From positions 11,972,866 through 12,036,865 of the forward strand of contig CM037587.1 in assembly GCA_021018995.1 (NCBI GenBank): a stretch of DNA of 64,000 nucleotides, read 5' to 3'. Origin of the DNA: Chloranthus sessilifolius. Its lineage: Eukaryota; Streptophyta; Magnoliopsida; Chloranthales; Chloranthaceae. Positions 1 through 64,000 of the stretch are shown in pieces; position 1 is the stretch's first letter; each line of letters opens with the position of its first letter. Made by a program: the position numbers and the translations under genes. The notes below the pieces were generated by a model. That model searched no databases, was not told the DNA's origin, and saw only the letters and a list, made by a program, of their open reading frames with translations.

Positions 1-882
1 AACTAGCCCAAAGACAACCAGAAATGTAATTAAAGGAGTAACTGATGATTTTTCTTTCTTTTTCTTCTCTCTTTTTAGCTTTTTTTTTTACTCACAGCTC
101 CCAAGATGAGTTTTTGCCATGCTTGTTATTACCCTCTTTTTTTTTACCCGTAGCGCCCCTTCGAGTTTTTACTACGTCTATGGGTACTACATTTTTACCC
201 TAGGTACCTTTTCGGGTTTTTACAATCCGCACAAGCTCGCTCTTTTTACCCGTAGTGCCCTTTCAAATTTTCATCACGTCCATTTTTCTTTGAGCTTGTA
301 TATATATATTTTCATTTTCTTTTCTTTTCATTCATTTTTCCAAAGACCACGACATGGATATTGATTCCGTCATAGCTGACTGGATGAAGTTCTTTGTTGT
401 CCCCCAGCTTGGCTCATATTGACTTAACGGATATTATGACTGCTCGTAGACCTTAAAGAGGGCTTTCTTTCGGGATGAATCGTGGCACACGGGTTAGAAG
501 GGGTAGGTTAGGAATTTTGAAGGTATTCTTAGGGTTAAAGCGTTTTCTTGATTAGGTTCCAGCTGCCGTAATACACTTCTTCCTTGGAGAATTTTTACTG
601 TATGTGCCCCATGATTTTTCTCTCTCCCTTTCTACTTTTTTTGTTCTTTTTTTGTTCTTTTTGTTCTTTTTTTAATTTTGATGATAACTCTTTTTCTCCC
701 TTTTTTTGTTTGATATATACATTTTTCTTTCTTCTTTTTATGGGGAGGGGTTTATGAAAGAAAGGCTAATGGCTCAATGGGTGTAGCAAAAGATATGAGC
801 ATTCAGGGAAGCTTTTTGGCTACTTGGTTTTGAAATGATGGCCTCTTTTATGGGGTCCTTAAGTAGTCACATATCCATTTTA
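1..882 (-). repeat. T1a 3' noncoding region (Tat-type Ty3/gypsy)
   Basis: This T- and pyrimidine-rich stretch lies downstream (minus strand) of the T1a integrase. It has no coding potential that I trust; the apparent small frame near 119-364 is low-complexity. It matches 13021-13929 closely, for example the repeated 'GCGCCCTTTCGGGTTTTCACTACG' type segments at 150-280 and 13160-13300. It is therefore the same untranslated region of two related copies. The 3' LTR of T1a must lie left of the window. Confidence 0.7.
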
Positions 883-2110
883 TCAATACTTACCTTGCCA
901 TGGGAGACTAAGAGTAGAATCGTCGTATGTATCTAGCGTTGATGGGCTCAGGAAAATGATCTCTGTCCATGGTGGTAAGGCAAAGTGCGTATCCAGGGAG
1001 TACTTCTTGGATGATGTAAGGTCCTTCCCAGTTGGGCTTGAATTTCCCCCTCGGATCAGCGTGGAGAGAAGGGAAGATCTTCTTGAGTACCGTATCATCA
1101 CTTTTAAATCTCGAATGTGAACACGCTTGTTGTAAGCAGGTGCGATCCTCCTTTTATAGGCCTGGGTGTGACATAAGGCTAGGAGCCTTTTGTCATCGAT
1201 CAGGTTCAGTTGTTCAAAACAGGATCTTTCTCTTTCGGCTTCTGGTAAATTGGACTCGATGAGGATACAGAGTGAAGGTACTTCAACTGGTAGCATGGCC
1301 TCAGTTCCATACGCAAGGGAGAATGGTGTTGCCCCTTAAGCGGTATGGATCGATGTTTGGTAGGCCCATAATGCGAAAGGTAACTTTTAACTCTAATCTC
1401 GGTACGTGACGACAATCTTCTTAAGGATGCAGACAACTATTTTGTTGGCTGCTTCTACGGCTCCGTTAGTCTGCGACCTATATGGTGAAGAGCGATGATG
1501 TTTGATTTTATACTGCTTGCATAAGGCTTTAATGCACTTGTTCGCAAAGTTAGTGCCATTATCGGTGATGATGTCCTTGGGTATGTTGAATCGACATACG
1601 ATGTTGTTCTTGATAAATTTCTTGACATGACTGACCATAATGTTTGTGTAAGATGCTGCTTTTACCCATTTGGTGAAGTACTCGATAGCAACCAGGATGA
1701 ATTGATGCCCGCTTGAAGTTTTCAGATTGACCTTTCCGATGACATCGAGGCCCCATGTGGCGAATGGCTATAGAGTGGTCATGCTGTGTAGATCTATAGT
1801 AGGAGCATGTATTAGGCTGAAGTGTTCTTGGCATTTATAGTACTTCTGAATGTGCTTGCAATAGTTAGTTTCCATGGTGGTCTAAAAATACCCATGCCGT
1901 AGGATCTTTTTAGGGAGCAAGTGCCCATTGATGTGGGCCCCACATACTCCTTCATGTATCTCCTTTACAATGCTGACTACCTCGCTCTCGGTTAGACACC
2001 TAAGCAAGATGTTGTTATATGATCGATTATAGAGGCACTCGTCGCAGATGATGTAATTTGTCGCTAAATGTTGGATGGTCCACCTGTCTGTCTTGGATGT
2101 ACCTTTGGGG
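883..2110 (-). pseudogene. T1a integrase, Tat lineage, broken
   Basis: Integrase inserts element cDNA into host DNA. On the minus strand, from about 2100 down, I see the HHCC zinc region (HEGVCGAHING with both His; the first Cys of the C..C pair is lost). Next come a core aspartate in TWGLDVIG (about 1760), a second in IITDNGTNF (about 1560) and the glutamate in NGAVEAANK (about 1450). The C-terminal region characteristic of Tat elements follows (LPVEVPSLCIL, then QLNLIDDKRLLALCH, then EGPYIIQEVLPGYAL), ending RRFYS-stop near 885. Several frameshifts and stops break the frame, for example within 1060-1110 and near 1385. It lies immediately 3' of RNase H, the usual Ty3/gypsy order. The paralogous fragment at 13930-14625 is the closest relative in the window. 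Confidence 0.88.
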
Positions 2111-2187
2111 AATGCCCGAGTTTTGAGGAAGTTCTTGATATCTGAGAACCAAGGTGGCTCATCATCTGTATCTGTGGATCCCTCAAT

Positions 2188-2706
2188 CTAGAGGCAGAAG
2201 GCTGGCTCGTTTCTTTGCTTAATCATGATAGGCTTCATGTTGATGCCAAATGAAATTTCGACCATTGATGCCAAGGTTGAGAGTGCGTCAACAAACTGAT
2301 TTCTTGCTTGTGGGACATAGGAGAATGCAACATTGTCAAAGTTGGTGATCGGATCCTCAAGTTGTTCATGGTATGGGATCAACTTCTCATCTTTCATCTT
2401 CCAATTTCCATTGGTCTAGAATATGATTAATTGCGAGTCACCAAACACCCTGAGATGAGTTACGTTTAAGTTGAGAGCTGCTTGTAGGCCAGCTGTGCAA
2501 GCTTCGTAGTCGACCATATTATTGGTATAAGGGAAATTGAGTTTGATGGAGACTAGTATATGAGACCCTCTTAGAGAGATTAGAACAGCGCCTACTCCTT
2601 GGCCTTCAACATTTGATTTCCCATCCAAGTGCATTACCCAAGATTCCTTAGTCTCCTCTATGTCGTTCTCTGTCTTGTATAAGATGTCTTCATCAGGGAA
2701 TTCCAT
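2188..2706 (-). pseudogene. T1a second RNase H (archaeal-type, Tat hallmark)
   Basis: Minus-strand reading shows W.MHLDGKSNVEGQGVGAVL, then NNMVDYEACTAGLQAALN and RVFGDSQLI. This is the arrangement of the extra RNase H that Tat/Ogre elements carry between RT-RNase H and integrase. The first Asp (HLDG), the Glu (DYEA) and the next Asp (FGDSQ) of the active site are visible. Downstream, after a stop at about 2415, the frame resumes with YHEQLEDPITNFDNVAFSYVPQARNQFVDALSTLAS, the usual C-terminal part with the final Asp (VDAL). It would degrade RNA in RNA:DNA hybrids. One stop interrupts it; no frameshift is obvious inside 2416-2706. Confidence 0.88.
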
Positions 2707-4260
2707 TCTTAGTGGCTTGTAGTCAGGTAAGAGATTCTTAGTGACATGATCAGCGAGTGCTTCCGTCTTGATTGACTTCTGCGTGACACACGTGATGTCA
2801 AATTCAGATAACAGAAGCTGTCAGCGCGCAGTTCGGCCAGTGAGAGTCGACTTTTCAAATAAGTACTTCAAGGGATCCATTCGAGCAAAGAGGAGAATTG
2901 CTTGAGATAACAAGTAGTGATGAAGCCTCTGTGTAGCCCATACGAGAGCTAGACATGCTTTCTTAAGATGAGAATAACGTGTCTCGTAATCAGTGAATTT
3001 CTTGCTCAGATAGTAAATGGCCTGCTCTCTTCTTCCTATTTCATAATGCTACCCTAAGACACATCCCATTGAGAATTCCATCATCGAGAGGTACATTAGG
3101 AGTGGTCTCCCTGGTACGTTGGTACCAGAATCGGAGGGTTGAGAAGATAGTTCTTGATTTTATCGAATGAGGCTTGGCAATCATCGTTCCATTCGACGGG
3201 TGAATCTTTTCTCAGTAGCTTGAAAATCGACGGTAGACGGGCGTGAGTTGTGTAATGAATCGATTGATGTATTATATTCTGCCCAAAAAGCCTCTGAACT
3301 CTTTCTTGGTGGATGGTGGAGGCATTTCGACCATGACTTTCACTTTGATTGGGTCAACCTTGATGCCTCTTCTGTTGACGATGAAATCCAACAATTTTCT
3401 TGACATGGCGCCGAATACGCATTTTTGCGGGTTTAACAGTAGCCTATATTTTATCAGTCATTCGAACAACTTTTGAAGGTTCACCAGATGATCACCTTTC
3501 TCCTGAGGCTTGGCTATCATGTCATCGACATACACCTTGATTTCTCGGTGCATCATGTCGTGAAACAGTATTGTCATGGCGCTTTTATATGTTGCCTCGA
3601 CATTCTTCAATCAGAACGACATGACTTGGTAGCAGAAGGTTCCCCATGGGGTAATGAATGTTGTCTTCTCTCGGTCCACTTCTACCATTTTGATCTAGTT
3701 TTAATCAGAGAATTTGTCTATGAATGAGAGCATCCCATGCCTAGCAGTGATATCGACCAAGACGTCGATGTGTGGCAAAGGGAAGTCATCTTTCGGGCTC
3801 GCATTATTAAGGTTCCTGAATTCTATGCACATGTGAACCTTTCCATCCTTCTTTGATACCGGGACGATATTGGCTAGCTATTGCGGGTATTTGGAGACTA
3901 GGAGTAAACCTGCATCGTACTGCTTGATGACTTCATCCTTTACTTTCAACATCCACTCTGGCCGGAGATGCCTCAACTTTTACTTGATAGGCTTGGCATC
4001 TGGATATAATGGTAATTCATGCTCGATCAAACCAGTGTCCAAACTAGGCATATCCCCGTATTACCATGCAAAGACGTCTTGGTATGACCAGAAAATCAAT
4101 CATGCCTTTTCTCTCCTCGGGAGACGGCGATGTTTCGATTTTGGTGATTCTGGGATCCCCCCCCGATACCCAAATTGACATCTTCCGTCTCTTCAACGAT
4201 CAGAGTAGGGCCATGCTCAAAATCGGCATATCATTTAAGGATCTTATTAGGAAGCTCCTC
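2707..4260 (-). pseudogene. T1a reverse transcriptase / RNase H, broken
   Basis: Minus-strand translation from about 4130 shows DVFAW-like and EHELPLYPDAKPIK at the RT entry. These are followed by LANIVPVSKKDGKVHMCIEFRNLNNASPKDDFPLPHID and KTTFITPWGTFCYQVM. The catalytic box is EIKVYVDDMIAK at about 3510 (both Asp intact), and LNPQKCVFGAMSRKLLDFIV lies further on. The region down to about 2750 matches the RNase H that follows RT. At least five stops are scattered through it (for example in FSD*N*IKMV), so it cannot be active. These motifs are diagnostic of the Tat lineage rather than chromoviruses. Confidence 0.88.
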
Positions 4261-5223
4261 GATTAAGTCCTCGCCATCTAGATCTGTAACTCCTACCTCT
4301 TCTTGTATTTCTACATGAAAGAGGTTGACTTCACGTCTGGCAACCTCTTCCTTTAGGGCATCATTTTCTTACTTTTCTTTGTAATTTTAAAAGATAATGT
4401 TTTTAGATTTTTTTTGTATTTTTTCTATGTTTTTAGGAATTTTCTTTTCTTCAGAGATGTGCCCTTGGCAAGGCGGGTTTCTATATATACATGGTATTGC
4501 CCTTCAAGGGCTAACATTACTTTTTATAGGTTGTTTTTTTTTAGAAGTTGGTGCCGTATTTATGGTCATTTGATGCTTCCAGAGTTAGGGGCATTGAAGC
4601 CCAGTTTCTCACCTGGGGTGTTGCTCCTTTACCTGGTATTGTGGAGGAAGTTGATTGAGATGACTTTTGAGGGTCAGCCTCTATCATATTTACCATTGGC
4701 TCATCTGAGACTTGATCCTCAAATATTAACACTAGCTTGGGGTGGTTTAAGACTGGCTGCTGTATGGGCGGGGGTACTTCCTCCTCGAAGAGTGATAAGG
4801 AGGCCAAGTTTATCTCAATTTATGGGGGAAAGATTTAGGGATTGGTTTGGTGGATGGTGGCCTTTCTGTGCAGGGTCAGCTGTGTTGCCCCATTTTGATT
4901 GATTTTAATGACCCCGACACTTGCAAATGTGCTCATGATGTGTGGCCGTGGACGGGGTTCATCTTCCAGGTTTATCCCCCTGGCTTTGGTGACGGTAATG
5001 GTTCGGGCCTTTTACTTGGCCTCTCGGATTACTTCTTCGTTAGGCTTGTAGCCTAAGCCGACACTAACATGTTGACCACCTTTTATTCTGGCTGGGTCCC
5101 TCTTGCCTTGCAAGCGAAGGTCCAACCCATTACCTCTCTGCTAACCCCACTTTTGGAGCATTCCTGTTGCTGCAATTATTCCTCCTACGATTTTTTCGAT
5201 GACCTTTTTGGAGGATTCTGGCA
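4261..5223 (-). other. T1a polyprotein remnant between protease and RT
   Basis: The position is between the protease and RT of T1a. No domain is recognisable and no long open frame survives on the minus strand. Apparent frames on the plus strand (for example 4414-4902) are antisense shadows of this decayed region. I see no separate gene. Confidence 0.5.
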
Positions 5224-5541
5224 CTACTGCCACTGACACATCATATTGAAAACTATGAAGTTTGTGTCTTTAGTTGTGTACGGTACATCCAACATCTTAA
5301 GATTTTTGATGTTGTGGGTCATTTTCTCTCTTTCTTCTCGCCCCTCTCCCGTGATAGATACAACTCTCTCCTCTGAGATGAACTTGAGCTGTTGATGTAG
5401 AGTAGACAGCACTGCCCTGATTTCGTGTAGCCACAGGTGCCCCAACAATAAGTTGAAAGAGGACTTGATGTCTATGACTTGGAATGGGATTGAGGAGGTC
5501 ATTGGTCCAATGGTGAGCTCAAGATCGACTTCTCCTATCAC
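5224..5541 (-). pseudogene. T1a retroviral-type aspartic protease, C-terminal part
   Basis: Minus-strand reading gives GEVDLELTIGPMTSSIPFQVID, then SSFNLLLGHLWLHEIRAVLSTLHQQLKF. This matches the distal half of the Tat/Ogre protease (the 'FNLLLGRPW.H..GAVPSSLHQ.LKF' pattern of the family). The catalytic D-S/T-G segment would lie upstream (5540-5760), where the frame is damaged. The enzyme would process Gag-Pol. Confidence 0.75.
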
Positions 5542-6828
5542 CTCTCTCGTATTATCGAACCCTCAAATTCCTATTCTGGCTGATCAAAACATAGACGAAT
5601 TGACCCCAATCTTGGTCGTAGTTCTCAGTGGGCATACATTCAATATCAAATCATTGTCTACTAATACAAGCGATATTACCAAGTTCCTGGTTTCGATCGT
5701 AATATTTAGGGATCTGCCGAAAGATCGGTGTCCGAAAATGAGATGGTATTGAGAGCCAACACTTACCTGATCATTTTCCCCACTTCATCTGGGGAGACTT
5801 TGTCTGATACATGGGTGTCTTTCAATGCCCCCATTAGAGCTTGAAAGTAGGGCAGAGACATCATTAATAGGTCCCAGATGGTGATGTGGGCTGGAGTTCA
5901 CCTTAAATGAGTTTCGAGTGCATACTCCCGACTCACGCATTCCATTGGATGCACTGCTGTCTGTTCCCTTCTCTCTTCTGGCTGGGCTGATACTTGTACC
6001 TCAAGCTATTTGGAGATTATGCCCGACCAGGCTATGAACTCAACTTCCCCTTTGCTGTTGCCGCCTGTATTAACATCCGTTTGGTTGTAGTAGAGCAGGA
6101 CCTGATGAGGATCATATGTTGGTCCAGGAATTTGAAATGGGACTGATGGAGATGTTGGATATGATTGAACTGGCAGGACTGGTGTGGCAATGCTAGGCCA
6201 AATGTGGTAGACTGGTACAGGAGGAGGTTGGACTGATGATGATGTGGTAAAATTAAGCCAATTATATTAGGTTGGTGTTGGAGGTGAATGTACTAGTGGC
6301 AGTACGACAGTACTGGGCCAGCTGTATTGGGTTGGTGTGAGAGGTGAAGGTGGGTGGGTTGATGATGGTGTGGTGAAATGGGGCCAAATGTGGTTGACGG
6401 GAGCTGATTCTAAAGTTGGGGTAAAATTGGGCACCGTGTAATTGACGGGAGTCGGTGCTCGATATGATTGGTATTGCTGGGGTGGGGCCCAACTGGGCTA
6501 GACATGGGTGATAGGTGCAGGTGTTGGAAAATAAAGTCTCATATCCAAAGGCGATACTTGGGGTGTTGGGTTTGGGAAATAATCAGCTAGTACAAGGGGT
6601 TCAACTACCCCTACCATCTGATCCTGCCATCTTTGAAATAATCAGATGGAATGGGCCCTTTCATCTGGTGATGTACCTGGAGGGGTCAAATTCTCCTGCG
6701 TCCCTTTCCATCATGTTGATGGTTGCCTTTGGGCCCATTCCACCTTGTGGGTGTGGTGGCAGCGGTGCTTGATGAATATTGGTGTACTGATTCGCATGGG
6801 CTGATGCCGGAGGGGTGATTTTCCCCGC
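5542..6828 (-). other. T1a proline-rich gag-protease linker with repeats
   Basis: This stretch links the Gag zinc-knuckle region to the protease. Between about 6170 and 6500, imperfect repeats of about 60-70 bp occur (plus strand 'ggttggtgt..gaggtga..gg..tgatg' modules). On the minus strand they encode Pro/Ser/Thr/His-rich segments. Several stops are present. No domain is recognised. Confidence 0.5.
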
Positions 6829-8944
6829 CTAAATTAAATCCTCTATTGCGTTCTTCAAAGGAAAGCAACAATCAGTAGGATGCTCCGATTCCTGATGAAA
6901 ATTGCAGTACGTACTGGGGACATAATTTCTTGGGACTGGATTCAACGGAGGTCGTGGCTGAAGCAGAGTAACCAAACCCTTCTCTATTAACAAAGGCAAT
7001 AGGACATTTAGGGATTGTCCCAGGAGAATGAATACTCGGTTATATCGGGCCCTTTTCTGTTCGGGGGTCATCTGCTTCCATGGGACATTGCCCTGTCTCT
7101 GCTCCTGATTTGTGGGTGCAAATGTTGGTGTTGGATGTGCTTCTGCGAACTGAAAAGGTACCATATTGGCGCTGGGTAGTGTGGTTATTATAGCTTGGAC
7201 CTCTGCCCTTATTCTTCTCTCGGTTCTCTGCTCGGTGAATTTATGAGCTCCACTGGCTCTACTGATTGGATTTTTGTTTAACCACCCCTCTCTTACCACG
7301 TCTTCGTAGCAGTTGCGTTTCTTACCAAATCAGTGAAACTGGCATGCTGCTAGTACACTAGAAAATTAGAGATAATGGGCAGGGAGGTTTCTGAGATCAT
7401 ATCGATTTGCTCCTCGTCCGGTATGTGGTTCCTTACTTGGGATGTGAGGGCCCTCAACCTTCCAAGGTATTCGTTAAACGTCTCATCGGGTGGGTTTCTG
7501 CCTCAGAAGGGCTAGATCAAACTTGTGCGGCTCAATGTCCATGTTATAGACATATTGTTCTTGAAACAGGTGGGTGAGGTCTTTTCAAGTTTTTATCATA
7601 GATGGTTCAAGAGAGGTGAACCACCTCAAAGTTGGGATGTTGAGACTCTTTTGAAAAACTTTTAGGAGTAGACGCTCGTCTCCATCGTACTGGGACATGT
7701 CCCTGCAGTAGGACTTTAGGTGAGCAATGGGGTTGCTTTTGCCATTGTATTTATAGAAGGATGACACTTTAAATTTAGGTGGCAAAGGCACCTGGAAAAA
7801 AGGCACAGATATGAAAAGTCTGTGGCATGGATCTCAGTCCCCCCTAGCTTCATTAGATATTTCTGGATTTTATCCATTTGTTCCTTTAACAGCTCTGATT
7901 CTTTGGACCGTGGAATTGGGGCTGCTCCCCCACTAGGTTATCCCCCTTCATTCTGAATGGCTTGTGGATTGGTAAAGGTGGGTTGTGGGGGGGGGGTGTA
8001 AAATTGGCAAATGCCCCCATGTAGGCCCCCATTATTTTGGGCCTCATCCTCCTCATATTGGTTACCCGCATCAATGAATGGGGGAGGAATGAGAGTATCT
8101 TGTTGATTCAGCACGGGTTGGACGGGTGCCTAGTGAGACCATTATGCATGGGAGAAACTTTGATGAGTGGCTTACGAGGTAAGGGGATTTGATTGGGGAG
8201 TGAGTGAATGGGTAAATTGGGGATGGTGTTTTGGGTGAATAGGGTGTGGAGATTTTGGAGGGTTTGTGATGGATTTGGAGGTATTTGGGATGGATGAGGA
8301 AGGCTTCGGGCTGCTTTTCAAGCGGTGTAAGCCCTAACCATGTCATCCATCATAGCCATGGGGTTAGTGAATGTGGACGACCTTTCTGATGAGGGGGGTG
8401 AGTTGGGAAAATTGGGAATGACCTTATTGGATGTGGGGGAAGAAATGGGCATGCCTTGTAACTTGTGTGGATGGGGGAAAATGTGGTGTATTTGGATTGG
8501 ATGTGGAGAAAAAATGAGTGCATTTGGAGTGAAAGTTGATGAAAAGTGGGGTGTATTTTGAGTGGGGGTATGTGGAAAATTGGGTATATTTGAAGTGGAT
8601 GTTGATGGAAAATGGGGTGTATTTTGAGAGGATGTGGAGGAAAAAATGGGGGCTCCAAATGGACCCGTAACATTGAATTGTGATTGGGTGGAGGGGTCAG
8701 AGATGGGTATCTCCTCCATGTGGGAATGGGATGAGGAATGTGGTGGGGATGAATTCAGGTAAAAGACGGTTGGATCGACCGCCCAAGATATGGTTTGTTG
8801 GCGGGTAGGGTATGGGTTCTTTGGGTAGGGCCCAAACACTTTCTTTCTCCTTCCCCTATGGGATGATGGCCGGTGAGGCGATGTTGTGGCTATGACGCCA
8901 CAAGTTCTCCTTTGGTTCCCTTTTTGGTTTTTTGTATATGACAA
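6829..8944 (-). pseudogene. T1a Gag, broken
   Basis: Gag forms the virus-like particle. The N-terminal part (8944-8318) is Ser/Thr/Pro-rich with short tandem repeats (units containing QNTPHF and SNIPNF) at about 8340-8680. The Gag core entry (PLPPKFKVSSFYKYNGKSNPIAHLKSY, then WFTSLEPS) is at 7806-7585. The C-terminal segment ends YCNFHQESEHPTDCCFPLKNAIEDLI at 6905-6829, the C..H...H...C knuckle-like motif of Tat Gag. Frames change between these blocks and stops occur, so it is a pseudogene. The first visible codon of the longest N-terminal frame is TTG rather than ATG, so the true start is uncertain. Confidence 0.8.
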
Positions 8945-9727
8945 TTATTTTGATTTTTTGAACTTTTTAGAAATAATTTTTTTTTAGATCTCTTGCTCTT
9001 TGATTCTTACGGTGCTCTTCAGAACTCCCTTTTCGAGTGGCGTTCACAACCCTAATGCCTCCCATGGCGGGATCCCAATACCCTTTTGAAGAACCAAAGG
9101 AAATCGTTTGATCTATAAAAATGCACGAAAATTCATGCGACAACTAAATCCCTCAGAAGAGTCAATAAGAGGGTGACCTCTCTAGACCAGCGAGGCGTTT
9201 TGGGTGTCAAAAGTGTAGGAATTATCGAGAGTTTTAAAACCACTAAGCGGGGGGTTCGGGGAACTGTGCAAAAGGCCCCAAATTCAGGCTGCTCAGTAAT
9301 TAAGCTATATACTATGCATGCAAGGCTAAATTTCTGACTTTTTTGGCTATGCGTGCATACTATGCACGCAAGGCTAAAATTTTACTTTTTTAGCTATGCG
9401 TGCATATTATGCATGCAAGGCTAATTTTCTGGATTTTTGGCTATGCATGCATATTATGTACCCAAGACTTATATATTTATATTTTTTCAGCAGCAGACTC
9501 GAGTTGGGTTAAAAATGGGTATTTTGGAAGTAATGTTTTCGGGGACTATTTTTCTTTGCTTTTCAGGTCCCTCCTTTTTGTACCTAAGGGATACACGGCT
9601 GTTTCGAAGCGACTAATGTGCTCCCCAAGGGTTTTAAGGCTAAGTAACAAGATCAATCACTGACCTGATTGTGCAATCGTGAACTTTGCGGGTCCGTCGC
9701 GATGATGCACACTCTCTAAAAAAAGAT
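8945..9727 (-). repeat. T1a 5' untranslated leader with 47-bp palindromic repeats
   Basis: This lies between the primer-binding site and gag on the minus strand. At 9304-9480 about 3.5 copies of a 42-47 bp unit occur, with unit starts at 9304, 9346, 9393 and 9440. Each begins GCTATGCRTGCATA and includes a near-perfect palindrome (GCGTGCATA-c-TATGCACGC in the second copy). Each unit can fold into a 9-bp hairpin. The sequence 'GGGAAGGTGTTAGGCACCC' near 9860, on the other side of the primer site, is typical of Tat-type LTR/leader DNA. Confidence 0.65.
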
Positions 9728-9737
9728 GGAGTCGCCA
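9728..9737 (-). promoter_or_regulatory. T1a putative primer-binding site
   Basis: The minus strand reads TGGCGACTCC. It begins TGG, as expected for pairing with a tRNA 3' CCA end, and sits between LTR-like sequence (higher coordinates) and the leader. The tRNA identity was not verified. Confidence 0.5.
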
Positions 9738-11108
9738 CTCGGAGCTTTTGGTGATCCGAGATACCAAAAAAATTAATATGTAAGCACTGAAGTACAAAAA
9801 ATATGACTAATTTACCGGTCTTTGTCAAAGGCTCTTGGGTAGGGGTTTCGGTTATCGATCGGGAAGGTGTTAGGCACCCAATCAACCCGCTTGTAAGTGG
9901 TCTCTACTATGGCTACTTGGATGTGTATATAATATATATATATATATAATACAAAGAAAAGAAAATGAGCAGAATTTCCCTTTGCTCGAAAGCACATTGA
10001 TCAACCCGCAACCCTTCCTGCTTGCCACAATTTGGGCAGCGTAATGACTCAATTCTAGGATAGAGAAAAAGCAAAGAAGGTAGAGGAACATAGGGGAGAG
10101 CCGGAGCTCTCGGGCTCTTGTAGCACCGCTGTGGACCTTCACGTTGATGCCGATTCTGATGAGCTTCCGATAGCAAAAGGGTTAAGGCAAGGTTCTAACA
10201 AAGCTAAGGCTTGGAGGAGGGATGATGAGAGAGGTGAGCTAGGGCCTTCCTCTTACTAAAGCTAAGGGATTGGTAATGGAAAATGGAAGTTTTAAAAAGG
10301 AAACTCAGTTCTAAAATTTTATGGATTATAACATGAAAGTGAAGGGTTAAAGGGGCTAATTGGTTTAGTAATTAGGTAATAGGGATCCAAGGTTTTCTAG
10401 GTTTTTGGGAGCTTAGATAGGTGGGAAATTGGTTTAATGGTAGATGGTAGAGTGGGGCTTTAAATGGAAAAAGGGTTCAAAAGAGAGCTAGTGGGGGTGC
10501 AACAGTCCTAAAGAAACCCACCCAAACTTTGGGGTGGTCAAAAAGTCAAACCCTAGAGATGATTTTCGGACAAAATCAGAAAAAATACTATTCCTAAGCC
10601 TAGCGTATATAAAGTATACGCTAGGCTTAGGTACAGTGACCTGGTTTAGAAGCTGGAGGATCAGAACCCGTCCTAGAGCCCCCAAAAAGCCAATTTTGCT
10701 TAGTGTGTATAATATACATGCTAGTGTAAATTCGTGCATTTTTGCACAATTTTCAAATCGCCATAACTTTTGAAATACAACTCGGATTGAGGCGATTCTT
10801 AGCTTGTTGGAAATTTAGGAATATCCTTTTTCCAATGATATAGGTCTTAGCTCTAGCAAAGGTCTATCAAAACTTTGGCAATCCTCTTTCCATTCACTGC
10901 TTGAGAGGGTTCGAAATGGGTTCGAGAAGGGTTCTAAAGGGTCAGGGAAGGCAAGGGTTGATTCTTAAAGGTTCTAAAGGGTCAGAATGATTCCTAAGGG
11001 TTTTTGTAATGATCCTTAAGGGTTTGGGAGATGCTTTCGGAAGCTCGAGGGTACGCCTTGCTCGAAGTATGTGTCGATCGAGCCTTGGGCCAAATTTGGG
11101 TGTCTACA
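9738..11108 (-). repeat. Shared LTR between T1b and T1a
   Basis: On the minus strand the LTR opens TGTAGACACCC at 11108, a typical Tat/Ogre start. It is preceded by the purine tract ACCAAAGAGAGGCATC (11124-11109). It runs to the primer site at 9737. The same LTR is the 3' LTR of the T1b fragment on its right and the 5' LTR of T1a on its left. The exact inner (3') end is uncertain because no clear CA terminus abuts the primer site. A perfect 17-bp hairpin lies inside at 10593-10631. Confidence 0.65.
10593..10631. repeat. Perfect 17-bp hairpin around a TATA-like core in the T1 LTR
   Basis: The left arm CCTAAGCCTAGCGTATA (10593-10609) and right arm TATACGCTAGGCTTAGG (10615-10631) are exact reverse complements around the 5-nt loop TAAAG. 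A weaker related copy (GTGTATAATATACATGC) follows at about 10701. Confidence 0.95.
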
Positions 11109-13929
11109 GATGCCTCTCTTTGGTATCTGATCACTAGTGATTGTATGCCAAAGAAAGAGAAATCAGAAGAGGCCCAAGGCAACACTCATGAGTCCTCTAT
11201 ATTCAAAGTGAACCTCAAACATCATAAAAATAACAGAAAAATAGACAACTAAATAGAGAGTGACGTTAGCCCAGCACTTTGGAATATGTGCGTCACTTGA
11301 GAGTAGCGGAAGCCCAACACTTGGGAAAACATCCATTACAAAGGCTATCGGTCCCCATGCTCTTAGCGAGATTACTGGGAAAAACCATGATGGTGCATTT
11401 GAAAATGCACGATGGTTGAGATTCATTTCGAACAAGACTGCCCCGTGAGTGGGAGGGTGATCGACCCATACTTAAAGATTTGCATAAAGCAATGACACGA
11501 AGATCCACAGTTTATACCCAATTTCATGAGGCATTGATTGCCCCATTTGATCAGCCACTGGTGCCTCTACGTGAAGTAGGGTTCGAGGTCTTTGAGCGAA
11601 CTCATCGATCCTGAAGATACTTTAGCACAACTACCCGAGGGGAGATAAAATTGATGTCGCAACAGTTTTTGGGATTGTGTGCCACTTTTGATAATATGCC
11701 TTGGATCAACATGACCTAGAGTACCTAATCTTCAAATAATACTAAACAGATCCGACAAAAATTAGGTGTCTACTGAAGGAGCCACCCAATCTTGGTCTCC
11801 GTCAATGATGATCTTATTATCGAATAATTATGCAAAAACATGCACTCATCAGGGGCAAATAAAAACAAAGGGGAAGGTAAGTCCCTACCTAGAACCCGTC
11901 CGACTACTATTTACGAGAATAAACAACCATCCAATGGATACCCAGACGCAAGGTGTACACTTTATAGGGATACCATACAAATACAGGTTTCAAAGCCTAC
12001 ACCTTAGAATGAGCCCTTCGGAATGCATATTTGAACATAGTCATTCAATAGGTAATTTCCTTTTTGACAGGTTGGTCTTAATCAACGATTGACCTTTTTT
12101 TAAGGAATCTGAAGCTTAAGACACTTAAGTTCACATGAATCCAAAAACGGAGCGCTCAGCGCAAATTTTTAACGATGGAATCAACCCGATCAAAACATTA
12201 ACTGTCTAATCGGGATTGACACCATTGCTCCTACTTTAAAGTAGGATCAAAATATCTAAGGCGAACCTTAGACTTAAGATATTAATTTAGCACAGTTACG
12301 TTGTCGGTAAAATATTGACATTTTACTGTATTTGAAACACGCATGTGCGTAGCTGTGTGTCAAAAAGTACAATGTAAATACAGATTTCTTCTTTTTTTCT
12401 TTTTCCAATGATTGCTTTTTCCATTTTTTTTCAATAGACCAATGCGAGTTGCAAGATGCTTCCTTTGCTCTGCCCATTGCCGAGAGGTTGCCTGCCTCGA
12501 GGCTTTGGGCCATTTGATGTTCCTGCACATTCTTAAGAAAACGTTAATCCCTTTTTTTATTTATACAGATAACAAAAATACATCCTAATTAACAGAAGAA
12601 GCAACTTTTACCTACACATTTTTTTATTTGTTTTCTTCAAGGCTTATATTTTTGGATTTTTTTTTTTTTTGGATTTTCTTTTTCTCTCTTGTTTGAGACG
12701 AAAGTATGAGGCTGCAACTATGTACATGGAAGGGGTATATTTTTTTAGATTTTTTAATTTTCTTATTTTTCTTATTTTTTCTTTCTTTTCTTCTCTTTTT
12801 TTGTTTGATGCCTTAACAATGAGGCGAGGTAACGGGTCCCATTTTGCGCATAGCCAAACCTGTTCACGCGGTCGGACCTAAGTGGAGTCCAAAACTTTCC
12901 AAGGTCGAAACATCCAGCCCTTTGGATTGAATCAACCCTTTATCCTTATCTTGGGTCATACGTTTGACGATGCGGCTGTGAAGATATTCCTGGTAAGGAC
13001 CCGATTTGAGCTAACATAAGCAGCCCAGTTGGCGACCATATAATTTGATAATGTAACCAAGGGAGTAATTGATGACTTTCTCTTTTTCTTTCTTTTAACC
13101 TATTTACTCATAGCGCCCAAAATGGGTTTTACATGCCCGTTGTTGTCATCTTTTTTACTCATAGCGCCCTTTCGGGTTTTCACTACGTCCATGGGTTTTT
13201 TGCATTTTTATCCCAGGCGCCTTTTCAAGTTTTCACCTGGTCCGCATAAGCTCACTCTTTTTAACCTTAGTGTCCTTTCGGGTTTTCACCACGCCCATTT
13301 TGCTTTGAGCTTATATATTTTTATTTATTTTTAATTTAAAAAATAAAGGCCACGACATGAACGTCGATCCCGTCATAGCCGGCTGGATGGAGCTCTTTTG
13401 TCTTTCAGCTTGGTTCGTGCTGACTCAACGGATACCATGACTACTCGTAGACCTTAAAGAGGGCTTTCTGCAGGGATGTATCATGGTCATGGATTTAGAA
13501 GGGATATGTTAGAAATTTTGAAGGTATTCTTGGGTTTAAAGGTTTCCTCGATAGGGTTCCAGTTGCCGTAATACACTTCTTCCTTGAGAGATTTTGACTG
13601 TACATTCCCCACAATTTTTTTATCTCTTTTGTTTTCTATTTTTTTGTTCTTTTTGCTTTTTTAGACATCCTCTTTTGGGATATTGCTTTTCTGATATTTT
13701 TGGATTTTGGTAGTAACTCTTTTTCTTCTTTTTTTGTTTGGTATATACACTTTTTTGTTTTTCCTGGGAGGGGGTACGAAAGAAAGGCTAGAGGCTCAAA
13801 TTGGGTAGCAAATGGTATGAGCATTTAGGGATAGTTTGTGGCTACTTGGCTTTGAAATGATAGCCTATTTTAAAGGGTCTTTAAGCAGTCACGTATCCAT
13901 CTTATCAATACTTACCTTGCTATGGGAGA
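11109..13929 (-). repeat. T1b polypurine tract and 3' noncoding region
   Basis: Minus-strand order: after the integrase end (13930), about 2.8 kb of noncoding DNA leads to the polypurine tract at 11124-11109, abutting the LTR start. The part at 12836-13929 matches 1-882. The part at 11125-12835 has no counterpart in the window because the equivalent part of T1a lies off the left edge. I see no gene here. Confidence 0.65.
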
Positions 13930-14625
13930 CTAGGAGTAGAATCGTCGCACGTATCTAGCATTGATGGGCTTAGAAAAATGTTCTCCATCCATGGTGGGGA
14001 GGTGGAGCGCATATTCAGGCAGTACTTCTTGAATGACATAAGGTCCTTTCCTGTTGGGCTTGAATTTCCCTCTCGGATCAGTGTGGAGAGAAGGAAAGGT
14101 TTTCTTGAGTATAGTGTTACCCACTTTCAAATCTCGAACACGAACACGCTTATTATAAGCATGTGCGATCCTCCTCTGATAGGCCTGAGTGTGACACAAG
14201 GCTACAATCCTTCTCTCATCGATCGTGCTCACCCTAGATCGATCAGTTCGAGGATACAGAGTGAAGGTACTTCAACTTTAACTGGTAGCACGACCTCAGT
14301 TCCATACACAAGGGAGAACGGTGTTGCTCCAGCAGTGTGAAAGGTAACTTTTCACTCCAATCTCGGTAAGTGACGACCATTTTTTCAAGGATAAAGACAA
14401 CTATTTTGTTAGCTGTTTCGGTGGGTCCGTTAGTTTGCGGTTGATATGGTGACGAGCGATGATGTTAGATCTTGTACTGCTCGCATAGGACTTTGATGGC
14501 TTTGTTCGAAAAGTTAGTGTCATTGTCCGTGATGATGTCTTTGGGCACGCCGAACTAACAAACAATATTATTCTTGATGAATCTCTCGACATGATGGGCC
14601 GTGATGTTTGCATAGGATGCCGCCT
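13930..14625 (-). pseudogene. T1b integrase, C-terminal two thirds, truncated
   Basis: The minus strand shows the integrase core (KDIITDND.NF at about 14530, a G-to-D change in the motif, then PQTNGPTETANK at about 14420 with the catalytic Glu). The C-terminal part follows intact in one frame: DERRIVALCHTQAYQRRIA, GKFKPNRKGPYVIQEVLPEYAL and ending RRFYS-stop at 13930. It is cut at 14625, where the T2 LTR begins, inside the sequence encoding the AASYANI segment of the core. It is clearly paralogous to 883-1640, and its C-terminus is better preserved. Confidence 0.85.
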
Positions 14626-15086
14626 TTATAGACACCCCAATTTTGCCCCTCTGAGTATACAAACCCTTTCGGTCAATCCTTGACCTTGCCCATGACTTTT
14701 GGAAATGGATCAATCCTCTCTAAAAGTCCTAAAATCTTGAAAACCCCATAATCCAGGAATTATGCACCATAACAATAGTATATAGCTAAGCCCCAGACCC
14801 TGTTGACCGAAGGTCAAAGATCGAGCTAGAACCCTAGCAATATATTCCTCATTTGAAAGCCCAGAAGTGAACCTTTTTTACTGGACTTTGGTATTTTAGT
14901 AATACTTTGATATGATAGAATTTATGGGCTTTAAAGTTTCATAAAAAGGCTTGCCATTTGAAAGTTAAAAAATTGACCAAATTGTAAAAAATTAGATTTT
15001 GTTCTTGAACTGGAAAGTTAACTTTTTATTCTTTAAAATTTTTGATCTGAAACTATTTTTATTGAATTCAAATGGGGGTATTTCGT

Positions 15087-15130
15087 TATTTACATGTAAT
15101 ATCTTAAGTAACTGATATTACATGTAAATA
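15087..15130. repeat. Perfect 17-bp hairpin in T2 U3
   Basis: The left arm TATTTACATGTAATATC (15087-15103) and right arm GATATTACATGTAAATA (15114-15130) are exact reverse complements around a 10-nt loop. It lies about 600 bp upstream of the TATA box. Confidence 0.95.
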
Positions 15131-15733
15131 TATATCCCTGTCTGTCCTAACCTACCTACCTGCCTGTCTATCCTTAACCTGAAATGCCTGTCTAGACTTA
15201 ACCATAAATTTCACGCATGACAGTATGTGCATAATCCAATTGCGCGCGTGTCCACTTGAGTGCAATTAGTCCCGAATTACGTGCGAGTCAGCTTGCGCGT
15301 AATTCAATTAAGCACGTGACCCATTGCGCGAAATCAATCCGACTTAGACTTGGCCTAAGTTTTCGTGTGCCGCCTGAAATTCCTGATTTCGCACATAAAC
15401 ACTTGCGTGGAATTGATTACACGTGTCATTCCAAACACGGAATTCGTCTAGACTTGGACTGGGACTCTAATTCCCCTGACCGCTTGAACTCCCTGATCTC
15501 GCACAAATCCCCCTGCACGGAATTGGATTCCACGCATACACACATGAGCGGAATTATTTTCGAAGACTACTGGAACTAGGACACCTACTCAGCCGATCAC
15601 TTACGAGTCAGTGACTGACTCAAAGTGAATTAAGCGCCAACACACATGCGCAGAATTCAACTAAGGACCACCGGTCACGTGAGGAATTCACCAATCTCGC
15701 ACATTCCCACATGCGCGGAATTAGCCGGTTACC

Positions 15734-15741
15734 TATAAAAA
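15734..15741 (+). promoter_or_regulatory. T2 LTR TATA box
   Basis: TATAAAAA in the context ACCTATAAAAAGACCCC, followed within 30-60 bp by a C/A-rich start region. It marks the likely U3/R boundary of the T2 LTR. Confidence 0.6.
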
Positions 15742-16435
15742 GACCCCCTACCTCGACCAAAAAATACATCCAGCAATCGAATGTTTGATTTTCTCTCTTC
15801 CAAGCTTAGGGATTTCGAGACTCTCTTCGGCGCCCAACTTCAGGTAGTCTTTCAGGTTCTAGTCTCTAGTTCTTAATTTCTAGTTTCTAGTTCTTAATTC
15901 TTAGGTTCTAGATCCTAGTTCTCAATTTTTATACTAGTTCCTAATTTCTTTGTTCTAGTTCTTAATTCTTATGTTCTAGATCTCAGCTCTTAGCTCTTGA
16001 TCCCTAATCCTTAAAATTTCAAATTCTTAGTTTTTAATCCTTCCGCCTTTAATCATCAATTCAAACTCAGTCTTTTCAAACTTACCCTTAGCCACAAAAA
16101 CAATTTATTATTCTTCTTTCTTTCAAGGCCCTTTGAGAAAATTAGAGTTTCTCTCTGAGGCTTCCAAAAAGGGATCGAGCTACCTTTTAGACGTCTAGAA
16201 GTGCAGACTCTTCCCTGAGAGCCCCAAGTAGTCAAGCTAGCGGCCCTAACCCACTAGTCTTGACTCTCAAAGAAGTATTGAAGGAGGAAGCGCTTAGCCT
16301 AGAACCAATTAGGTCTCTAACCTCTTCCAATTTTCAAGCCTTAGCTACTCGATTTGTCTAAGGGAGCTTACGGAGGGTATCCAGGAACAGGGCCAATCTT
16401 CCTTAGCATAATGGGCCACAACTCCTTTGTTTAAA

Positions 16436-16561
16436 TAGACTCCTAGTAGGAATAGGAGACTAGATCATTTAGACTCCTAGTAGGATCAGGAGACTAGGTC
16501 AATTAGACTTCTAGTAGGACTAGGAGATTAGATTCGTTAGAATCCTAGCAGAAGTAAGAAG
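16436..16561. repeat. 34-bp tandem repeat in T2 LTR
   Basis: Units start at 16436, 16470, 16504 and 16538, exactly 34 bp apart, and begin TAGACTCCTAGTAGGA. Each unit contains a near-palindrome (CTCCTAGTAGGA..TAGGAG). The fourth copy is partial and diverged. Confidence 0.9.
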
Positions 16562-16875
16562 GTCAAACTAGTTCGATTAAAGGCAACCCAAAGCTGCTGA
16601 AGTTGGCTGACCGACGTTTAGTAAAAGAGTTCAACATGCAAGCTCCTGCTCTTCTTAAAGCGTGATCAGTGACGTGTTGCAATGTCAATAAATATTTACA
16701 GCTTGGCGATCACATCAACCTAGGTATTCTTCATTTAAAATTCGGCTTTTCCTTTCAGCAATTTAATATTTCGTAGTTTATTATTCCATTGCCCTAGCCA
16801 GAGTCCACTCAGACCGAATTGGACCACTTATTTCGGGGACCGAAAGGAACCCAAAAAAAGCGCGTACCAACAAAC

Positions 16876-16893
16876 TGGCGATCGCGATGGGAC
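16876..16893 (+). promoter_or_regulatory. T2 primer-binding site
   Basis: TGGCGATCGCGATGGGAC, starting TGG three bases after the LTR end. The form TGGCG..CGC resembles the tRNA-Arg-type site I recall for Ogre elements; the tRNA match was not checked. Confidence 0.6.
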
Positions 16894-17171
16894 TCCTTTC
16901 ACAAGGGTTGCCCTGGTTTAATTAATTTGATTTTCATTTTTTTCTCTTTATTTAATTCAGTTTTTATTTTCGCTTTATTCTATAACTTTTTACACACTCA
17001 TACCTATCTTTTCGAAAACAAAAAAATATATAATAAAATAATAAAAAATAAAACTATTTTAAAATGTCAAACTTTAATAATATCGACCCATCCTCATGGG
17101 GCTCCCATAGCGACCCCGAGTATAACGTTAGGCCATCTCCATGGACAGCCCAGCGTCGTGCTTGAGTAAAT

Positions 17172-18530
17172 ATGGTTAGTAAGAGTGAAAAATACCCCTT
17201 CGCTCCACAAAACACAAATCATATCGACAATAGTGGAGAAAGTGGTACTGAGCAATGCTACACGGCTAGCGAAGTTATAGACTACACTACCAGTGCACTC
17301 CGGAAAAGAGGAAAAGATGTTGACACCCTACTTCGGACTTTGACCGACTTATACAAAGCTCCTGGAAGCAGATGGAGAGGAAGGACGCCGACTCCTCCAC
17401 GTACTCCGACTCCTCCGACACATAACACATACACACCTTGCACCCCCTAAACGGCAACGGCTGAAGACAACCCTCTCCCGAAACATCTAGAAATGATACC
17501 ACGATCAACATGGACGATCTCCCTTGACTTCTAGACGACTACATGGCTAAGAAAGAGCGTCCTAAACGATCTTTCAGATTCGACAAATTCTGCCAAGACC
17601 TTGACTTCACTATACTCGCTGTCTTTAAACCTCCAAAATTCAACAAATACAATGGTACAGGTAATCCGAAGCACCACTTGACCCTGTTCTATAATGACTG
17701 CCTACCAATCCGCACCAATCGAAACCCTAAAAAACTTAGCTGATAGATTCTTAGACCAATACCAACACGTCACTCATGAAGAAATCAGTCTCGCTAACTT
17801 GATGAACACAGAACAAGAGGACGACAAAGACTTTGTGACTTTTACCAACCGCTGGGGGAGGCTAGCTGCTTGAATGGGAATCAAATAAAAGAAAACGATG
17901 CGATAGAAATCGTGATAAAAAATACCCAAGACATCTCCGGAGCACCCTCATCTTAAGTTACTATCATGACTTCACAAGCCTCTATCAACGCGCTTTACGC
18001 ATAGAGCCTTAATCTCTCCACACTAACACCCGAAGGTCCCTCGTCCAACAACCCTAGAACAAGCACCCAAAATGAAGCTATAGACTCTGAACAAATCAAC
18101 ACGAACCAAGAACAAAACCAAACAAACCATCAACCATACCACCCATATGACCAAGCTCAAGATCTATACCCAAACCTATACCCTGAACAAAACCAATTAC
18201 CACATACAAACCAAGATCAACACCCTTACCAACCTTTATACAACAACCAATACACAAACCCGCACTATGATCAAAACCGACTCACCAACATTGTGCAAAC
18301 TAACATCACCTGCTACAACCTGTTGTTTGAACAAACTCCATCAAACCCTCAACCCACATACGATACCGTACACTCACTCACTCCTGGCCCATTCCACCTG
18401 GCTAGCCTGATCCGGAGGATTGAACCCCCTTTAGACCATGTCCATACCATCCATTCACGACCAACTAACCCTATCCTGCATACCTATAAATGCAAAATCA
18501 CCTTTTCGCCTTGAACCAGTCACCAGGATC
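17172..18530 (+). pseudogene. T2 Gag remnant
   Basis: The reading opens at 17172 (MVSKSEKYPFAPQN...). After stops and frame changes it reaches the Gag core: FRFDKFCQDLDF, then FKPPKFNKYNGTGNPKHHL at 17570-17690. It continues in another frame with LADRFLDQYQHVTHEEISLANLM and FVTFTNRWGRLAA at 17725-17870. A Asn/Gln/Pro-rich tail (NQEQNQTNHQPYHPYDQ and following) runs on to about 18500. The order and motifs are those of a Ty3/gypsy Gag. No protease, RT or integrase follows before the C0 LTR, so T2 is a 5' fragment. Confidence 0.7.
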
Positions 18531-19222
18531 ACTAAGACCCAACCTATCACCGAATTCACCGCTAAACTGACTCAACCCATCACTAAAATCGACTCACTTA
18601 CCCCCGAACCAACTCGACCTACCTTCAAACTCGATAACTTACCCACCAATGAGTCAACCATTGCGTTCCCTGATCTTGCACCTAAACTAACCATACTATC
18701 AATACCTAGACAAACTTACATACTGGCTCCAGAAGAAATTCCCAAACTAATCTGTCCATATACTACAAACCATTCAAACTTAAGCTGATCACAAAACTCG
18801 TAATCAAATCTATCCCCGAAATCACCAGCCCTCTCACTTCAGAACCAATCCACCAACATACTATGACACCATTTATATTTAAACCGATCACAAAACTATA
18901 CTTTGAACCTGAACCCATAATCGAATCAAGACCCCTAATCAAACATACTCTGGAATTAATCGCCGAGCGCAAACGCATTATCAGATACATGATCGAACAC
19001 ATCACTCCACCAACCTTAAACCCGACCCTTGAACTAATCCCTACATCAACCTCAAAACATGAACTCATTGCCCCATTGTCCTCAAAATCAACTCTCGAAT
19101 GAACTTCTAAGCCCACTTCAGAACCTAAATTCACGACCACCTCACCAACTTCAAAATAAAATCTTGAACCCGAATATGTTATCAAACATACCCCCGAACC
19201 ATCCATTCACTCACCCCAGAAT
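18531..19222 (+). other. C/A-rich, G-poor low-complexity tract (Pro/Thr-rich frame)
   Basis: The plus strand is strongly depleted in G. Open stretches encode Pro/Thr/Glu-rich peptides (for example EPTRPTFKLDNLPTNE). It could be a continuation of the T2 Gag tail or a separate low-complexity insert. A match to an LTR start (TGTAATGAC at 19223) ends it. No domain is recognised. Confidence 0.4.
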
Positions 19223-19376
19223 TGTAATGACTCTGATTTTTTATTTTTCATTGATGTTCAGTCATTGACTCTTGAAGAGAATATGTGTATTTTGTTCAGG
19301 ACTAATAGGTATCCACACCTCTTCAACTGAGGATACGAAAATTTTTGAGGACGAAAATTCTTTAAGGTGGGAAGAA
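19223..19376 (+). repeat. Partial LTR start plus polypurine tract ahead of C0 LTR
   Basis: TGTAATGACTCTGATTTT at 19223 and the following 'CAGTCATTGACTCTTGAAGAGAATATG' segment parallel the true C0 LTR start 154 bp later (TGTAACAACCC.., then AATCATTGACTTTTGACGAGAATGTG). This is therefore a truncated duplicate of an LTR beginning. It is followed by GAGGACGAAAATTC and the purine tract AAGGTGGGAAGAA (19364-19376). Confidence 0.65.
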
Positions 19377-20370
19377 TGTAACAACCCAAAATTCTCGTAA
19401 ATGTTGAATCATTGACTTTTGACGAGAATGTGATCTTTTGACTGAATTGATCCGGGTAAAAACATCTTACTTATGTAATGTGGCCTCAAACCCCACTTGT
19501 GATGGTTGGAGTTACGCGTCAAACACATTAAAGCCTAACCCGTACCCTGTGTAGAGTGTATGCGTGTTTGTGCATGTTGCACACGAACCCATGCTCAAAT
19601 TTTGAACTTGGGCCTCTAACCGAATACTGTGACCATTTGAGCCGACTTTAGACCTTAATTAGGACCTTTAGATATGTAACGATATTTACCGACTTGGGTG
19701 TGTGGGTTCCACACCGGAACAAGTTAAGTGGATAAGAAATAACACCCAAATGGGTGTATGTGTTTTGTATGGGAGTCGGCCACCTTTGATTTAAAAAGCA
19801 AAGCGTCCTTAGGAAGCCATTAACCATTTGCAACTTTGGGGATTTGGGTTTTTAGAGAGATAGAGTAGAGAGAGGAGGCTCCATCCCTTGCATTTTGAGA
19901 CCCAATCCACCGTTTGATCTTCTCCCAAATCCTTCTTTTTTCTTCGAGGAGATCTTCGTTCATTCCGACCATGAGAAACTCGATTTCGTCCTCGTAAGAT
20001 CGAAGAGAAGAGCTTGGAGGAAGACCTCCTTTCTTTGCATTTTAAAGCCAAAAATCACCATTGATTTCTCCCACTCAAGGGTGAGCTTTGATAGTGGTAA
20101 GCATCGAGAGGATTCAATTCACATCTATACAATCGAAAGGAAAGGAGAGTTTCAAACCATCGAGAAGAAAAGAGGATTTTGAAATATAAAGACCGATTCT
20201 CGATGCCGATCATCGCAGAATGTGCGTGCGCATGCTTGAAAGGTAAGATTCAATTTAAATTGGTTAGAATTAGTTTGGTTATGATTTATGGGTGATTAGG
20301 ATGCTTGAAAATGAATTTTTGGGGGAAAGCAATTCATGGAAGAAGAAGCCCGTGTGATCAGGAATCTGTC

Positions 20371-20630
20371 AAAACCGATTGATCAAAATCCGAATCAATC
20401 GATCGATTTTGACAGGACAGTGATGTGCAAGGTTTCTGAAGAAACCGATCGATCGAACTGGAATCCGATCGATTGATTTTGGAAAGTGATTGATCGAAAT
20501 GGAATTTGATCGATCAATTTTGGAAATTGATCGATCGAATTGTGACATAGAGATATGTGAGTTTTTTGAAGAAATCGATTAATCGAATTGGAATTTGATC
20601 GATCGATTTGGGATTTGATCGATCAATTTG
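20371..20630. repeat. Phased TTGATCGATCRA array in C0 LTR
   Basis: Palindromic motif copies have their central TCGA (or TTGA) at 20449, 20469, 20490, 20510 and 20531, then 20599 and 20619. Spacings are 20, 21, 20, 21 and 20 bp. Copies vary between GATCGATCGA and TTGATCGATCAA. It has the same form as the C3 and C4 arrays. Confidence 0.85.
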
Positions 20631-21053
20631 TTCTATTTCTGAGCTTTTTCTGTTTTTGATGAAAGGACTTGGGGAGACTTTACAGTTTCCCATTTTATTT
20701 ATCACATTTGACCTATAGGATGAAATGTTATTGTGTTCTAGGTTGTGATCAAGGGTGCGTGATGGGAAGGTTGCCTTGAAGGAGGAAATCTTCGTTTGTG
20801 TTTCGAGTTGAGGTGGGGAATATGTTATACACAATTATATTTTTATTTGATTTTCCATAGATGCTTGATATGATTAAATGAAATGTGTTAAGTATGGTAT
20901 TTGTGTGATTTTGAAATAGTTTTTAGTTTCAATATTTGATTGCATTTAAAAAATGAAATAGTTTTACTTCATCGACTAGTACATGAACTTTATGCATTTG
21001 GAACTCCGAAAATGAACTTGAAATATGAAATTGAACATGAATTTATAAGCTTT

Positions 21054-21287
21054 GAATTGAACCAGCATGGCGGGATATTCGTGAACCTAATGTGTAAGCC
21101 ATGTAAGTGAATCAAATCGGCACGGTGGATAACCGTGAATCGAACTGGTACGACAGTCTTCATGAATCGAACCGGCACGGTAGATAACCGTGAATCAAAC
21201 TGGTACGACAGTCTCCGTGAATCGAACCAGCACAGCAGGATATTCTTGAATCGAACTGGTACGACAGTTAATCCGTGAATCAAAAGA
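21054..21287. repeat. About 61-bp tandem repeat at the end of the C0 LTR
   Basis: Alternating half-units GAATCGAACYGGCACGGTRGATAACCGT and GAATCGAACTGGTACGACAGTCT repeat about every 61 bp (for example starts at 21112 and 21173). A single diverged equivalent (GAACCGGTACGACAG) is present in the C1 LTR at about 40537. Confidence 0.8.
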
Positions 21288-21697
21288 GTTATGCTGATCT
21301 GAAAAGAACGAATGTCAAGTTTTAGATTGGAGATAATGTGTTCATTAAGATTTTACCTACAGAAGGTGTAATGCGTTTTGGGAGGCATGGAAAACTAAGT
21401 CCGCGCTACGTAGGCCCGTTCAAGATATTGGGTTGGGTAGACGAAGTTGCATACCGCATTGCCCTATCGCTGCAACTTTCAAGCATACAAAATGTATTAC
21501 ACGTATCCATGTTGAGAAAGTGTGTGAAGGACCCGACTCATGTTTTGGACTATCAGTCGATAGAGCTTCAAAAGGATATGACCGTTAGAGAAGAACCAGT
21601 GCAAATTCTCGACCGAAAAGAGCAAGTTCTACGTACCAAGTGGATTCTGCTAGTACTTTTAAGGTGGCAGAACCATTCGCCAGATGAAGCCACCTAG
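21288..21697 (+). pseudogene. C1 integrase C-terminus and chromodomain, 5'-truncated
   Basis: The reading begins SYADLKRTNVKF-stop-IGDNVFIK, then PTEGVMRFGRHGKLSPRYVGPFKIL (GPY/F-type integrase tail). It continues with SMLRKCVKDPTHVLDYQ...EEPVQILDRKEQVLRTKWI and VRW-like LLRWQNHSPDEAT-stop, the chromodomain that chromoviruses use to bind histone marks at the insertion site. The stop after KF is best explained as CAG to TAG. Everything 5' of this (LTR, gag, protease, RT, most of INT) is missing. C2 carries the same region split by an intron-like segment and a solo LTR. Confidence 0.88.
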
Positions 21698-22200
21698 GAA
21701 CGCGAGTTGGATATAAGCGACACATATCCTCAACTTTTCGAGTGAAACACAGGAACTTTAAGGAAGCGACATAGTTGCTTTACAGTTTATAGATATTTAA
21801 GAATTTGATTTATTGTAATTTTGAATGTAAAGAATGTTGAGGCAAATATATAGTTCATGGTGCAAATCCTTACAAAACTCCTAGTGTGTTGTCTTAATGT
21901 GCCATAGTTAATTGGCATAAATAGTTGAGATGGAAAAGGGACCCTTGAAGTCCCAGTCGATAGTAATCTTTCATGCCAATTTTGTCCTAACTTAGCACCA
22001 TGCATGAGAAGTTCACGCTCATCGAGAATTTTTAAGTGTCGTAAAAAATTGAGGGTGGAAACAATCTCAATTGTCAATTAGATGAAATGTAAACCAATGT
22101 ATGGGTGATAACATCATAATTGAATGCAAATAATGGTATAAATATAAGTCCAAGAAGGATGAACGAAACAAAATTAGAAATCAAAAGTAATATGAAGAAT
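21698..22200 (+). other. C1 spacer between pol and the aORF promoter
   Basis: AT-rich sequence with no coding frame or repeat that I can recognise. It separates the chromodomain stop from the motif array upstream of the aORF. Confidence 0.5.
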
Positions 22201-22526
22201 CCGTGTGCGCAATTTTAGAATCACCCGCACGATTTCTTCAGAAACCCAAAACTGAAAGTTCTGAGCAATTCACACGTGCGATTTTAAAAATTGCCCGTGC
22301 GATTTTTAGCGTATATAAGGGCTAGAAGCCCTATTCTTTCATTTTCACATGAAATCAAGCCGAGAAATCGAGGGTTTTTCTTCTTCTCCGCGAGAACTCG
22401 CTTTTTTTCTCCGGATTCGTGTAAATCCTTCATCCAAAAGGTGTTCCTCTTGATTTTTCTTCGCGCCAAAAGTAAGTTTTCCATTTAAATTCAAAATATT
22501 CCTTTCACAAATTTGAGATTTCCACA
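22201..22526 (+). promoter_or_regulatory. C1 aORF promoter/leader: GYRCGATTT array, TATA, candidate intron
   Basis: Four motif copies lie at 22210 (CAATTT variant), 22230, 22279 and 22300, in pairs 20 and 21 bp apart, with forms such as CCCGCACGATTT and CCCGTGCGATTT. The same motif recurs in the C1 LTR (25506-25690). A TATA box, TATATAAG, is at 22312-22319. A consensus-like splice donor AAAA|GTAAGT lies about 55 bp before the aORF ATG, so a short 5' UTR intron is possible. This arrangement suggests independent transcription of the aORF. Confidence 0.65.
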
Positions 22527-23704
22527 ATGGGTCTGAAGAAGAAGCTTGCTTCTAAGAACCCTACTTCGAAGGTCAAAGTTTCAACAAGGAAACCGAAGAT
22601 CGACTTGTCTCTGATTGACCGTGATCAACCCTCTGAATGGTGGGAGATGAAATGGTTTGCAAGTGAATGGTCGTTCAATAACGACCTATTCAAAGGGCAA
22701 TAAGTAACTAAATGGACCCTCGATTACCTCACTGCAGCTAGGATGAGATCATTCCTCGAGCCTTTTTACGATTATTATTATCCTCAATTGGTAAAATTGT
22801 TTTACTAATATGAGCGAGGATGGTTTGGACTTGTGCACCACGATTGACGGGTGGTTATTTCAATTCGACCTCTATCATATGGCCGCCGCCATGGGATCTT
22901 CACCAAATTTCACCCCTGGTAAAGGTCTGCAACCCCCAAACAGTGTCGAAGTACCCTATCATTACATTCTAGCCAACATGACCCATGGTGAACACGGGTC
23001 AAGACAATCAGTTAGAAGAGCCCAATTACCTGCCCATATGTGGCCATTAGATATAATTTTTAGGAAGAATTTATACCCTCTGCGCCACGAACGTGAGAGA
23101 AATGATATCTTCCTTCAAGCCTTGTACTACACCTATGATGAGAAATGGTTCAACGAGCTAGCTGTGGTGTGGGATGGGATAATCTATGCCAGGAACCATG
23201 CGCGAGACGTTCACAAGAAGCCTTTGATGACATTACCATACGCGACTCGTATGATCGAGATGTATGAGGACCGAGAGGAAGATGAGGAATATGAGGTTCC
23301 CCAAAATGAACCACAGTACACTGATAACACCAAGAAATATAGAATGGATGATTTAAAACAAACCTACGTCGGGTTAAATGCAAGTGTCCAACACCGCCAA
23401 GGCCAAGAGGTGGCGAGGTGTGCTCAGCAACAGCAGGAGCAGACGCAGTCGAGCAGGTAACTCAACACCCAGTGCCCCCTCCACCACAAGTTCCAACCCA
23501 ATAGCCACCCACCCAGCATGGTGATGTGCCCATTGGGCTGATTTTGCTCGACAGATGGACTTGCATGAGCAGATGCTCAGGCAGATGTCGCACTAGCAGA
23601 ACTTCCATGAAGCTATGCTTATGGATGTGATGCACTACATGTTCTCGGGCTTCGCCTTTGAGCGCATCGATAGAGCACGGGTATACACACCGGGTTGCGC
23701 CTAG
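22527..23704 (+). pseudogene. C1 aORF: extra protein between pol and 3' LTR
   Basis: Function unknown. It starts MGLKKKLASKNP with a basic, linker-like N-terminus. The conserved core then begins SEWWEMKWFASEWSFNNDLF and continues FLEPFYDYYYPQLVKLFY. From 22810 it has a 216-codon open frame with DLYHMAAAMGSS, THGEHGSRQSVRRAQLPAHMW, PLRHERERNDI, EKWFNEL and LPYATRMIEMYED. A Gln-rich stretch follows, and after a frameshift near 23450 a Met/His/Gln-rich coiled-coil-like tail (DLHEQMLRQM, AMLMDVMHYM). Two stops and a frameshift separate the first 94 codons from the rest. Homologues occupy the same place in C2 (28730-30061), C3 (52855-53830) and C4 (62059-63519). From memory it resembles the family called 'putative plant transposon protein' (Pfam PF20167, to be verified). 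There is no signal peptide or membrane span, so an envelope role is unlikely. Confidence 0.75.
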
Positions 23705-24775
23705 TTCTTGAGTAGATGGGATTGCTAGAGATGGTGTAGACCAGGCAGGCGATGGGGTGGATTAGTGGGAGATTTTGTAACTTGGATATCATGGTGTTGT
23801 TGGTGAGATTTTTGTTAATTTTTGAGAAACTAAGGAAAATTTTGAATTTTGAACAGCTTACGTATATACACTGTTGATAACTTGTTGTCATTATATATAG
23901 ATGGTTTATATTTTAATTTTTAGATGTGAATGGGTTAAATGTGAATGGCTATTATGTATGGATGAATTAGATGTTAATGTTTTGATTTAAATGGTTTGAG
24001 TGTGAAATGGTTATAAAATGGAGTAGTTTCAATTGTATCAGTGGTGATTAGTTTTCATGTGTACTTTGATAATGGTTTAAATGGTTAAATTAGTTGTGGA
24101 TAATTTCTCGTACATATGCCTTCTGTGATGCAGGGTGAATGGATTGTTAAAATTCATTGTGAAAATAATGGTGTGGATTTATGGTTGAATGGTGGCATGG
24201 TTGCCATGCTTGGATTGTTATATGCATGAATGGTTTATTTGTGGCTATCCATGTAAGTGTAGTTGTGGATAATTTTGTCACAACTATGCCTTGTCATGCT
24301 GGGTGAATGGATTGTTCAAATTAGTTATGAATATTTTGGCATTAGTTGTAGATAGTTTGGGTGTAATGGCTTAGTTGTAGATATTTTTTATTTCTGTAGG
24401 TGAATGGATTGTTCAAATTAGTTATGGATATTTTGGCATTAGTTGTAGATAGTTTGGGTGTAATGGCTTAGTTGTAGATATTTTTGATTTCTGCAGGTGT
24501 ATGTCCTGTTATGATAGTTAACAAGGACTCTGATTGGTACTAGATGTACCTATATATATATACGGTTATGAAAATGTGTGAGTGTGTTTCTTTTCTTTAT
24601 GGTCTAAATGCATGATTGGATGATTGGACTGAAATCCAAAGTTTGTGTAAGATTTGAAATGGCGTTAAAGATTTTGAAATGACTAATCCTGACTTTGATG
24701 AGTGACCCTAGGACTTCCGGCCCATAGGACACGTAAGGAATTTTTGAGTATGAAAATTTCTTAAGGAGGAGAGAA
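23705..24775 (+). repeat. C1 3' noncoding region with a 97-bp tandem duplication
   Basis: AT-rich and noncoding. Two nearly identical 97-bp units lie at 24303-24399 and 24400-24496 (GTGAATGGATTGTTCAAATT at each start). Looser related copies (TTAGTTGTGGATAATTT, GGGTGAATGGATTG) lie upstream from about 24090. It ends with the polypurine tract AAGGAGGAGAGAA (24763-24775) next to the LTR. Confidence 0.75.
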
Positions 24776-26000
24776 TGTAATATCCCAAAAATTTTGGACC
24801 CAAAAGCGCCCGACTATGTGTACATTTTAATTATAGTACACGTTACATGTGTAAGCAATTACGGATATGTTTAGAATACATTCGGGCTTCATTTGAATTT
24901 TTTTGGAAAGACTAATAACTTATTTGTGTGTGCTAGCTTCACACTGAGCCACAACTCCATTTGGATGGGACTTAACACACAAGTTAGGTGTGTGGGCTTC
25001 ACACCGAAGCAAACCCATTTACATAAGTGGCTTCTCACGTAAGCCTCAATGGTTCTTGCATTGCATGGAATTTGAGAGAAGAAAGAGAGAGCGTCGAACT
25101 TGCATGCGATTGCGACCCGGGAAGAGCGAGAGAATTCCACATCTATAAAACTCTCTTTTGGTTGTTTTTGAAACCCCGATGTCCGAAGTCTCTCACAATC
25201 GCCTTCGCGGGTAAATCTTTAGTCCATTGTATACGTTTAGAAGATTGGGTCTTCGTATCTGTCTTCGTTAGCAATCGCGAGAAGGTGGGTTTCAAATCAT
25301 TGGACGTGTGTGACACGAGAGCGTCGAAATTCCGAAATCGATTCTCGTACGCATTACACACGTGAGTTTGGAAGATAAGACACGTAAACATTGATGGTTT
25401 TGATTTCCTAAAGACAAAGAATCAAGGTTTTTGGATGTAAGAAGACTGTAAAAGAAAAAAATGAAAAGCAAGTTGGGTGTGCAAAATCACCCAAAATCGT
25501 GCATGTGATTTGCCTTCAGATATAAAGGGGAAACATTGCCGAGAAAATTGTGCGCGCAAAATGCACACGATTTTTAGGCAAAAAACCATATTGGGTTTTG
25601 TCGCCCGCACGATTTGGGAAGTACCAGGTGGAAATTTCTTGCGCTATTTGGACATCGATCGCGCAATTTGGAAATCGGGTGCACGATTTTCCTTATTTAG
25701 CTTATTTTGAAGTTTTCCTTGGAAAACTTCTATGACTTCGATAATTATGCTTCCTTAGGCATGTATAAATGATTTTTAAATGCCTTAAAATATAGGTTAT
25801 GATTTGGAACCGTCTATAAGGATCTTCGCGTTATTCTAGCATGACTTCCGAACCGAGGTAGGGGAAAACTCAATACCAATTGCATTTTGTCTTGATTTTC
25901 ATGGATATATATATATGATATGATCGTCAAACTCAGAAATTTTGAATCCATTTACGAATAAGAATTATGAACTTGAAATTGTATCTAATCTTTGAATTAT
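24776..26000 (+). repeat. C1 3' LTR, left part (interrupted by C2)
   Basis: It starts TGTAATATCCC directly after the purine tract. A TATAAAAC box lies near 25144. Motif copies (GCACACGATTT, CCGCACGATTT, GCGCAATTT, GTGCACGATTT) lie at 25568, 25610, 25644, 25664 and 25684. C2 inserted after 26000, and the last five bases (ATTAT) are repeated at 40414-40418. The LTR resumes at 40414. Confidence 0.85.
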
Positions 26001-28046
26001 TGTGATGACTCGACTTTTCCAATCCTTAAAGGTATAGGAAAGGTTGGTTCATCAACTTATTGATTTCTCAATAAGCCGTAACAAATAGAAGCCGACAGCA
26101 TAAGCATAGGTCAAAACAGAGGCATAGCAAAATAAGCAAGAACAAAAGCTCATTCAAAACCATATATCACCCTAAGGAACCAGGAAGAACCACAGGTGAT
26201 GGCCAATCCAACACCTAAAATAGTGGTTCCTCAAGTGATATCCAAAAGACAAACAATGGCCTAGGGCCCAATATTCAATTAATTCGGAACCAAAAGTACC
26301 AAAAGTATAAATCCAGATCAAGGAAAGAATTCCTCCGCTGGGATCTCTAATTCCTCCTCCGGAATATAGTCGAAATCCTCCATATCTAGATCTTCAGATC
26401 CCCAGTCAGTCTCAGCACCTGTGACGTATAGTCGGGGTGAGCTAACATCGAAGCTCAATAGAGAAAATTTATCCATTTGCATTTTATCATAAGGGTTTTT
26501 CGAAGACAAAAATCGGATCAGATATGGTTTTCAAAAGATGCATTGATGTCTAAATTTCATAACTAAAATCGAAAGCCAAAAGATGATTCAATAAATCTGA
26601 TGTTCTGATGCTTTCGAATTCTGAATTAACATGCTTCTTGTCTTAAATTTATAACTTAATTATATCTCCAAAATTACCTATAGTATGAGAGCGAGAGTAT
26701 TACCGATGGGAAACCCTACTGACCATCGTCATTCATGAACCCTATTTCGGTTGGTAGGATCTAGGGTTTCGTTCGTATGTGCCTCAAATCGAATGCAAAT
26801 GCTAAACATATCATATTTTATGTAATTAATACATTTTAGATTTTTCGGAGTTCTAATTCAAAGTTCACATTCAAAAATGAAGTTAGGAAGGTCAAATTTC
26901 TGAGTTCTTATATCAAAGTTTCGGAGTTCTTAATCATGCTAGGTTTATCAAAATTTAGATTTCAATGCTTGCAACAAATAACCAAAACTTATAATATAAT
27001 GCAATTTAGGTTTAGGATTCTGCTACCTCGACTCAATTCGATCCTAAAATAAGCAAAGCAGTCCTCACCATGGACTCCTATCCCAAAACCTACAATAATT
27101 AACACTCAAGGTGTTAATTATGTCAAAAAAATCAACCAAAAGACTCCCCAAAATCATTTCCAAAAGTTTTCAAAAATAAAAAAAAAAACAGGGCAAAATT
27201 CAACCCTCGAATTTAACTCGATGGTCGAATTAAAATCCGATCCTCGAATTCCAATAATGGCATCCGACCTTAAAAGTTCAAATTCGACCCTCGAATTTCT
27301 CCAGGTCTGTGGTTTTCGAATTTGTTCTTCTTTCTTGCAATTTATTCCATCCAAACATCAAAGCTGGTTGTCTAATCTATACTATACATATATTTAACCA
27401 AATTAAAGGAGTGTAAAGGCCTACCTCTTGAAGTTATATCCCTTGGCTCCCGTTGCACCAAGTCTACGTACCGGAACAAACCACCAAGTTCAATTGGACC
27501 CCAAAGATCAGTCCAACCCAAACCTTGCTTTTAGAGCAAAGGCTAGCCTAGCTCATTCGCCCCACTGTCCACTTTCCCTTAGTCTTCTCTCTTAATATCT
27601 TAAACAGATCTAAAGATGATCACAAGGCTTATCGATGGTTGAGATGGGGAGAGGGATTCTCAATCATAAGGGATCTAAGATCAAAGCAAGGAGGCAAATG
27701 TTTGCAAAGAGTGCAAGGGTTCCGGATTCTCACGTGAGGAAGAAGATGCAACTTCTCCTTCACACCTCCTCTTTATAATACAAAATTGCAAACCACATAA
27801 TATCTAGATTTTTAAATTACAATCCTATCTACTTAACTTGCAAATATTTCCGGCGTCTAGGGCATATACTAGACTTAGCGTATAAGTTACCAAAAACATA
27901 ACTTCCACAAGTTCGAAACAAAAATCCTTTGACCACATCTCTCATCATACTCTAAGCTACCCAAATAATCAGACTTATCTCGTAAATTTTTTGGGCACGC
28001 ATATCGAGGTAATCGAAATCCGATCTAAAATATCAGGGATATTACA
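26001..28046 (-). repeat. C2 3' LTR
   Basis: The minus strand begins TGTAATATCCCTGATATTTTAG at 28046 and ends ..CGAGTCATCACA at 26001. The preceding purine tract AAGGAGGGGAGAA is at 28059-28047. A TATA-like TATTATAAAG lies near 27778. The AATTCGA/TCGAATT array lies at 27195-27300. The TGAGCT hairpin is at 26457-26438 and the second hairpin at 26229-26187. Confidence 0.95.
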
Positions 28047-28729
28047 TTCTCCCCTCCTTAGGAATTTTCGTCCTCGAAAATGCAAAAGACACACTAACAG
28101 GGCTAGAAAAGAAAACTCACTCGTAGCACAAAATCGGAACGCAAACGTAACCCACAAAACTAAAATAAATGGAAAAACATGGGTCACAGTGCGATGGCCT
28201 CACAGGGCACGCAAGTCAAGGGATGAGATCCGTAGTAACTTGGATGTACTGCATGTGAACCCAAAGGGCCATAGTGGATTGCATCCGTACATGGATTCCT
28301 ACACCCCGAGTGTCACATGTCGGGAAACAACCTCACCGTGACTCATGGTGTACACACCAGAACGAATCAAACCGATGAGCAAAGTAGTGAAAGTGGAGTA
28401 GTGAACTGATAGGGTGAAAGTGAGTAAAATCCAAAACCATCCACCAAAACAAATACAAAAACAGAACGAAAAGTCACCCCACAACCCATAGTCAAAACAG
28501 CCATGTGAAATGCATAACCGATAACATATACAAGGGATTTGAGTACATAAGTGAGGCATTAACAGATGCACATGCCAAGCAGTCAGAGATCACACAAGGC
28601 AGAACAAAACCAAAACAAATATATAGAAAAGTAGCAAAAAGTTAGAACCACCAGGTTCTAGATAATCCATGGAATAAATACAATCCATAAGAAACAACAA
28701 AAAGTAGTCATAATAGCACACTGGCTGAT
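28047..28729 (-). other. C2 3' noncoding region and polypurine tract
   Basis: This is sequence between the aORF stop (28730) and the 3' LTR. It has the polypurine tract at 28047-28059 and no recognisable gene or repeat otherwise. Confidence 0.7.
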
Positions 28730-30061
28730 CTAATCCTCCCCCTCAGCAGCCTGACCAGCCGAAGCCTGGTCATCGTCCCCAACATCAGCATCATCATCAT
28801 CTATGTCGTCGTCACCCACATCTGTAGGGACACTGGGACCTGCTCCCGATATAGAAGGGTGGTGAACTGACGTCCGGAGATCTGCCATGTAAGTCGAATA
28901 GTCGTCAGGAAAAGCGTGCTGCATCAGGTATGTGAGCACCCCCCGGTGTATATGCAACTCGCGGCTCATAGAGGTGGTATGCTGAGTTAGCTCTTGAATC
29001 TGCTGACCCATAGAAGTCATCTGGCGAAGAAACTCTGACAGGGTGAGGACATCAGGCTGTTGGGGCTGGTCCGTCTCAGGTGCGACAGGCTCTGCTGCTG
29101 CATGGTCGGCATCCTCCTCTTCATCCTCATCAAGGACCACCGCACCCTTGGGAGCCTTTATCAATCGACTGTAGGTCCTACCCCAATTGACTAAGTTATA
29201 AAGTTTGAGATTGGCGGTGGATCATGGCTCAGTAGGGAGAATCTCATAGGCTGGTCCCGCTCGATAATTCTCAATCATAACCGAAATCAAGCGAGCATAT
29301 GGGATGCCCTTTGCTGGTGTCTTCACCTTCTTGCCCATTTTCTCATGAGCTTTAAGGATGCCCTTAAAGACAATTTTCGGGGCATTGAACCAACGCTCTT
29401 TAAATGCCGCAAACAAAATCTGTTGAATGGGGCCTCGGCGTTCCGATCTATGCCCAAAAGGGCAAAGGGTGGCCTTAAAAATCACATCTAAAATCCACAT
29501 GGTCTAGGGCATTTGAGAACGGGTGATCGCTTTGCCGGACCCATGTTTACCTTGGGTCATTTGTGCCATGACCTCCTGAACCGGGACAGATTTAGGGTGG
29601 GGAGGAGCCAAACTCATAGTCGGTGAGTGTTTGGTCGGGCATCGCATTGCCATGGCAATGTCATCAAGGTCAAAGGCGTATTCCCGACCATCAATGGTGG
29701 TGTAGATTTTCTTGCCGTCCTCCCTTCGTATACGCTAATAGAATAAGCGTACCAAGCGAGGATAGAAATGTGTGTGTAATGGTTGCAACAGAGAGGTTAA
29801 TTGGACTTTTTCAAGGTAATCAAAAGCCGACTGGGTTGAGGCTTGCTGATCGAAAAGTTCAGGATCGAAGATCCATTCCACAGCAAACCCCTTAATACCC
29901 CAAAATGCACTGGGATGCTCACGGATTTGTAGGGGTAGGGGTGTCTGACCCGGCTGTGAAGGTGGCTGAACCGGCTGTGAAGGTTGGCTTGCGGACCCAA
30001 CCTTAGAAGCTGGCCTCTTTGAGGTAGGGATTCAAACAGGGGTCTATTTCTTAGGCCCCAT
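28730..30061 (-). pseudogene. C2 aORF: single frame with five stops
   Basis: Function unknown; homologous to the aORFs of C1, C3 and C4. ATG at 30061 gives MGPKK. The frame runs 444 codons to 28730 without any frameshift and is broken only by stops at about codons 6, 10, 109, 186 and 280 (30044, 30032, 29735, 29504, 29222). Layout: a Gln/Pro-rich linker; then the core SAFWGIKGFAVEWIF, YPRLVRLFY, DLDDIAMAMR, MTQGKHGSGKAITR, TMWILDVIFK, FGHRSERR, KERWFNA and IPYARLISVMIENY; then an acidic stretch (DEDEEEDAD) and a predicted coiled coil (LSEFLRQMTSMGQQIQEL) ending LTYLMQHAF; then an Asp-rich tail. It lies in sense orientation between chromodomain and LTR. Two stops read as CAG-to-TAG candidates. 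Confidence 0.8.
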
Positions 30062-30941
30062 ACTAAGATGCCAGAAAAAAAACAACACAAAAATGCAGAA
30101 ATTTAAACCACAATCCACAAAAAGTAGAGGGTTTTACCTCTTGAAATGCCCCCAAATCGGTTTCCTATGCAAGCAATCCGAGTCCCTTATGCAATCTGAG
30201 GGGAAACCCTCTTGAAATCCAGCCAAAAATTGTAAGAGAAGCCACAAAAATCCCAAAACCCTCAAAAACCCAAACCCTAAGCTCTGTTTGCAATGCCCGA
30301 AATGCCAAAACCCCAAAACAGAACCCCACACTTAACCCGACAAATTCGACCCTCGAATTCAAATTCGATGGTCAAATTTCAATTCAACCCTCGAATTCCT
30401 TAAAAGTTTGTCAGGCCTGAAATTTGGCCTAAACTGCCTAACTACTATTCATTCAAAATCAACCATTTGAATTTTCGACCCTCGATATTCTCGAATTCTG
30501 TTTTCCTTCACAAATTCAAAAATTTTATGTGTTGGTCCATTGCCTTGGGCCGAATTGACTTCCTTTGAGCCCTTTTTGCTGTTTAAACATGGAATTCGAC
30601 TATTCGACTATACCGCAAGTACAAAACCATAATATAGCTTATAAAATGAACCAAAGGAATTAAAATTGGGCCCGATTAATTCATAGATTCATTAGCGAGA
30701 GTAACCACCCACATGCAAATGGAAATTTCTGAAATATATTTATCGTTATAAAGTAGGAAATATCGAAGTTATCACACATAAATTGCTACAGGCATTAAAA
30801 TATTACATTGTACCTCAAAAATTTTATAGTCTAGGATAAGTGCATCGAAAATTCTAAAGTTTCATACATCCAATATTCAATTTCTCCAAATATTCAAGCA
30901 AAAAGGCTCGAAAATTGCTCTCGAAGCTCAGCTTCTCGCTC
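30062..30941 (-). promoter_or_regulatory. C2 aORF upstream region: AATTCGA-NNN-TCGAATT array and leader
   Basis: Motif copies on the plus strand include AATTCGACCCTCGAATT at 30344, AATTCGATGGTCAAATTT and AATTCAACCCTCGAATT, with right arms at 30353, 30372 and 30391 (19 bp apart). A further ACCCTCGATATTCTCGAATT lies near 30480. The same motif forms the array in the C2 LTRs. Close to the ATG, the minus strand has a donor-like AAGAG|GTAAAACCC (about 30136) and an acceptor-like TTTCTGGCATCTTAG directly before TATGGGG, consistent with a 5' UTR intron of about 70 nt. Confidence 0.6.
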
Positions 30942-31184
30942 CTAGGTGGCTTCCTCTGGTGTATGATTCCTCCATCTAACGAGAACCAAAGGAATCCACT
31001 TAGTGCATAGGATCTGCTCCTTGCGATCCAAGATCTGAACCGGGTCCTCGATCACCGTCAAACAATCCTGAAGCTCGATGGGTTGATAATCAAGCACGTG
31101 AGTCGGGTCGCATATGTATCTATGCAGCATGGACACATGGAAGACGTTGTGCATGCTGGACAATTGCGGCGGTAGCGCCACTCG
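30942..31184 (-). pseudogene. C2 chromodomain (3' exon part of pol)
   Basis: The reading RVALPPQLSSMHNVFHVSML, then DPTHVLDYQPIEL, EDPVQILDRKEQ and VRWRNHTPEEAT-stop is the chromodomain that closes chromovirus Pol. Its frame is continuous with the upstream integrase once solo LTR S and one copy of its 5-bp duplication are discounted. No stop lies inside the domain itself. Confidence 0.9.
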
Positions 31185-31189
31185 GTAGG

Positions 31190-33579
31190 TGTTAAGACTT
31201 GAAAAGTATCACTTTTCACCCCTTAACTTAGCCTTTGATTAGACCCTTAGCCATCTAATAAAGGTTTGTTAAGTGTTCTCTGTAGATAATAAACAGCAGT
31301 GTAATAAGGCCATAAATCCTCGGGAGCTTGTATTGGCACTAGAAGTTCCTCAGAAGAATGAGCAATGAATCCAGACCTGAGGTAAGCCTCGCGCAGCTGA
31401 CAAAGCTCCAGAGGATTCAGAAAAATATGCTTCGCGCAGTCCTCGCAAAGTCCCAAGACTTCACAACAACTTCTCTTGAGTGAGACTAGCTTGATTCGCC
31501 ACATGCGTCGAGCGAAGCATGAGGATGCAAATGTCAAGAGAAACTGTTGCGCAATTCAGAAAAGCCTCAAAGTTATCGCGAGGATCCTTGCGAAGTTCCA
31601 TTAAGAAGTGAACTTCTCACGCAGTTCTCGCGCTATTTAGGAAGAAAGCAGCCTCATGAAGCCAGAGTTAGCCTCGCGAAGCCAGAGTTAGCCTCGCGAA
31701 GATCTATTGTGAAATGGAATGCTCGCACAGTTCCCGTGCTATTCCAACCCAACCTCGCGAAGCCCAATCCAGCGAGAGCTTAACTATCTACCTCGCGACT
31801 GCTCAAAGCATCAAGAAGCTGCAACCCCGCGACTTCTGAAGTTTTAATGCTAATTCATCCTCGTGAAGTCAGTGCTACCATGCGACAAGTCTGGGAATCG
31901 ACTGCAACCTGGCGAAGCTCTGAACTCCAACTTCTATCGCTTCAGCAGAAGACTTTCTAGAAATTTCCAGTTATTAGGGCACACACTCCCACGCTCGAAT
32001 CTCCATGCACGCGCCTCGAGGCATCCAAGGATCATTAATAGGCCACGTGGCATCTCTAAAATTAGGGTTTCCTAACCCTAATGCACCGCCACCAACTGCT
32101 ATATAAACCTAAGCTTGGTTTAGGTTTGAAGGGGGAGAACACGGCCGGAATAGCTCAGACCTTATCACTGATACGTGATCTGAGATCTTTTTCTTTTCTG
32201 TTCTTCTATAATTGTAAGTAGTTTTCCTTTTTCTTTTTCTTCTCCCCATGGCCCAGCACTTGCTGGCCATGCCTATGTATGTTTATTAAGATTAGATTAA
32301 TGGAATTTGTGATTGGGTGTTGTACTTTTATGGGATTCGTGTGTTTGTGAGCTGTTTTGTGCAAGGCTGCTGCCTTGTGATCTGTCATTGCTTTGGCTGT
32401 GATTCAAAGCAATGGAGGACTGATTCTAAGGAACCATTCAAATCCAAGTGACCTGTGTGTCTGGGCTATCATGGTCCGATACAGCCTTAGCCCCACTACA
32501 GGACCCACTAGATCTGAAATTCCCATGGAAGCCTGAGCTGGTAGCCTTGTGACCATGGTGGTGGCTGCAATATTCTTATTTTATTTTGGGCTCCGTGAGG
32601 ATGATAGCCTCTGGGATAATCTGTGACCATTCAAGTGGACAGGTTATAGCCTTAGGGTGAATCCAATCCGTCGATCCAAAATAGATCCTTCTTCTCCGAG
32701 CCTGAGCTTATAGCCTAGTAGGAGATTGTACTGAGACAGACTCCCCTATATTAGTATAGACCTGCCATCAGATGGCAGATCTGATCTGGGAATGGAGATT
32801 GTAGGCTTGTGACTGGACCATTGTAGTCCCACTCAAGCAATGGACAGCTAGATCGAAGGTGGTACTCAATCTCTTGTTGGTTTTATGTGTCTGGGCTATC
32901 ATGGTCCTATACAGCCTTAGCCCCACACATAGAGCTTTAGAGGTTGAGGTTCCCTATGGATTCCTGAGCTTGTAGCCTGGATGAAGTAGTGCCTACAATG
33001 ATTAACTTGTTTTGACCCATCTCTGGATTGTGGTTCCCCTATGGGATAGTCTGTGACCATTTAAGTGGACAGGTTATAACTTTAAGGGATTGGATCATGG
33101 CACAGGGATGAGTTGGATTCTTTCTCCTCTTTGGTGATAATGTAGCCATTGGACAGGATTTCTATACCAGCAGAACTGGATCTGAGTCATAAATTTCAGC
33201 AGATCTGAACCCAATAGCATACTTCTCACCCTTTTATATTTATTTTCCCACACTCCATCCATCTTCTCAACCCTTTCTGTAGTTAATTCATTAGGCTACC
33301 TTAGGATACTTAGAATAAGTGACCCTAAACTCACTTCCTTTTAGGACTGCCAGATCTGTAGTCAGATCTGGAGGGACTACTAGAGATGGCTCCCTTGGAG
33401 CCGTAGATCACCTTTTCCCTGTGGGACAAACTCTTACTTATCAAAACTTGCTACAAATGGACCCTGTATCTTGCAGGTCTAGGATTTCTCAGTTGTGCTG
33501 ATTCCATCTACTATTTTACTTTGATTTTAAATTGCTTTTACCACCAACAAATAAAGTAGGTACATTGGGAGTTGCATCA
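31190..33579 (+). mobile_element. S: solo LTR inserted in C2 pol
   Basis: A 2,390-bp insertion, TGTTAAGACTTG...GAGTTGCATCA, with perfect 5-bp duplications GTAGG at 31185-31189 and 33580-33584. It has TG..CA ends and no internal coding region, so it is a solo LTR left by LTR-LTR recombination. Its orientation is taken from a TATA box, TATATAAA (32100-32107), and AATAAA at 33550. It contains a cluster of CCTCGCGAAG motifs (31387-31800, three of them exactly 20 bp apart at 31652, 31672 and 31692 or within one base) and a 430-bp tandem duplication (about 32455-33250; CTGGGCTATCATGGTC at 32461 and 32891). Family unknown (Ty1/copia or Ty3/gypsy). Confidence 0.9.
32455..33250. repeat. 430-bp tandem duplication inside solo LTR S
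   Basis: Matching landmarks recur 430 bp apart: CTGGGCTATCATGGTC (32461, 32891), and TGTGACCATT-AAGTGGACAGGTTATA (about 32621, 33051). The second unit is diverged and shortened at its end. Confidence 0.85.
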
Positions 33580-36500
33580 GTAGGCAACCTCTCCGACTCG
33601 ACCTAAGATCTCAAAAGGCCCAATGTACCGAGGACTCAGCTTCTCTCATTTACCGAATCGCATAACGCCTTTCGTAGGTGAGATTGGAACAAACACATTG
33701 TCGTCGACCTAAAAGGTATGTGTTAGCAACAATTTATTCATGTAAAGACGTATTAAGGGATGAAATGTACGTATGCTCAAGTAAGCGTACCTGAAAATCC
33801 ACATGTCTCCGCTTGAGATTGGTGTAGCTCTTCTGACGACTCTGAGCTACATGTAGGCTCTCGCGAATTAACCGAACTGTCTCGGTCGTACACTCTACAA
33901 TCTCAGGTCTGATAATGAGCTTCTCACCCACTTCTTCCCAGTTTAGTGGAGATTTGTACCTCCATCCATACAAAGCCTCAAACGGTGCCATACCGATGCT
34001 AGCTTGGAAGCTATTGTTGTAAGTGAACTCGATCAGAGGTAATTGGTGGTCCCATGAACCATGAAAATCCAATATGCAAGCTCATAGCATGTCCTCAATG
34101 ATCTGATTCACTCGCTCAGTCTGGCCATTGGTCTGTGGGTGAAATGCTGAGCTGAAGTCGAGACGAGAACCCATTCCTTCTTGAAACCGCTGCCAAAATT
34201 GTGAAGTAAACAACGGATCCCTGTCGGACACAATACTAGCAGGTATACCATGCAGTCGAACGATCTCCTTGAGGTATAAATTGACAAGTTTACTTGCTGT
34301 ATATGTAGCATTGTACGGGAGGAAATGAGTAGACTTGGTTAACCAATCTACAATGACCCAGATGGCATTATTCTTCCTCAGTGTTTTCGGCAAACCCAGA
34401 ATAAAGTCTATCGAAATGGCTTCCCATTTCCACTCGGGTACAAGTAAAGGTTGCAATAACCCTGCTGGATTCTGATGATCAACCTTAACCTGCTGAGAAA
34501 CTAAGCATCGCGTTACGTACTCAGCGACGTCACATTTCAAACCTCGCCACCAGAAGCTCTTCATCAAGTCCTGATACATCTTGGTGCTACCAGGATGTAT
34601 GGCATACATTGATTTGTGAGCCTCTTCTAGAATGGTGTCCCGAAGCTTAGTACTCGTCGGTACACATACTCGGTCTCGAAACAATAAGGTCCCATCTGCT
34701 CGAATGGAGAAATCTTTCTTGCTTCCATTAAGCACATCTCGCCTAATCGCTATAAGCTCATTGTCTGTCATCTGAAGCTTCTTGATGTTCTCAAAGAGTG
34801 TAGGGCACAGTACAAGTGTAGCCATCAATGCTCCCAAGCCTTTCACATCAAACCGTGAGCTACCCAAAGCCATATCTTCTAATAGCTTCCATCTCTGTAT
34901 CCGACTAACCAGATGTGATAACTGTGCTGAAGACCTTCTACTGAGAGCATCAACAACGACATTCGCTTTTCCCAAATGGTACTGGATTGAGCAATCATAA
35001 TCCTTCAAAAACTCCATCCAATGTCGCTGCCTCATATTCAAGTCCTTTTGAGTGAACAGGTACTTGAGACTCTTGTGATCGATGAATATATCGAATATCT
35101 CACCGTAGAGGTAATGTCTCCAGATCTTCAGGGCGAAGATAACTGATGCTAACTCGAGATCATGTGTCGAATAATTTATCTCATGATCCTTCAACTGCCT
35201 AGAACCATATGCAATGACCCGCTCATGTTGATTAAGCACACAGCCTAATCCGCCATAAGATGTATCACTGTACACTGCGAAGCCTCCACTGCCAGAAGGT
35301 ATAGCAAGTATCGGTGCTATAGTCAATCTCCGCTTCAGCTCCTAAAAGCTCTGCTCACACTGCTCTGTCCAATCGAACTTCACATTCTTTTTCGTAAGCA
35401 GTGTAAGCGGACCAGATATCTTCGAGAAGCCTTAGACAAATCTCCGATAGTACCCTGCCAGACTAAGGAAACTATGGACTTCTATAACTGTCGTCGGCTG
35501 TTCTCAATTCACCATTGAGTCAATCTTTGTAGGATCAACAGATATACCGGACTCAGAGACGACGTGGCCTAAGAAACTGACCTGATCGAGCTAAAACTCA
35601 CACTTGCTGAGTTTGGCATATAACTGATGGTCCCTCAGTGTTTGAAGAGCCACTTGTAGATGCTGCACATGCTCCTCTCTGGTTTTTGAATAGATGAGGA
35701 TGTCATCTACGAAAACTACCACTGATTTGTCTAGATGTGGCTTGAACACGCGGTTCATCAAATCCATGAATGATGCTGGCGCATTCATCAACCCAAAAGG
35801 TGTCACTAGGAACTCATAGTGGCCATATCGTGTACGAAACGCGGCCTTGGATATATCTTCCGCCTTGATCTTGAGCTGGTGATAGCCTGACCTCAGATCA
35901 ATCTTTGAGAAGAACTTTGCACCTTGTAATTGATCAAACAAGTCATCTATTCGCGAAAGTGGATAACGATTCTTAATCGTCATCTTGTTGAGCTGGCGAT
36001 AATCGATGAACAGACGCATCGATCCATCTTTCTTCTTCATAAAAAGTATCGGTGCTCCCCAAGGAGAAACACTCAGTCGAATGAAGCCTTTATCTAATAG
36101 CTCCTGTAGCTGTTCCTTGAGCTCTTTCAACTCCGCGGGCGCCATCCGATAAGGAGCCTTGGACAATGGTTCTGTACCAGGAGCTAAGTCGATCGCGAAC
36201 TCAATCTCTCGGTCCGGTGGCAATCCAGGCAAATCATCAAGAAAAACATCGGGAAACCCACTAACAACCGTGATAAGCATGATGTCCCTATCTTTCTCCT
36301 TATTATCTTGCAAGTAAGCAAGATGACCACAACAACCATTTCGCATCATACGCTCAGCTCGGATAGCTGAGATAATAGGCGTGATGTTCGATTTAATTTC
36401 GTAAAATCGAAAGGATTTCTGCTTTGAAAGTTGGAAGGTCATGATCTTTCGTAGACAGTCCACACTCGCGTGGTATACGGACAACCAATCCATCCTGAGA

Positions 36501-36771
36501 ATCATGTTGAACCCTTCCATGCTCAGCGTAATCATGTAGGTCATTGTCTCATGGTCGTCAACTATCATGATCACTGACTGGCACACTGTATCCGTGCTCA
36601 CCGAGCTTCCCGTAGGAACTTTCACATCCAAGATGAAAGCAAGAGGTTTGGGAATGATGCCCAACTTCTTGGAGAAAAGAGAAGTAATGAATGAGTATCT
36701 AGACCCAGGGTCTATCAACACTCGTGCTTCAGTTTTACTCAAGTCCCCTTCACGACTCATATCATGGGTAC
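33580..36771 (-). pseudogene. C2 Pol: protease, RT, RNase H, integrase
   Basis: The minus-strand frame is conserved from 36769 to 33791 with stops only. Order: protease ([15 protein letters not shown], Asp-Pro-Gly form of the active site); RT ([38 protein letters not shown]; catalytic [13 protein letters not shown] at about 35700); RNase H ([51 protein letters not shown]); integrase with [23 protein letters not shown] (second Cys changed to Ser), [22 protein letters not shown] and [14 protein letters not shown] (D, D, E all present). The C-terminus (PTKGVMRFGK-stop-EKLSPRYIGPFEIL, GEVAY) runs into solo LTR S. About seven stops are present, most explicable as C-to-T changes. It would be catalytically plausible but for those stops. 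Confidence 0.95.
33709..33790 (-). other. Candidate 82-nt spliceosomal intron in C2 integrase
   Basis: The minus strand reads CAG|GTACGC ... TTGCTAACACATACCTTTTAG|GTCGAC. Removing exactly this GT..AG segment gives the uninterrupted family sequence HVDFQ-VDDNVFVP. A branch-point-like CTAAC sits about 18 nt before the AG. The homologous C1 site (about 21321) is uninterrupted. The segment has stops in the pol frame and shifts it by one. Confidence 0.65.
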
Positions 36772-36896
36772 CTTTTATCAAGAATTTTATCATTAATTAT
36801 ATGCAATGATTATAGTTTTCAAATTTATTAGTAAAGTACTCGTAGTTGAATCAATATAACTAATACAAGAATTGACAATCTGAACTTTAATGATAC
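36772..36896 (-). other. Candidate 125-nt intron at the C2 gag-protease junction
   Basis: The minus strand reads ATCCAAG|GTATCA ... CTTGATAAAAG|GTACCC. Excision joins the gag frame (NDVIQ) to the pol frame ([10 protein letters not shown]...LIDPG) as one open frame; without excision gag terminates after a short non-homologous extension. It is AT-rich, as plant introns are, with a TACTAATA branch-like motif. C3 keeps the same donor context (CAAG|GTATAG at 49901-49910). Confidence 0.6.
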
Positions 36897-38196
36897 CTTG
36901 GATCACGTCATTCGATGTTTGAGCATTCTGCGCAGTCACCACATAGACTAGACCCTGAACAGTAGGTCGCGATGATTTCTGCGTAGAGACTGACGTAGTC
37001 TTTCCCTTGTTCACCTCAAGACAATCCCTAATCATATGACCAACCTTTTCGCATCTGAAACACCCTCGAGTGTTCTTTCGACAATCCTCCGTCTTATGTG
37101 GTTTCCCACATCGTGTACATGCTGGAGTAAAAATAGGAGTAACAGCTGATCCTCGCGATGATCCCTGAGCCACAGAAGCTCTACTCGTAGTAGTGCTTCC
37201 AGCTCTGAAAGGTCGCACTGGTGAAGAACTCTACAATCGCTGATAGGAAGAAGATACAGGTCCCGATGTAACAGCCGACTTGGGATACGATGGCTGCATA
37301 GGATACTGAGGAGGTCTCGAGAACCTCAGCTTTTTGTTCGCCTGCTCAGACGCACTCAACTGTCCTTGGCCAAACCGGTTCCTATTACCCTGCTCTCACC
37401 TCAGATACTATTTCTGGATGTCTTCCTCTCCAATGAGAGCCTTTGACATGACACCTGCATAAGTCTCCATTTCCCACATCGATACCCTCTCTTGAATGTT
37501 TGGTCTCAAGCCCCTCTAAAATTTCTGGGCCCTCATCAACTCAGTGGCCACATGCAAGGGTGCGAATCGTGCAAGTCTATCAAATTCAGCGCTATACTCG
37601 CACACCGACATCTCGTTCTGCTCCAGTTTTATGAACTGGACTTCCCACTGGTTTCGTACGATCCTTAGAAAATACTGATCGTTGAATGTGTCCACGAACT
37701 CTGCCCAAGTCCATGGAGTGTTGGGGTAGTCCTGCTCTCGAGTCCTGGAAACAGATTTCCACCAAGGACTGGCCTCGCCCAATAGCTTGAAGGTAGCCCA
37801 GCGCACCTTCTCAACATCGGTGCACTGTAACACCTCAAAAATTTTCTCCATTTCATCGATCCATGCCTTGACCTCTATGGGATCCGTCTGCCCCGAGAAA
37901 GTAGGAGGTCTCATCCTCCTGAACTTTGCAAACCCTCCTGGCTGATTTCTGGCTGCCAGCAACTTCATCTGCCGATCCATTGCTGTAGTCTACTGATTCA
38001 TATTGGTGGCCAAACCCGCCAATACTTGGTCAACACTTCCTCTCTCAGGTCTAGCAGCTCCTAAAGGATCTGCATTAGGACCCGGCACGAATCTCTCTCT
38101 GTCGTGTGAGGTACCTACGCCCTCATCAATCTCCTCAATATGAGCCATTCTAGGCCCCTCTCTACCTCGGCCCCTGCCTCTGAACCGTGGAGTCAT
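36897..38196 (-). pseudogene. C2 Gag, one frame with stops
   Basis: ATG at 38196 (MTPRFRGRGRGREGPR, basic). The capsid core includes RMRPPTFSGQTDPIEVKAWIDEMEKIF, ATFKLLGEASPWWKSV and EFDRLARFAP. Two zinc knuckles, CTRCGKPHKTEDC and CFRCEKVGHMIRDC, follow, then VYVVTAQNAQTSNDVIQ. The frame is maintained to 36897 with stops near 37990, 37516, two around 37400 and one near 37230; the first four read as CAG-to-TAG or CGA-to-TGA. It is joined to Pol via the candidate intron. Confidence 0.93.
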
Positions 38197-38287
38197 GCTG
38201 ATCTGTCATTGTTGAAGAACAATAACAATAGATCAGTATTGATTGTAAGAAACAATCATGCCCTTAGTCCTAAGACTTCGAACCTAG

Positions 38288-38306
38288 AGCCATGCTCTGA
38301 TACCAA
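38288..38306 (-). promoter_or_regulatory. C2 primer-binding site (initiator tRNA-Met type)
   Basis: The minus strand TTGGTATCAGAGCATGGCT begins one base inside the 5' LTR end. TGGTATCAGAGC is complementary to the 3' end of plant initiator tRNA-Met, the usual primer for these chromoviruses. Confidence 0.9.
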
Positions 38307-38307
38307 C

Positions 38308-40413
38308 TGTGACGACCTGACTTTTCCAATCCCTAAAGGTATAGGAAAGGCCGATTCATCAACTTATTGATTTCTCAATAAGCCATAACAAATAGAAGCC
38401 GGCAGCATAAGTATAGGTCAAAACAGAGGCATAGCAAAATAAGAAAGAACAAAAGCTCATTCAAAATCATATATCACCCTGAGGAACCAAGAAGAACCAC
38501 CAGTGATGGCCAATCCAACACCTAAAATAGTGGTTCCTAATGATGGTTCCTCAAGTGATATCCAAAAGACAAATCAAAGGCCTAGGGCCCAATATTCAAT
38601 TAATTCGGAACCAAAAGTACCAAAAGTATAAATCTAGATCAAGGAAAGAATTCCTCCGCTGGGATCTCCAATTCCTCCTTAGGAATATAGTCGGAATCCT
38701 CCAGATCCAGATCTTCAGATCCCAAGTCAGTCTCAGCACCTGTGACGTATAGTCGGGGTGAGTTAACATCGAAGCTCAATAGAGGAAATTTATCCATTTG
38801 CATTTTATCATAAGGGTTTTTCAAAGACAAAAATTGGATCAGATATGGTTTTCAAAAGATACATTGATGTCTAAATTTCAGTACTAAAATCAAAAGCCAT
38901 AAGATGATTCAATAAATCTGATGTTCTGATGCTTTCAAATTCTGAATTAGCATGCTTCTTGTCTTAAATTTATAACTTAATTATATCTCCCAAATTACCT
39001 ATAGCATGAGAGCGAGAGTATTACCGATGGGAAACCCTACTGACCATCGTCGTTCATGAACCCTATTTCGGAAAGAGTAACAAGCCCCTACGTAATGAGG
39101 GAAACTTGTGCCAAACTGAATTACCGTCAACACGGTTGGTAGGATCTAGGGTTTCATTCGTATGTGCCTCAAATCGAATGCAAATGCTATACATATCATA
39201 TTTTATGTAATTAATACATTTCGAATTTTTCGGAGTTCTAATTCAAAGTTCACATTCGAAAATGAAGTTCGGAAGGTCAAATTTTTGAGTTCTTATATCA
39301 AAGTTTCGGAGTTCTTAATCATGCCAGGTTTATCAAAATTTAGATTTCAATGCTTGCAACAAATAACCAAAACTTATAATATAATGCAATTTAGGTTTAG
39401 GATTCCCCTACCTCAACTCAATTCAATCCAAAAATAAGCAAAGCAGTCCTCACCATGGACTCTTATCTCAAAACCTACAATAATTAACACCCAAGGTCTT
39501 AATTATGTCAAAAAAATCAACCAAAAGACTCCCCAAAACCATTTCCAAAAGTTTTCAAAAAAAAAAAAAAAAAACAGGGCAAAATTCGACCCTCGAATTC
39601 CAAAAATTGCATTAGGCCTTAAAAGTTCAAATTCGACCTTCAATTGAAATTCAACCATCGAATTTCTCCAGGTCTGTGGTTTTCGAATTTGTTTTTCTTT
39701 CTTGCAATTTATTCCATCCAAACATCAAAGTTGTTTGTCTAATCTATACTAAACATATATTTAACCAAATTAAAGGAGTGTAAAGGCCTACCTCTTGAAG
39801 TTAGATCCCTTGGCTCCCGTTGCACCAAGTCTACGTACCAGAACAAACCACCAAGTTCAATTGGACCCCAAAGATCAGTCCAACCCAAACCTTGCTTTTA
39901 GAGCAAAGGCTAGCCCAGCTCATTTGCCACACCGTCCACTCTCCCCTAGTCTTCTCTCTTAATATCTTAAACATATCTAAAGATGATCAAAAGGCTTATC
40001 GATGGTTGAGATGGGGAGAGAGATTCCCAATCATAAGGGATCTAAGATCAAAGCAAGGAGGCAAAGGTTTGCAAAGAGTGCAAGGGTTCCGGTTTCTCAC
40101 GTGAGGAAGAAGATGCAACTTCTCCTTCACACCTCCTCTTTATAATACAAAATTGCAAACCACATAATATCTAGATTTTTAAATTACAATCCTATCTACT
40201 TAACTTGCAACTATTTCCGGCGTTAAGCGCATATACTAGACTTAGCATATAAGTTATCAAAAATAAAACTTCCACAAGTTCGAAACAAAAATCCTTTGAC
40301 CAAATCTCTCATCATACCCTAAGCTACCCAAATAATCAGACTTATCTCGTAAATTTTTTGGGCACGCATATCGAGGTAATCGAAATCTGATCTAAAATAT
40401 CAGGGATATTACA
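38308..40413 (-). repeat. C2 5' LTR
   Basis: The minus strand starts TGTAATATCCC at 40413 and ends ..GTCGTCACA at 38308. It is closely similar to 26001-28046 but has an extra segment at 39072-39135 and fewer motif copies (39593 and 39658). The TGAGCT hairpin at 38759-38778 has one arm mutated (GAGTTA). Confidence 0.95.
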
Positions 40414-41411
40414 ATTATGAACTCTGAAACTAGTTATGAATTAAACACACTGCATTATGTTGAATTATATATTAAAATCTGCACGCTGATTTAAGGCTGA
40501 TCAGAACGAATTCCCTCGCTCTTTGAACCGGTACGACAGTTTATTCGTATACTCTGAATTGTTTGACGGTAATTCGAACTGTGCAAGTATCCCTCATAAC
40601 GCAGGAGCTTGTTGCACTTCCGAAAAGTGTTTATTAAATGAGGATGGTTAAGTGGGGATTCCCATCGGACAAATATTTGGCTCCCATTAATGCTATATTC
40701 GTTTGGGAGATTAGTTAACTTATGGTTTTAAGTTAATCATTCAGATAAGAATTCACATGTGAATTACCAATCGAATAAGAACTTAGAAACCTAAGAGAAT
40801 TTCGCTATGTTGATTTAATTGGAACCTTGTCTTTACAGCCCTGTTTTAATACAAATGTTTATAAGATTGCCATTTAAATTCGATTTTGAATTCTGTTATT
40901 GCTCTGATATGGTTCTGAATTCTGTCATTTAAACTATACTCTGATATGATGTGATACATTGATATTGAACTTTTCTTCTATTGAGCTTAGACTGTTAGCT
41001 CACCCCGACTATACGTCATAAGTGTAGATACTGATCAGGACCCAGGGCTTAAGAACGATCCGGATTACGAGCCGGAAGAAGATCTTCAGCCTGACGAGTT
41101 CTACCCTTGGACCTCGGATTTGAATTTGTTCTAGTTTTTGTAATTTTGAGATTTTGGGCTTGGTACGTCCAGTGATCCTTGTTCATATATTCTATATACC
41201 ACTGTTTAGGTGATGGTCAGCCATCGCCTGTGGTTCATTTTGGTTCCTTTAGGCTTGTTTATAAATTTTGATTAGAAATAGAATCTCTTTGTTTATTTGC
41301 CATATATGATATTAATATCTTCTTTGATTACTGCATTTGATGTGGACGTATCAAGCCATTGACGCACCGGCCTTTTCGAGATTTCGGGTAAGGGAAGGAT
41401 GGGGCATCACA
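40414..41411 (+). repeat. C1 3' LTR, right part
   Basis: It resumes after the C2 insertion (the ATTAT duplication is at 40414-40418) and ends ..GGGGCATCACA at 41411. It contains the TGAGCT hairpin (40982-41002) and the ACCAC/AGGTGATGG hairpin (41198-41235). Together with 24776-26000 the C1 LTR was about 2.2 kb. Confidence 0.85.
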
Positions 41412-42600
41412 TTTACAGTTTCCAATGTGAGACATCCAATGTGAGACTAAAATTAGTAGGCTATTTCTTTTTTTGAAAAGAAATTAGTAGGTTAATTTTG
41501 AGTTGTAGGAAAATGAGATGAAAACTAAAATTTAAATTACACCAATAATCCCCCACCTATTTTAAAATTTTAAAATAAATTTTTTGAGGAAACTTGAACA
41601 TCCATGCTCAAGTAAAGGTACCTAGGAATACTGGTGACTGAAAGTCTTGCAAAACTAGATTCCTCTAATAGCAAGATTCATGTTCTACGCACACAGAGTT
41701 TCAAAGTGTCTACATGTATAGAAGCTAGCACTTTATGGCCATGTGCTGATATCCATGTGCTGATATCCCACTTTAATGAGTGTTCTAGATAATTAGCTAA
41801 ATTATCATAGGAAGCGTCCTCACTTCCACACTCCAATAGGTGAGTCATCAAGATTTTCTATGTGACTATACACCCCACTCAAAATGAGCTATAGAACTCA
41901 TTAAGAGAAATTCCTCAAGCTCTATCCTCACATATTTCATGCACTATCCACACCATAAGAAGGGACTTGGATAATTATATTATGCTAATTACATATAATG
42001 CATCTCCTCAAATTACCCTGTAACTTATTTTTCCCATTGAACCTGATTCTTGGGATCTCCAGTCCTAAGGTTGGGTTATCACTACTGATAATTTATTTTT
42101 TAATTGTCATAAGTAAGACCCATCCCCTTCGATTTGCTCCAAATTTTGACCTTGCAAGGCCTTTAGTAAAGGGATTAGCCTTATTCTCAGGTGATCTGAT
42201 TATAATGGATATGATGTTACTCCTTTTAGGAGTACTCTCAAAAATGCATGTTTTCGGCATATTTATCTAGACTTACCATTATATTGACCATTATTTGCTC
42301 TCCGAATTGCAGCATTACAATCGTAATTAATTATAACTGCTGGAACTGGCTTAATCCATAAAGGATTATCATATAAGAAGTTTCAAAGTCATTCGACTTT
42401 TTCTCAAGCCAAGGCTAAAGCAATTAGTTTTGATTCTATCGTGGAGTTAGAAATAATTGATTGTTTGTTCGATTTTCAAGAAATAGCTTCCCCACCAATG
42501 AAGAAAATATTGCCACTCTTAGTAATAGATTGATCTGAGATATAGTTCCTATCAACATACTATATCTTTCTAAAACTACAACGTTAGTAAAGTTTAATCA
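41412..42600 (-). pseudogene. Ty1/copia element 3' end: RNase H remnant, purine tract, LTR fragment
   Basis: The minus strand near 42430-42000 shows, across several frames, the copia RNase H: ESKLIALALA, NPLWIKPVPAVIINYDCNAAIRRANNGQYNGKSR and, further on, IPLLKAL and EGDGSYL (family pattern 'DPFTKGL...GMGL'). A downstream noncoding stretch ends in the tract AAAATAGGTGGGGGA before TATTGGTGT (about 41551), the usual copia 3' LTR junction. The LTR fragment (41551-41412) contains the typical 'TCACATTGGA' repeat and is cut by the C1 LTR end, so C1 inserted into it. It is thoroughly decayed. Confidence 0.7.
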
Positions 42601-43154
42601 AAATTTGACGTTACCCTCAAAGCCTCAACATGCATTTTTATTTTACTTTTAAAATTAACCAATGCAATGCCCTCTTGGTCCATGTGTCATATATAGCAAT
42701 AGATTTTTGGGTGCCACATAGAGCTCAGCGCACCTGTTGGTGTAGATTATTGGATGGACATTGATCAATGTCGGATCGCAAACAACCGACCATTCAACGG
42801 ACTGGTTACATGGCGCGATGCAAGCACAGTGGGCCCCAACAATAAAAATCGAGCCAGCCACTTGTATCACGTCACGTAAGCAATCCGTTGTTAGTATGTT
42901 GTTTGAGGTCCGCTCATTATAATTTTCCTCATTTGGATTCTTTTAAATTCAAAATCTAAGTCTAGCTGTTTATTCTGTACTTAGAGGGCATGTGGCCTTG
43001 TTGTTCATACATTAATTTGAAGATTACCCTGCATTTATTTTTTTGCTATACATAGAGTAAAATTAAAACGTTGTGATTAAGCACACAAAACTCGGCCCAT
43101 TTTAATTTGTGATTTGACACACAAATCTGTTGAATTCTTTGAATCAGATGATAG
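42601..43154. other. Intergenic, nothing recognised
   Basis: I see no gene, LTR or clear repeat. The minus-strand frame at 42655-42870 has no recognisable domain. Confidence 0.5.
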
Positions 43155-43400
43155 AGATTATTATTTGTCCCAATCTTTCACACAATAGATCTTAAGATTG
43201 CGAGCCTATCATCAGACTATTAAATGTTGATTTTATGTGGCCATGATGTCAAAAAGTGAATGTAATCACGATGTCTCATCAATGCACTTCACATTTACTT
43301 TTTGGAATGTGTGTCACATGAAATCAACATCGGACTATTTGACTGTGGGATCATAATCTCAAGATTTATTATATGAATGATTGGGGGTGAAAAAAGATCC
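43155..43400. mobile_element. Foldback MITE, same family as 57151-57392
   Basis: Inverted arms: left ATTTGTCCCAATCTTTCACA.. and right (reverse complement) TTTTTTCACCCCCAATC. It shares the interior 'TGATTTTATGTGG..CAAAAAGTGA' and 'CATGTGAAATCAA' blocks with the copy inside M at 57151-57392. The ends are approximate and no clear target duplication was identified. Confidence 0.6.
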
Positions 43401-43591
43401 CGATTCAACGCTTTGCTTAAGTGAGGTAGCCGTAAGATAAGGTAGTGTGCTATTAACACCAGCCTTTTTCTTTTTTATTTAGAAAAATAAAAAACTTATC
43501 TATATTACCATTTTGCCCTTTCCTTAATTACACCAAATCTTCTTCCTCTACTTTCTGTTCAACCTTTCTTCATAAGACTCTAAACCTAAGC

Positions 43592-44285
43592 TATAAAACG
43601 CCATTACATCCAAGCCTCCAAAACTCAACCAGCTTCTCTTTTACCTTTTGTTTCAAAGTTATGTAGTCAAGGCTATTTTCTTCATCTCTCTCTCTCTCTC
43701 TCACTCCATGGAGAATGACTCTTTTCTTGGTCATAGAAAGTTCAACTCAAATGGGCTTGACAAAGGAGTACAACCAATCATTCATATAATAAATCTTGAG
43801 AAAGTGAAGAATCTCATCCCCAAGCCTGTCGTGAAAAAGGGACTTACTGCACCCTCCACAGCTGTTCCTTCTACTTCCCTCGGGAAGTCACATACAGTAA
43901 GAATATTGCTGCCCAAACCACCTGCAAAGAGCGAGGCTCCCAAGCCCCCCAAAATCCCTTCTACTTGAAGTTATCGCAAAGATCATGACCCAGAACCTAA
44001 ACAACCAAACTTGAAGTTTGATCTGAACAAGTTACCGACAAAGTTCGATGAATGTTGGGAGTTATAACATTTATATGGTTTCTTTATTTGGATGTTTTGT
44101 ATCTTAGGGTCTTCTTGTGTTGGTAATTTCATAGTTTGTGTCAAAGCCATGGTTCATCTTTTCCAGTGGAGTGTGCCATCGAGTGATCGAGTCTCATAAG
44201 CGCTGTTTTATCTGGTTTCATGAGATCGGCGGAGTGTGCCATCAAGTGATCGAGTCTAATGTCTTGCAGAATTATAGAATAAATA
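43592..44285 (+). pseudogene. Candidate small host gene with an in-frame TGA
   Basis: This is the only sequence in the window that looks like an ordinary gene. A TATA box, TATAAAA, is at 43592-43598, followed by a CT-microsatellite 5' leader. ATG is at 43708 (MENDSFLGHRKFNSNGLDKG). The frame is 120 codons to TAA at 44065-44067, interrupted by TGA at 43966-43968. The frame continues naturally beyond it (SYRKDHDPEPKQPNLKFDLN, then FDECWEL). The protein is small, basic and proline/lysine-rich in the middle (LPKPPAKSEAPKPPK). A 3' region with AATAAA near 44273 follows and contains a local duplication of GGAGTGTGCCATC.AGTGATCGAGTCT. The protein family is not recognised. It could be a pseudogene, a gene fragment, or carry an assembly error at TGA. 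Confidence 0.4.
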
Positions 44286-44724
44286 TTTGATTTCGCATGA
44301 TGAGTTACCATATTTCTCTTTTATTTCAAATCTTGAAACATGTTTAAGAAGAAAAAGAGGACTGGAGATAGTGGATTCATCACCGTTAGGTCATTGAAAG
44401 TTGGGAAATTTACCTTATCGACCCTCTTAGATACACCTTTTCCGTCAGAGACCCTATATTTTCACCTTTACCCAAACGGACCAGCTTTTAACCAAGCCAT
44501 TTTCAGCAAGCACAAAAAGTCCGAAATACCCCTTCTTACACTTATTTTCGTTCTACATGATTTAAAATTTTAAATATTTGCACTTTTCTATATTTATGCG
44601 GTTTGAAACGGGATCAATGCCGTCTGTTTTGAAGGCCACAATATAAAATCGATAGCACCAAAGATAGATACGAAAAAAAGGCGATATCGCCTTTTTAAAA
44701 AAAATAAATATATATTTTAAACAA

Positions 44725-44912
44725 TCGATGGCAACTCTTAAAACAGTCGATGGCGATTCTTAAAACAATCGATGGCGACTCTTAACTCAGTCGGTACCGA
44801 TTGTTTTAAGAGTCGCCATCAACTGTTTAGACAGTCGGTATCGACTGCGAAAAGAGTCTCCATCGACTGTTTAGACAGTCGGTACCGACTGCGAAAACAG
44901 TCGTCATCGATT
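44725..44912. repeat. 22-bp minisatellite in M, left arm
   Basis: Motif positions 44725, 44747, 44769, 44791, 44813, 44835, 44857, 44879 and 44901 are exactly 22 bp apart. Units alternate between ATCGATGGCGA-type and AGTCGGTACCGACT-type cores, the latter a perfect 14-bp palindrome. Confidence 0.95.
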
Positions 44913-45458
44913 GTAAAAAAAAAAAAAAATAAATAAAAATAAAATTCTGTGTAGACAGTCGGAAATTAATTTTTTTTTTTTTAACAGTCGATGACGATTT
45001 CAAAAGCATTCAATGGTTTTCAAGGGGTCTAGGACGTGAGCGGTTTCAGAGCATGCGTGGGCGCATAGAGAGGTACCCTTAAAAGAAAGCCATACTATTT
45101 TGGGGACCTGTGCCATGCAGAAATACCATATCTAGGCCATTTGATTCAAAGGCTATGATCTAAATATTTTTAATGCAAAAAACTTGCATGACACATGATC
45201 TCTCTCTGATGATTCAATGCAGTCACGACTTTCATTCAAATTGTGTAGCAAGTAATGGCTCCCGTGGTATCACAATGTAGAGATTAATACCGCTTTCTTT
45301 CAAACACTATCTATGCTGTCTGATTTGAAGGCTACAATGTAAAGATCAAACGTGCCAAAGATTGGCACAAAACATGCTCTATAACATCTGTTTTTTCACA
45401 GTTGACTATCAAATTTAATCATTGGCTCAACTAATGAATCATCACCGATCAAATAATC

Positions 45459-45600
45459 AATCGTTATCGCTCGACTAAACAATCGCCATCGATCGGATAA
45501 TCAATCGTTATCGCTCGACTAAGCAATCGCCATCGATTGGATACGCAATCGTCATCGATTGGATAAAAAATCGCCATCGATCTGATAAAGAATTGTATTC
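45459..45600. repeat. 22-bp minisatellite in M, second block
   Basis: AATCG copies at 45459, 45481, 45503, 45525, 45547 and 45569, exactly 22 bp apart. The consensus is CAATCGCCATCGATTGGATAA with variants. The inverted counterpart lies at about 45865-46000. Confidence 0.92.
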
Positions 45601-45864
45601 GCTCAGATAGATGAAAAGTATTTTAATATAAAATTATTGATTTATTTCACATTGTACGCTGTAGTTGAGTTGGTTGGAGTATTTGGTTTGGATGGAAAAG
45701 ACTTGGGTTCAATTCTTAATAGTGCTTATTTTGGATGCGGAACCAAAATTTCATACGAGAATGCTATTGCCTCAAAATCACCTGTTTGAAAAAGACACAC
45801 TTTACCATTGCTCTACACGCATAATAAGTCTTTTTCTATATAGTGTTTAATAAATGTCAATTGC

Positions 45865-46000
45865 GTATCCAATTAATGGCGATTGTTTATCCAATCGATG
45901 ACGATTGCTTATCCAATCGATGGCGATTTCTTATCCAATCGATGGCGATTTCTTATCCAATCGATGGCAATTGCTTATAAGATCGATGGCGATTCGTTAG
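45865..46000. repeat. 22-bp minisatellite in M, third block (inverted)
   Basis: The consensus TTATCCAATCGATGGCGATTG repeats about every 22 bp. It is the reverse complement of the block at 45459-45600 and belongs to the opposite arm of M. Confidence 0.9.
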
Positions 46001-46139
46001 TTTCGCCAATGATTAAATTGGATAGTCAACTGTGAAAAAATAGATGTTAGAGAACATGTTTTGTGCCAATATTTGGCACATTTGATCTTTACATTATAGC
46101 CTTCAAATCAAACGACATAGATGGTGTTTGAGAGAAAGC

Positions 46140-48983
46140 TGTAATAACCCGAAAAATTAGACCCGAACTCAACTGACCTCAAGTGTGTGGTCAACATGAA
46201 AATCGATGTCATCTTAGATTTTTATATAATAATAAATATTTAAATAATATTAGGATAACTTTGTGCTGACAGATTAAGGTTTAAATGTGTGTTTGAGCCT
46301 TTAGTGTGAAAGCCGTGCACCGACGCACTGTGTGCCGCTCAACACCGAAGCCAAGTCAAAGATAAGAGGATAGAATTTTAGCTAAAATATCAAGGATATT
46401 TTGGGGCTTTCGTTTGGTTATAGGGAGGTGGGTTGCTTTGAGGCTAAGAAAGGCCTTTTGAAATTGAGAAGAAGAGAGAGTCGAGCCCCACTTCTTAGAA
46501 AGCCGTCACCCATGAAACCTTGGGGGATTTTGATCGTGTAATCGCCGCGATCTCCGCAACCTTTGCAAAGCACATGACACCGATCAACACTTGAATCCCG
46601 CCTTTGGTGAATTTCGACCGTTCAAACCCTTTTTTCTTTAGAAACCCCATTTTCAAGAAGCGTTCCACCTCACAATCGTTAACCGAGCATTGAGAAGGTT
46701 GAGATCGATGCGTGGATCATTGACGACTTCATCTTGAATACGTGGTGATCAATCGTTGTGAAATCGCCGTAGAGATGCGGAAGTTTCGTTTCGAAACCCT
46801 TTTGGACAACGATTCTTAAAGGCGCGAAATCGATCGAAGAAAGGTTAGTTTTTCTTTGATTTTAATGGTTTAGATTGTAGAATAAATCCTTATTTTAGTT
46901 TAGTGTGTATGCGTGTGTAATTGGATTAAGATCGTAGAAGATTTGGATAAAAATAGATTAAAAATGACAAAACCATATGGCTGTGCATTTCTAAAGGTTT
47001 TAATCGATCAATTAGGTGATTGATCGATCAAAATTGGATATTGATCGATCAACTTAGGTGGTTGATCGATCAAATTTGGTATTGATCGATCAATCATCTA
47101 GATTAATCGATCAAATTGTATATACAATAATAAAAATAGCAAGTTTGTTGCTGGAAGTTCATTCCCGACAGCATTGATCGATCAATTTGATAATCGATCA
47201 ATATGATCAAGGTAAGTGTCGATCAATGTGATGTATTGATCGATCAATTTGACTGTGCCAACACTGCTTCAGTGTTTTGGCCATAACTTTTTACTTCGAA
47301 CTTTGATTGATGCGATTCTTACGGAATTGAAAAGAGGACAACTAAATCTACAACTTTTATGAATTAACTAACTAATGAGTAAATTTTTTTGATGATCAAA
47401 ATTGAGCTGGAAGTTTGGCCAAGTTCTAAGTTAGCACGTTTTGACTGAAGTATCGATATAGCTTTGATATTTTGGCCATAACGCTTTGTCCCGAACTCCG
47501 ATTGACGTGATTCTTGATGCCTTGGAAAGAGTATGATAAGATCTAACTCTTTTATGAATTAATCAAATCTTTAATCAAATATTTTGAGGGACAAAATAAA
47601 GTGGGAAGTTGGGTCATGTTTCGAGTCAACACGAAATTATCCATTTCCGTCTCGGTTTTGAGAAAACACTTAAATACGTCAATATTATTAATAATTAGGA
47701 TTAATTTTTATACATCATCATGTGTGTGATGTAGACTATGAGTGGAGGCTGTGAATAAGAACTTTTGGATTGCTTTGGAACGGCGTTGAATTTGCTTAGA
47801 AAGATCTGTTAAGGTAGGGGAAATTCAACCTAAAATGTATTTGACTATGGTTTCATGATTCTTTCATATTTGTATCCTGATTTCTGTTTTAAAAAGCATG
47901 TTTGCATATCGATAAAGCTCTGTCATCTCTGATTCCTCCATTCTGATTTCTGTATGCTGAAACATGTTCCTGATTTCTGCTATCTGAATCTTGAGGTTAT
48001 ATGTGTGTATGTGATTTAAGGATTTAATCAGATGATCCCCACCGACTCGACGGTATATCCGTGTCCTGACACAATCGTGCATCTGCTTTGATAATCCCTT
48101 TGCACAATTGCACTCCATAGATGAGCCATTGTTGCACTCTAAATAAATTGTTCATATGAACGACAATTGGTTGGGGTTTCCTATCGGCATATTCCTGATT
48201 ACTCCGTGCTATATAGTCACGGGAGTTTCTTAAGTTAGAAATATTCACATTTTAAGTCACCAAAGATTTATTTATGCATAACATTTGTTCTTGTTTGTTT
48301 GAAAAACTCAGTACATGTCATCTGACTTATCCTGTCTGCATATTCTGATTTGATTTTCTGCTTTGAGATACTATCTGCAAATCATGTCTTATATTTTCAG
48401 TATAATTTTAGTTGATATTCTTCTACTGAGCTTAGATGTAGCTCACCCTGTTTTCTATAACATTAATAGGTTCTGAGGCTAGAGCTCCGACAGAGCGAAC
48501 GACTACCCTGATCAGAGACTGAGGTTGAGGAGGAGAATACCAATACCCCTGCTGACGAGCACCACCCGTAGCTAGGGTATTTGATTAGACAAGATATTTT
48601 GGGATCTGTATATGTTTTGGATTATTGTGGTTCTGGTAGCCACGATTTTATACTTAAAATTTTGTAGATACTTTATTTTCTTTTGTGTACATCTTATAGG
48701 AACCACTACTTGGAACCATTGTTTTTGTGTGACGGATGCCCATCACCAGTGGTTCTTCTTGGTTCCTTTTCGAGGATGTATTTTTTTTTTTTTTTTATAT
48801 ATATACATTGTTAAATTTTTTTCTTATTTAAAGCCATTTATGATGACTCGATATGCCACTATTGGACAATGTCTGCTCTGATTTCTGCTAAATGAGTAGA
48901 TACTCTGTGATTTGTCCTGGGGATCATCCAGAGTATGATCCTGATGGCACGGATTTCTGGGCATAAAAATCCGGGCTATCACA
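46140..48983 (+). repeat. C3 5' LTR
   Basis: TGTAATAACCC...GGGCTATCACA, 2,844 bp. It contains the phased TTGATCGATCAA array (47000-47250, in a GGTTAGTTTT-led transcribed segment), the TGAGCT hairpin (48427-48445) and the second hairpin (about 48711-48756). The frame at 48612-48881, which looks membrane-like, is part of this LTR and not a gene. Confidence 0.95.
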
Positions 48984-48984
48984 G

Positions 48985-49003
48985 TTGGTATCAGAGCCCA
49001 GGC
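48985..49003 (+). promoter_or_regulatory. C3 primer-binding site (initiator tRNA-Met type)
   Basis: TTGGTATCAGAGCCCAGGC, one base after the 5' LTR end. It is the same class as the C2 site. Confidence 0.9.
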
Positions 49004-49336
49004 TTTAGGTCGTGTTAGGACTTCAGACTAGGCTATGGATGTAGGTATGGTCGGGACGTGAGTTTTCAATGACCCAATTAGGACTTTAGCAAAGTTAGTG
49101 GAGTTTTGGTTTTAACTTCTCTAGGGAACTCACAGCTGTGGCTAGAGATTTAGAACTTGGGATTCAATTTAAGACTTAAATTGTGGATCTCATAATGACT
49201 TTTAAGGGGAATATTGGATGATTTGATAAATGTACGGCTATTAGATAAAATATGTTTTAAGATGTTGTTAGAACATTGGGCCATTGGGACCGTGACAATT
49301 ATTGATTGGAGTTTTGTGTCATGTTAACAGATCAAA

Positions 49337-49941
49337 ATGGCGCCACGAAAGAAGGCTCAAATTGTACACACTGCAGGGAGTGAGCCGAATAGGCAGTTGC
49401 TTGAGGCAATGCTTAGCACTATGACTCAGCAGGCTACGTTACTTATGACAATATTGAGAAGGATGACTCACACCTCTCCATCGACATTAGATGAACCATG
49501 TTCTAGGTGTGACGGGCGACACCTAGCGAGAGATTATAGATGATCTACTAGGGCTTGTTTTAGGTGTGGACGAATGAGACACTTGATAAGACATTATCCT
49601 GCTTTGAAAAAAGAAGCGATTACCTCGACAACCACTCAAGGTAGTTCTCGCTCTTTACATCCGGCGACGACTAGAGTTACTCCTGTACGACAGGCCTTAC
49701 CTATCTCCTCATCTACACCATTTGTAATATGTGCGTGGTGTGAGAAATCTCATAGAACGGAGGCTTGTAGGCTACTCTCGGGTGCTTGTTTTAGATGTGG
49801 TGAGCAAGGATATATAGTCAAGAACTGCCCAGATATGTGACAGAAGTAGGAAACCTCGACGTCTACTTCCAAGCCGAATCTTCCTGCGACTCAAGATGCC
49901 CAAGGTATAGGTTCAATATCAATTGTCAAGATTTTGTTTTA
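49337..49941 (+). pseudogene. C3 Gag remnant: N-terminus fused to zinc knuckles
   Basis: It starts MAPRKKAQIVHTAGSEPN, and the capsid core is missing. Four knuckle-like motifs follow: CSRCDGRHLARDY, ACFRCGRMRHLIRHY (final Cys to Tyr), CAWCEKSHRTEAC and ACFRCGEQGYIVKNC (His to Tyr). One frame is kept to about 49941, with stops at 49541, 49838 and about 49847, each explicable as CGA-to-TGA or CAG-to-TAG. Near its end CAAG|GTATAG (49901-49910) matches the donor side of the C2 gag-protease intron. Pol sequence does not follow. Confidence 0.8.
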
Positions 49942-51763
49942 ATGTTCAGATGATTTAGGAATTTTGTTAGTTTTGACACTTGAGGAATATCATAATATCA
50001 TCACTTGTGTATCGACTTAAATCACTTGCACGACATAAACAAATTTTAAATTCCGAAGATTAGATATGTAAGTGATAGTTAAATTGGCAGACTTAATAAA
50101 TCTTGACAGTTGCAATAAATTTCTTAAAGACAATTGTTTAGTGTATTTGAAATTTCTTTGATACTTATTAGTAAAGAAGTTGAATTAATGGACTTAATCC
50201 TCGTATTCTTCATCCCGACTAATGATTTATGATTGATGTGTGATTAGATGCATTCCTTCCAACCGTGACTTCGGTTGTAAATCGCTGTAATTTATTCTGG
50301 AAGTTTTCTGAGAATTGAAAAAGTTTAAGAAAATCATGACAGTATTTCCAGAGAATATGAAATTTTAATTTCGGATATCATGGGAGAGTAGAATTGGATG
50401 TCGCTACGATGGATTGCGCTGTTTTCACCTAAGCCATGATGAATGGCTATGGATTCTCAAGGACCTATATGAAAATTTCGTTAGTATGGGGATTGTATTG
50501 GGAGTTATGCATATGAGAGACGATTAATCATGACTGGGTAATTATGTATGACCTTACCCTGGTGCACTTAAATTGTATAATGTTGAGAGAAACCATTTAC
50601 AATCATATCTTTGATTTGAAAGTTGAGATGTGTCACACTCCTTTGCCCTTCCGTATGATCGAAATTATATTCATGTATCATAAAGTTATTTAAGGGTATA
50701 AAAGTTGAAGATTTCACGATCGTTGTGGTAGATTTTAGAGGTTCTCATATTAGTGATAGCTTTATCTCATCTTGCTGATGCCTTTATCTCATGTTGGCGA
50801 TGACTTTATCTCATTTTACTGATGGCTTTATCTCATTTTGGTAATGGCTCTATCTCATTTTAGTGATGGTTGTACCTCATCTTGGTGATGGCTTTATCTC
50901 ATCTTGGTGATGGCTTTATCTCATTTTGGTGATATCTCTTACCACCGTTGCGTATCAGAAAGTGGGTGAGTGTGAACATTTGTTCGTAGATAGATGAGAC
51001 CTATTCCGATTCATGAGTTGATGTGTTCTGATAACGATAGCAGCAATTTGGTGAATCAGATTTTTTTTTTCGGATTAATGGTATGTTTCAAAATTGGCCC
51101 ACTGTGCTCCATGAGTATTTTTACAATTGTAAGGGGTCACTGTGATTAATACAATGAAAATGATGCATGATCACTAATGATTAACATCGTTGAAGAGAAG
51201 ATTTGTTGAATGGACAATATATTATATATTCTTCAAGGTTTGGTTGATCCTATTTATAGATACATTCTGTTTAAGTAGTCTTAATCTCACGATCAATATA
51301 CAATTCTTTGCAGAATGAATACCAGTCAAGTAAATAAGGGCAGGCATCTTTCAAGGTTTGTGCCTATGTATGAATTTTGCAAGCATTATGGTCGTTTTCT
51401 TTTGACTAATGGTTAACATTATATACTACTGTATATAAATGCTTATGGAGGTGTAATATGAGATACCTGGTGCATGAGAAGACTGTCACACTTTTCCAGT
51501 AGATTTGGGATGAGCTTAGCGACCTGTACATTAACCTGACAATTTTACCTATAGGGGTCATGTGGATACATTGATTTTGGGAGAAACTATTTCGACTCTA
51601 GATGCGTGTGAGTCCATTGTGAATGTGTGGACTCAGAGAGAGGTTGCGCATATATGACTGCCGACTGTATGGTTGTGACTATTTCACACATAATACCTCT
51701 ACGTATGTGCATTGACGCTACGAACAATTGAGTTTTCTCGGGATATCTTTAAGGTATTTTCAA
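49942..51763 (+). repeat. C3 internal noncoding segment with a 22-bp minisatellite
   Basis: It replaces pol. No RT or integrase motif is found in any frame. At about 50751-50938 a 22-bp unit (GATGGCTTTATCTCATTTTGGT) repeats about eight times with variation. The rest is AT-rich sequence without recognisable features. Confidence 0.7.
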
Positions 51764-52854
51764 GGACGATAATTCCTCCCAATTGGAAGATTATGATAAC
51801 CTTAGTTTGGAGGACGTTGAAATTATGATAGGGACTTCTAAATTATATGGCTTCCTGCAGGTAGACTGCCAATCTGCAGATTATAGATGTGCGCACGTAT
51901 GAATGGTGGACGGCCTCTTGATGTGTCTTCTTTACCCACATGTTGCTACTTAGGGAGACGTGCTCGTCTGGTCACTGGTTCGGCTATGTGGAAGTCAAAT
52001 ATAATGAGGTGTGTTAGATTACGTATGAGTGTACAGTGCTCATGTGTGTAGGGTGTGGACCATTGGTGTGAACTTACACACCTATGTGGGGTGTGTATGC
52101 TTTACATACTAGAGGTTAGAAGTTTAAAGGCTTGGCTAGAGATGGGGATTATCTCTTTTGCTTTAACTCTTGCATTTATGTTGAGTGGTGGAATTTAAGA
52201 AGAAAGAGAATGAGATTTGTTCAACCATTGGAACCCTGGAGCTTGTCGAGCTCGTGGGCCGAGAAATCAGCCGACCCAAGGTAAGATTTTAAATTCTAAC
52301 CCATTATGCGAGAGGTAATTTTTTTGGGATTTTAAATTATAACCCATTATTGCTTTATGTACGTGGCAATTACAATTCCATACAGTTGGAGTTGTCTAGA
52401 TAGCATATACTGATACCCTATACGTGGTGAATTAGGGACTGAGTAATGCCTCCATTAATGAGGTGTTTAAAGAAACAGCTTGACTATAATGCTTGATCGA
52501 TTAATTTGGTGAATTGATCGATCAATTATGCATTTGATCGATCAAATAAGAAGGTTGATCGATCAAACCAATTTATAATAAGTTCTGTGAAAAAAGGACT
52601 GCCTGATCGATCAAATTGAGCATTGATCGATCAATTTTATTGATTTAAGTTATATTTTTGGTTTTTATTTCTCACTCGCACGATTAAGATCTTCAATCGT
52701 TCAAGAGAGTTTGATTCCTTTGCGTTCAAGGGATATTTTCGGCTTCGGACCTTCTTGCATTGATTCCTTGGATCGCATTTTGCTCGGTTATTGTGGTAAA
52801 CCCTAACTTTTCCTTATTTAGGAGATTTTTTGTGCATTTTGTATATTTTAAACT
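51764..52854 (+). promoter_or_regulatory. C3 aORF upstream region: LTR-like start, TTGATCGATCAA array, leader
   Basis: It opens with GGACGATAATTCCTCCCAATTGGAAGA-TTATGATAACC (51764-51800), a decayed copy of the polypurine tract/LTR-start module. The region to about 52300 has LTR-like content (ACACACCTATGTGGGGTGTGTATG). Palindrome centres lie at 52497, 52518, 52538, 52559, 52607 and 52627 (21, 20, 21 and 20 bp within groups). The leader (52680-52854) is homologous to that of C4, including TCAAGAGAGTTT and a donor-like GTGGTAAACCCTAAC about 60 bp before the ATG. Confidence 0.65.
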
Positions 52855-53830
52855 ATGAGACCGCGAATGAAGAATCAGTCGCGTAAAATCCCTACATTTC
52901 AAGCTCGTACATCGGTGCCAACCGTGGAATCGGTCGTACAACCCTTTGTGTAACCCGTGACACCAATCGAACAAGATGTGCCACCCGTTCAAAACCCACA
53001 ACCACCACTAATTCAACAAGAACTTCCAAAAGAGTGGTGGGCTTCTAAAACATTGTTGCCTGAATTTGCTTTCAACTCTACGCTATTCGAGGATTGGCTC
53101 GAAATAGAATGGGCGATAGACTATATTGCTAAGCTAGGGTTGAAAACATTGCATGAGTCATTTTATGTCCATTTTTGTCCTCGTATAATGAGGCTCTTTT
53201 ATCAACATCTTTGCCGGGGTGACAACCATCACCAATTGGTCACCAAAATTGACGATTTTGACTATAAATTTAACCAATTTTATGTCGCCGCCGCTTTACT
53301 GTGTTCTTCATGGTATGTGGAGACTTGTTGTTACCACCATATGTCAAAGATGTTCCATACCATGATAGACTTGTGGTCAGTGTAGCTCAGGTCAAGCTCT
53401 TACTGGGCCCAACTCCCTGATAGACTATGGATGCTTGATACTTTTATCAAGTGTGCCATAACCCCATTTTTGCATAAGTCCGCGAGATCAATGACAAAGA
53501 TTTACTGTTTGAGAAGCAGAAGACTACTTCAAAGAAAGAGCTGCCATATGCTCAATTGATAACAAGAATGGTCGAGCAGTATATCGCATTGAGAGAGGAC
53601 TATAGCCTGGCTCCTGGCGAACCTCTCGATTGACCACCAACATTAACATTTTCAAGCCCAAGGACTGGACCAAGAGCTATAATCTATTGGTCAAGAGGTT
53701 ACCTGAGGAGGGGATTATACCACCAGCTCCAGTTGAGGAGGTGCCTGACGGGCAAGCACCAGATGATGGAGGGTGCACAACCTGACGTTGCACTTGAGGG
53801 GGATGCATTTGATGTCCCTTTAACCAAACT
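52855..53830 (+). pseudogene. C3 aORF remnant
   Basis: It starts MRPRMKNQSRKIPTFQARTS; one stop (GTG TAA) precedes VTPIEQDVPPVQNPQPP. The core has KEWWASKTLLPEFAFNSTLF, LFYQHLCRGDNHHQLVTKID and FYVAAALLCSS. From about 53340 frameshifts and a deletion break it, but LPDRLWMLDTFIKCAITPFLHKS, LPYAQLITRMVEQYIALRE and a Pro/Glu-rich C-terminal stretch remain recognisable to about 53830. It is closest to the C4 copy. It is retained while pol has been lost. The predicted coiled coil is not seen here. Confidence 0.75.
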
Positions 53831-54160
53831 GTTAGTGTTTGTTAGACATTTTCAGGGACGAAAACTCTTAAGGGGGGGATAATGTAATAGCTCTAAAATT
53901 CTAAACAGAACTTGACTGCTTTGATATGCGTGCCTAACACGGAAATTGAAATAAATTCAAATTTTATAATAATATTATTGGCAATAATAATTTAGAACTT
54001 AGCTATTCTATCTTTATCTATTACTATAATGAAGGCGAAAATTCCTTGAGGAGGGGTAAATGTAATGACCCTAATTTTTGGGCATATTGAATTATACTCA
54101 TACCTTTTTGAAACTGGCATGTCGATTTTCGAGGACGAAAATTCTTTAAGGTGGGAAGAA
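53831..54160 (+). repeat. Three successive polypurine/LTR-start modules before C3 3' LTR
   Basis: GGGACGAAAACTC..AAGGGGGGGATAA-TGTAATAGC (53855-53890), GGCGAAAATTCCTTGAGGAGGGGTAAA-TGTAATGACC (54031-54068) and GAGGACGAAAATTCTTTAAGGTGGGAAGAA-TGTAATAACC (54131-54170). The last is the true 3' LTR start; the other two start LTR-like stubs of about 180 and 70-100 bp. Confidence 0.8.
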
Positions 54161-57055
54161 TGTAATAACCCGAAAAATTTGACCCGAACTCGACTGACCT
54201 CGAGTGTGTGGTCGACACGAAAACCGATGTCATCTTAGATTTTTATATAATAATAAATATTTAAATAATATTATGATAACTTTGTGCGGACAGATTAAGG
54301 TTTAAATGTGTGTTTGAGCTTTTAGTGTGAAAGCCGTGCATCGACGCACCGTGTGCCGTTCAACACCGAAGCCAAGTCTAAGATAAGAGGATAGAATTTT
54401 AGCTAAAATATCAAGGATATTTTGGGGCTTTTGTTTGGTTATAGGGAGGTGGGTTGCTTTGAGGCTAAGAAGGGCCTTTTGAAATTGAGAAGAAGAGAGA
54501 GCCGAGCCCCACTTCTTAGAAAGCCGTCACCCGTGAAACCTTGGGGGATTTTGATCGTGTAATTGCCGCGATCTCCACAACCTTTGCAAAGTACATGACG
54601 CCGATCAACGCTTGAATCCTGCCTTTGGTTTATTTCGACCATTCAAACCCCTTTTTCTTTAGAAATCCCATTTTCAAGAAGCGTTCCACCTCACGATCGT
54701 TAACTGAGCATTGAGAAGGTTGAGATCGATGCGTGGATCATTAACGACTTCATCTTGAATACGTGGTGACCAATCGTTGTGAAATGGCTGTAGAGATCCG
54801 GAAGTTTCGTTTCGAAATCCTTTTGGGCAACGATTCTTAAAGGCGCGAAATTGATCGAAGAAAGGTTAGTTTTTCTTTGATTTTAATGGTTTAGACTGTA
54901 GAATAAATCCTTGTTTTAGTTTAGTGTGTATGTGTGTGTGATTGGATGAAGATCGTAGAAGATTTGGATAAAAATAGATTAAAACTGACAAAACCTTATG
55001 GCTGTGCATTTCTAAAGGTTTTAATCGATCAATTAGGTGATTGATCGATCAAAATTGGGTATTGATCGATCAACTTAGGTGGTTGATCAATCAAATTTGG
55101 TATTGATCAATCAATCATCCAGATTGATCGATCAAATTGTATATACAATAATAAAAACAACAAGTTTGTTGCTGGAAGTTCATTCCCGACAGCATTGATC
55201 GATCAATTTGAAGATTGATCGATCAATGTGATATGTTGATCGATCAATGGTGAAATTGATCGATCAATGTGGAATTGATCGATCAATGTGATGTGTTGAT
55301 CGATCAATTTGACTATGTCGACACTGCATCAGTGTTTTGGCCATAACTGTTTACTCCGAGCTCCGATTGATGCGATTCTTACGGCATTGGAAAGAGGACA
55401 ACTAGATCTACAACTTTTATGAATTAACTAACTGATGAGTAAATTATTTTGATGATCAAAATTAAGCTGAAAGTTTGTCCAAGTTCTAAGTTATCACGTT
55501 TTGACTGAAGTATCGATATAGCTTCGATATTTTGGCCATAACTCTTTGTCCCGACCTCCGATTGACGTGATTCTTGATGCCTTGGAAAGAGTATGACGAG
55601 ATCTAACTCTTTTAGGAATTAACTAAATCTTTAATCAAAAGTTTTGAGGGTCAAAATAAAGTGGAAAGTTGGGTCAAGTTTCGAGTCAACACGAAATTAT
55701 CCATTTCTGCCTCGGTTTTGAGAAAACACTTAAATACGTCAATATTATTAATAATTAGGATTAATTTTTATACATCATCATGTGTGTGATGTAGACTATG
55801 AGTGGAGGCCGTGGATAAGAACTTTTGGATTGTTTTGGAACGGCGTTGGATTTTCTTAGAAAGATCTGTTAAGGTAGGGGAAATTCAACCTAAAATGTAT
55901 TTGACTATGATTTCATGATGCTTTCGTATTTGTATCCTGATTTCTGTTTTAAAAAAGCATGTTTGCATATCGATAAAGCTCTGTCACCTCTGATTCCTCC
56001 ATTCTGATTTCTGTATGCTGAAACATGTTCCTGATTTCTGCTATCTGATTCTTGAGGTTATATGTGTGTATGTAATTTAAAGATTTAATCAAATGATCCC
56101 CACCGACTCGGCGGTATATCCGTGTCCTGGCACAATCGTATATCTGCTTTGATAATCCCTTTGCACAATTTCACTCCATAGATGAGGCATTGTTGCACTC
56201 TAAATAAATTGTTGATATGAACGACGATTGGTTGGGGTTTCCTATCGGCATATTCCTAATTACTCCGTGCTATATAGTCACGGGAGTTTCTTAAGTTAGA
56301 AATATTCACATTTTAAGTCACCAAAGATATATTTATGCATAACATCTGTTCTTGTTTGTTTGAAAAACTCAGTACATGCCATCTGATTTATCCTGTTTGC
56401 ATATTCTAATTTGATTTTTTGCTTTGAGATACTATCTGCAAATCATGTCTTACATTTTTAGTACAATTTTAGTTGAGATTCTTCTACTGAGCTTAGATGT
56501 AGCTCACCCTATTTTCTATAACATTAATAGGTTCTGAGGCTAGAGCTCCAAGACCTTTGAGCGAACTCGACTACCCGGCGATCCAGGATTTGAGGTTGAG
56601 GAGGAGAATACCAATACCCCTGCTGACGAGCACAACCCGTAGCTAGGATATTTGATTAGATAAGATATTTTGGGATCTGTATATGCTTTGGATTATTGTG
56701 GTTCTGGTGGCCACGATTTTATACTTAAAGCTTTGTAGATACTTTATTTTCTTTTGTGTACATCTTATAGGAACCACTACTTGGAACCATTGTTTTTGTG
56801 TGACGGATGTCCATCACCAGTGGTTTTTTTTTTATTCCTTTTTGAGGATGTATTTTCTTTTGTTTTTATATATATGTATTGCTAAATTATTTTCCTTATT
56901 TAAAGCCATTTATGATGACTCGATCTGCCACTACTGGACAGTGTCTGCTCTGATTTCTGTTAAACGAGTAGACACTCTGTGATTTGTCCTGGGGATCATC
57001 CAGAGCATGATCCTGATGGCACGGATTTTTGGGCGCAAAAATTCGGGCTATCACA
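54161..57055 (+). repeat. C3 3' LTR
   Basis: TGTAATAACCC...CGGGCTATCACA, 2,895 bp, very similar to 46140-48983. The main difference is in the motif array: centres at 55199, 55219, 55240, 55260, 55279 and 55300 occupy a block where the 5' LTR has fewer or degenerate copies. The TGAGCT hairpin is at 56488-56506. Confidence 0.95.
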
Positions 57056-57150
57056 GTAGCGGTATTGATCTTTCCATTATGATACTGTGGGAGCCATTAC
57101 CTGCTACACAGTTTGACACTCATTGATTGATTTGTATCCGATGGTCCTAG

Positions 57151-57392
57151 TCATTTTTCATTCCAATCTTTCACATAATGGATCTTGAGATCATAGGTGT
57201 GCCATCAAGCGATAAGTTTTTGATTTCGTGTGGTAAACATCCCAAAAAGTGACCTTATTTCAAGTTGATGAGTCCCACACGATGTTAAGATCACTTTTTT
57301 AGAATGGATACCATGTGAAATCAAACACTAACGGTAGATGGTAAGAGCAAGATTTCAAGATGCATCATATGAAAGATTGGGATGAAAAATGA
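57151..57392. mobile_element. Foldback MITE within the right arm of M
   Basis: Inverted ends TCATTTTTCATTCCAATCTTTCAC and, at the right, GAAAGATTGGGATGAAAAATGA. It is homologous to 43155-43400. Its presence explains why the two arms of M stop matching here. Confidence 0.7.
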
Positions 57393-57671
57393 TCTGCATC
57401 GTCAAATTCAAAGCAGTCAACGGAATTCAACGTGGGTGAACTTAAAGATTCAGTGGGTGGATTTAAAGGTACTCTATAAAAAAGTGCAAATTTTTAAAAT
57501 TTTAAATTATGTAAAACCATAAAAAGTGGAAGAAAGGGTATTTAAGACTTTGTGGAAGTTGGAACTGGCTAGACTTGGAGCTGGTAGGTTTGGGTAAAGG
57601 TAAAAATATAGGGTCTCTATCGTAAAAGGTATATCTGACAGGGTCGATCAGGTAAATTTCTCTTAAAAGTT

Positions 57672-58221
57672 TGATAATAGAAAATGATGGGTGACGATGG
57701 AAAGTCTCCTAAAATGTGCTCTTTTTTTTTTTGTCCAAAAGTAGGGAAGTACGAATGTACCATCGTAGGAAGCTGTGAAACACCAATACTTTGTAAGACA
57801 CATTTGATCTCGAGGAAACACCATCATCAATCTTAGTTGCTGAGATTTCTTATGAGAACATAATTTTATATATTTATTTATTTATTTTATATGGGCAAAG
57901 GTGTAATTTCATTAAGAGAATAAAATTACATCCAGATCAAGTAAGCAAGGAGCTTAGAGTGAAAAAACAGATTGAAAAACAAAAGAGAAAGCCAATTGAG
58001 AGCTTCGACATCACCATCACACATGGAGACTACCTTGATCTCAGAGGCGAAAAGATCTATGAGAAGTGGCATTGAACACTGCATGCCCCTTTTATCGATA
58101 ATAATGCCACGTATACTAAATAGGTAAATATATTCCAACAATAATACTAAATATTAAATATATTTCAACAATAATAAAGGTTAGTGATTATCGATCAAAA
58201 ATAATAATAACGACTTGAAAA
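57672..58221. other. Intergenic, nothing firm recognised
   Basis: No gene is seen. The segment at about 57895-58080 (GGTGTAATTTCATTAAGAG and following) resembles the 3' end of a truncated LINE in style, but no coding motif supports this. Confidence 0.4.
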
Positions 58222-58622
58222 GGGAGCCATTACTTGCACACGCTTTTCAAGTGATTGCACCGAATTTAAAGACAGACTTGGTATGTTAGGGATTTGTGAT
58301 ATGTAAAAATAAAATATGGGCCGTCTGATTTGAAGTTCATGATTGATAGATCTCTGGTATGTAAAATTGGAGCAAAACACGATACTTGTCGTATGATCTA
58401 TTGAAGTCAACTGTTGAATTATATAATGGCTTTTGACTCCGTTTAATCAAATGAAGAAAATAATATTTTGTTATAATCATTTGCAATTGATATCTTTAAA
58501 TTATGGCCTTCAAATCAAACAACTTAGATTGTGTTTTCACATAGTAAAGGTTGTCAAACTTGCAAGTCTTTCTTTTGGATTCGGTACAATCATTTGAAAA
58601 GCGTGTGCAAGTAATGGTTCCC
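58222..58622. mobile_element. Foldback MITE, GGGAGCCATTACTTGC family
   Basis: Left end GGGAGCCATTACTTGCACAC.. and right end, reverse-complemented, GGGAACCATTACTTGCACAC; the arms match for about 45 bp (through CACCGAAT). The same GGGAGCCATTAC.TGCTACAC segment occurs inside both arms of M (57089 and, inverted, 45243-45258). No target duplication is evident. Confidence 0.75.
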
Positions 58623-59325
58623 CATCAAAATATCCGTACAATTTAACGGTGATGTATTTTTTGTCCGTCTAATCCTAATAACTATATAAAGATATTTACG
58701 GCAGAACTAGCCAAGAAAAACCTTATTGTTGAAATGATAACAACGGCTCTCAAAAAAATGTAAAGAAATGAACAATGGACCAACAACTTGGACACGGGAT
58801 TGTACAGTGGCAGATTTCTGAAAAAGAAATTAAGACTTCAAATTTTTGAGATCTTTGCCATATGAAACACCGTCTAAGCCCTTTTAATTGAAGGCTATGA
58901 TATAATAATCTTTGCTATATAGATTGGCACGAAAAATGATCTCTATCATCTTATTTGTTTTACTCAGCCATTGAATCAGTATTGAATCAAATGATTTTCT
59001 TTGTTTGTATATTGAATCAATCAGATGATAGAGATCTCATTTCATGCCAATCTTTGACAGAAAGGTTCATTACATCGTGGCCTCAAATAAAGTCGATGGT
59101 GTTACACATAATACATATCTAAAAAATATCAAGTCTTTCTTTTTAGACAATATGCATTCGGTACAAATCTCGTGTACAACTTGTTGTTCCCAAAGAAAAG
59201 TGCAAACTCACAATCGATTCTTTTAAGGGTAGCTCTAAACTAGCTCACACCTTCTCTGAAACCGTCTACATCGGAACCCCTTTAAAACCATTGATTGAGT
59301 TGTATTAAATGATGGAGATTGTATT
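58623..59325. mobile_element. Second foldback MITE (58777-59191) and flanks
   Basis: Left arm from GGACCAACAACTTGGACACG (58777) and right arm ending CGTGTACAACTTGTTGTTCC (59191) are inverted copies for about 180 bp, including CACCGTCTAAGCC / GTCGATGGTGTTAC and GATTGGCACGAAAAATGATC. A right flank (59220-59290) resembles 45005-45085 of M in inverted orientation (AAAACCATTGA; GGTTTCAGAG). C4 inserted immediately to the right at 59326. Confidence 0.7.
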
Positions 59326-61896
59326 TGTGGCAGCCTGGATTTTCGTACCCAAAAATCTATGCCATCAGGATCATGCTTTGAATGATCCCCAGGACAAATC
59401 ACCGAGTGTCTGCTCGTATAACGGAAATCAAAGAAGACACGGTCCAGTAGTGACAGATCGAGTCATTATATAAGGCATTTAAAAGAAAAAAGTAAACAAT
59501 GCATATATATGTATATATCAAAAGAATATACATCCCCAAAAAGGAACAAAAAAGAATCACTAGTGATGGACATCTATCACCCAAAACAATGGTTCCTATA
59601 GAATGTATAATAATACAAGTAAAAACATCTATAGTAATAAATACAGTAGGTGGCCACCAGGCACACAGATAATCCAAAATAAAATACAGGACCAAAAACA
59701 AAAACTAATACCCAAACTGCTAATAAAACTCATCAGCAGGAGTGTCAGTGTCCTCCTCCTCCGCCTCAACCTCCGGCTCTGGCTAATACTCGGGATCACT
59801 CTCTGTGCCAGGAGCTCTAGCCTCAGAACCTATTATATATAAACAGGGTGAGCTAACTATCTAAGCTCAATAGAAGAAATTCAGTTAAATTTGCATCTTA
59901 ATGGTAAAACATGGTTATAAAAGATATCTCAGACAGATAAGTAATTGCAGAATATAGACATAACTGGACGGATGCAGACAGATGATCAGATATGCAGAGT
60001 AATTAGAATGCAGAACTTATAAGAGCAGATAGAACCTCAGAGTTTGCAGGATGCTATGCGTACAATATTTAAATGACTTAAAATAGTATACTTAAGTAAC
60101 TCCCGTGAGTATAGCATGCGGTAGCCAGATTTGGGCCGATGGGTAATCCTGACCATCATCGTTCAATGAATAATTTCAAATATATAGCAATGCCTTATCT
60201 AAGGAGTGTAATTTTGTTGAGGAATTTCCAAAGCAGATGCACGATTGTGCCAGTCATGGATATACAACCGAGTCGGTGGGATTCGTCAGATTATTAAACT
60301 TGAAATCACATGCATACATATCATAATAACAAGAATCAGATAACTGGTAGCAGATAACGGGAATTAGATGTCATGGAACCTTCATGCATATGCATGACAT
60401 GATTGGAAAGCAAAATCAGAATATGCAGCAGAATATAGAAGCTATGAACCCATGAGATAAAAAATAAATACAAGTTCAGTTAAATTTTTCCTATCTCAGA
60501 TCAAACTTTTCTAAGCAAATCCAAAGCTTTTTAATGCGTCACGGTCTGATCCTAGACCAAAGACATAGTATACTTAGTGTCAGAGATGTCAGGACATCAA
60601 CTGGTACAGTGTCCAGTGGTGTTTTACTCATAAAACTAAAACAGCAAAAACAACGGTGATTGATCGATCAATGTCCTTGTTTGATCGATCAATCATCTAA
60701 TTTGATCGATCAATCTCCCAACTAACTGATACTAAACAAATGGAATTTGATCGAACAACTTCTTTGTTTGATCGATCAATTTTTAAATTTGATCGATCAA
60801 TTTCCCCATTGATCGATCAATCAAGTCAGACTTTAAATTTTCAAAAATACCGCCCTCTTGTTTGCACACTCATTTATATGAATTGATCGATCAATCTATC
60901 ACATTGATCGATCAATGTCCACAATGGTCGATCATTCTCACCTTTGATCAATCCCTTCACTGTGATTGATCAACCCCTCATATTGATCCATCAATTATCA
61001 AATTTGATCGATCAACCTTCAAAATTGATCGATCAAATCCCAATTTAATCGATCAATGCCTTTTGGGCATTGAACTTCCAGAAAACACACCTACTATTCC
61101 CATTAATTAAATATAAGATTTGATCGATCAAATACCTAATTTGATTGATCAATAATGACAGTTTCTATCATTAATGGCGTTCAATATTCTTGACCTATTT
61201 TCCTCTTTGACCTTTAATGATCTTAATAGACTACATACACATTTGCATCTACTCATTTATTATGCCTTAACTTCTACAATTTAACTTAATAACTCACCTC
61301 TTTAGTGTCCTTTCGGGTTCTCGGCGAATGCGATCCGAAGAGAGTTTCGGATCCGAAACGCAGAATTTGTTGCCGTCACGACTCAAAAAACCAGACGCTC
61401 GGCTCCGCTTTAACACACAAAGACATCACACATTCTCAAACTAAATATGGAGTGTTTAATTTGACCCCCCTCACACTCTATTTCAGAAAAATGCACAATC
61501 TAGGGTATTCCCAACCCTTGGTTTCACAACAGCAATACTTTAGAAATAGCTCCTATCCACAGACTCTTAGGAAGCAAGAAGAAGATGATGAAAGGTAGAT
61601 ATTCCAACCTTCTTCCTTCTCTTATAAGCTAACAAATGGAATATATAGAGATTTTTCCCATTTTCTAAAACTAAGTTCAGGTGTTAAGCGCATGTATAAT
61701 TTTTCTGGCGTATCACGCCTCATCAAGGGCTAACACGACTCGGACTTACATAAGAAGTCACACATGACTTCATTTAATTGTGGACTAATATTATTCTCAA
61801 TAATATTAATTTAAAATTTTAATTTATCTCAATTTCCTTGTTGGGCACACTTATCGAAGCAATCGAGTTCTTGTTCTGAATTTTAGGATTATTACA
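59326..61896 (-). repeat. C4 3' LTR
   Basis: The minus strand begins TGTAATAATCC at 61896, after the purine tract AAGGAGGGGATAA (61909-61897), and ends ..GGCTGCCACA at 59326; 2,571 bp. It contains the largest phased TTGATCGATCAA array (60660-61152), the TGAGCT hairpin (59849-59869) and the second hairpin (59554-59597). It is related to the C3 LTRs in its distal part. The left flank is GTATT; the other flank is off the window. Confidence 0.9.
60660..61152. repeat. Phased TTGATCGATCAA array in C4 LTR
   Basis: Centres (T of TCGA) at 60664, 60685, 60706; 60751, 60772, 60793, 60813; 60887, 60908, 60928; 61008, 61029, 61049; 61124, 61145. Steps within groups are 20 or 21 bp. About half the copies are the perfect 12-bp palindrome. 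Confidence 0.95.
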
Positions 61897-62058
61897 TTAT
61901 CCCCTCCTTAGAAATTGTATCCCCGAAAATGTTAGGAAGTCACAGACAGGTCGATGGTGTATCCTAATTCTAACTGGCAGAATAAGGCAGAAACAAGCAG
62001 TCGAATATATCATGCAAGAACAAGTATGCATGCAGAACAAAAAGTATATGGAAATAGA
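61897..62058 (-). other. C4 polypurine tract and short 3' noncoding region
   Basis: The purine tract is at 61909-61897. There is no other feature before the aORF end. Confidence 0.7.
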
Positions 62059-63519
62059 TTAATAGATTATATAGATATAATTATTAAAAGAAAAACACAT
62101 AATAGCATAGTAATTACCTGTCAGGGAGTCAGAAGGTCTGGCCTCGTCAGGTGTAGGGCTATTGGGCATAGGTGGCTCAGTGCAATAGTCGTGTAGGTCG
62201 ACGGTGTGCTGACGAGCATGAGCTATCATCGGTGTAGACGTGGTGATATAGGAGTGCTGCATCAGGAGCTCAAGCATCCGCTCATGATAGTCCAATCGTC
62301 GATGAACCTAACGATGGAACTCCTCCATCCCGTCCAGCCGCTCATGGATATGCTTGTTGCCCTCGACGACCGCTACAAGCACCGTTTCAAGGGTAACGGT
62401 GGAAGGTGTGGGTCTGCGTGATGTAGGGGCACAGGCAGGGCGGCGTGAAGTAGTAGGGGCAGGTCTAGTAGGCACCGCAGATTGAGGTGGCTAGTCAGGT
62501 TGTGCCTCTCCTGCATCAGGAGCTCTCTCTGCCGGCTCTTCTCCCTCTTCAACTGGAGGAACCTCTTCCTCCTCCGGTAATCTTTTGACCAAAAGGTTAT
62601 AACTCTTGGTCTAGTCTTTTAGTTTGAACACTTTAGTATTGTTGGTCAATCGGCTCGCTAGGAGCCATGCTATATGCCTCTCTCAGCGCGATATATTGCT
62701 CGACCATTCGTGTTATCAATCGAGCATAGGGCAGATATTTCTTTGAAGCTGCCTTCATCTTCTCAGACATCAAATCCTTAGCATTGATCATGCCATTGAG
62801 CACCAAGTCGGCAACAGAGAACCAACGGTTCTCGAAAGTTACAAACATCACCTGTTGCGCAATGTCGCTCCGTTCGGATTTGTGCAAAAAAGGGTTTAGG
62901 GCACACTTGATATAAGTATCAAGCATCCACAATCGATCAGGGAGTTGGGCTCAAGTAATGGATTGACCTAAACCATGCTGACCTTGTATCATTTTGGTAA
63001 CCATGTCATGGAGTGGGACATCCTTAATATATGGTGGCGACAGGCCACAAGTGTCAATATACACTGAAGAACACTGCAGGGCGGCTGCGACATGAAACAG
63101 GTTAAACTTATAGTCCAAACCGTCAAATTTGGTGACCAATTGATGACGGCTGTCGCCTCGACGAAGGTTTTGACAGAAAAGCCTCATGATTCTTAGGCAA
63201 AAATGATCGTGAAATGGCTCAAGAAACAGTTTCAACCCTAGCTTGGTAATGTAGTTGATGGCCCAAGTCGTTTCTGGCCGATCCTCGAATAGCGTAGAGG
63301 CGAAAACGTATTCGGGCAAAAAATTTTGGAAGCCCACCACTCGGTTGGGACTTCACGTTGAATTTGTGGTGGTTGGGGGTTTAGAACGGGTGGCATCACA
63401 GTTTCGGTGGGTGCCATGGGTGACACGACGGTTGGTGCGACTGGTTCGACGGGCGACACTGATGCACGAACCCGGGATGTCGGGATTTTGCACGATGCAT
63501 TTTTCGTTCGTGGTTCCAT
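62059..63519 (-). pseudogene. C4 aORF
   Basis: ATG at 63519 (MEPRTKNASCKIP), then a Pro/Val/Thr-rich linker and TEWWASK. After a frameshift near 63330 comes the core: FLPEYVFASTLFEDRPE, LRIMRLFCQNLRRGDS, FHVAAALQCSS, MIQGQHGLGQSIT; after one stop (TGA, 62933), AQLPDRLWMLDTYIKCAL, PFLHKSERSDIAQQ, ENRWFSVADL and LPYARLITRMVEQY. Beyond 62633, in broken frames, there follow a Pro/Glu linker and a predicted coiled coil (LETVLVAVVEGNKHIHERLDG, then RRLDYHERMLELLMQHSYI) ending near 62230. The LMQH motif at the coil end matches C2. It lies in sense orientation directly upstream of the 3' LTR. Confidence 0.78.
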
Positions 63520-64000
63520 AGCTTAAATACCCCAAAAATATACAAAAAACCCAAATGAAGAGAAAGGTTAGGTTTTATCGATCGAACCAAGCAAAATCCG
63601 AGCTAACTACGCACAGAGAGAAGCTCTAGTAGCTGGCAAACACTCTGAAATGTTGTTTGAATGCAAAGGAGCAAAAACTCTCTTGAAAGATCAATTCTTC
63701 TCACCGTGCAAATGAAAAATAAAAACTCAATCGTTACATAAAACGATAGGTTTGATAGATCAATGCTTAAATTGATCGATCAATCTTAAGTTAAAAATGC
63801 CCTAGCTCGATAATTTTGATCGATCAATGCTTAAATTGATCGATCAATCTTAAGTGAAAAATGTCCTGGCCAGACAACCTTGATTGATCAATGTCCTTAT
63901 GTTGATCGACCAAATCATAAATTTGATCGATCAATCTCAAAATTTGATTGATCAACCACTCATATTGCAGAACAAGGTTCAAACCTAATTGATCGATCAA
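63520..64000 (-). promoter_or_regulatory. C4 aORF upstream region: TTGATCGATCAA array and leader
   Basis: Centres at 63757 (variant), 63777; 63821, 63841; 63885, 63907, 63928, 63949; 63993. Steps within groups are 20-22 bp, with the array continuing off the window. The leader between array and ATG (63520-63745) is homologous to that of C3, including TCAAGAGAGTTTTTGCTCCTTTGCATTCAA-like sequence, and keeps a degenerate donor position (CGATAAAACCTAACC). Confidence 0.75.

Follow-up and report, generated by a model that had tools for sequence, protein, structure and literature searches.

The window, by which we mean the whole 64-kb stretch of the Chloranthus sessilifolius genome analysed here, contains four Ty3/gypsy elements (C1–C4), all of which carry homologous extra genes at the 3′ side (aORFs). 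In C2 the domain order was gag, protease, RT, RNase H and integrase (PF03732, PF08284, PF00078, PF17917 and PF17921; an rve match of 21.4 bits was under its cut-off). Judged by sequence, the host element is a chromovirus-like Ty3/gypsy element with the domain order of Tekay-like elements. A conserved tail after SH3_Tf2-1 was common to C1, C2 and the loci L005 and L010; a Pfam search gave no chromodomain match on this tail, which is a candidate chromodomain. No pol match was found in C3. Each of the four elements bore paired arrays of short sites, one in the LTR and one upstream of the aORF, and the distance from the array edge to the aORF ATG was 222–282 bp in all four (Table 1). The pre-aORF array of C4 continues beyond the window end, as read in locus L010.

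Table 1. Arrays, aORFs and LTRs of the four elements in the window
Feature	Position	Strand	Remarks
C1 pre-aORF array	22203..22305	+	four GYRCRATTT half-sites, then directly TATATAAG box
C1 aORF, broken	22527..23720	+	open piece 22795-23460; tblastn from C2 aORF, E 7e-46
C1 3′ LTR, first part	24776..26000	+	remainder 40414-41411, separated by C2 insertion
C1 LTR array	25494..25690	+	five GYRCRATTT half-sites
C2 3′ LTR	26001..28046	-	partner LTR 38308-40413
C2 3′ LTR array	27197..27297	-	four sites
C2 aORF	28730..30061	-	five internal stops; weak PF20167 match
C2 pre-aORF array	30343..30397	-	three AATTCGANNNTCGAATT sites, 19 bp spacing
C2 5′ LTR array	39583..39664	-	two sites at ≤2 mismatches, third at 3
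C3 5′ LTR array	47000..47247	+	8 sites at ≤1 mismatch
C3 pre-aORF array	52493..52634	+	six TTGATCGATCAA sites
C3 aORF, broken	52858..53800	+	no pol match in C3
C3 3′ LTR array	55021..55307	+	12 sites
C4 LTR array	60660..61152	-	15 sites at ≤1 mismatch
C4 aORF, broken	62400..63519	-	E 5e-52 to C2 aORF
C4 pre-aORF array	63752..64000	-	nine sites within window

The motif class was the same at both sites of an element, GYRCGATTT half-sites in C1, AATTCGANNNTCGAATT in C2 and TTGATCGATCAA in C3 and C4. The original prediction that each element has a matched motif at its two sites was borne out for all four pairs, which were found near the expected coordinates; its further claim that the motif differs between elements held for three classes in the window, but C3 and C4 have one motif in common, and with three classes over four elements label shuffling alone gives full pairing once in 12. 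At up to one mismatch, TTGATCGATCAA occurred at 54 positions in the 64 kb, 50 of which were the LTR and pre-aORF arrays of C3 and C4 (exact matches expected by chance: about 0.01). The other four positions lay in another LTR fragment (19700–21290). All nine AATTCGANNNTCGAATT sites at up to two mismatches were in C2 (3 pre-aORF, 4 in the 3′ LTR and 2 in the 5′ LTR), and all six GYRCGATTT sites were in C1 (3 pre-aORF and 3 LTR, against a whole-window expectation of 2.1). The array pair predicted for C1 was present, but the literal motif CCCGCACGATTT was less clean (5/7 in C1 at up to two mismatches), and it is corrected here to a degenerate half-site, counted four times in the pre-aORF array and five times in the LTR, each count being reached by 0/200 shuffles.

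We also counted the 9-mers common to each pre-aORF region and the LTR of the same element. Values for C2, C3 and C4 were above all 200 dinucleotide shuffles, and C1 did not pass this test (21/200 shuffles reached the observed value), because its motif is degenerate. Sharing above chance was also seen between non-partners, namely the C1 pre-aORF region with the 19700–21290 LTR (0/200 shuffles) and the C3 pre-aORF region with the C1 LTR (1/200).

The pairing was then scored in 30 elements of the host genome (2.17 Gb). All 20 elements that were classifiable at both sites matched in motif class between their LTR and their aORF; since members of a family are related and not independent, this amounts to agreement in three families, seen again in diverged copies of each. 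In the remaining 10, a site was weak, interrupted or missing. The class A pattern of the survey was broadened after sight of L043–L048. The three families were collected by similarity to three queries, and for this reason their monophyly in the tree was to be expected. Identity of aORFs was 69% between C3 and C4, which have the same motif, and 34–39% for pairs with different motifs. Co-variation of motif and aORF was found at the level of families, in that the class changes with the aORF family, but the fine-scale match failed in L029 and L037 of the C2 family. A variant, AAATCGA, made up 9/11 and 5/8 of the upstream sites in these two elements but only 1/7 and 0/4 of the sites in their LTRs. 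An apparent motif switch to GCCGATAC in L013 was rejected, as its upstream part has the look of an inserted, unrelated repeat, and its LTR retains the C2 motif.

Regarding the aORF proteins, Pfam scans of two of them gave PF20167 (Transposase_32) and weak matches only. The C2 aORF matched this family at 32.9 bits (E 7e-8, over 4–172 of 177) and one open C-family aORF at 17.5 bits (E 0.004), the curated cut-off being 45 bits. By this similarity the aORF appears to be a distant relative of PF20167, under the family cut-off and not to be filed as a member. When the C2 aORF was searched against a protein database, none of 5600 candidates reached E ≤1; viral contigs and plasmids gave no match, and a PDB profile search gave one match at E 0.39 and nothing credible. 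Fold prediction for the open C1 piece failed, with a mean pLDDT of 45.2. The N-terminus was basic in six open aORFs, and the three of these from the C2 family had an acidic C-terminus.

The sites of the arrays are palindromic and mostly spaced by 19–21 bp, which would suit dimers on one helix face; a helical phase score had no peak at 10.5 bp, and gaps of 20–21 bp fit but those of 44–48 and 71–75 bp do not. In the LTRs of C3 and C4 the motif was kept though its surroundings hardly align. The central CpG bore no signature of methylation decay: of 25 mismatches in the motif, 7 were transitions at this CpG, and 6 were C>T or G>A at the two other C/G positions. In 7/8 loci of the C1 family, a TATA box adjoins the array at −215 to −224 from the ATG; visual inspection of the other two families revealed no conspicuous one.

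We consider it rather probable, from the sequence features above, that the arrays are binding sites of a sequence-specific regulator encoded by the element's own aORF, the regulator probably being dimeric. The idea of a trans-acting factor that reads both sites, the aORF product being the foremost candidate, was strengthened by the pairing in the survey, by the better conservation of motif columns (95.3% identical) than spacers (83.8%; 4-fold sites, for comparison, 82.7%), and by purifying selection on the aORFs (median dN/dS 0.25 and 0.19). We infer DNA binding by the protein, its recognition of these motifs and the sign of its effect. An internal promoter between pol and aORF would drive transcription of the aORF, whose protein would bind the array at its own promoter, giving feedback, and would also bind the matching arrays in the LTRs of its own family. 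The presumed outcome would be activation or de-silencing of that family only, in a working mode like that of foamy-virus Tas or possibly as a VANC-like anti-silencer. A stronger form, which could equally turn out right or wrong, is that of a private address code run by an abundant group of plant LTR retrotransposons, in which the aORF protein would be an activator or anti-silencer solely for its own family's array, at the LTR and the aORF promoter, and protein and array would co-diversify.

The paired sites by themselves are silent on their reader, and DNA binding by the aORF protein is putative, so that the arrays might also be read by host factors, if each family had recruited a different host transcription factor to co-regulate its LTR and aORF promoter. 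We hold this to be unlikely, since the motif class shifts with the aORF family, and a host reader would have to be recruited three times over, at two sites in each case. Improbable as well is an aORF protein that acts at the arrays as a repressor, limiting copy number or excluding rival copies: autorepression would fit the same anatomy and the sign of the effect is not readable from sequence, but the acidic C-terminus of three C2-family aORFs (charge −20 to −22) leans weakly to activation. A role of the arrays in RNA, where the palindromes would form hairpins for packaging, dimerisation or export, could draw on the TATA-like box that precedes the LTR array in C1, C2 and C4, and on the position of the pre-aORF array inside the full-length transcript; on the other hand, sites spaced regularly at about two turns of the DNA and a TATA box that immediately follows the pre-aORF array in C1-family loci both point to DNA, which makes such a role very doubtful. 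Hardly credible is a leftover of LTR duplication or conversion, as the arrays copied from the LTR and the LTR-derived aORF promoter of the original prediction would require: one motif class at both sites and the marginal likeness of the C3 spacers (reached by 23/500 shuffles) would agree with it, but likeness ends at the arrays, which are not copies of each other (no blastn match under E 0.005 between LTR and pre-aORF sequence outside them), spacers differ and are mostly unrelated (C4, reached by 458/500 shuffles), and the motif is kept better than the spacers.

A regulator encoded by the aORF would have counterparts in working mode elsewhere. Foamy (spuma) virus Tas has two targets, the LTR and a promoter inside the virus (PMC4929722, in the part consulted), and by analogy it seems the closer layout match than VANC: in both systems a gene lies towards the 3′ end of an LTR element, with control sites at the LTR and at an internal promoter, putative in the present elements, which the product of the gene would read. 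In contrast to Tas, the elements here are plant Ty3/gypsy with regular palindrome arrays, the motif varies between families of one genome, and binding is putative. The parallel with VANC, drawn in the original prediction, is fair in the sense of working alike, as VANDAL elements, too, are described as having dense non-coding arrays of short motifs that are specific to the family (PMC5735166 and PMC10398659, in the parts consulted), but it does not extend to encoding by a MULE DNA transposon, the present elements being LTR retrotransposons with LTRs, RT and integrase. Moreover, sites here are palindromic whereas those of VANDAL are arrayed in one orientation according to the same sources, and the arrays here stand at two defined promoters, that of the aORF being putative.

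Extra ORFs of plant LTR retrotransposons are described as of unknown function in the consulted parts of PMC7264820 and PMC11963269. Matched private arrays offer a concrete and cheap binding test of aORFs with built-in specificity controls, three families by three motifs. If the regulator is real, the logic known from VANC anti-silencing and from retroviral transactivators would also apply to LTR retrotransposons of plants and would contribute to explaining why such families grow abundant and remain distinct. If the private code is true, each family could be activated separately from the others in a single genome, and relatives lacking pol, C3 among them, could retain the code or exploit it.

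No report of matched LTR/aORF arrays was found among the titles and abstract openings listed by searches of the open-licence PMC literature. Retand elements have an antisense aORF with a TRP28 domain and family-specific tandem repeats, for which a regulatory role was proposed (PMC11963269), and Athila elements have a sense 3′ aORF similar to PF20167 (PMC11728184). As in the present elements, the extra ORF is placed after pol and before the 3′ LTR, and in Athila its Pfam family is related, but a motif match of LTR and aORF promoter is not among the features described in the consulted parts of these two papers, and the elements here are chromovirus-like. Host proteins with TE-derived domains are similarly tied to a promoter motif of the genes kept active, but they are encoded by host genes and have a different Pfam domain.

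The window holds plant-type DNA dense in decayed Ty3/gypsy elements, occupies positions 11972866-12036865 of its contig in a host genome of 2.17 Gb, and carries four homologous aORFs (extra 3' genes of elements C1 to C4), each sense-oriented 5' of an LTR and downstream of pol where pol exists. With the C2 aORF as query, those of C4, C1 and C3 were matched at E 5e-52, 7e-46 and 5e-21, respectively, all remaining window matches being at E 2.2, and Pfam PF20167 'putative plant transposon protein' was matched at E 7e-8 (32.9 bits, below the cut-off of 45). Pieces of gag, protease, RT, RNase H and integrase are all present in C2, which was inserted within the 3' LTR of C1 (ATTAT duplication read off the flanks), and a tail 3' of the integrase SH3 domain is common to C1 and C2 (69% over 78 aa), which we read as a putative chromodomain. 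C3 retains LTRs, primer site and aORF, a search of it with C2 gag and pol pieces gave no match at E 1e-3, and it is perhaps a pol-less relative.

Elements with aORFs and other features observed in the window
Feature	Strand	Position	Observation
C1	+		aORF element
C2	-		aORF element
C3	+	48986-54160 (interior)	aORF element
C4	-		aORF element
Tandem array in C3 interior		50743-50933	22-bp unit
Region ahead of C3 3' LTR		53846-54160	up to three successive polypurine-tract plus LTR-start-like sequences (by eye)
Insertion in C2		31190-33580	separates integrase end from chromodomain-like tail; two repeats, 73% alike, at 32456 and 32886
LTR-like fragment		19700-21290	abruptly joined to C1 integrase end; GATCGATC-type array resembling that of C3/C4
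Tandem repeat outside aORF elements		9309-9486	47-bp unit, palindromic GCATGCATAG-type cores
Foldback element		45284-46147	294-bp inverted arms holding 22-bp-spaced CAATCGATGGCGAT arrays
CAATCGATGGCGAT array just outside foldback element		44719-44914	
TGAGCTTAG...TAGCTCACCC block		about 40970-41040, 48425-48460, 59840-59875	near LTR 3' part

Short-motif arrays occupy both the LTR and the region upstream of the aORF (pre-aORF region). At up to one mismatch, TTGATCGATCAA was found at 54 window positions, 50 in the LTR and pre-aORF arrays of C3 and C4 and 4 in another LTR fragment; all 9 window occurrences of AATTCGANNNTCGAATT at up to two mismatches were inside C2. In C1 lay 6/6 window occurrences of GYRCGATTT (2.1 expected for the window) and 9/14 of GYRCRATTT (expected, 5.2). 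In C2, C3 and C4, the pre-aORF region had more 9-mers in common with the LTR of the same element than any of 200 shuffles did, and C1 failed this test (equalled by 21/200). The C3 and C4 pre-aORF regions each matched the LTRs of both elements, because C3 and C4 have one motif in common, and that of C2 matched neither LTR. Sharing with non-partners was also seen: the LTR-like fragment at 19700-21290, which bears a GATCGATC array and has no aORF attached within the window, shared 9-mers with the pre-aORF regions of C3 and C4 and, unexplained, of C1 (0/200 shuffles in each case), as did the C1 LTR with that of C3 (1/200). The original observation that the motif differs between elements holds for C1, C2 and C3/C4 but not between C3 and C4.

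Protein searches of the host genome with three aORF queries gave 50,491, 35,289 and 52,094 first-look candidates, which are not confirmed copies; 95, 150 and 87 of these were scored (95, 150 and 88 matches listed). At six places TTGATC occurs as a close pair, in LTR arrays wherever examined, and four of five stretches around such pairs (L005, L006, L008 and L009) contained an aORF with an upstream array as well as an LTR array, either within that stretch or in an adjoining one; no aORF was seen in the fifth, L007. All eight C3/C4-family loci (L062-L069, L062 and L005 being one element) had 10-15 sites ahead of the aORF and 15-23 at the downstream LTR position. In the C2 family, at least three AATTCGA half-sites lay within 700 bp 5' of the aORF in 24/29 loci (0-2 in aORF bodies), and clusters were present in 8/8 LTR stretches fetched. 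We then classed the arrays of 30 elements by one rule (at least three sites, and a count reached by at most 2 of 200 shuffles) as A (GYRCRATTT-type, C1 family), B (AATTCGANNNTCGAATT/AATTCGA-type, C2 family) or C (TTGATCGATCAA, C3/C4 family). Both sites could be classed in 20 (A 2, B 5, C 13), and these agreed in 20/20 with no disagreement, which, together with the window counts, bears out the claim that one motif recurs at both sites of an element; since elements within a family have common ancestry, this pairing amounts to three family-level agreements repeated over diverged copies. As for the others, L012, L013, L029 and L040 had a class B LTR and a weak, variant or apparently interrupted upstream site, L045 was classed only upstream (A), L048 only in the LTR (A), and L042, L044, L046 and L047 at neither site; in several of these cases the LTR array falls outside the sequence retrieved, or the element is apparently interrupted by an insertion. 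Motif class tracks aORF family (aORF identity 30-44% across families, 59-93% within).

The suggestion that the LTR array was copied upstream of the aORF was not supported, as blastn matches between pre-aORF regions and LTRs at E < 0.005 were all confined to the arrays, and spacers of the aORF and LTR arrays showed no likeness in C4 (458/500 shuffles reach the value) and a marginal one in C3 (23/500). For comparison, spacers of the C3 5' and 3' LTRs matched at 7.1 of 8 bases (0/500), and those of the C3 and C4 LTRs showed some likeness (6/500). The C3 and C4 LTRs could be aligned over the last kilobase and the arrays, plus one 65-bp match at E 0.001, indicating that the motif outlasted most surrounding sequence. 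Sites were spaced by 20-21 bp in 35/49 C3/C4 intervals and most commonly by 19 bp (34/55) across 14 C2-family loci. With motif columns fixed from one C-family sequence, identity among the other seven of the eight loci was 95.3% in these columns and 83.8% in spacers; 4-fold sites in this family were 82.7% identical. Neither recent copying nor chance explains a motif common to two control regions of one element.

The aORF array edge was 222, 282, 223 and 233 bp 5' of the ATG in C1, C2, C3 and C4, respectively. Just past the array, at about -215 to -224, 7/8 C1-family loci including C1 itself have a TATA box, the eighth, L042, appearing interrupted; inspection by eye of the C2- and C3/C4-family upstream regions brought out no TATA box. 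TATA-like boxes were located 269-373 bp into the LTRs of C1, C2 and C4, with none at the corresponding place in C3, and the LTR array began about 100-160 bp past a 5' splice-like GT picked by eye. On this arrangement, transcription may start 5' of the LTR array, which would perhaps be intronic.

The aORF itself matters to its element: median dN/dS was 0.25 in the C family (range 0.16-0.51; 8 sequences, 28 pairs) and 0.19 in the B family (0.09-0.92; 27 sequences, 351 pairs), sets that take in broken copies, and 0.20 (C) and 0.22 (B) for three open sequences per family. Among the matches listed, copies were open across the whole query in the C2 and C3/C4 families and over a 215-aa query piece in the C1 family. 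The N-terminus is basic and proline-rich in six open aORFs (+5 to +8 within 40 residues), and the C-terminus is acidic (-20 to -22) in the three open C2-family aORFs.

Because the motif is shared by both sites, its class tracks aORF family, and motif and aORF are both conserved, the simplest candidate reader of both arrays is predicted to be the aORF protein. Against this reading count the loose C1-family motif, fold and domain searches that yielded neither a fold nor a binding domain and, within the C2 family, two elements with an upstream AAATCGA variant that the LTR does not mirror, so that the predicted co-variation was not seen there. The layout resembles that of the foamy-virus transactivator Tas with its internal promoter (excerpts of PMC4929722), and the array logic that of VANC, the VANDAL anti-silencing proteins (excerpts of PMC5735166); as these are plant LTR retrotransposons, likened by layout and array logic rather than homology, we assign them to neither. 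Regulatory roles have been proposed for Retand aORFs (excerpts of PMC11963269), and our searches of open-licence papers listed none that describes such matching of arrays at LTR and aORF.

Apart from the aORF elements, the foldback element represents another type of element that bears a CpG-containing array of its own, and 15/15 window matches to CAATCGATGGCGAT at up to two mismatches fell within 44722-45980. LTRs from separate families that barely align elsewhere have kept the short TGAGCTTAG...TAGCTCACCC block in common.
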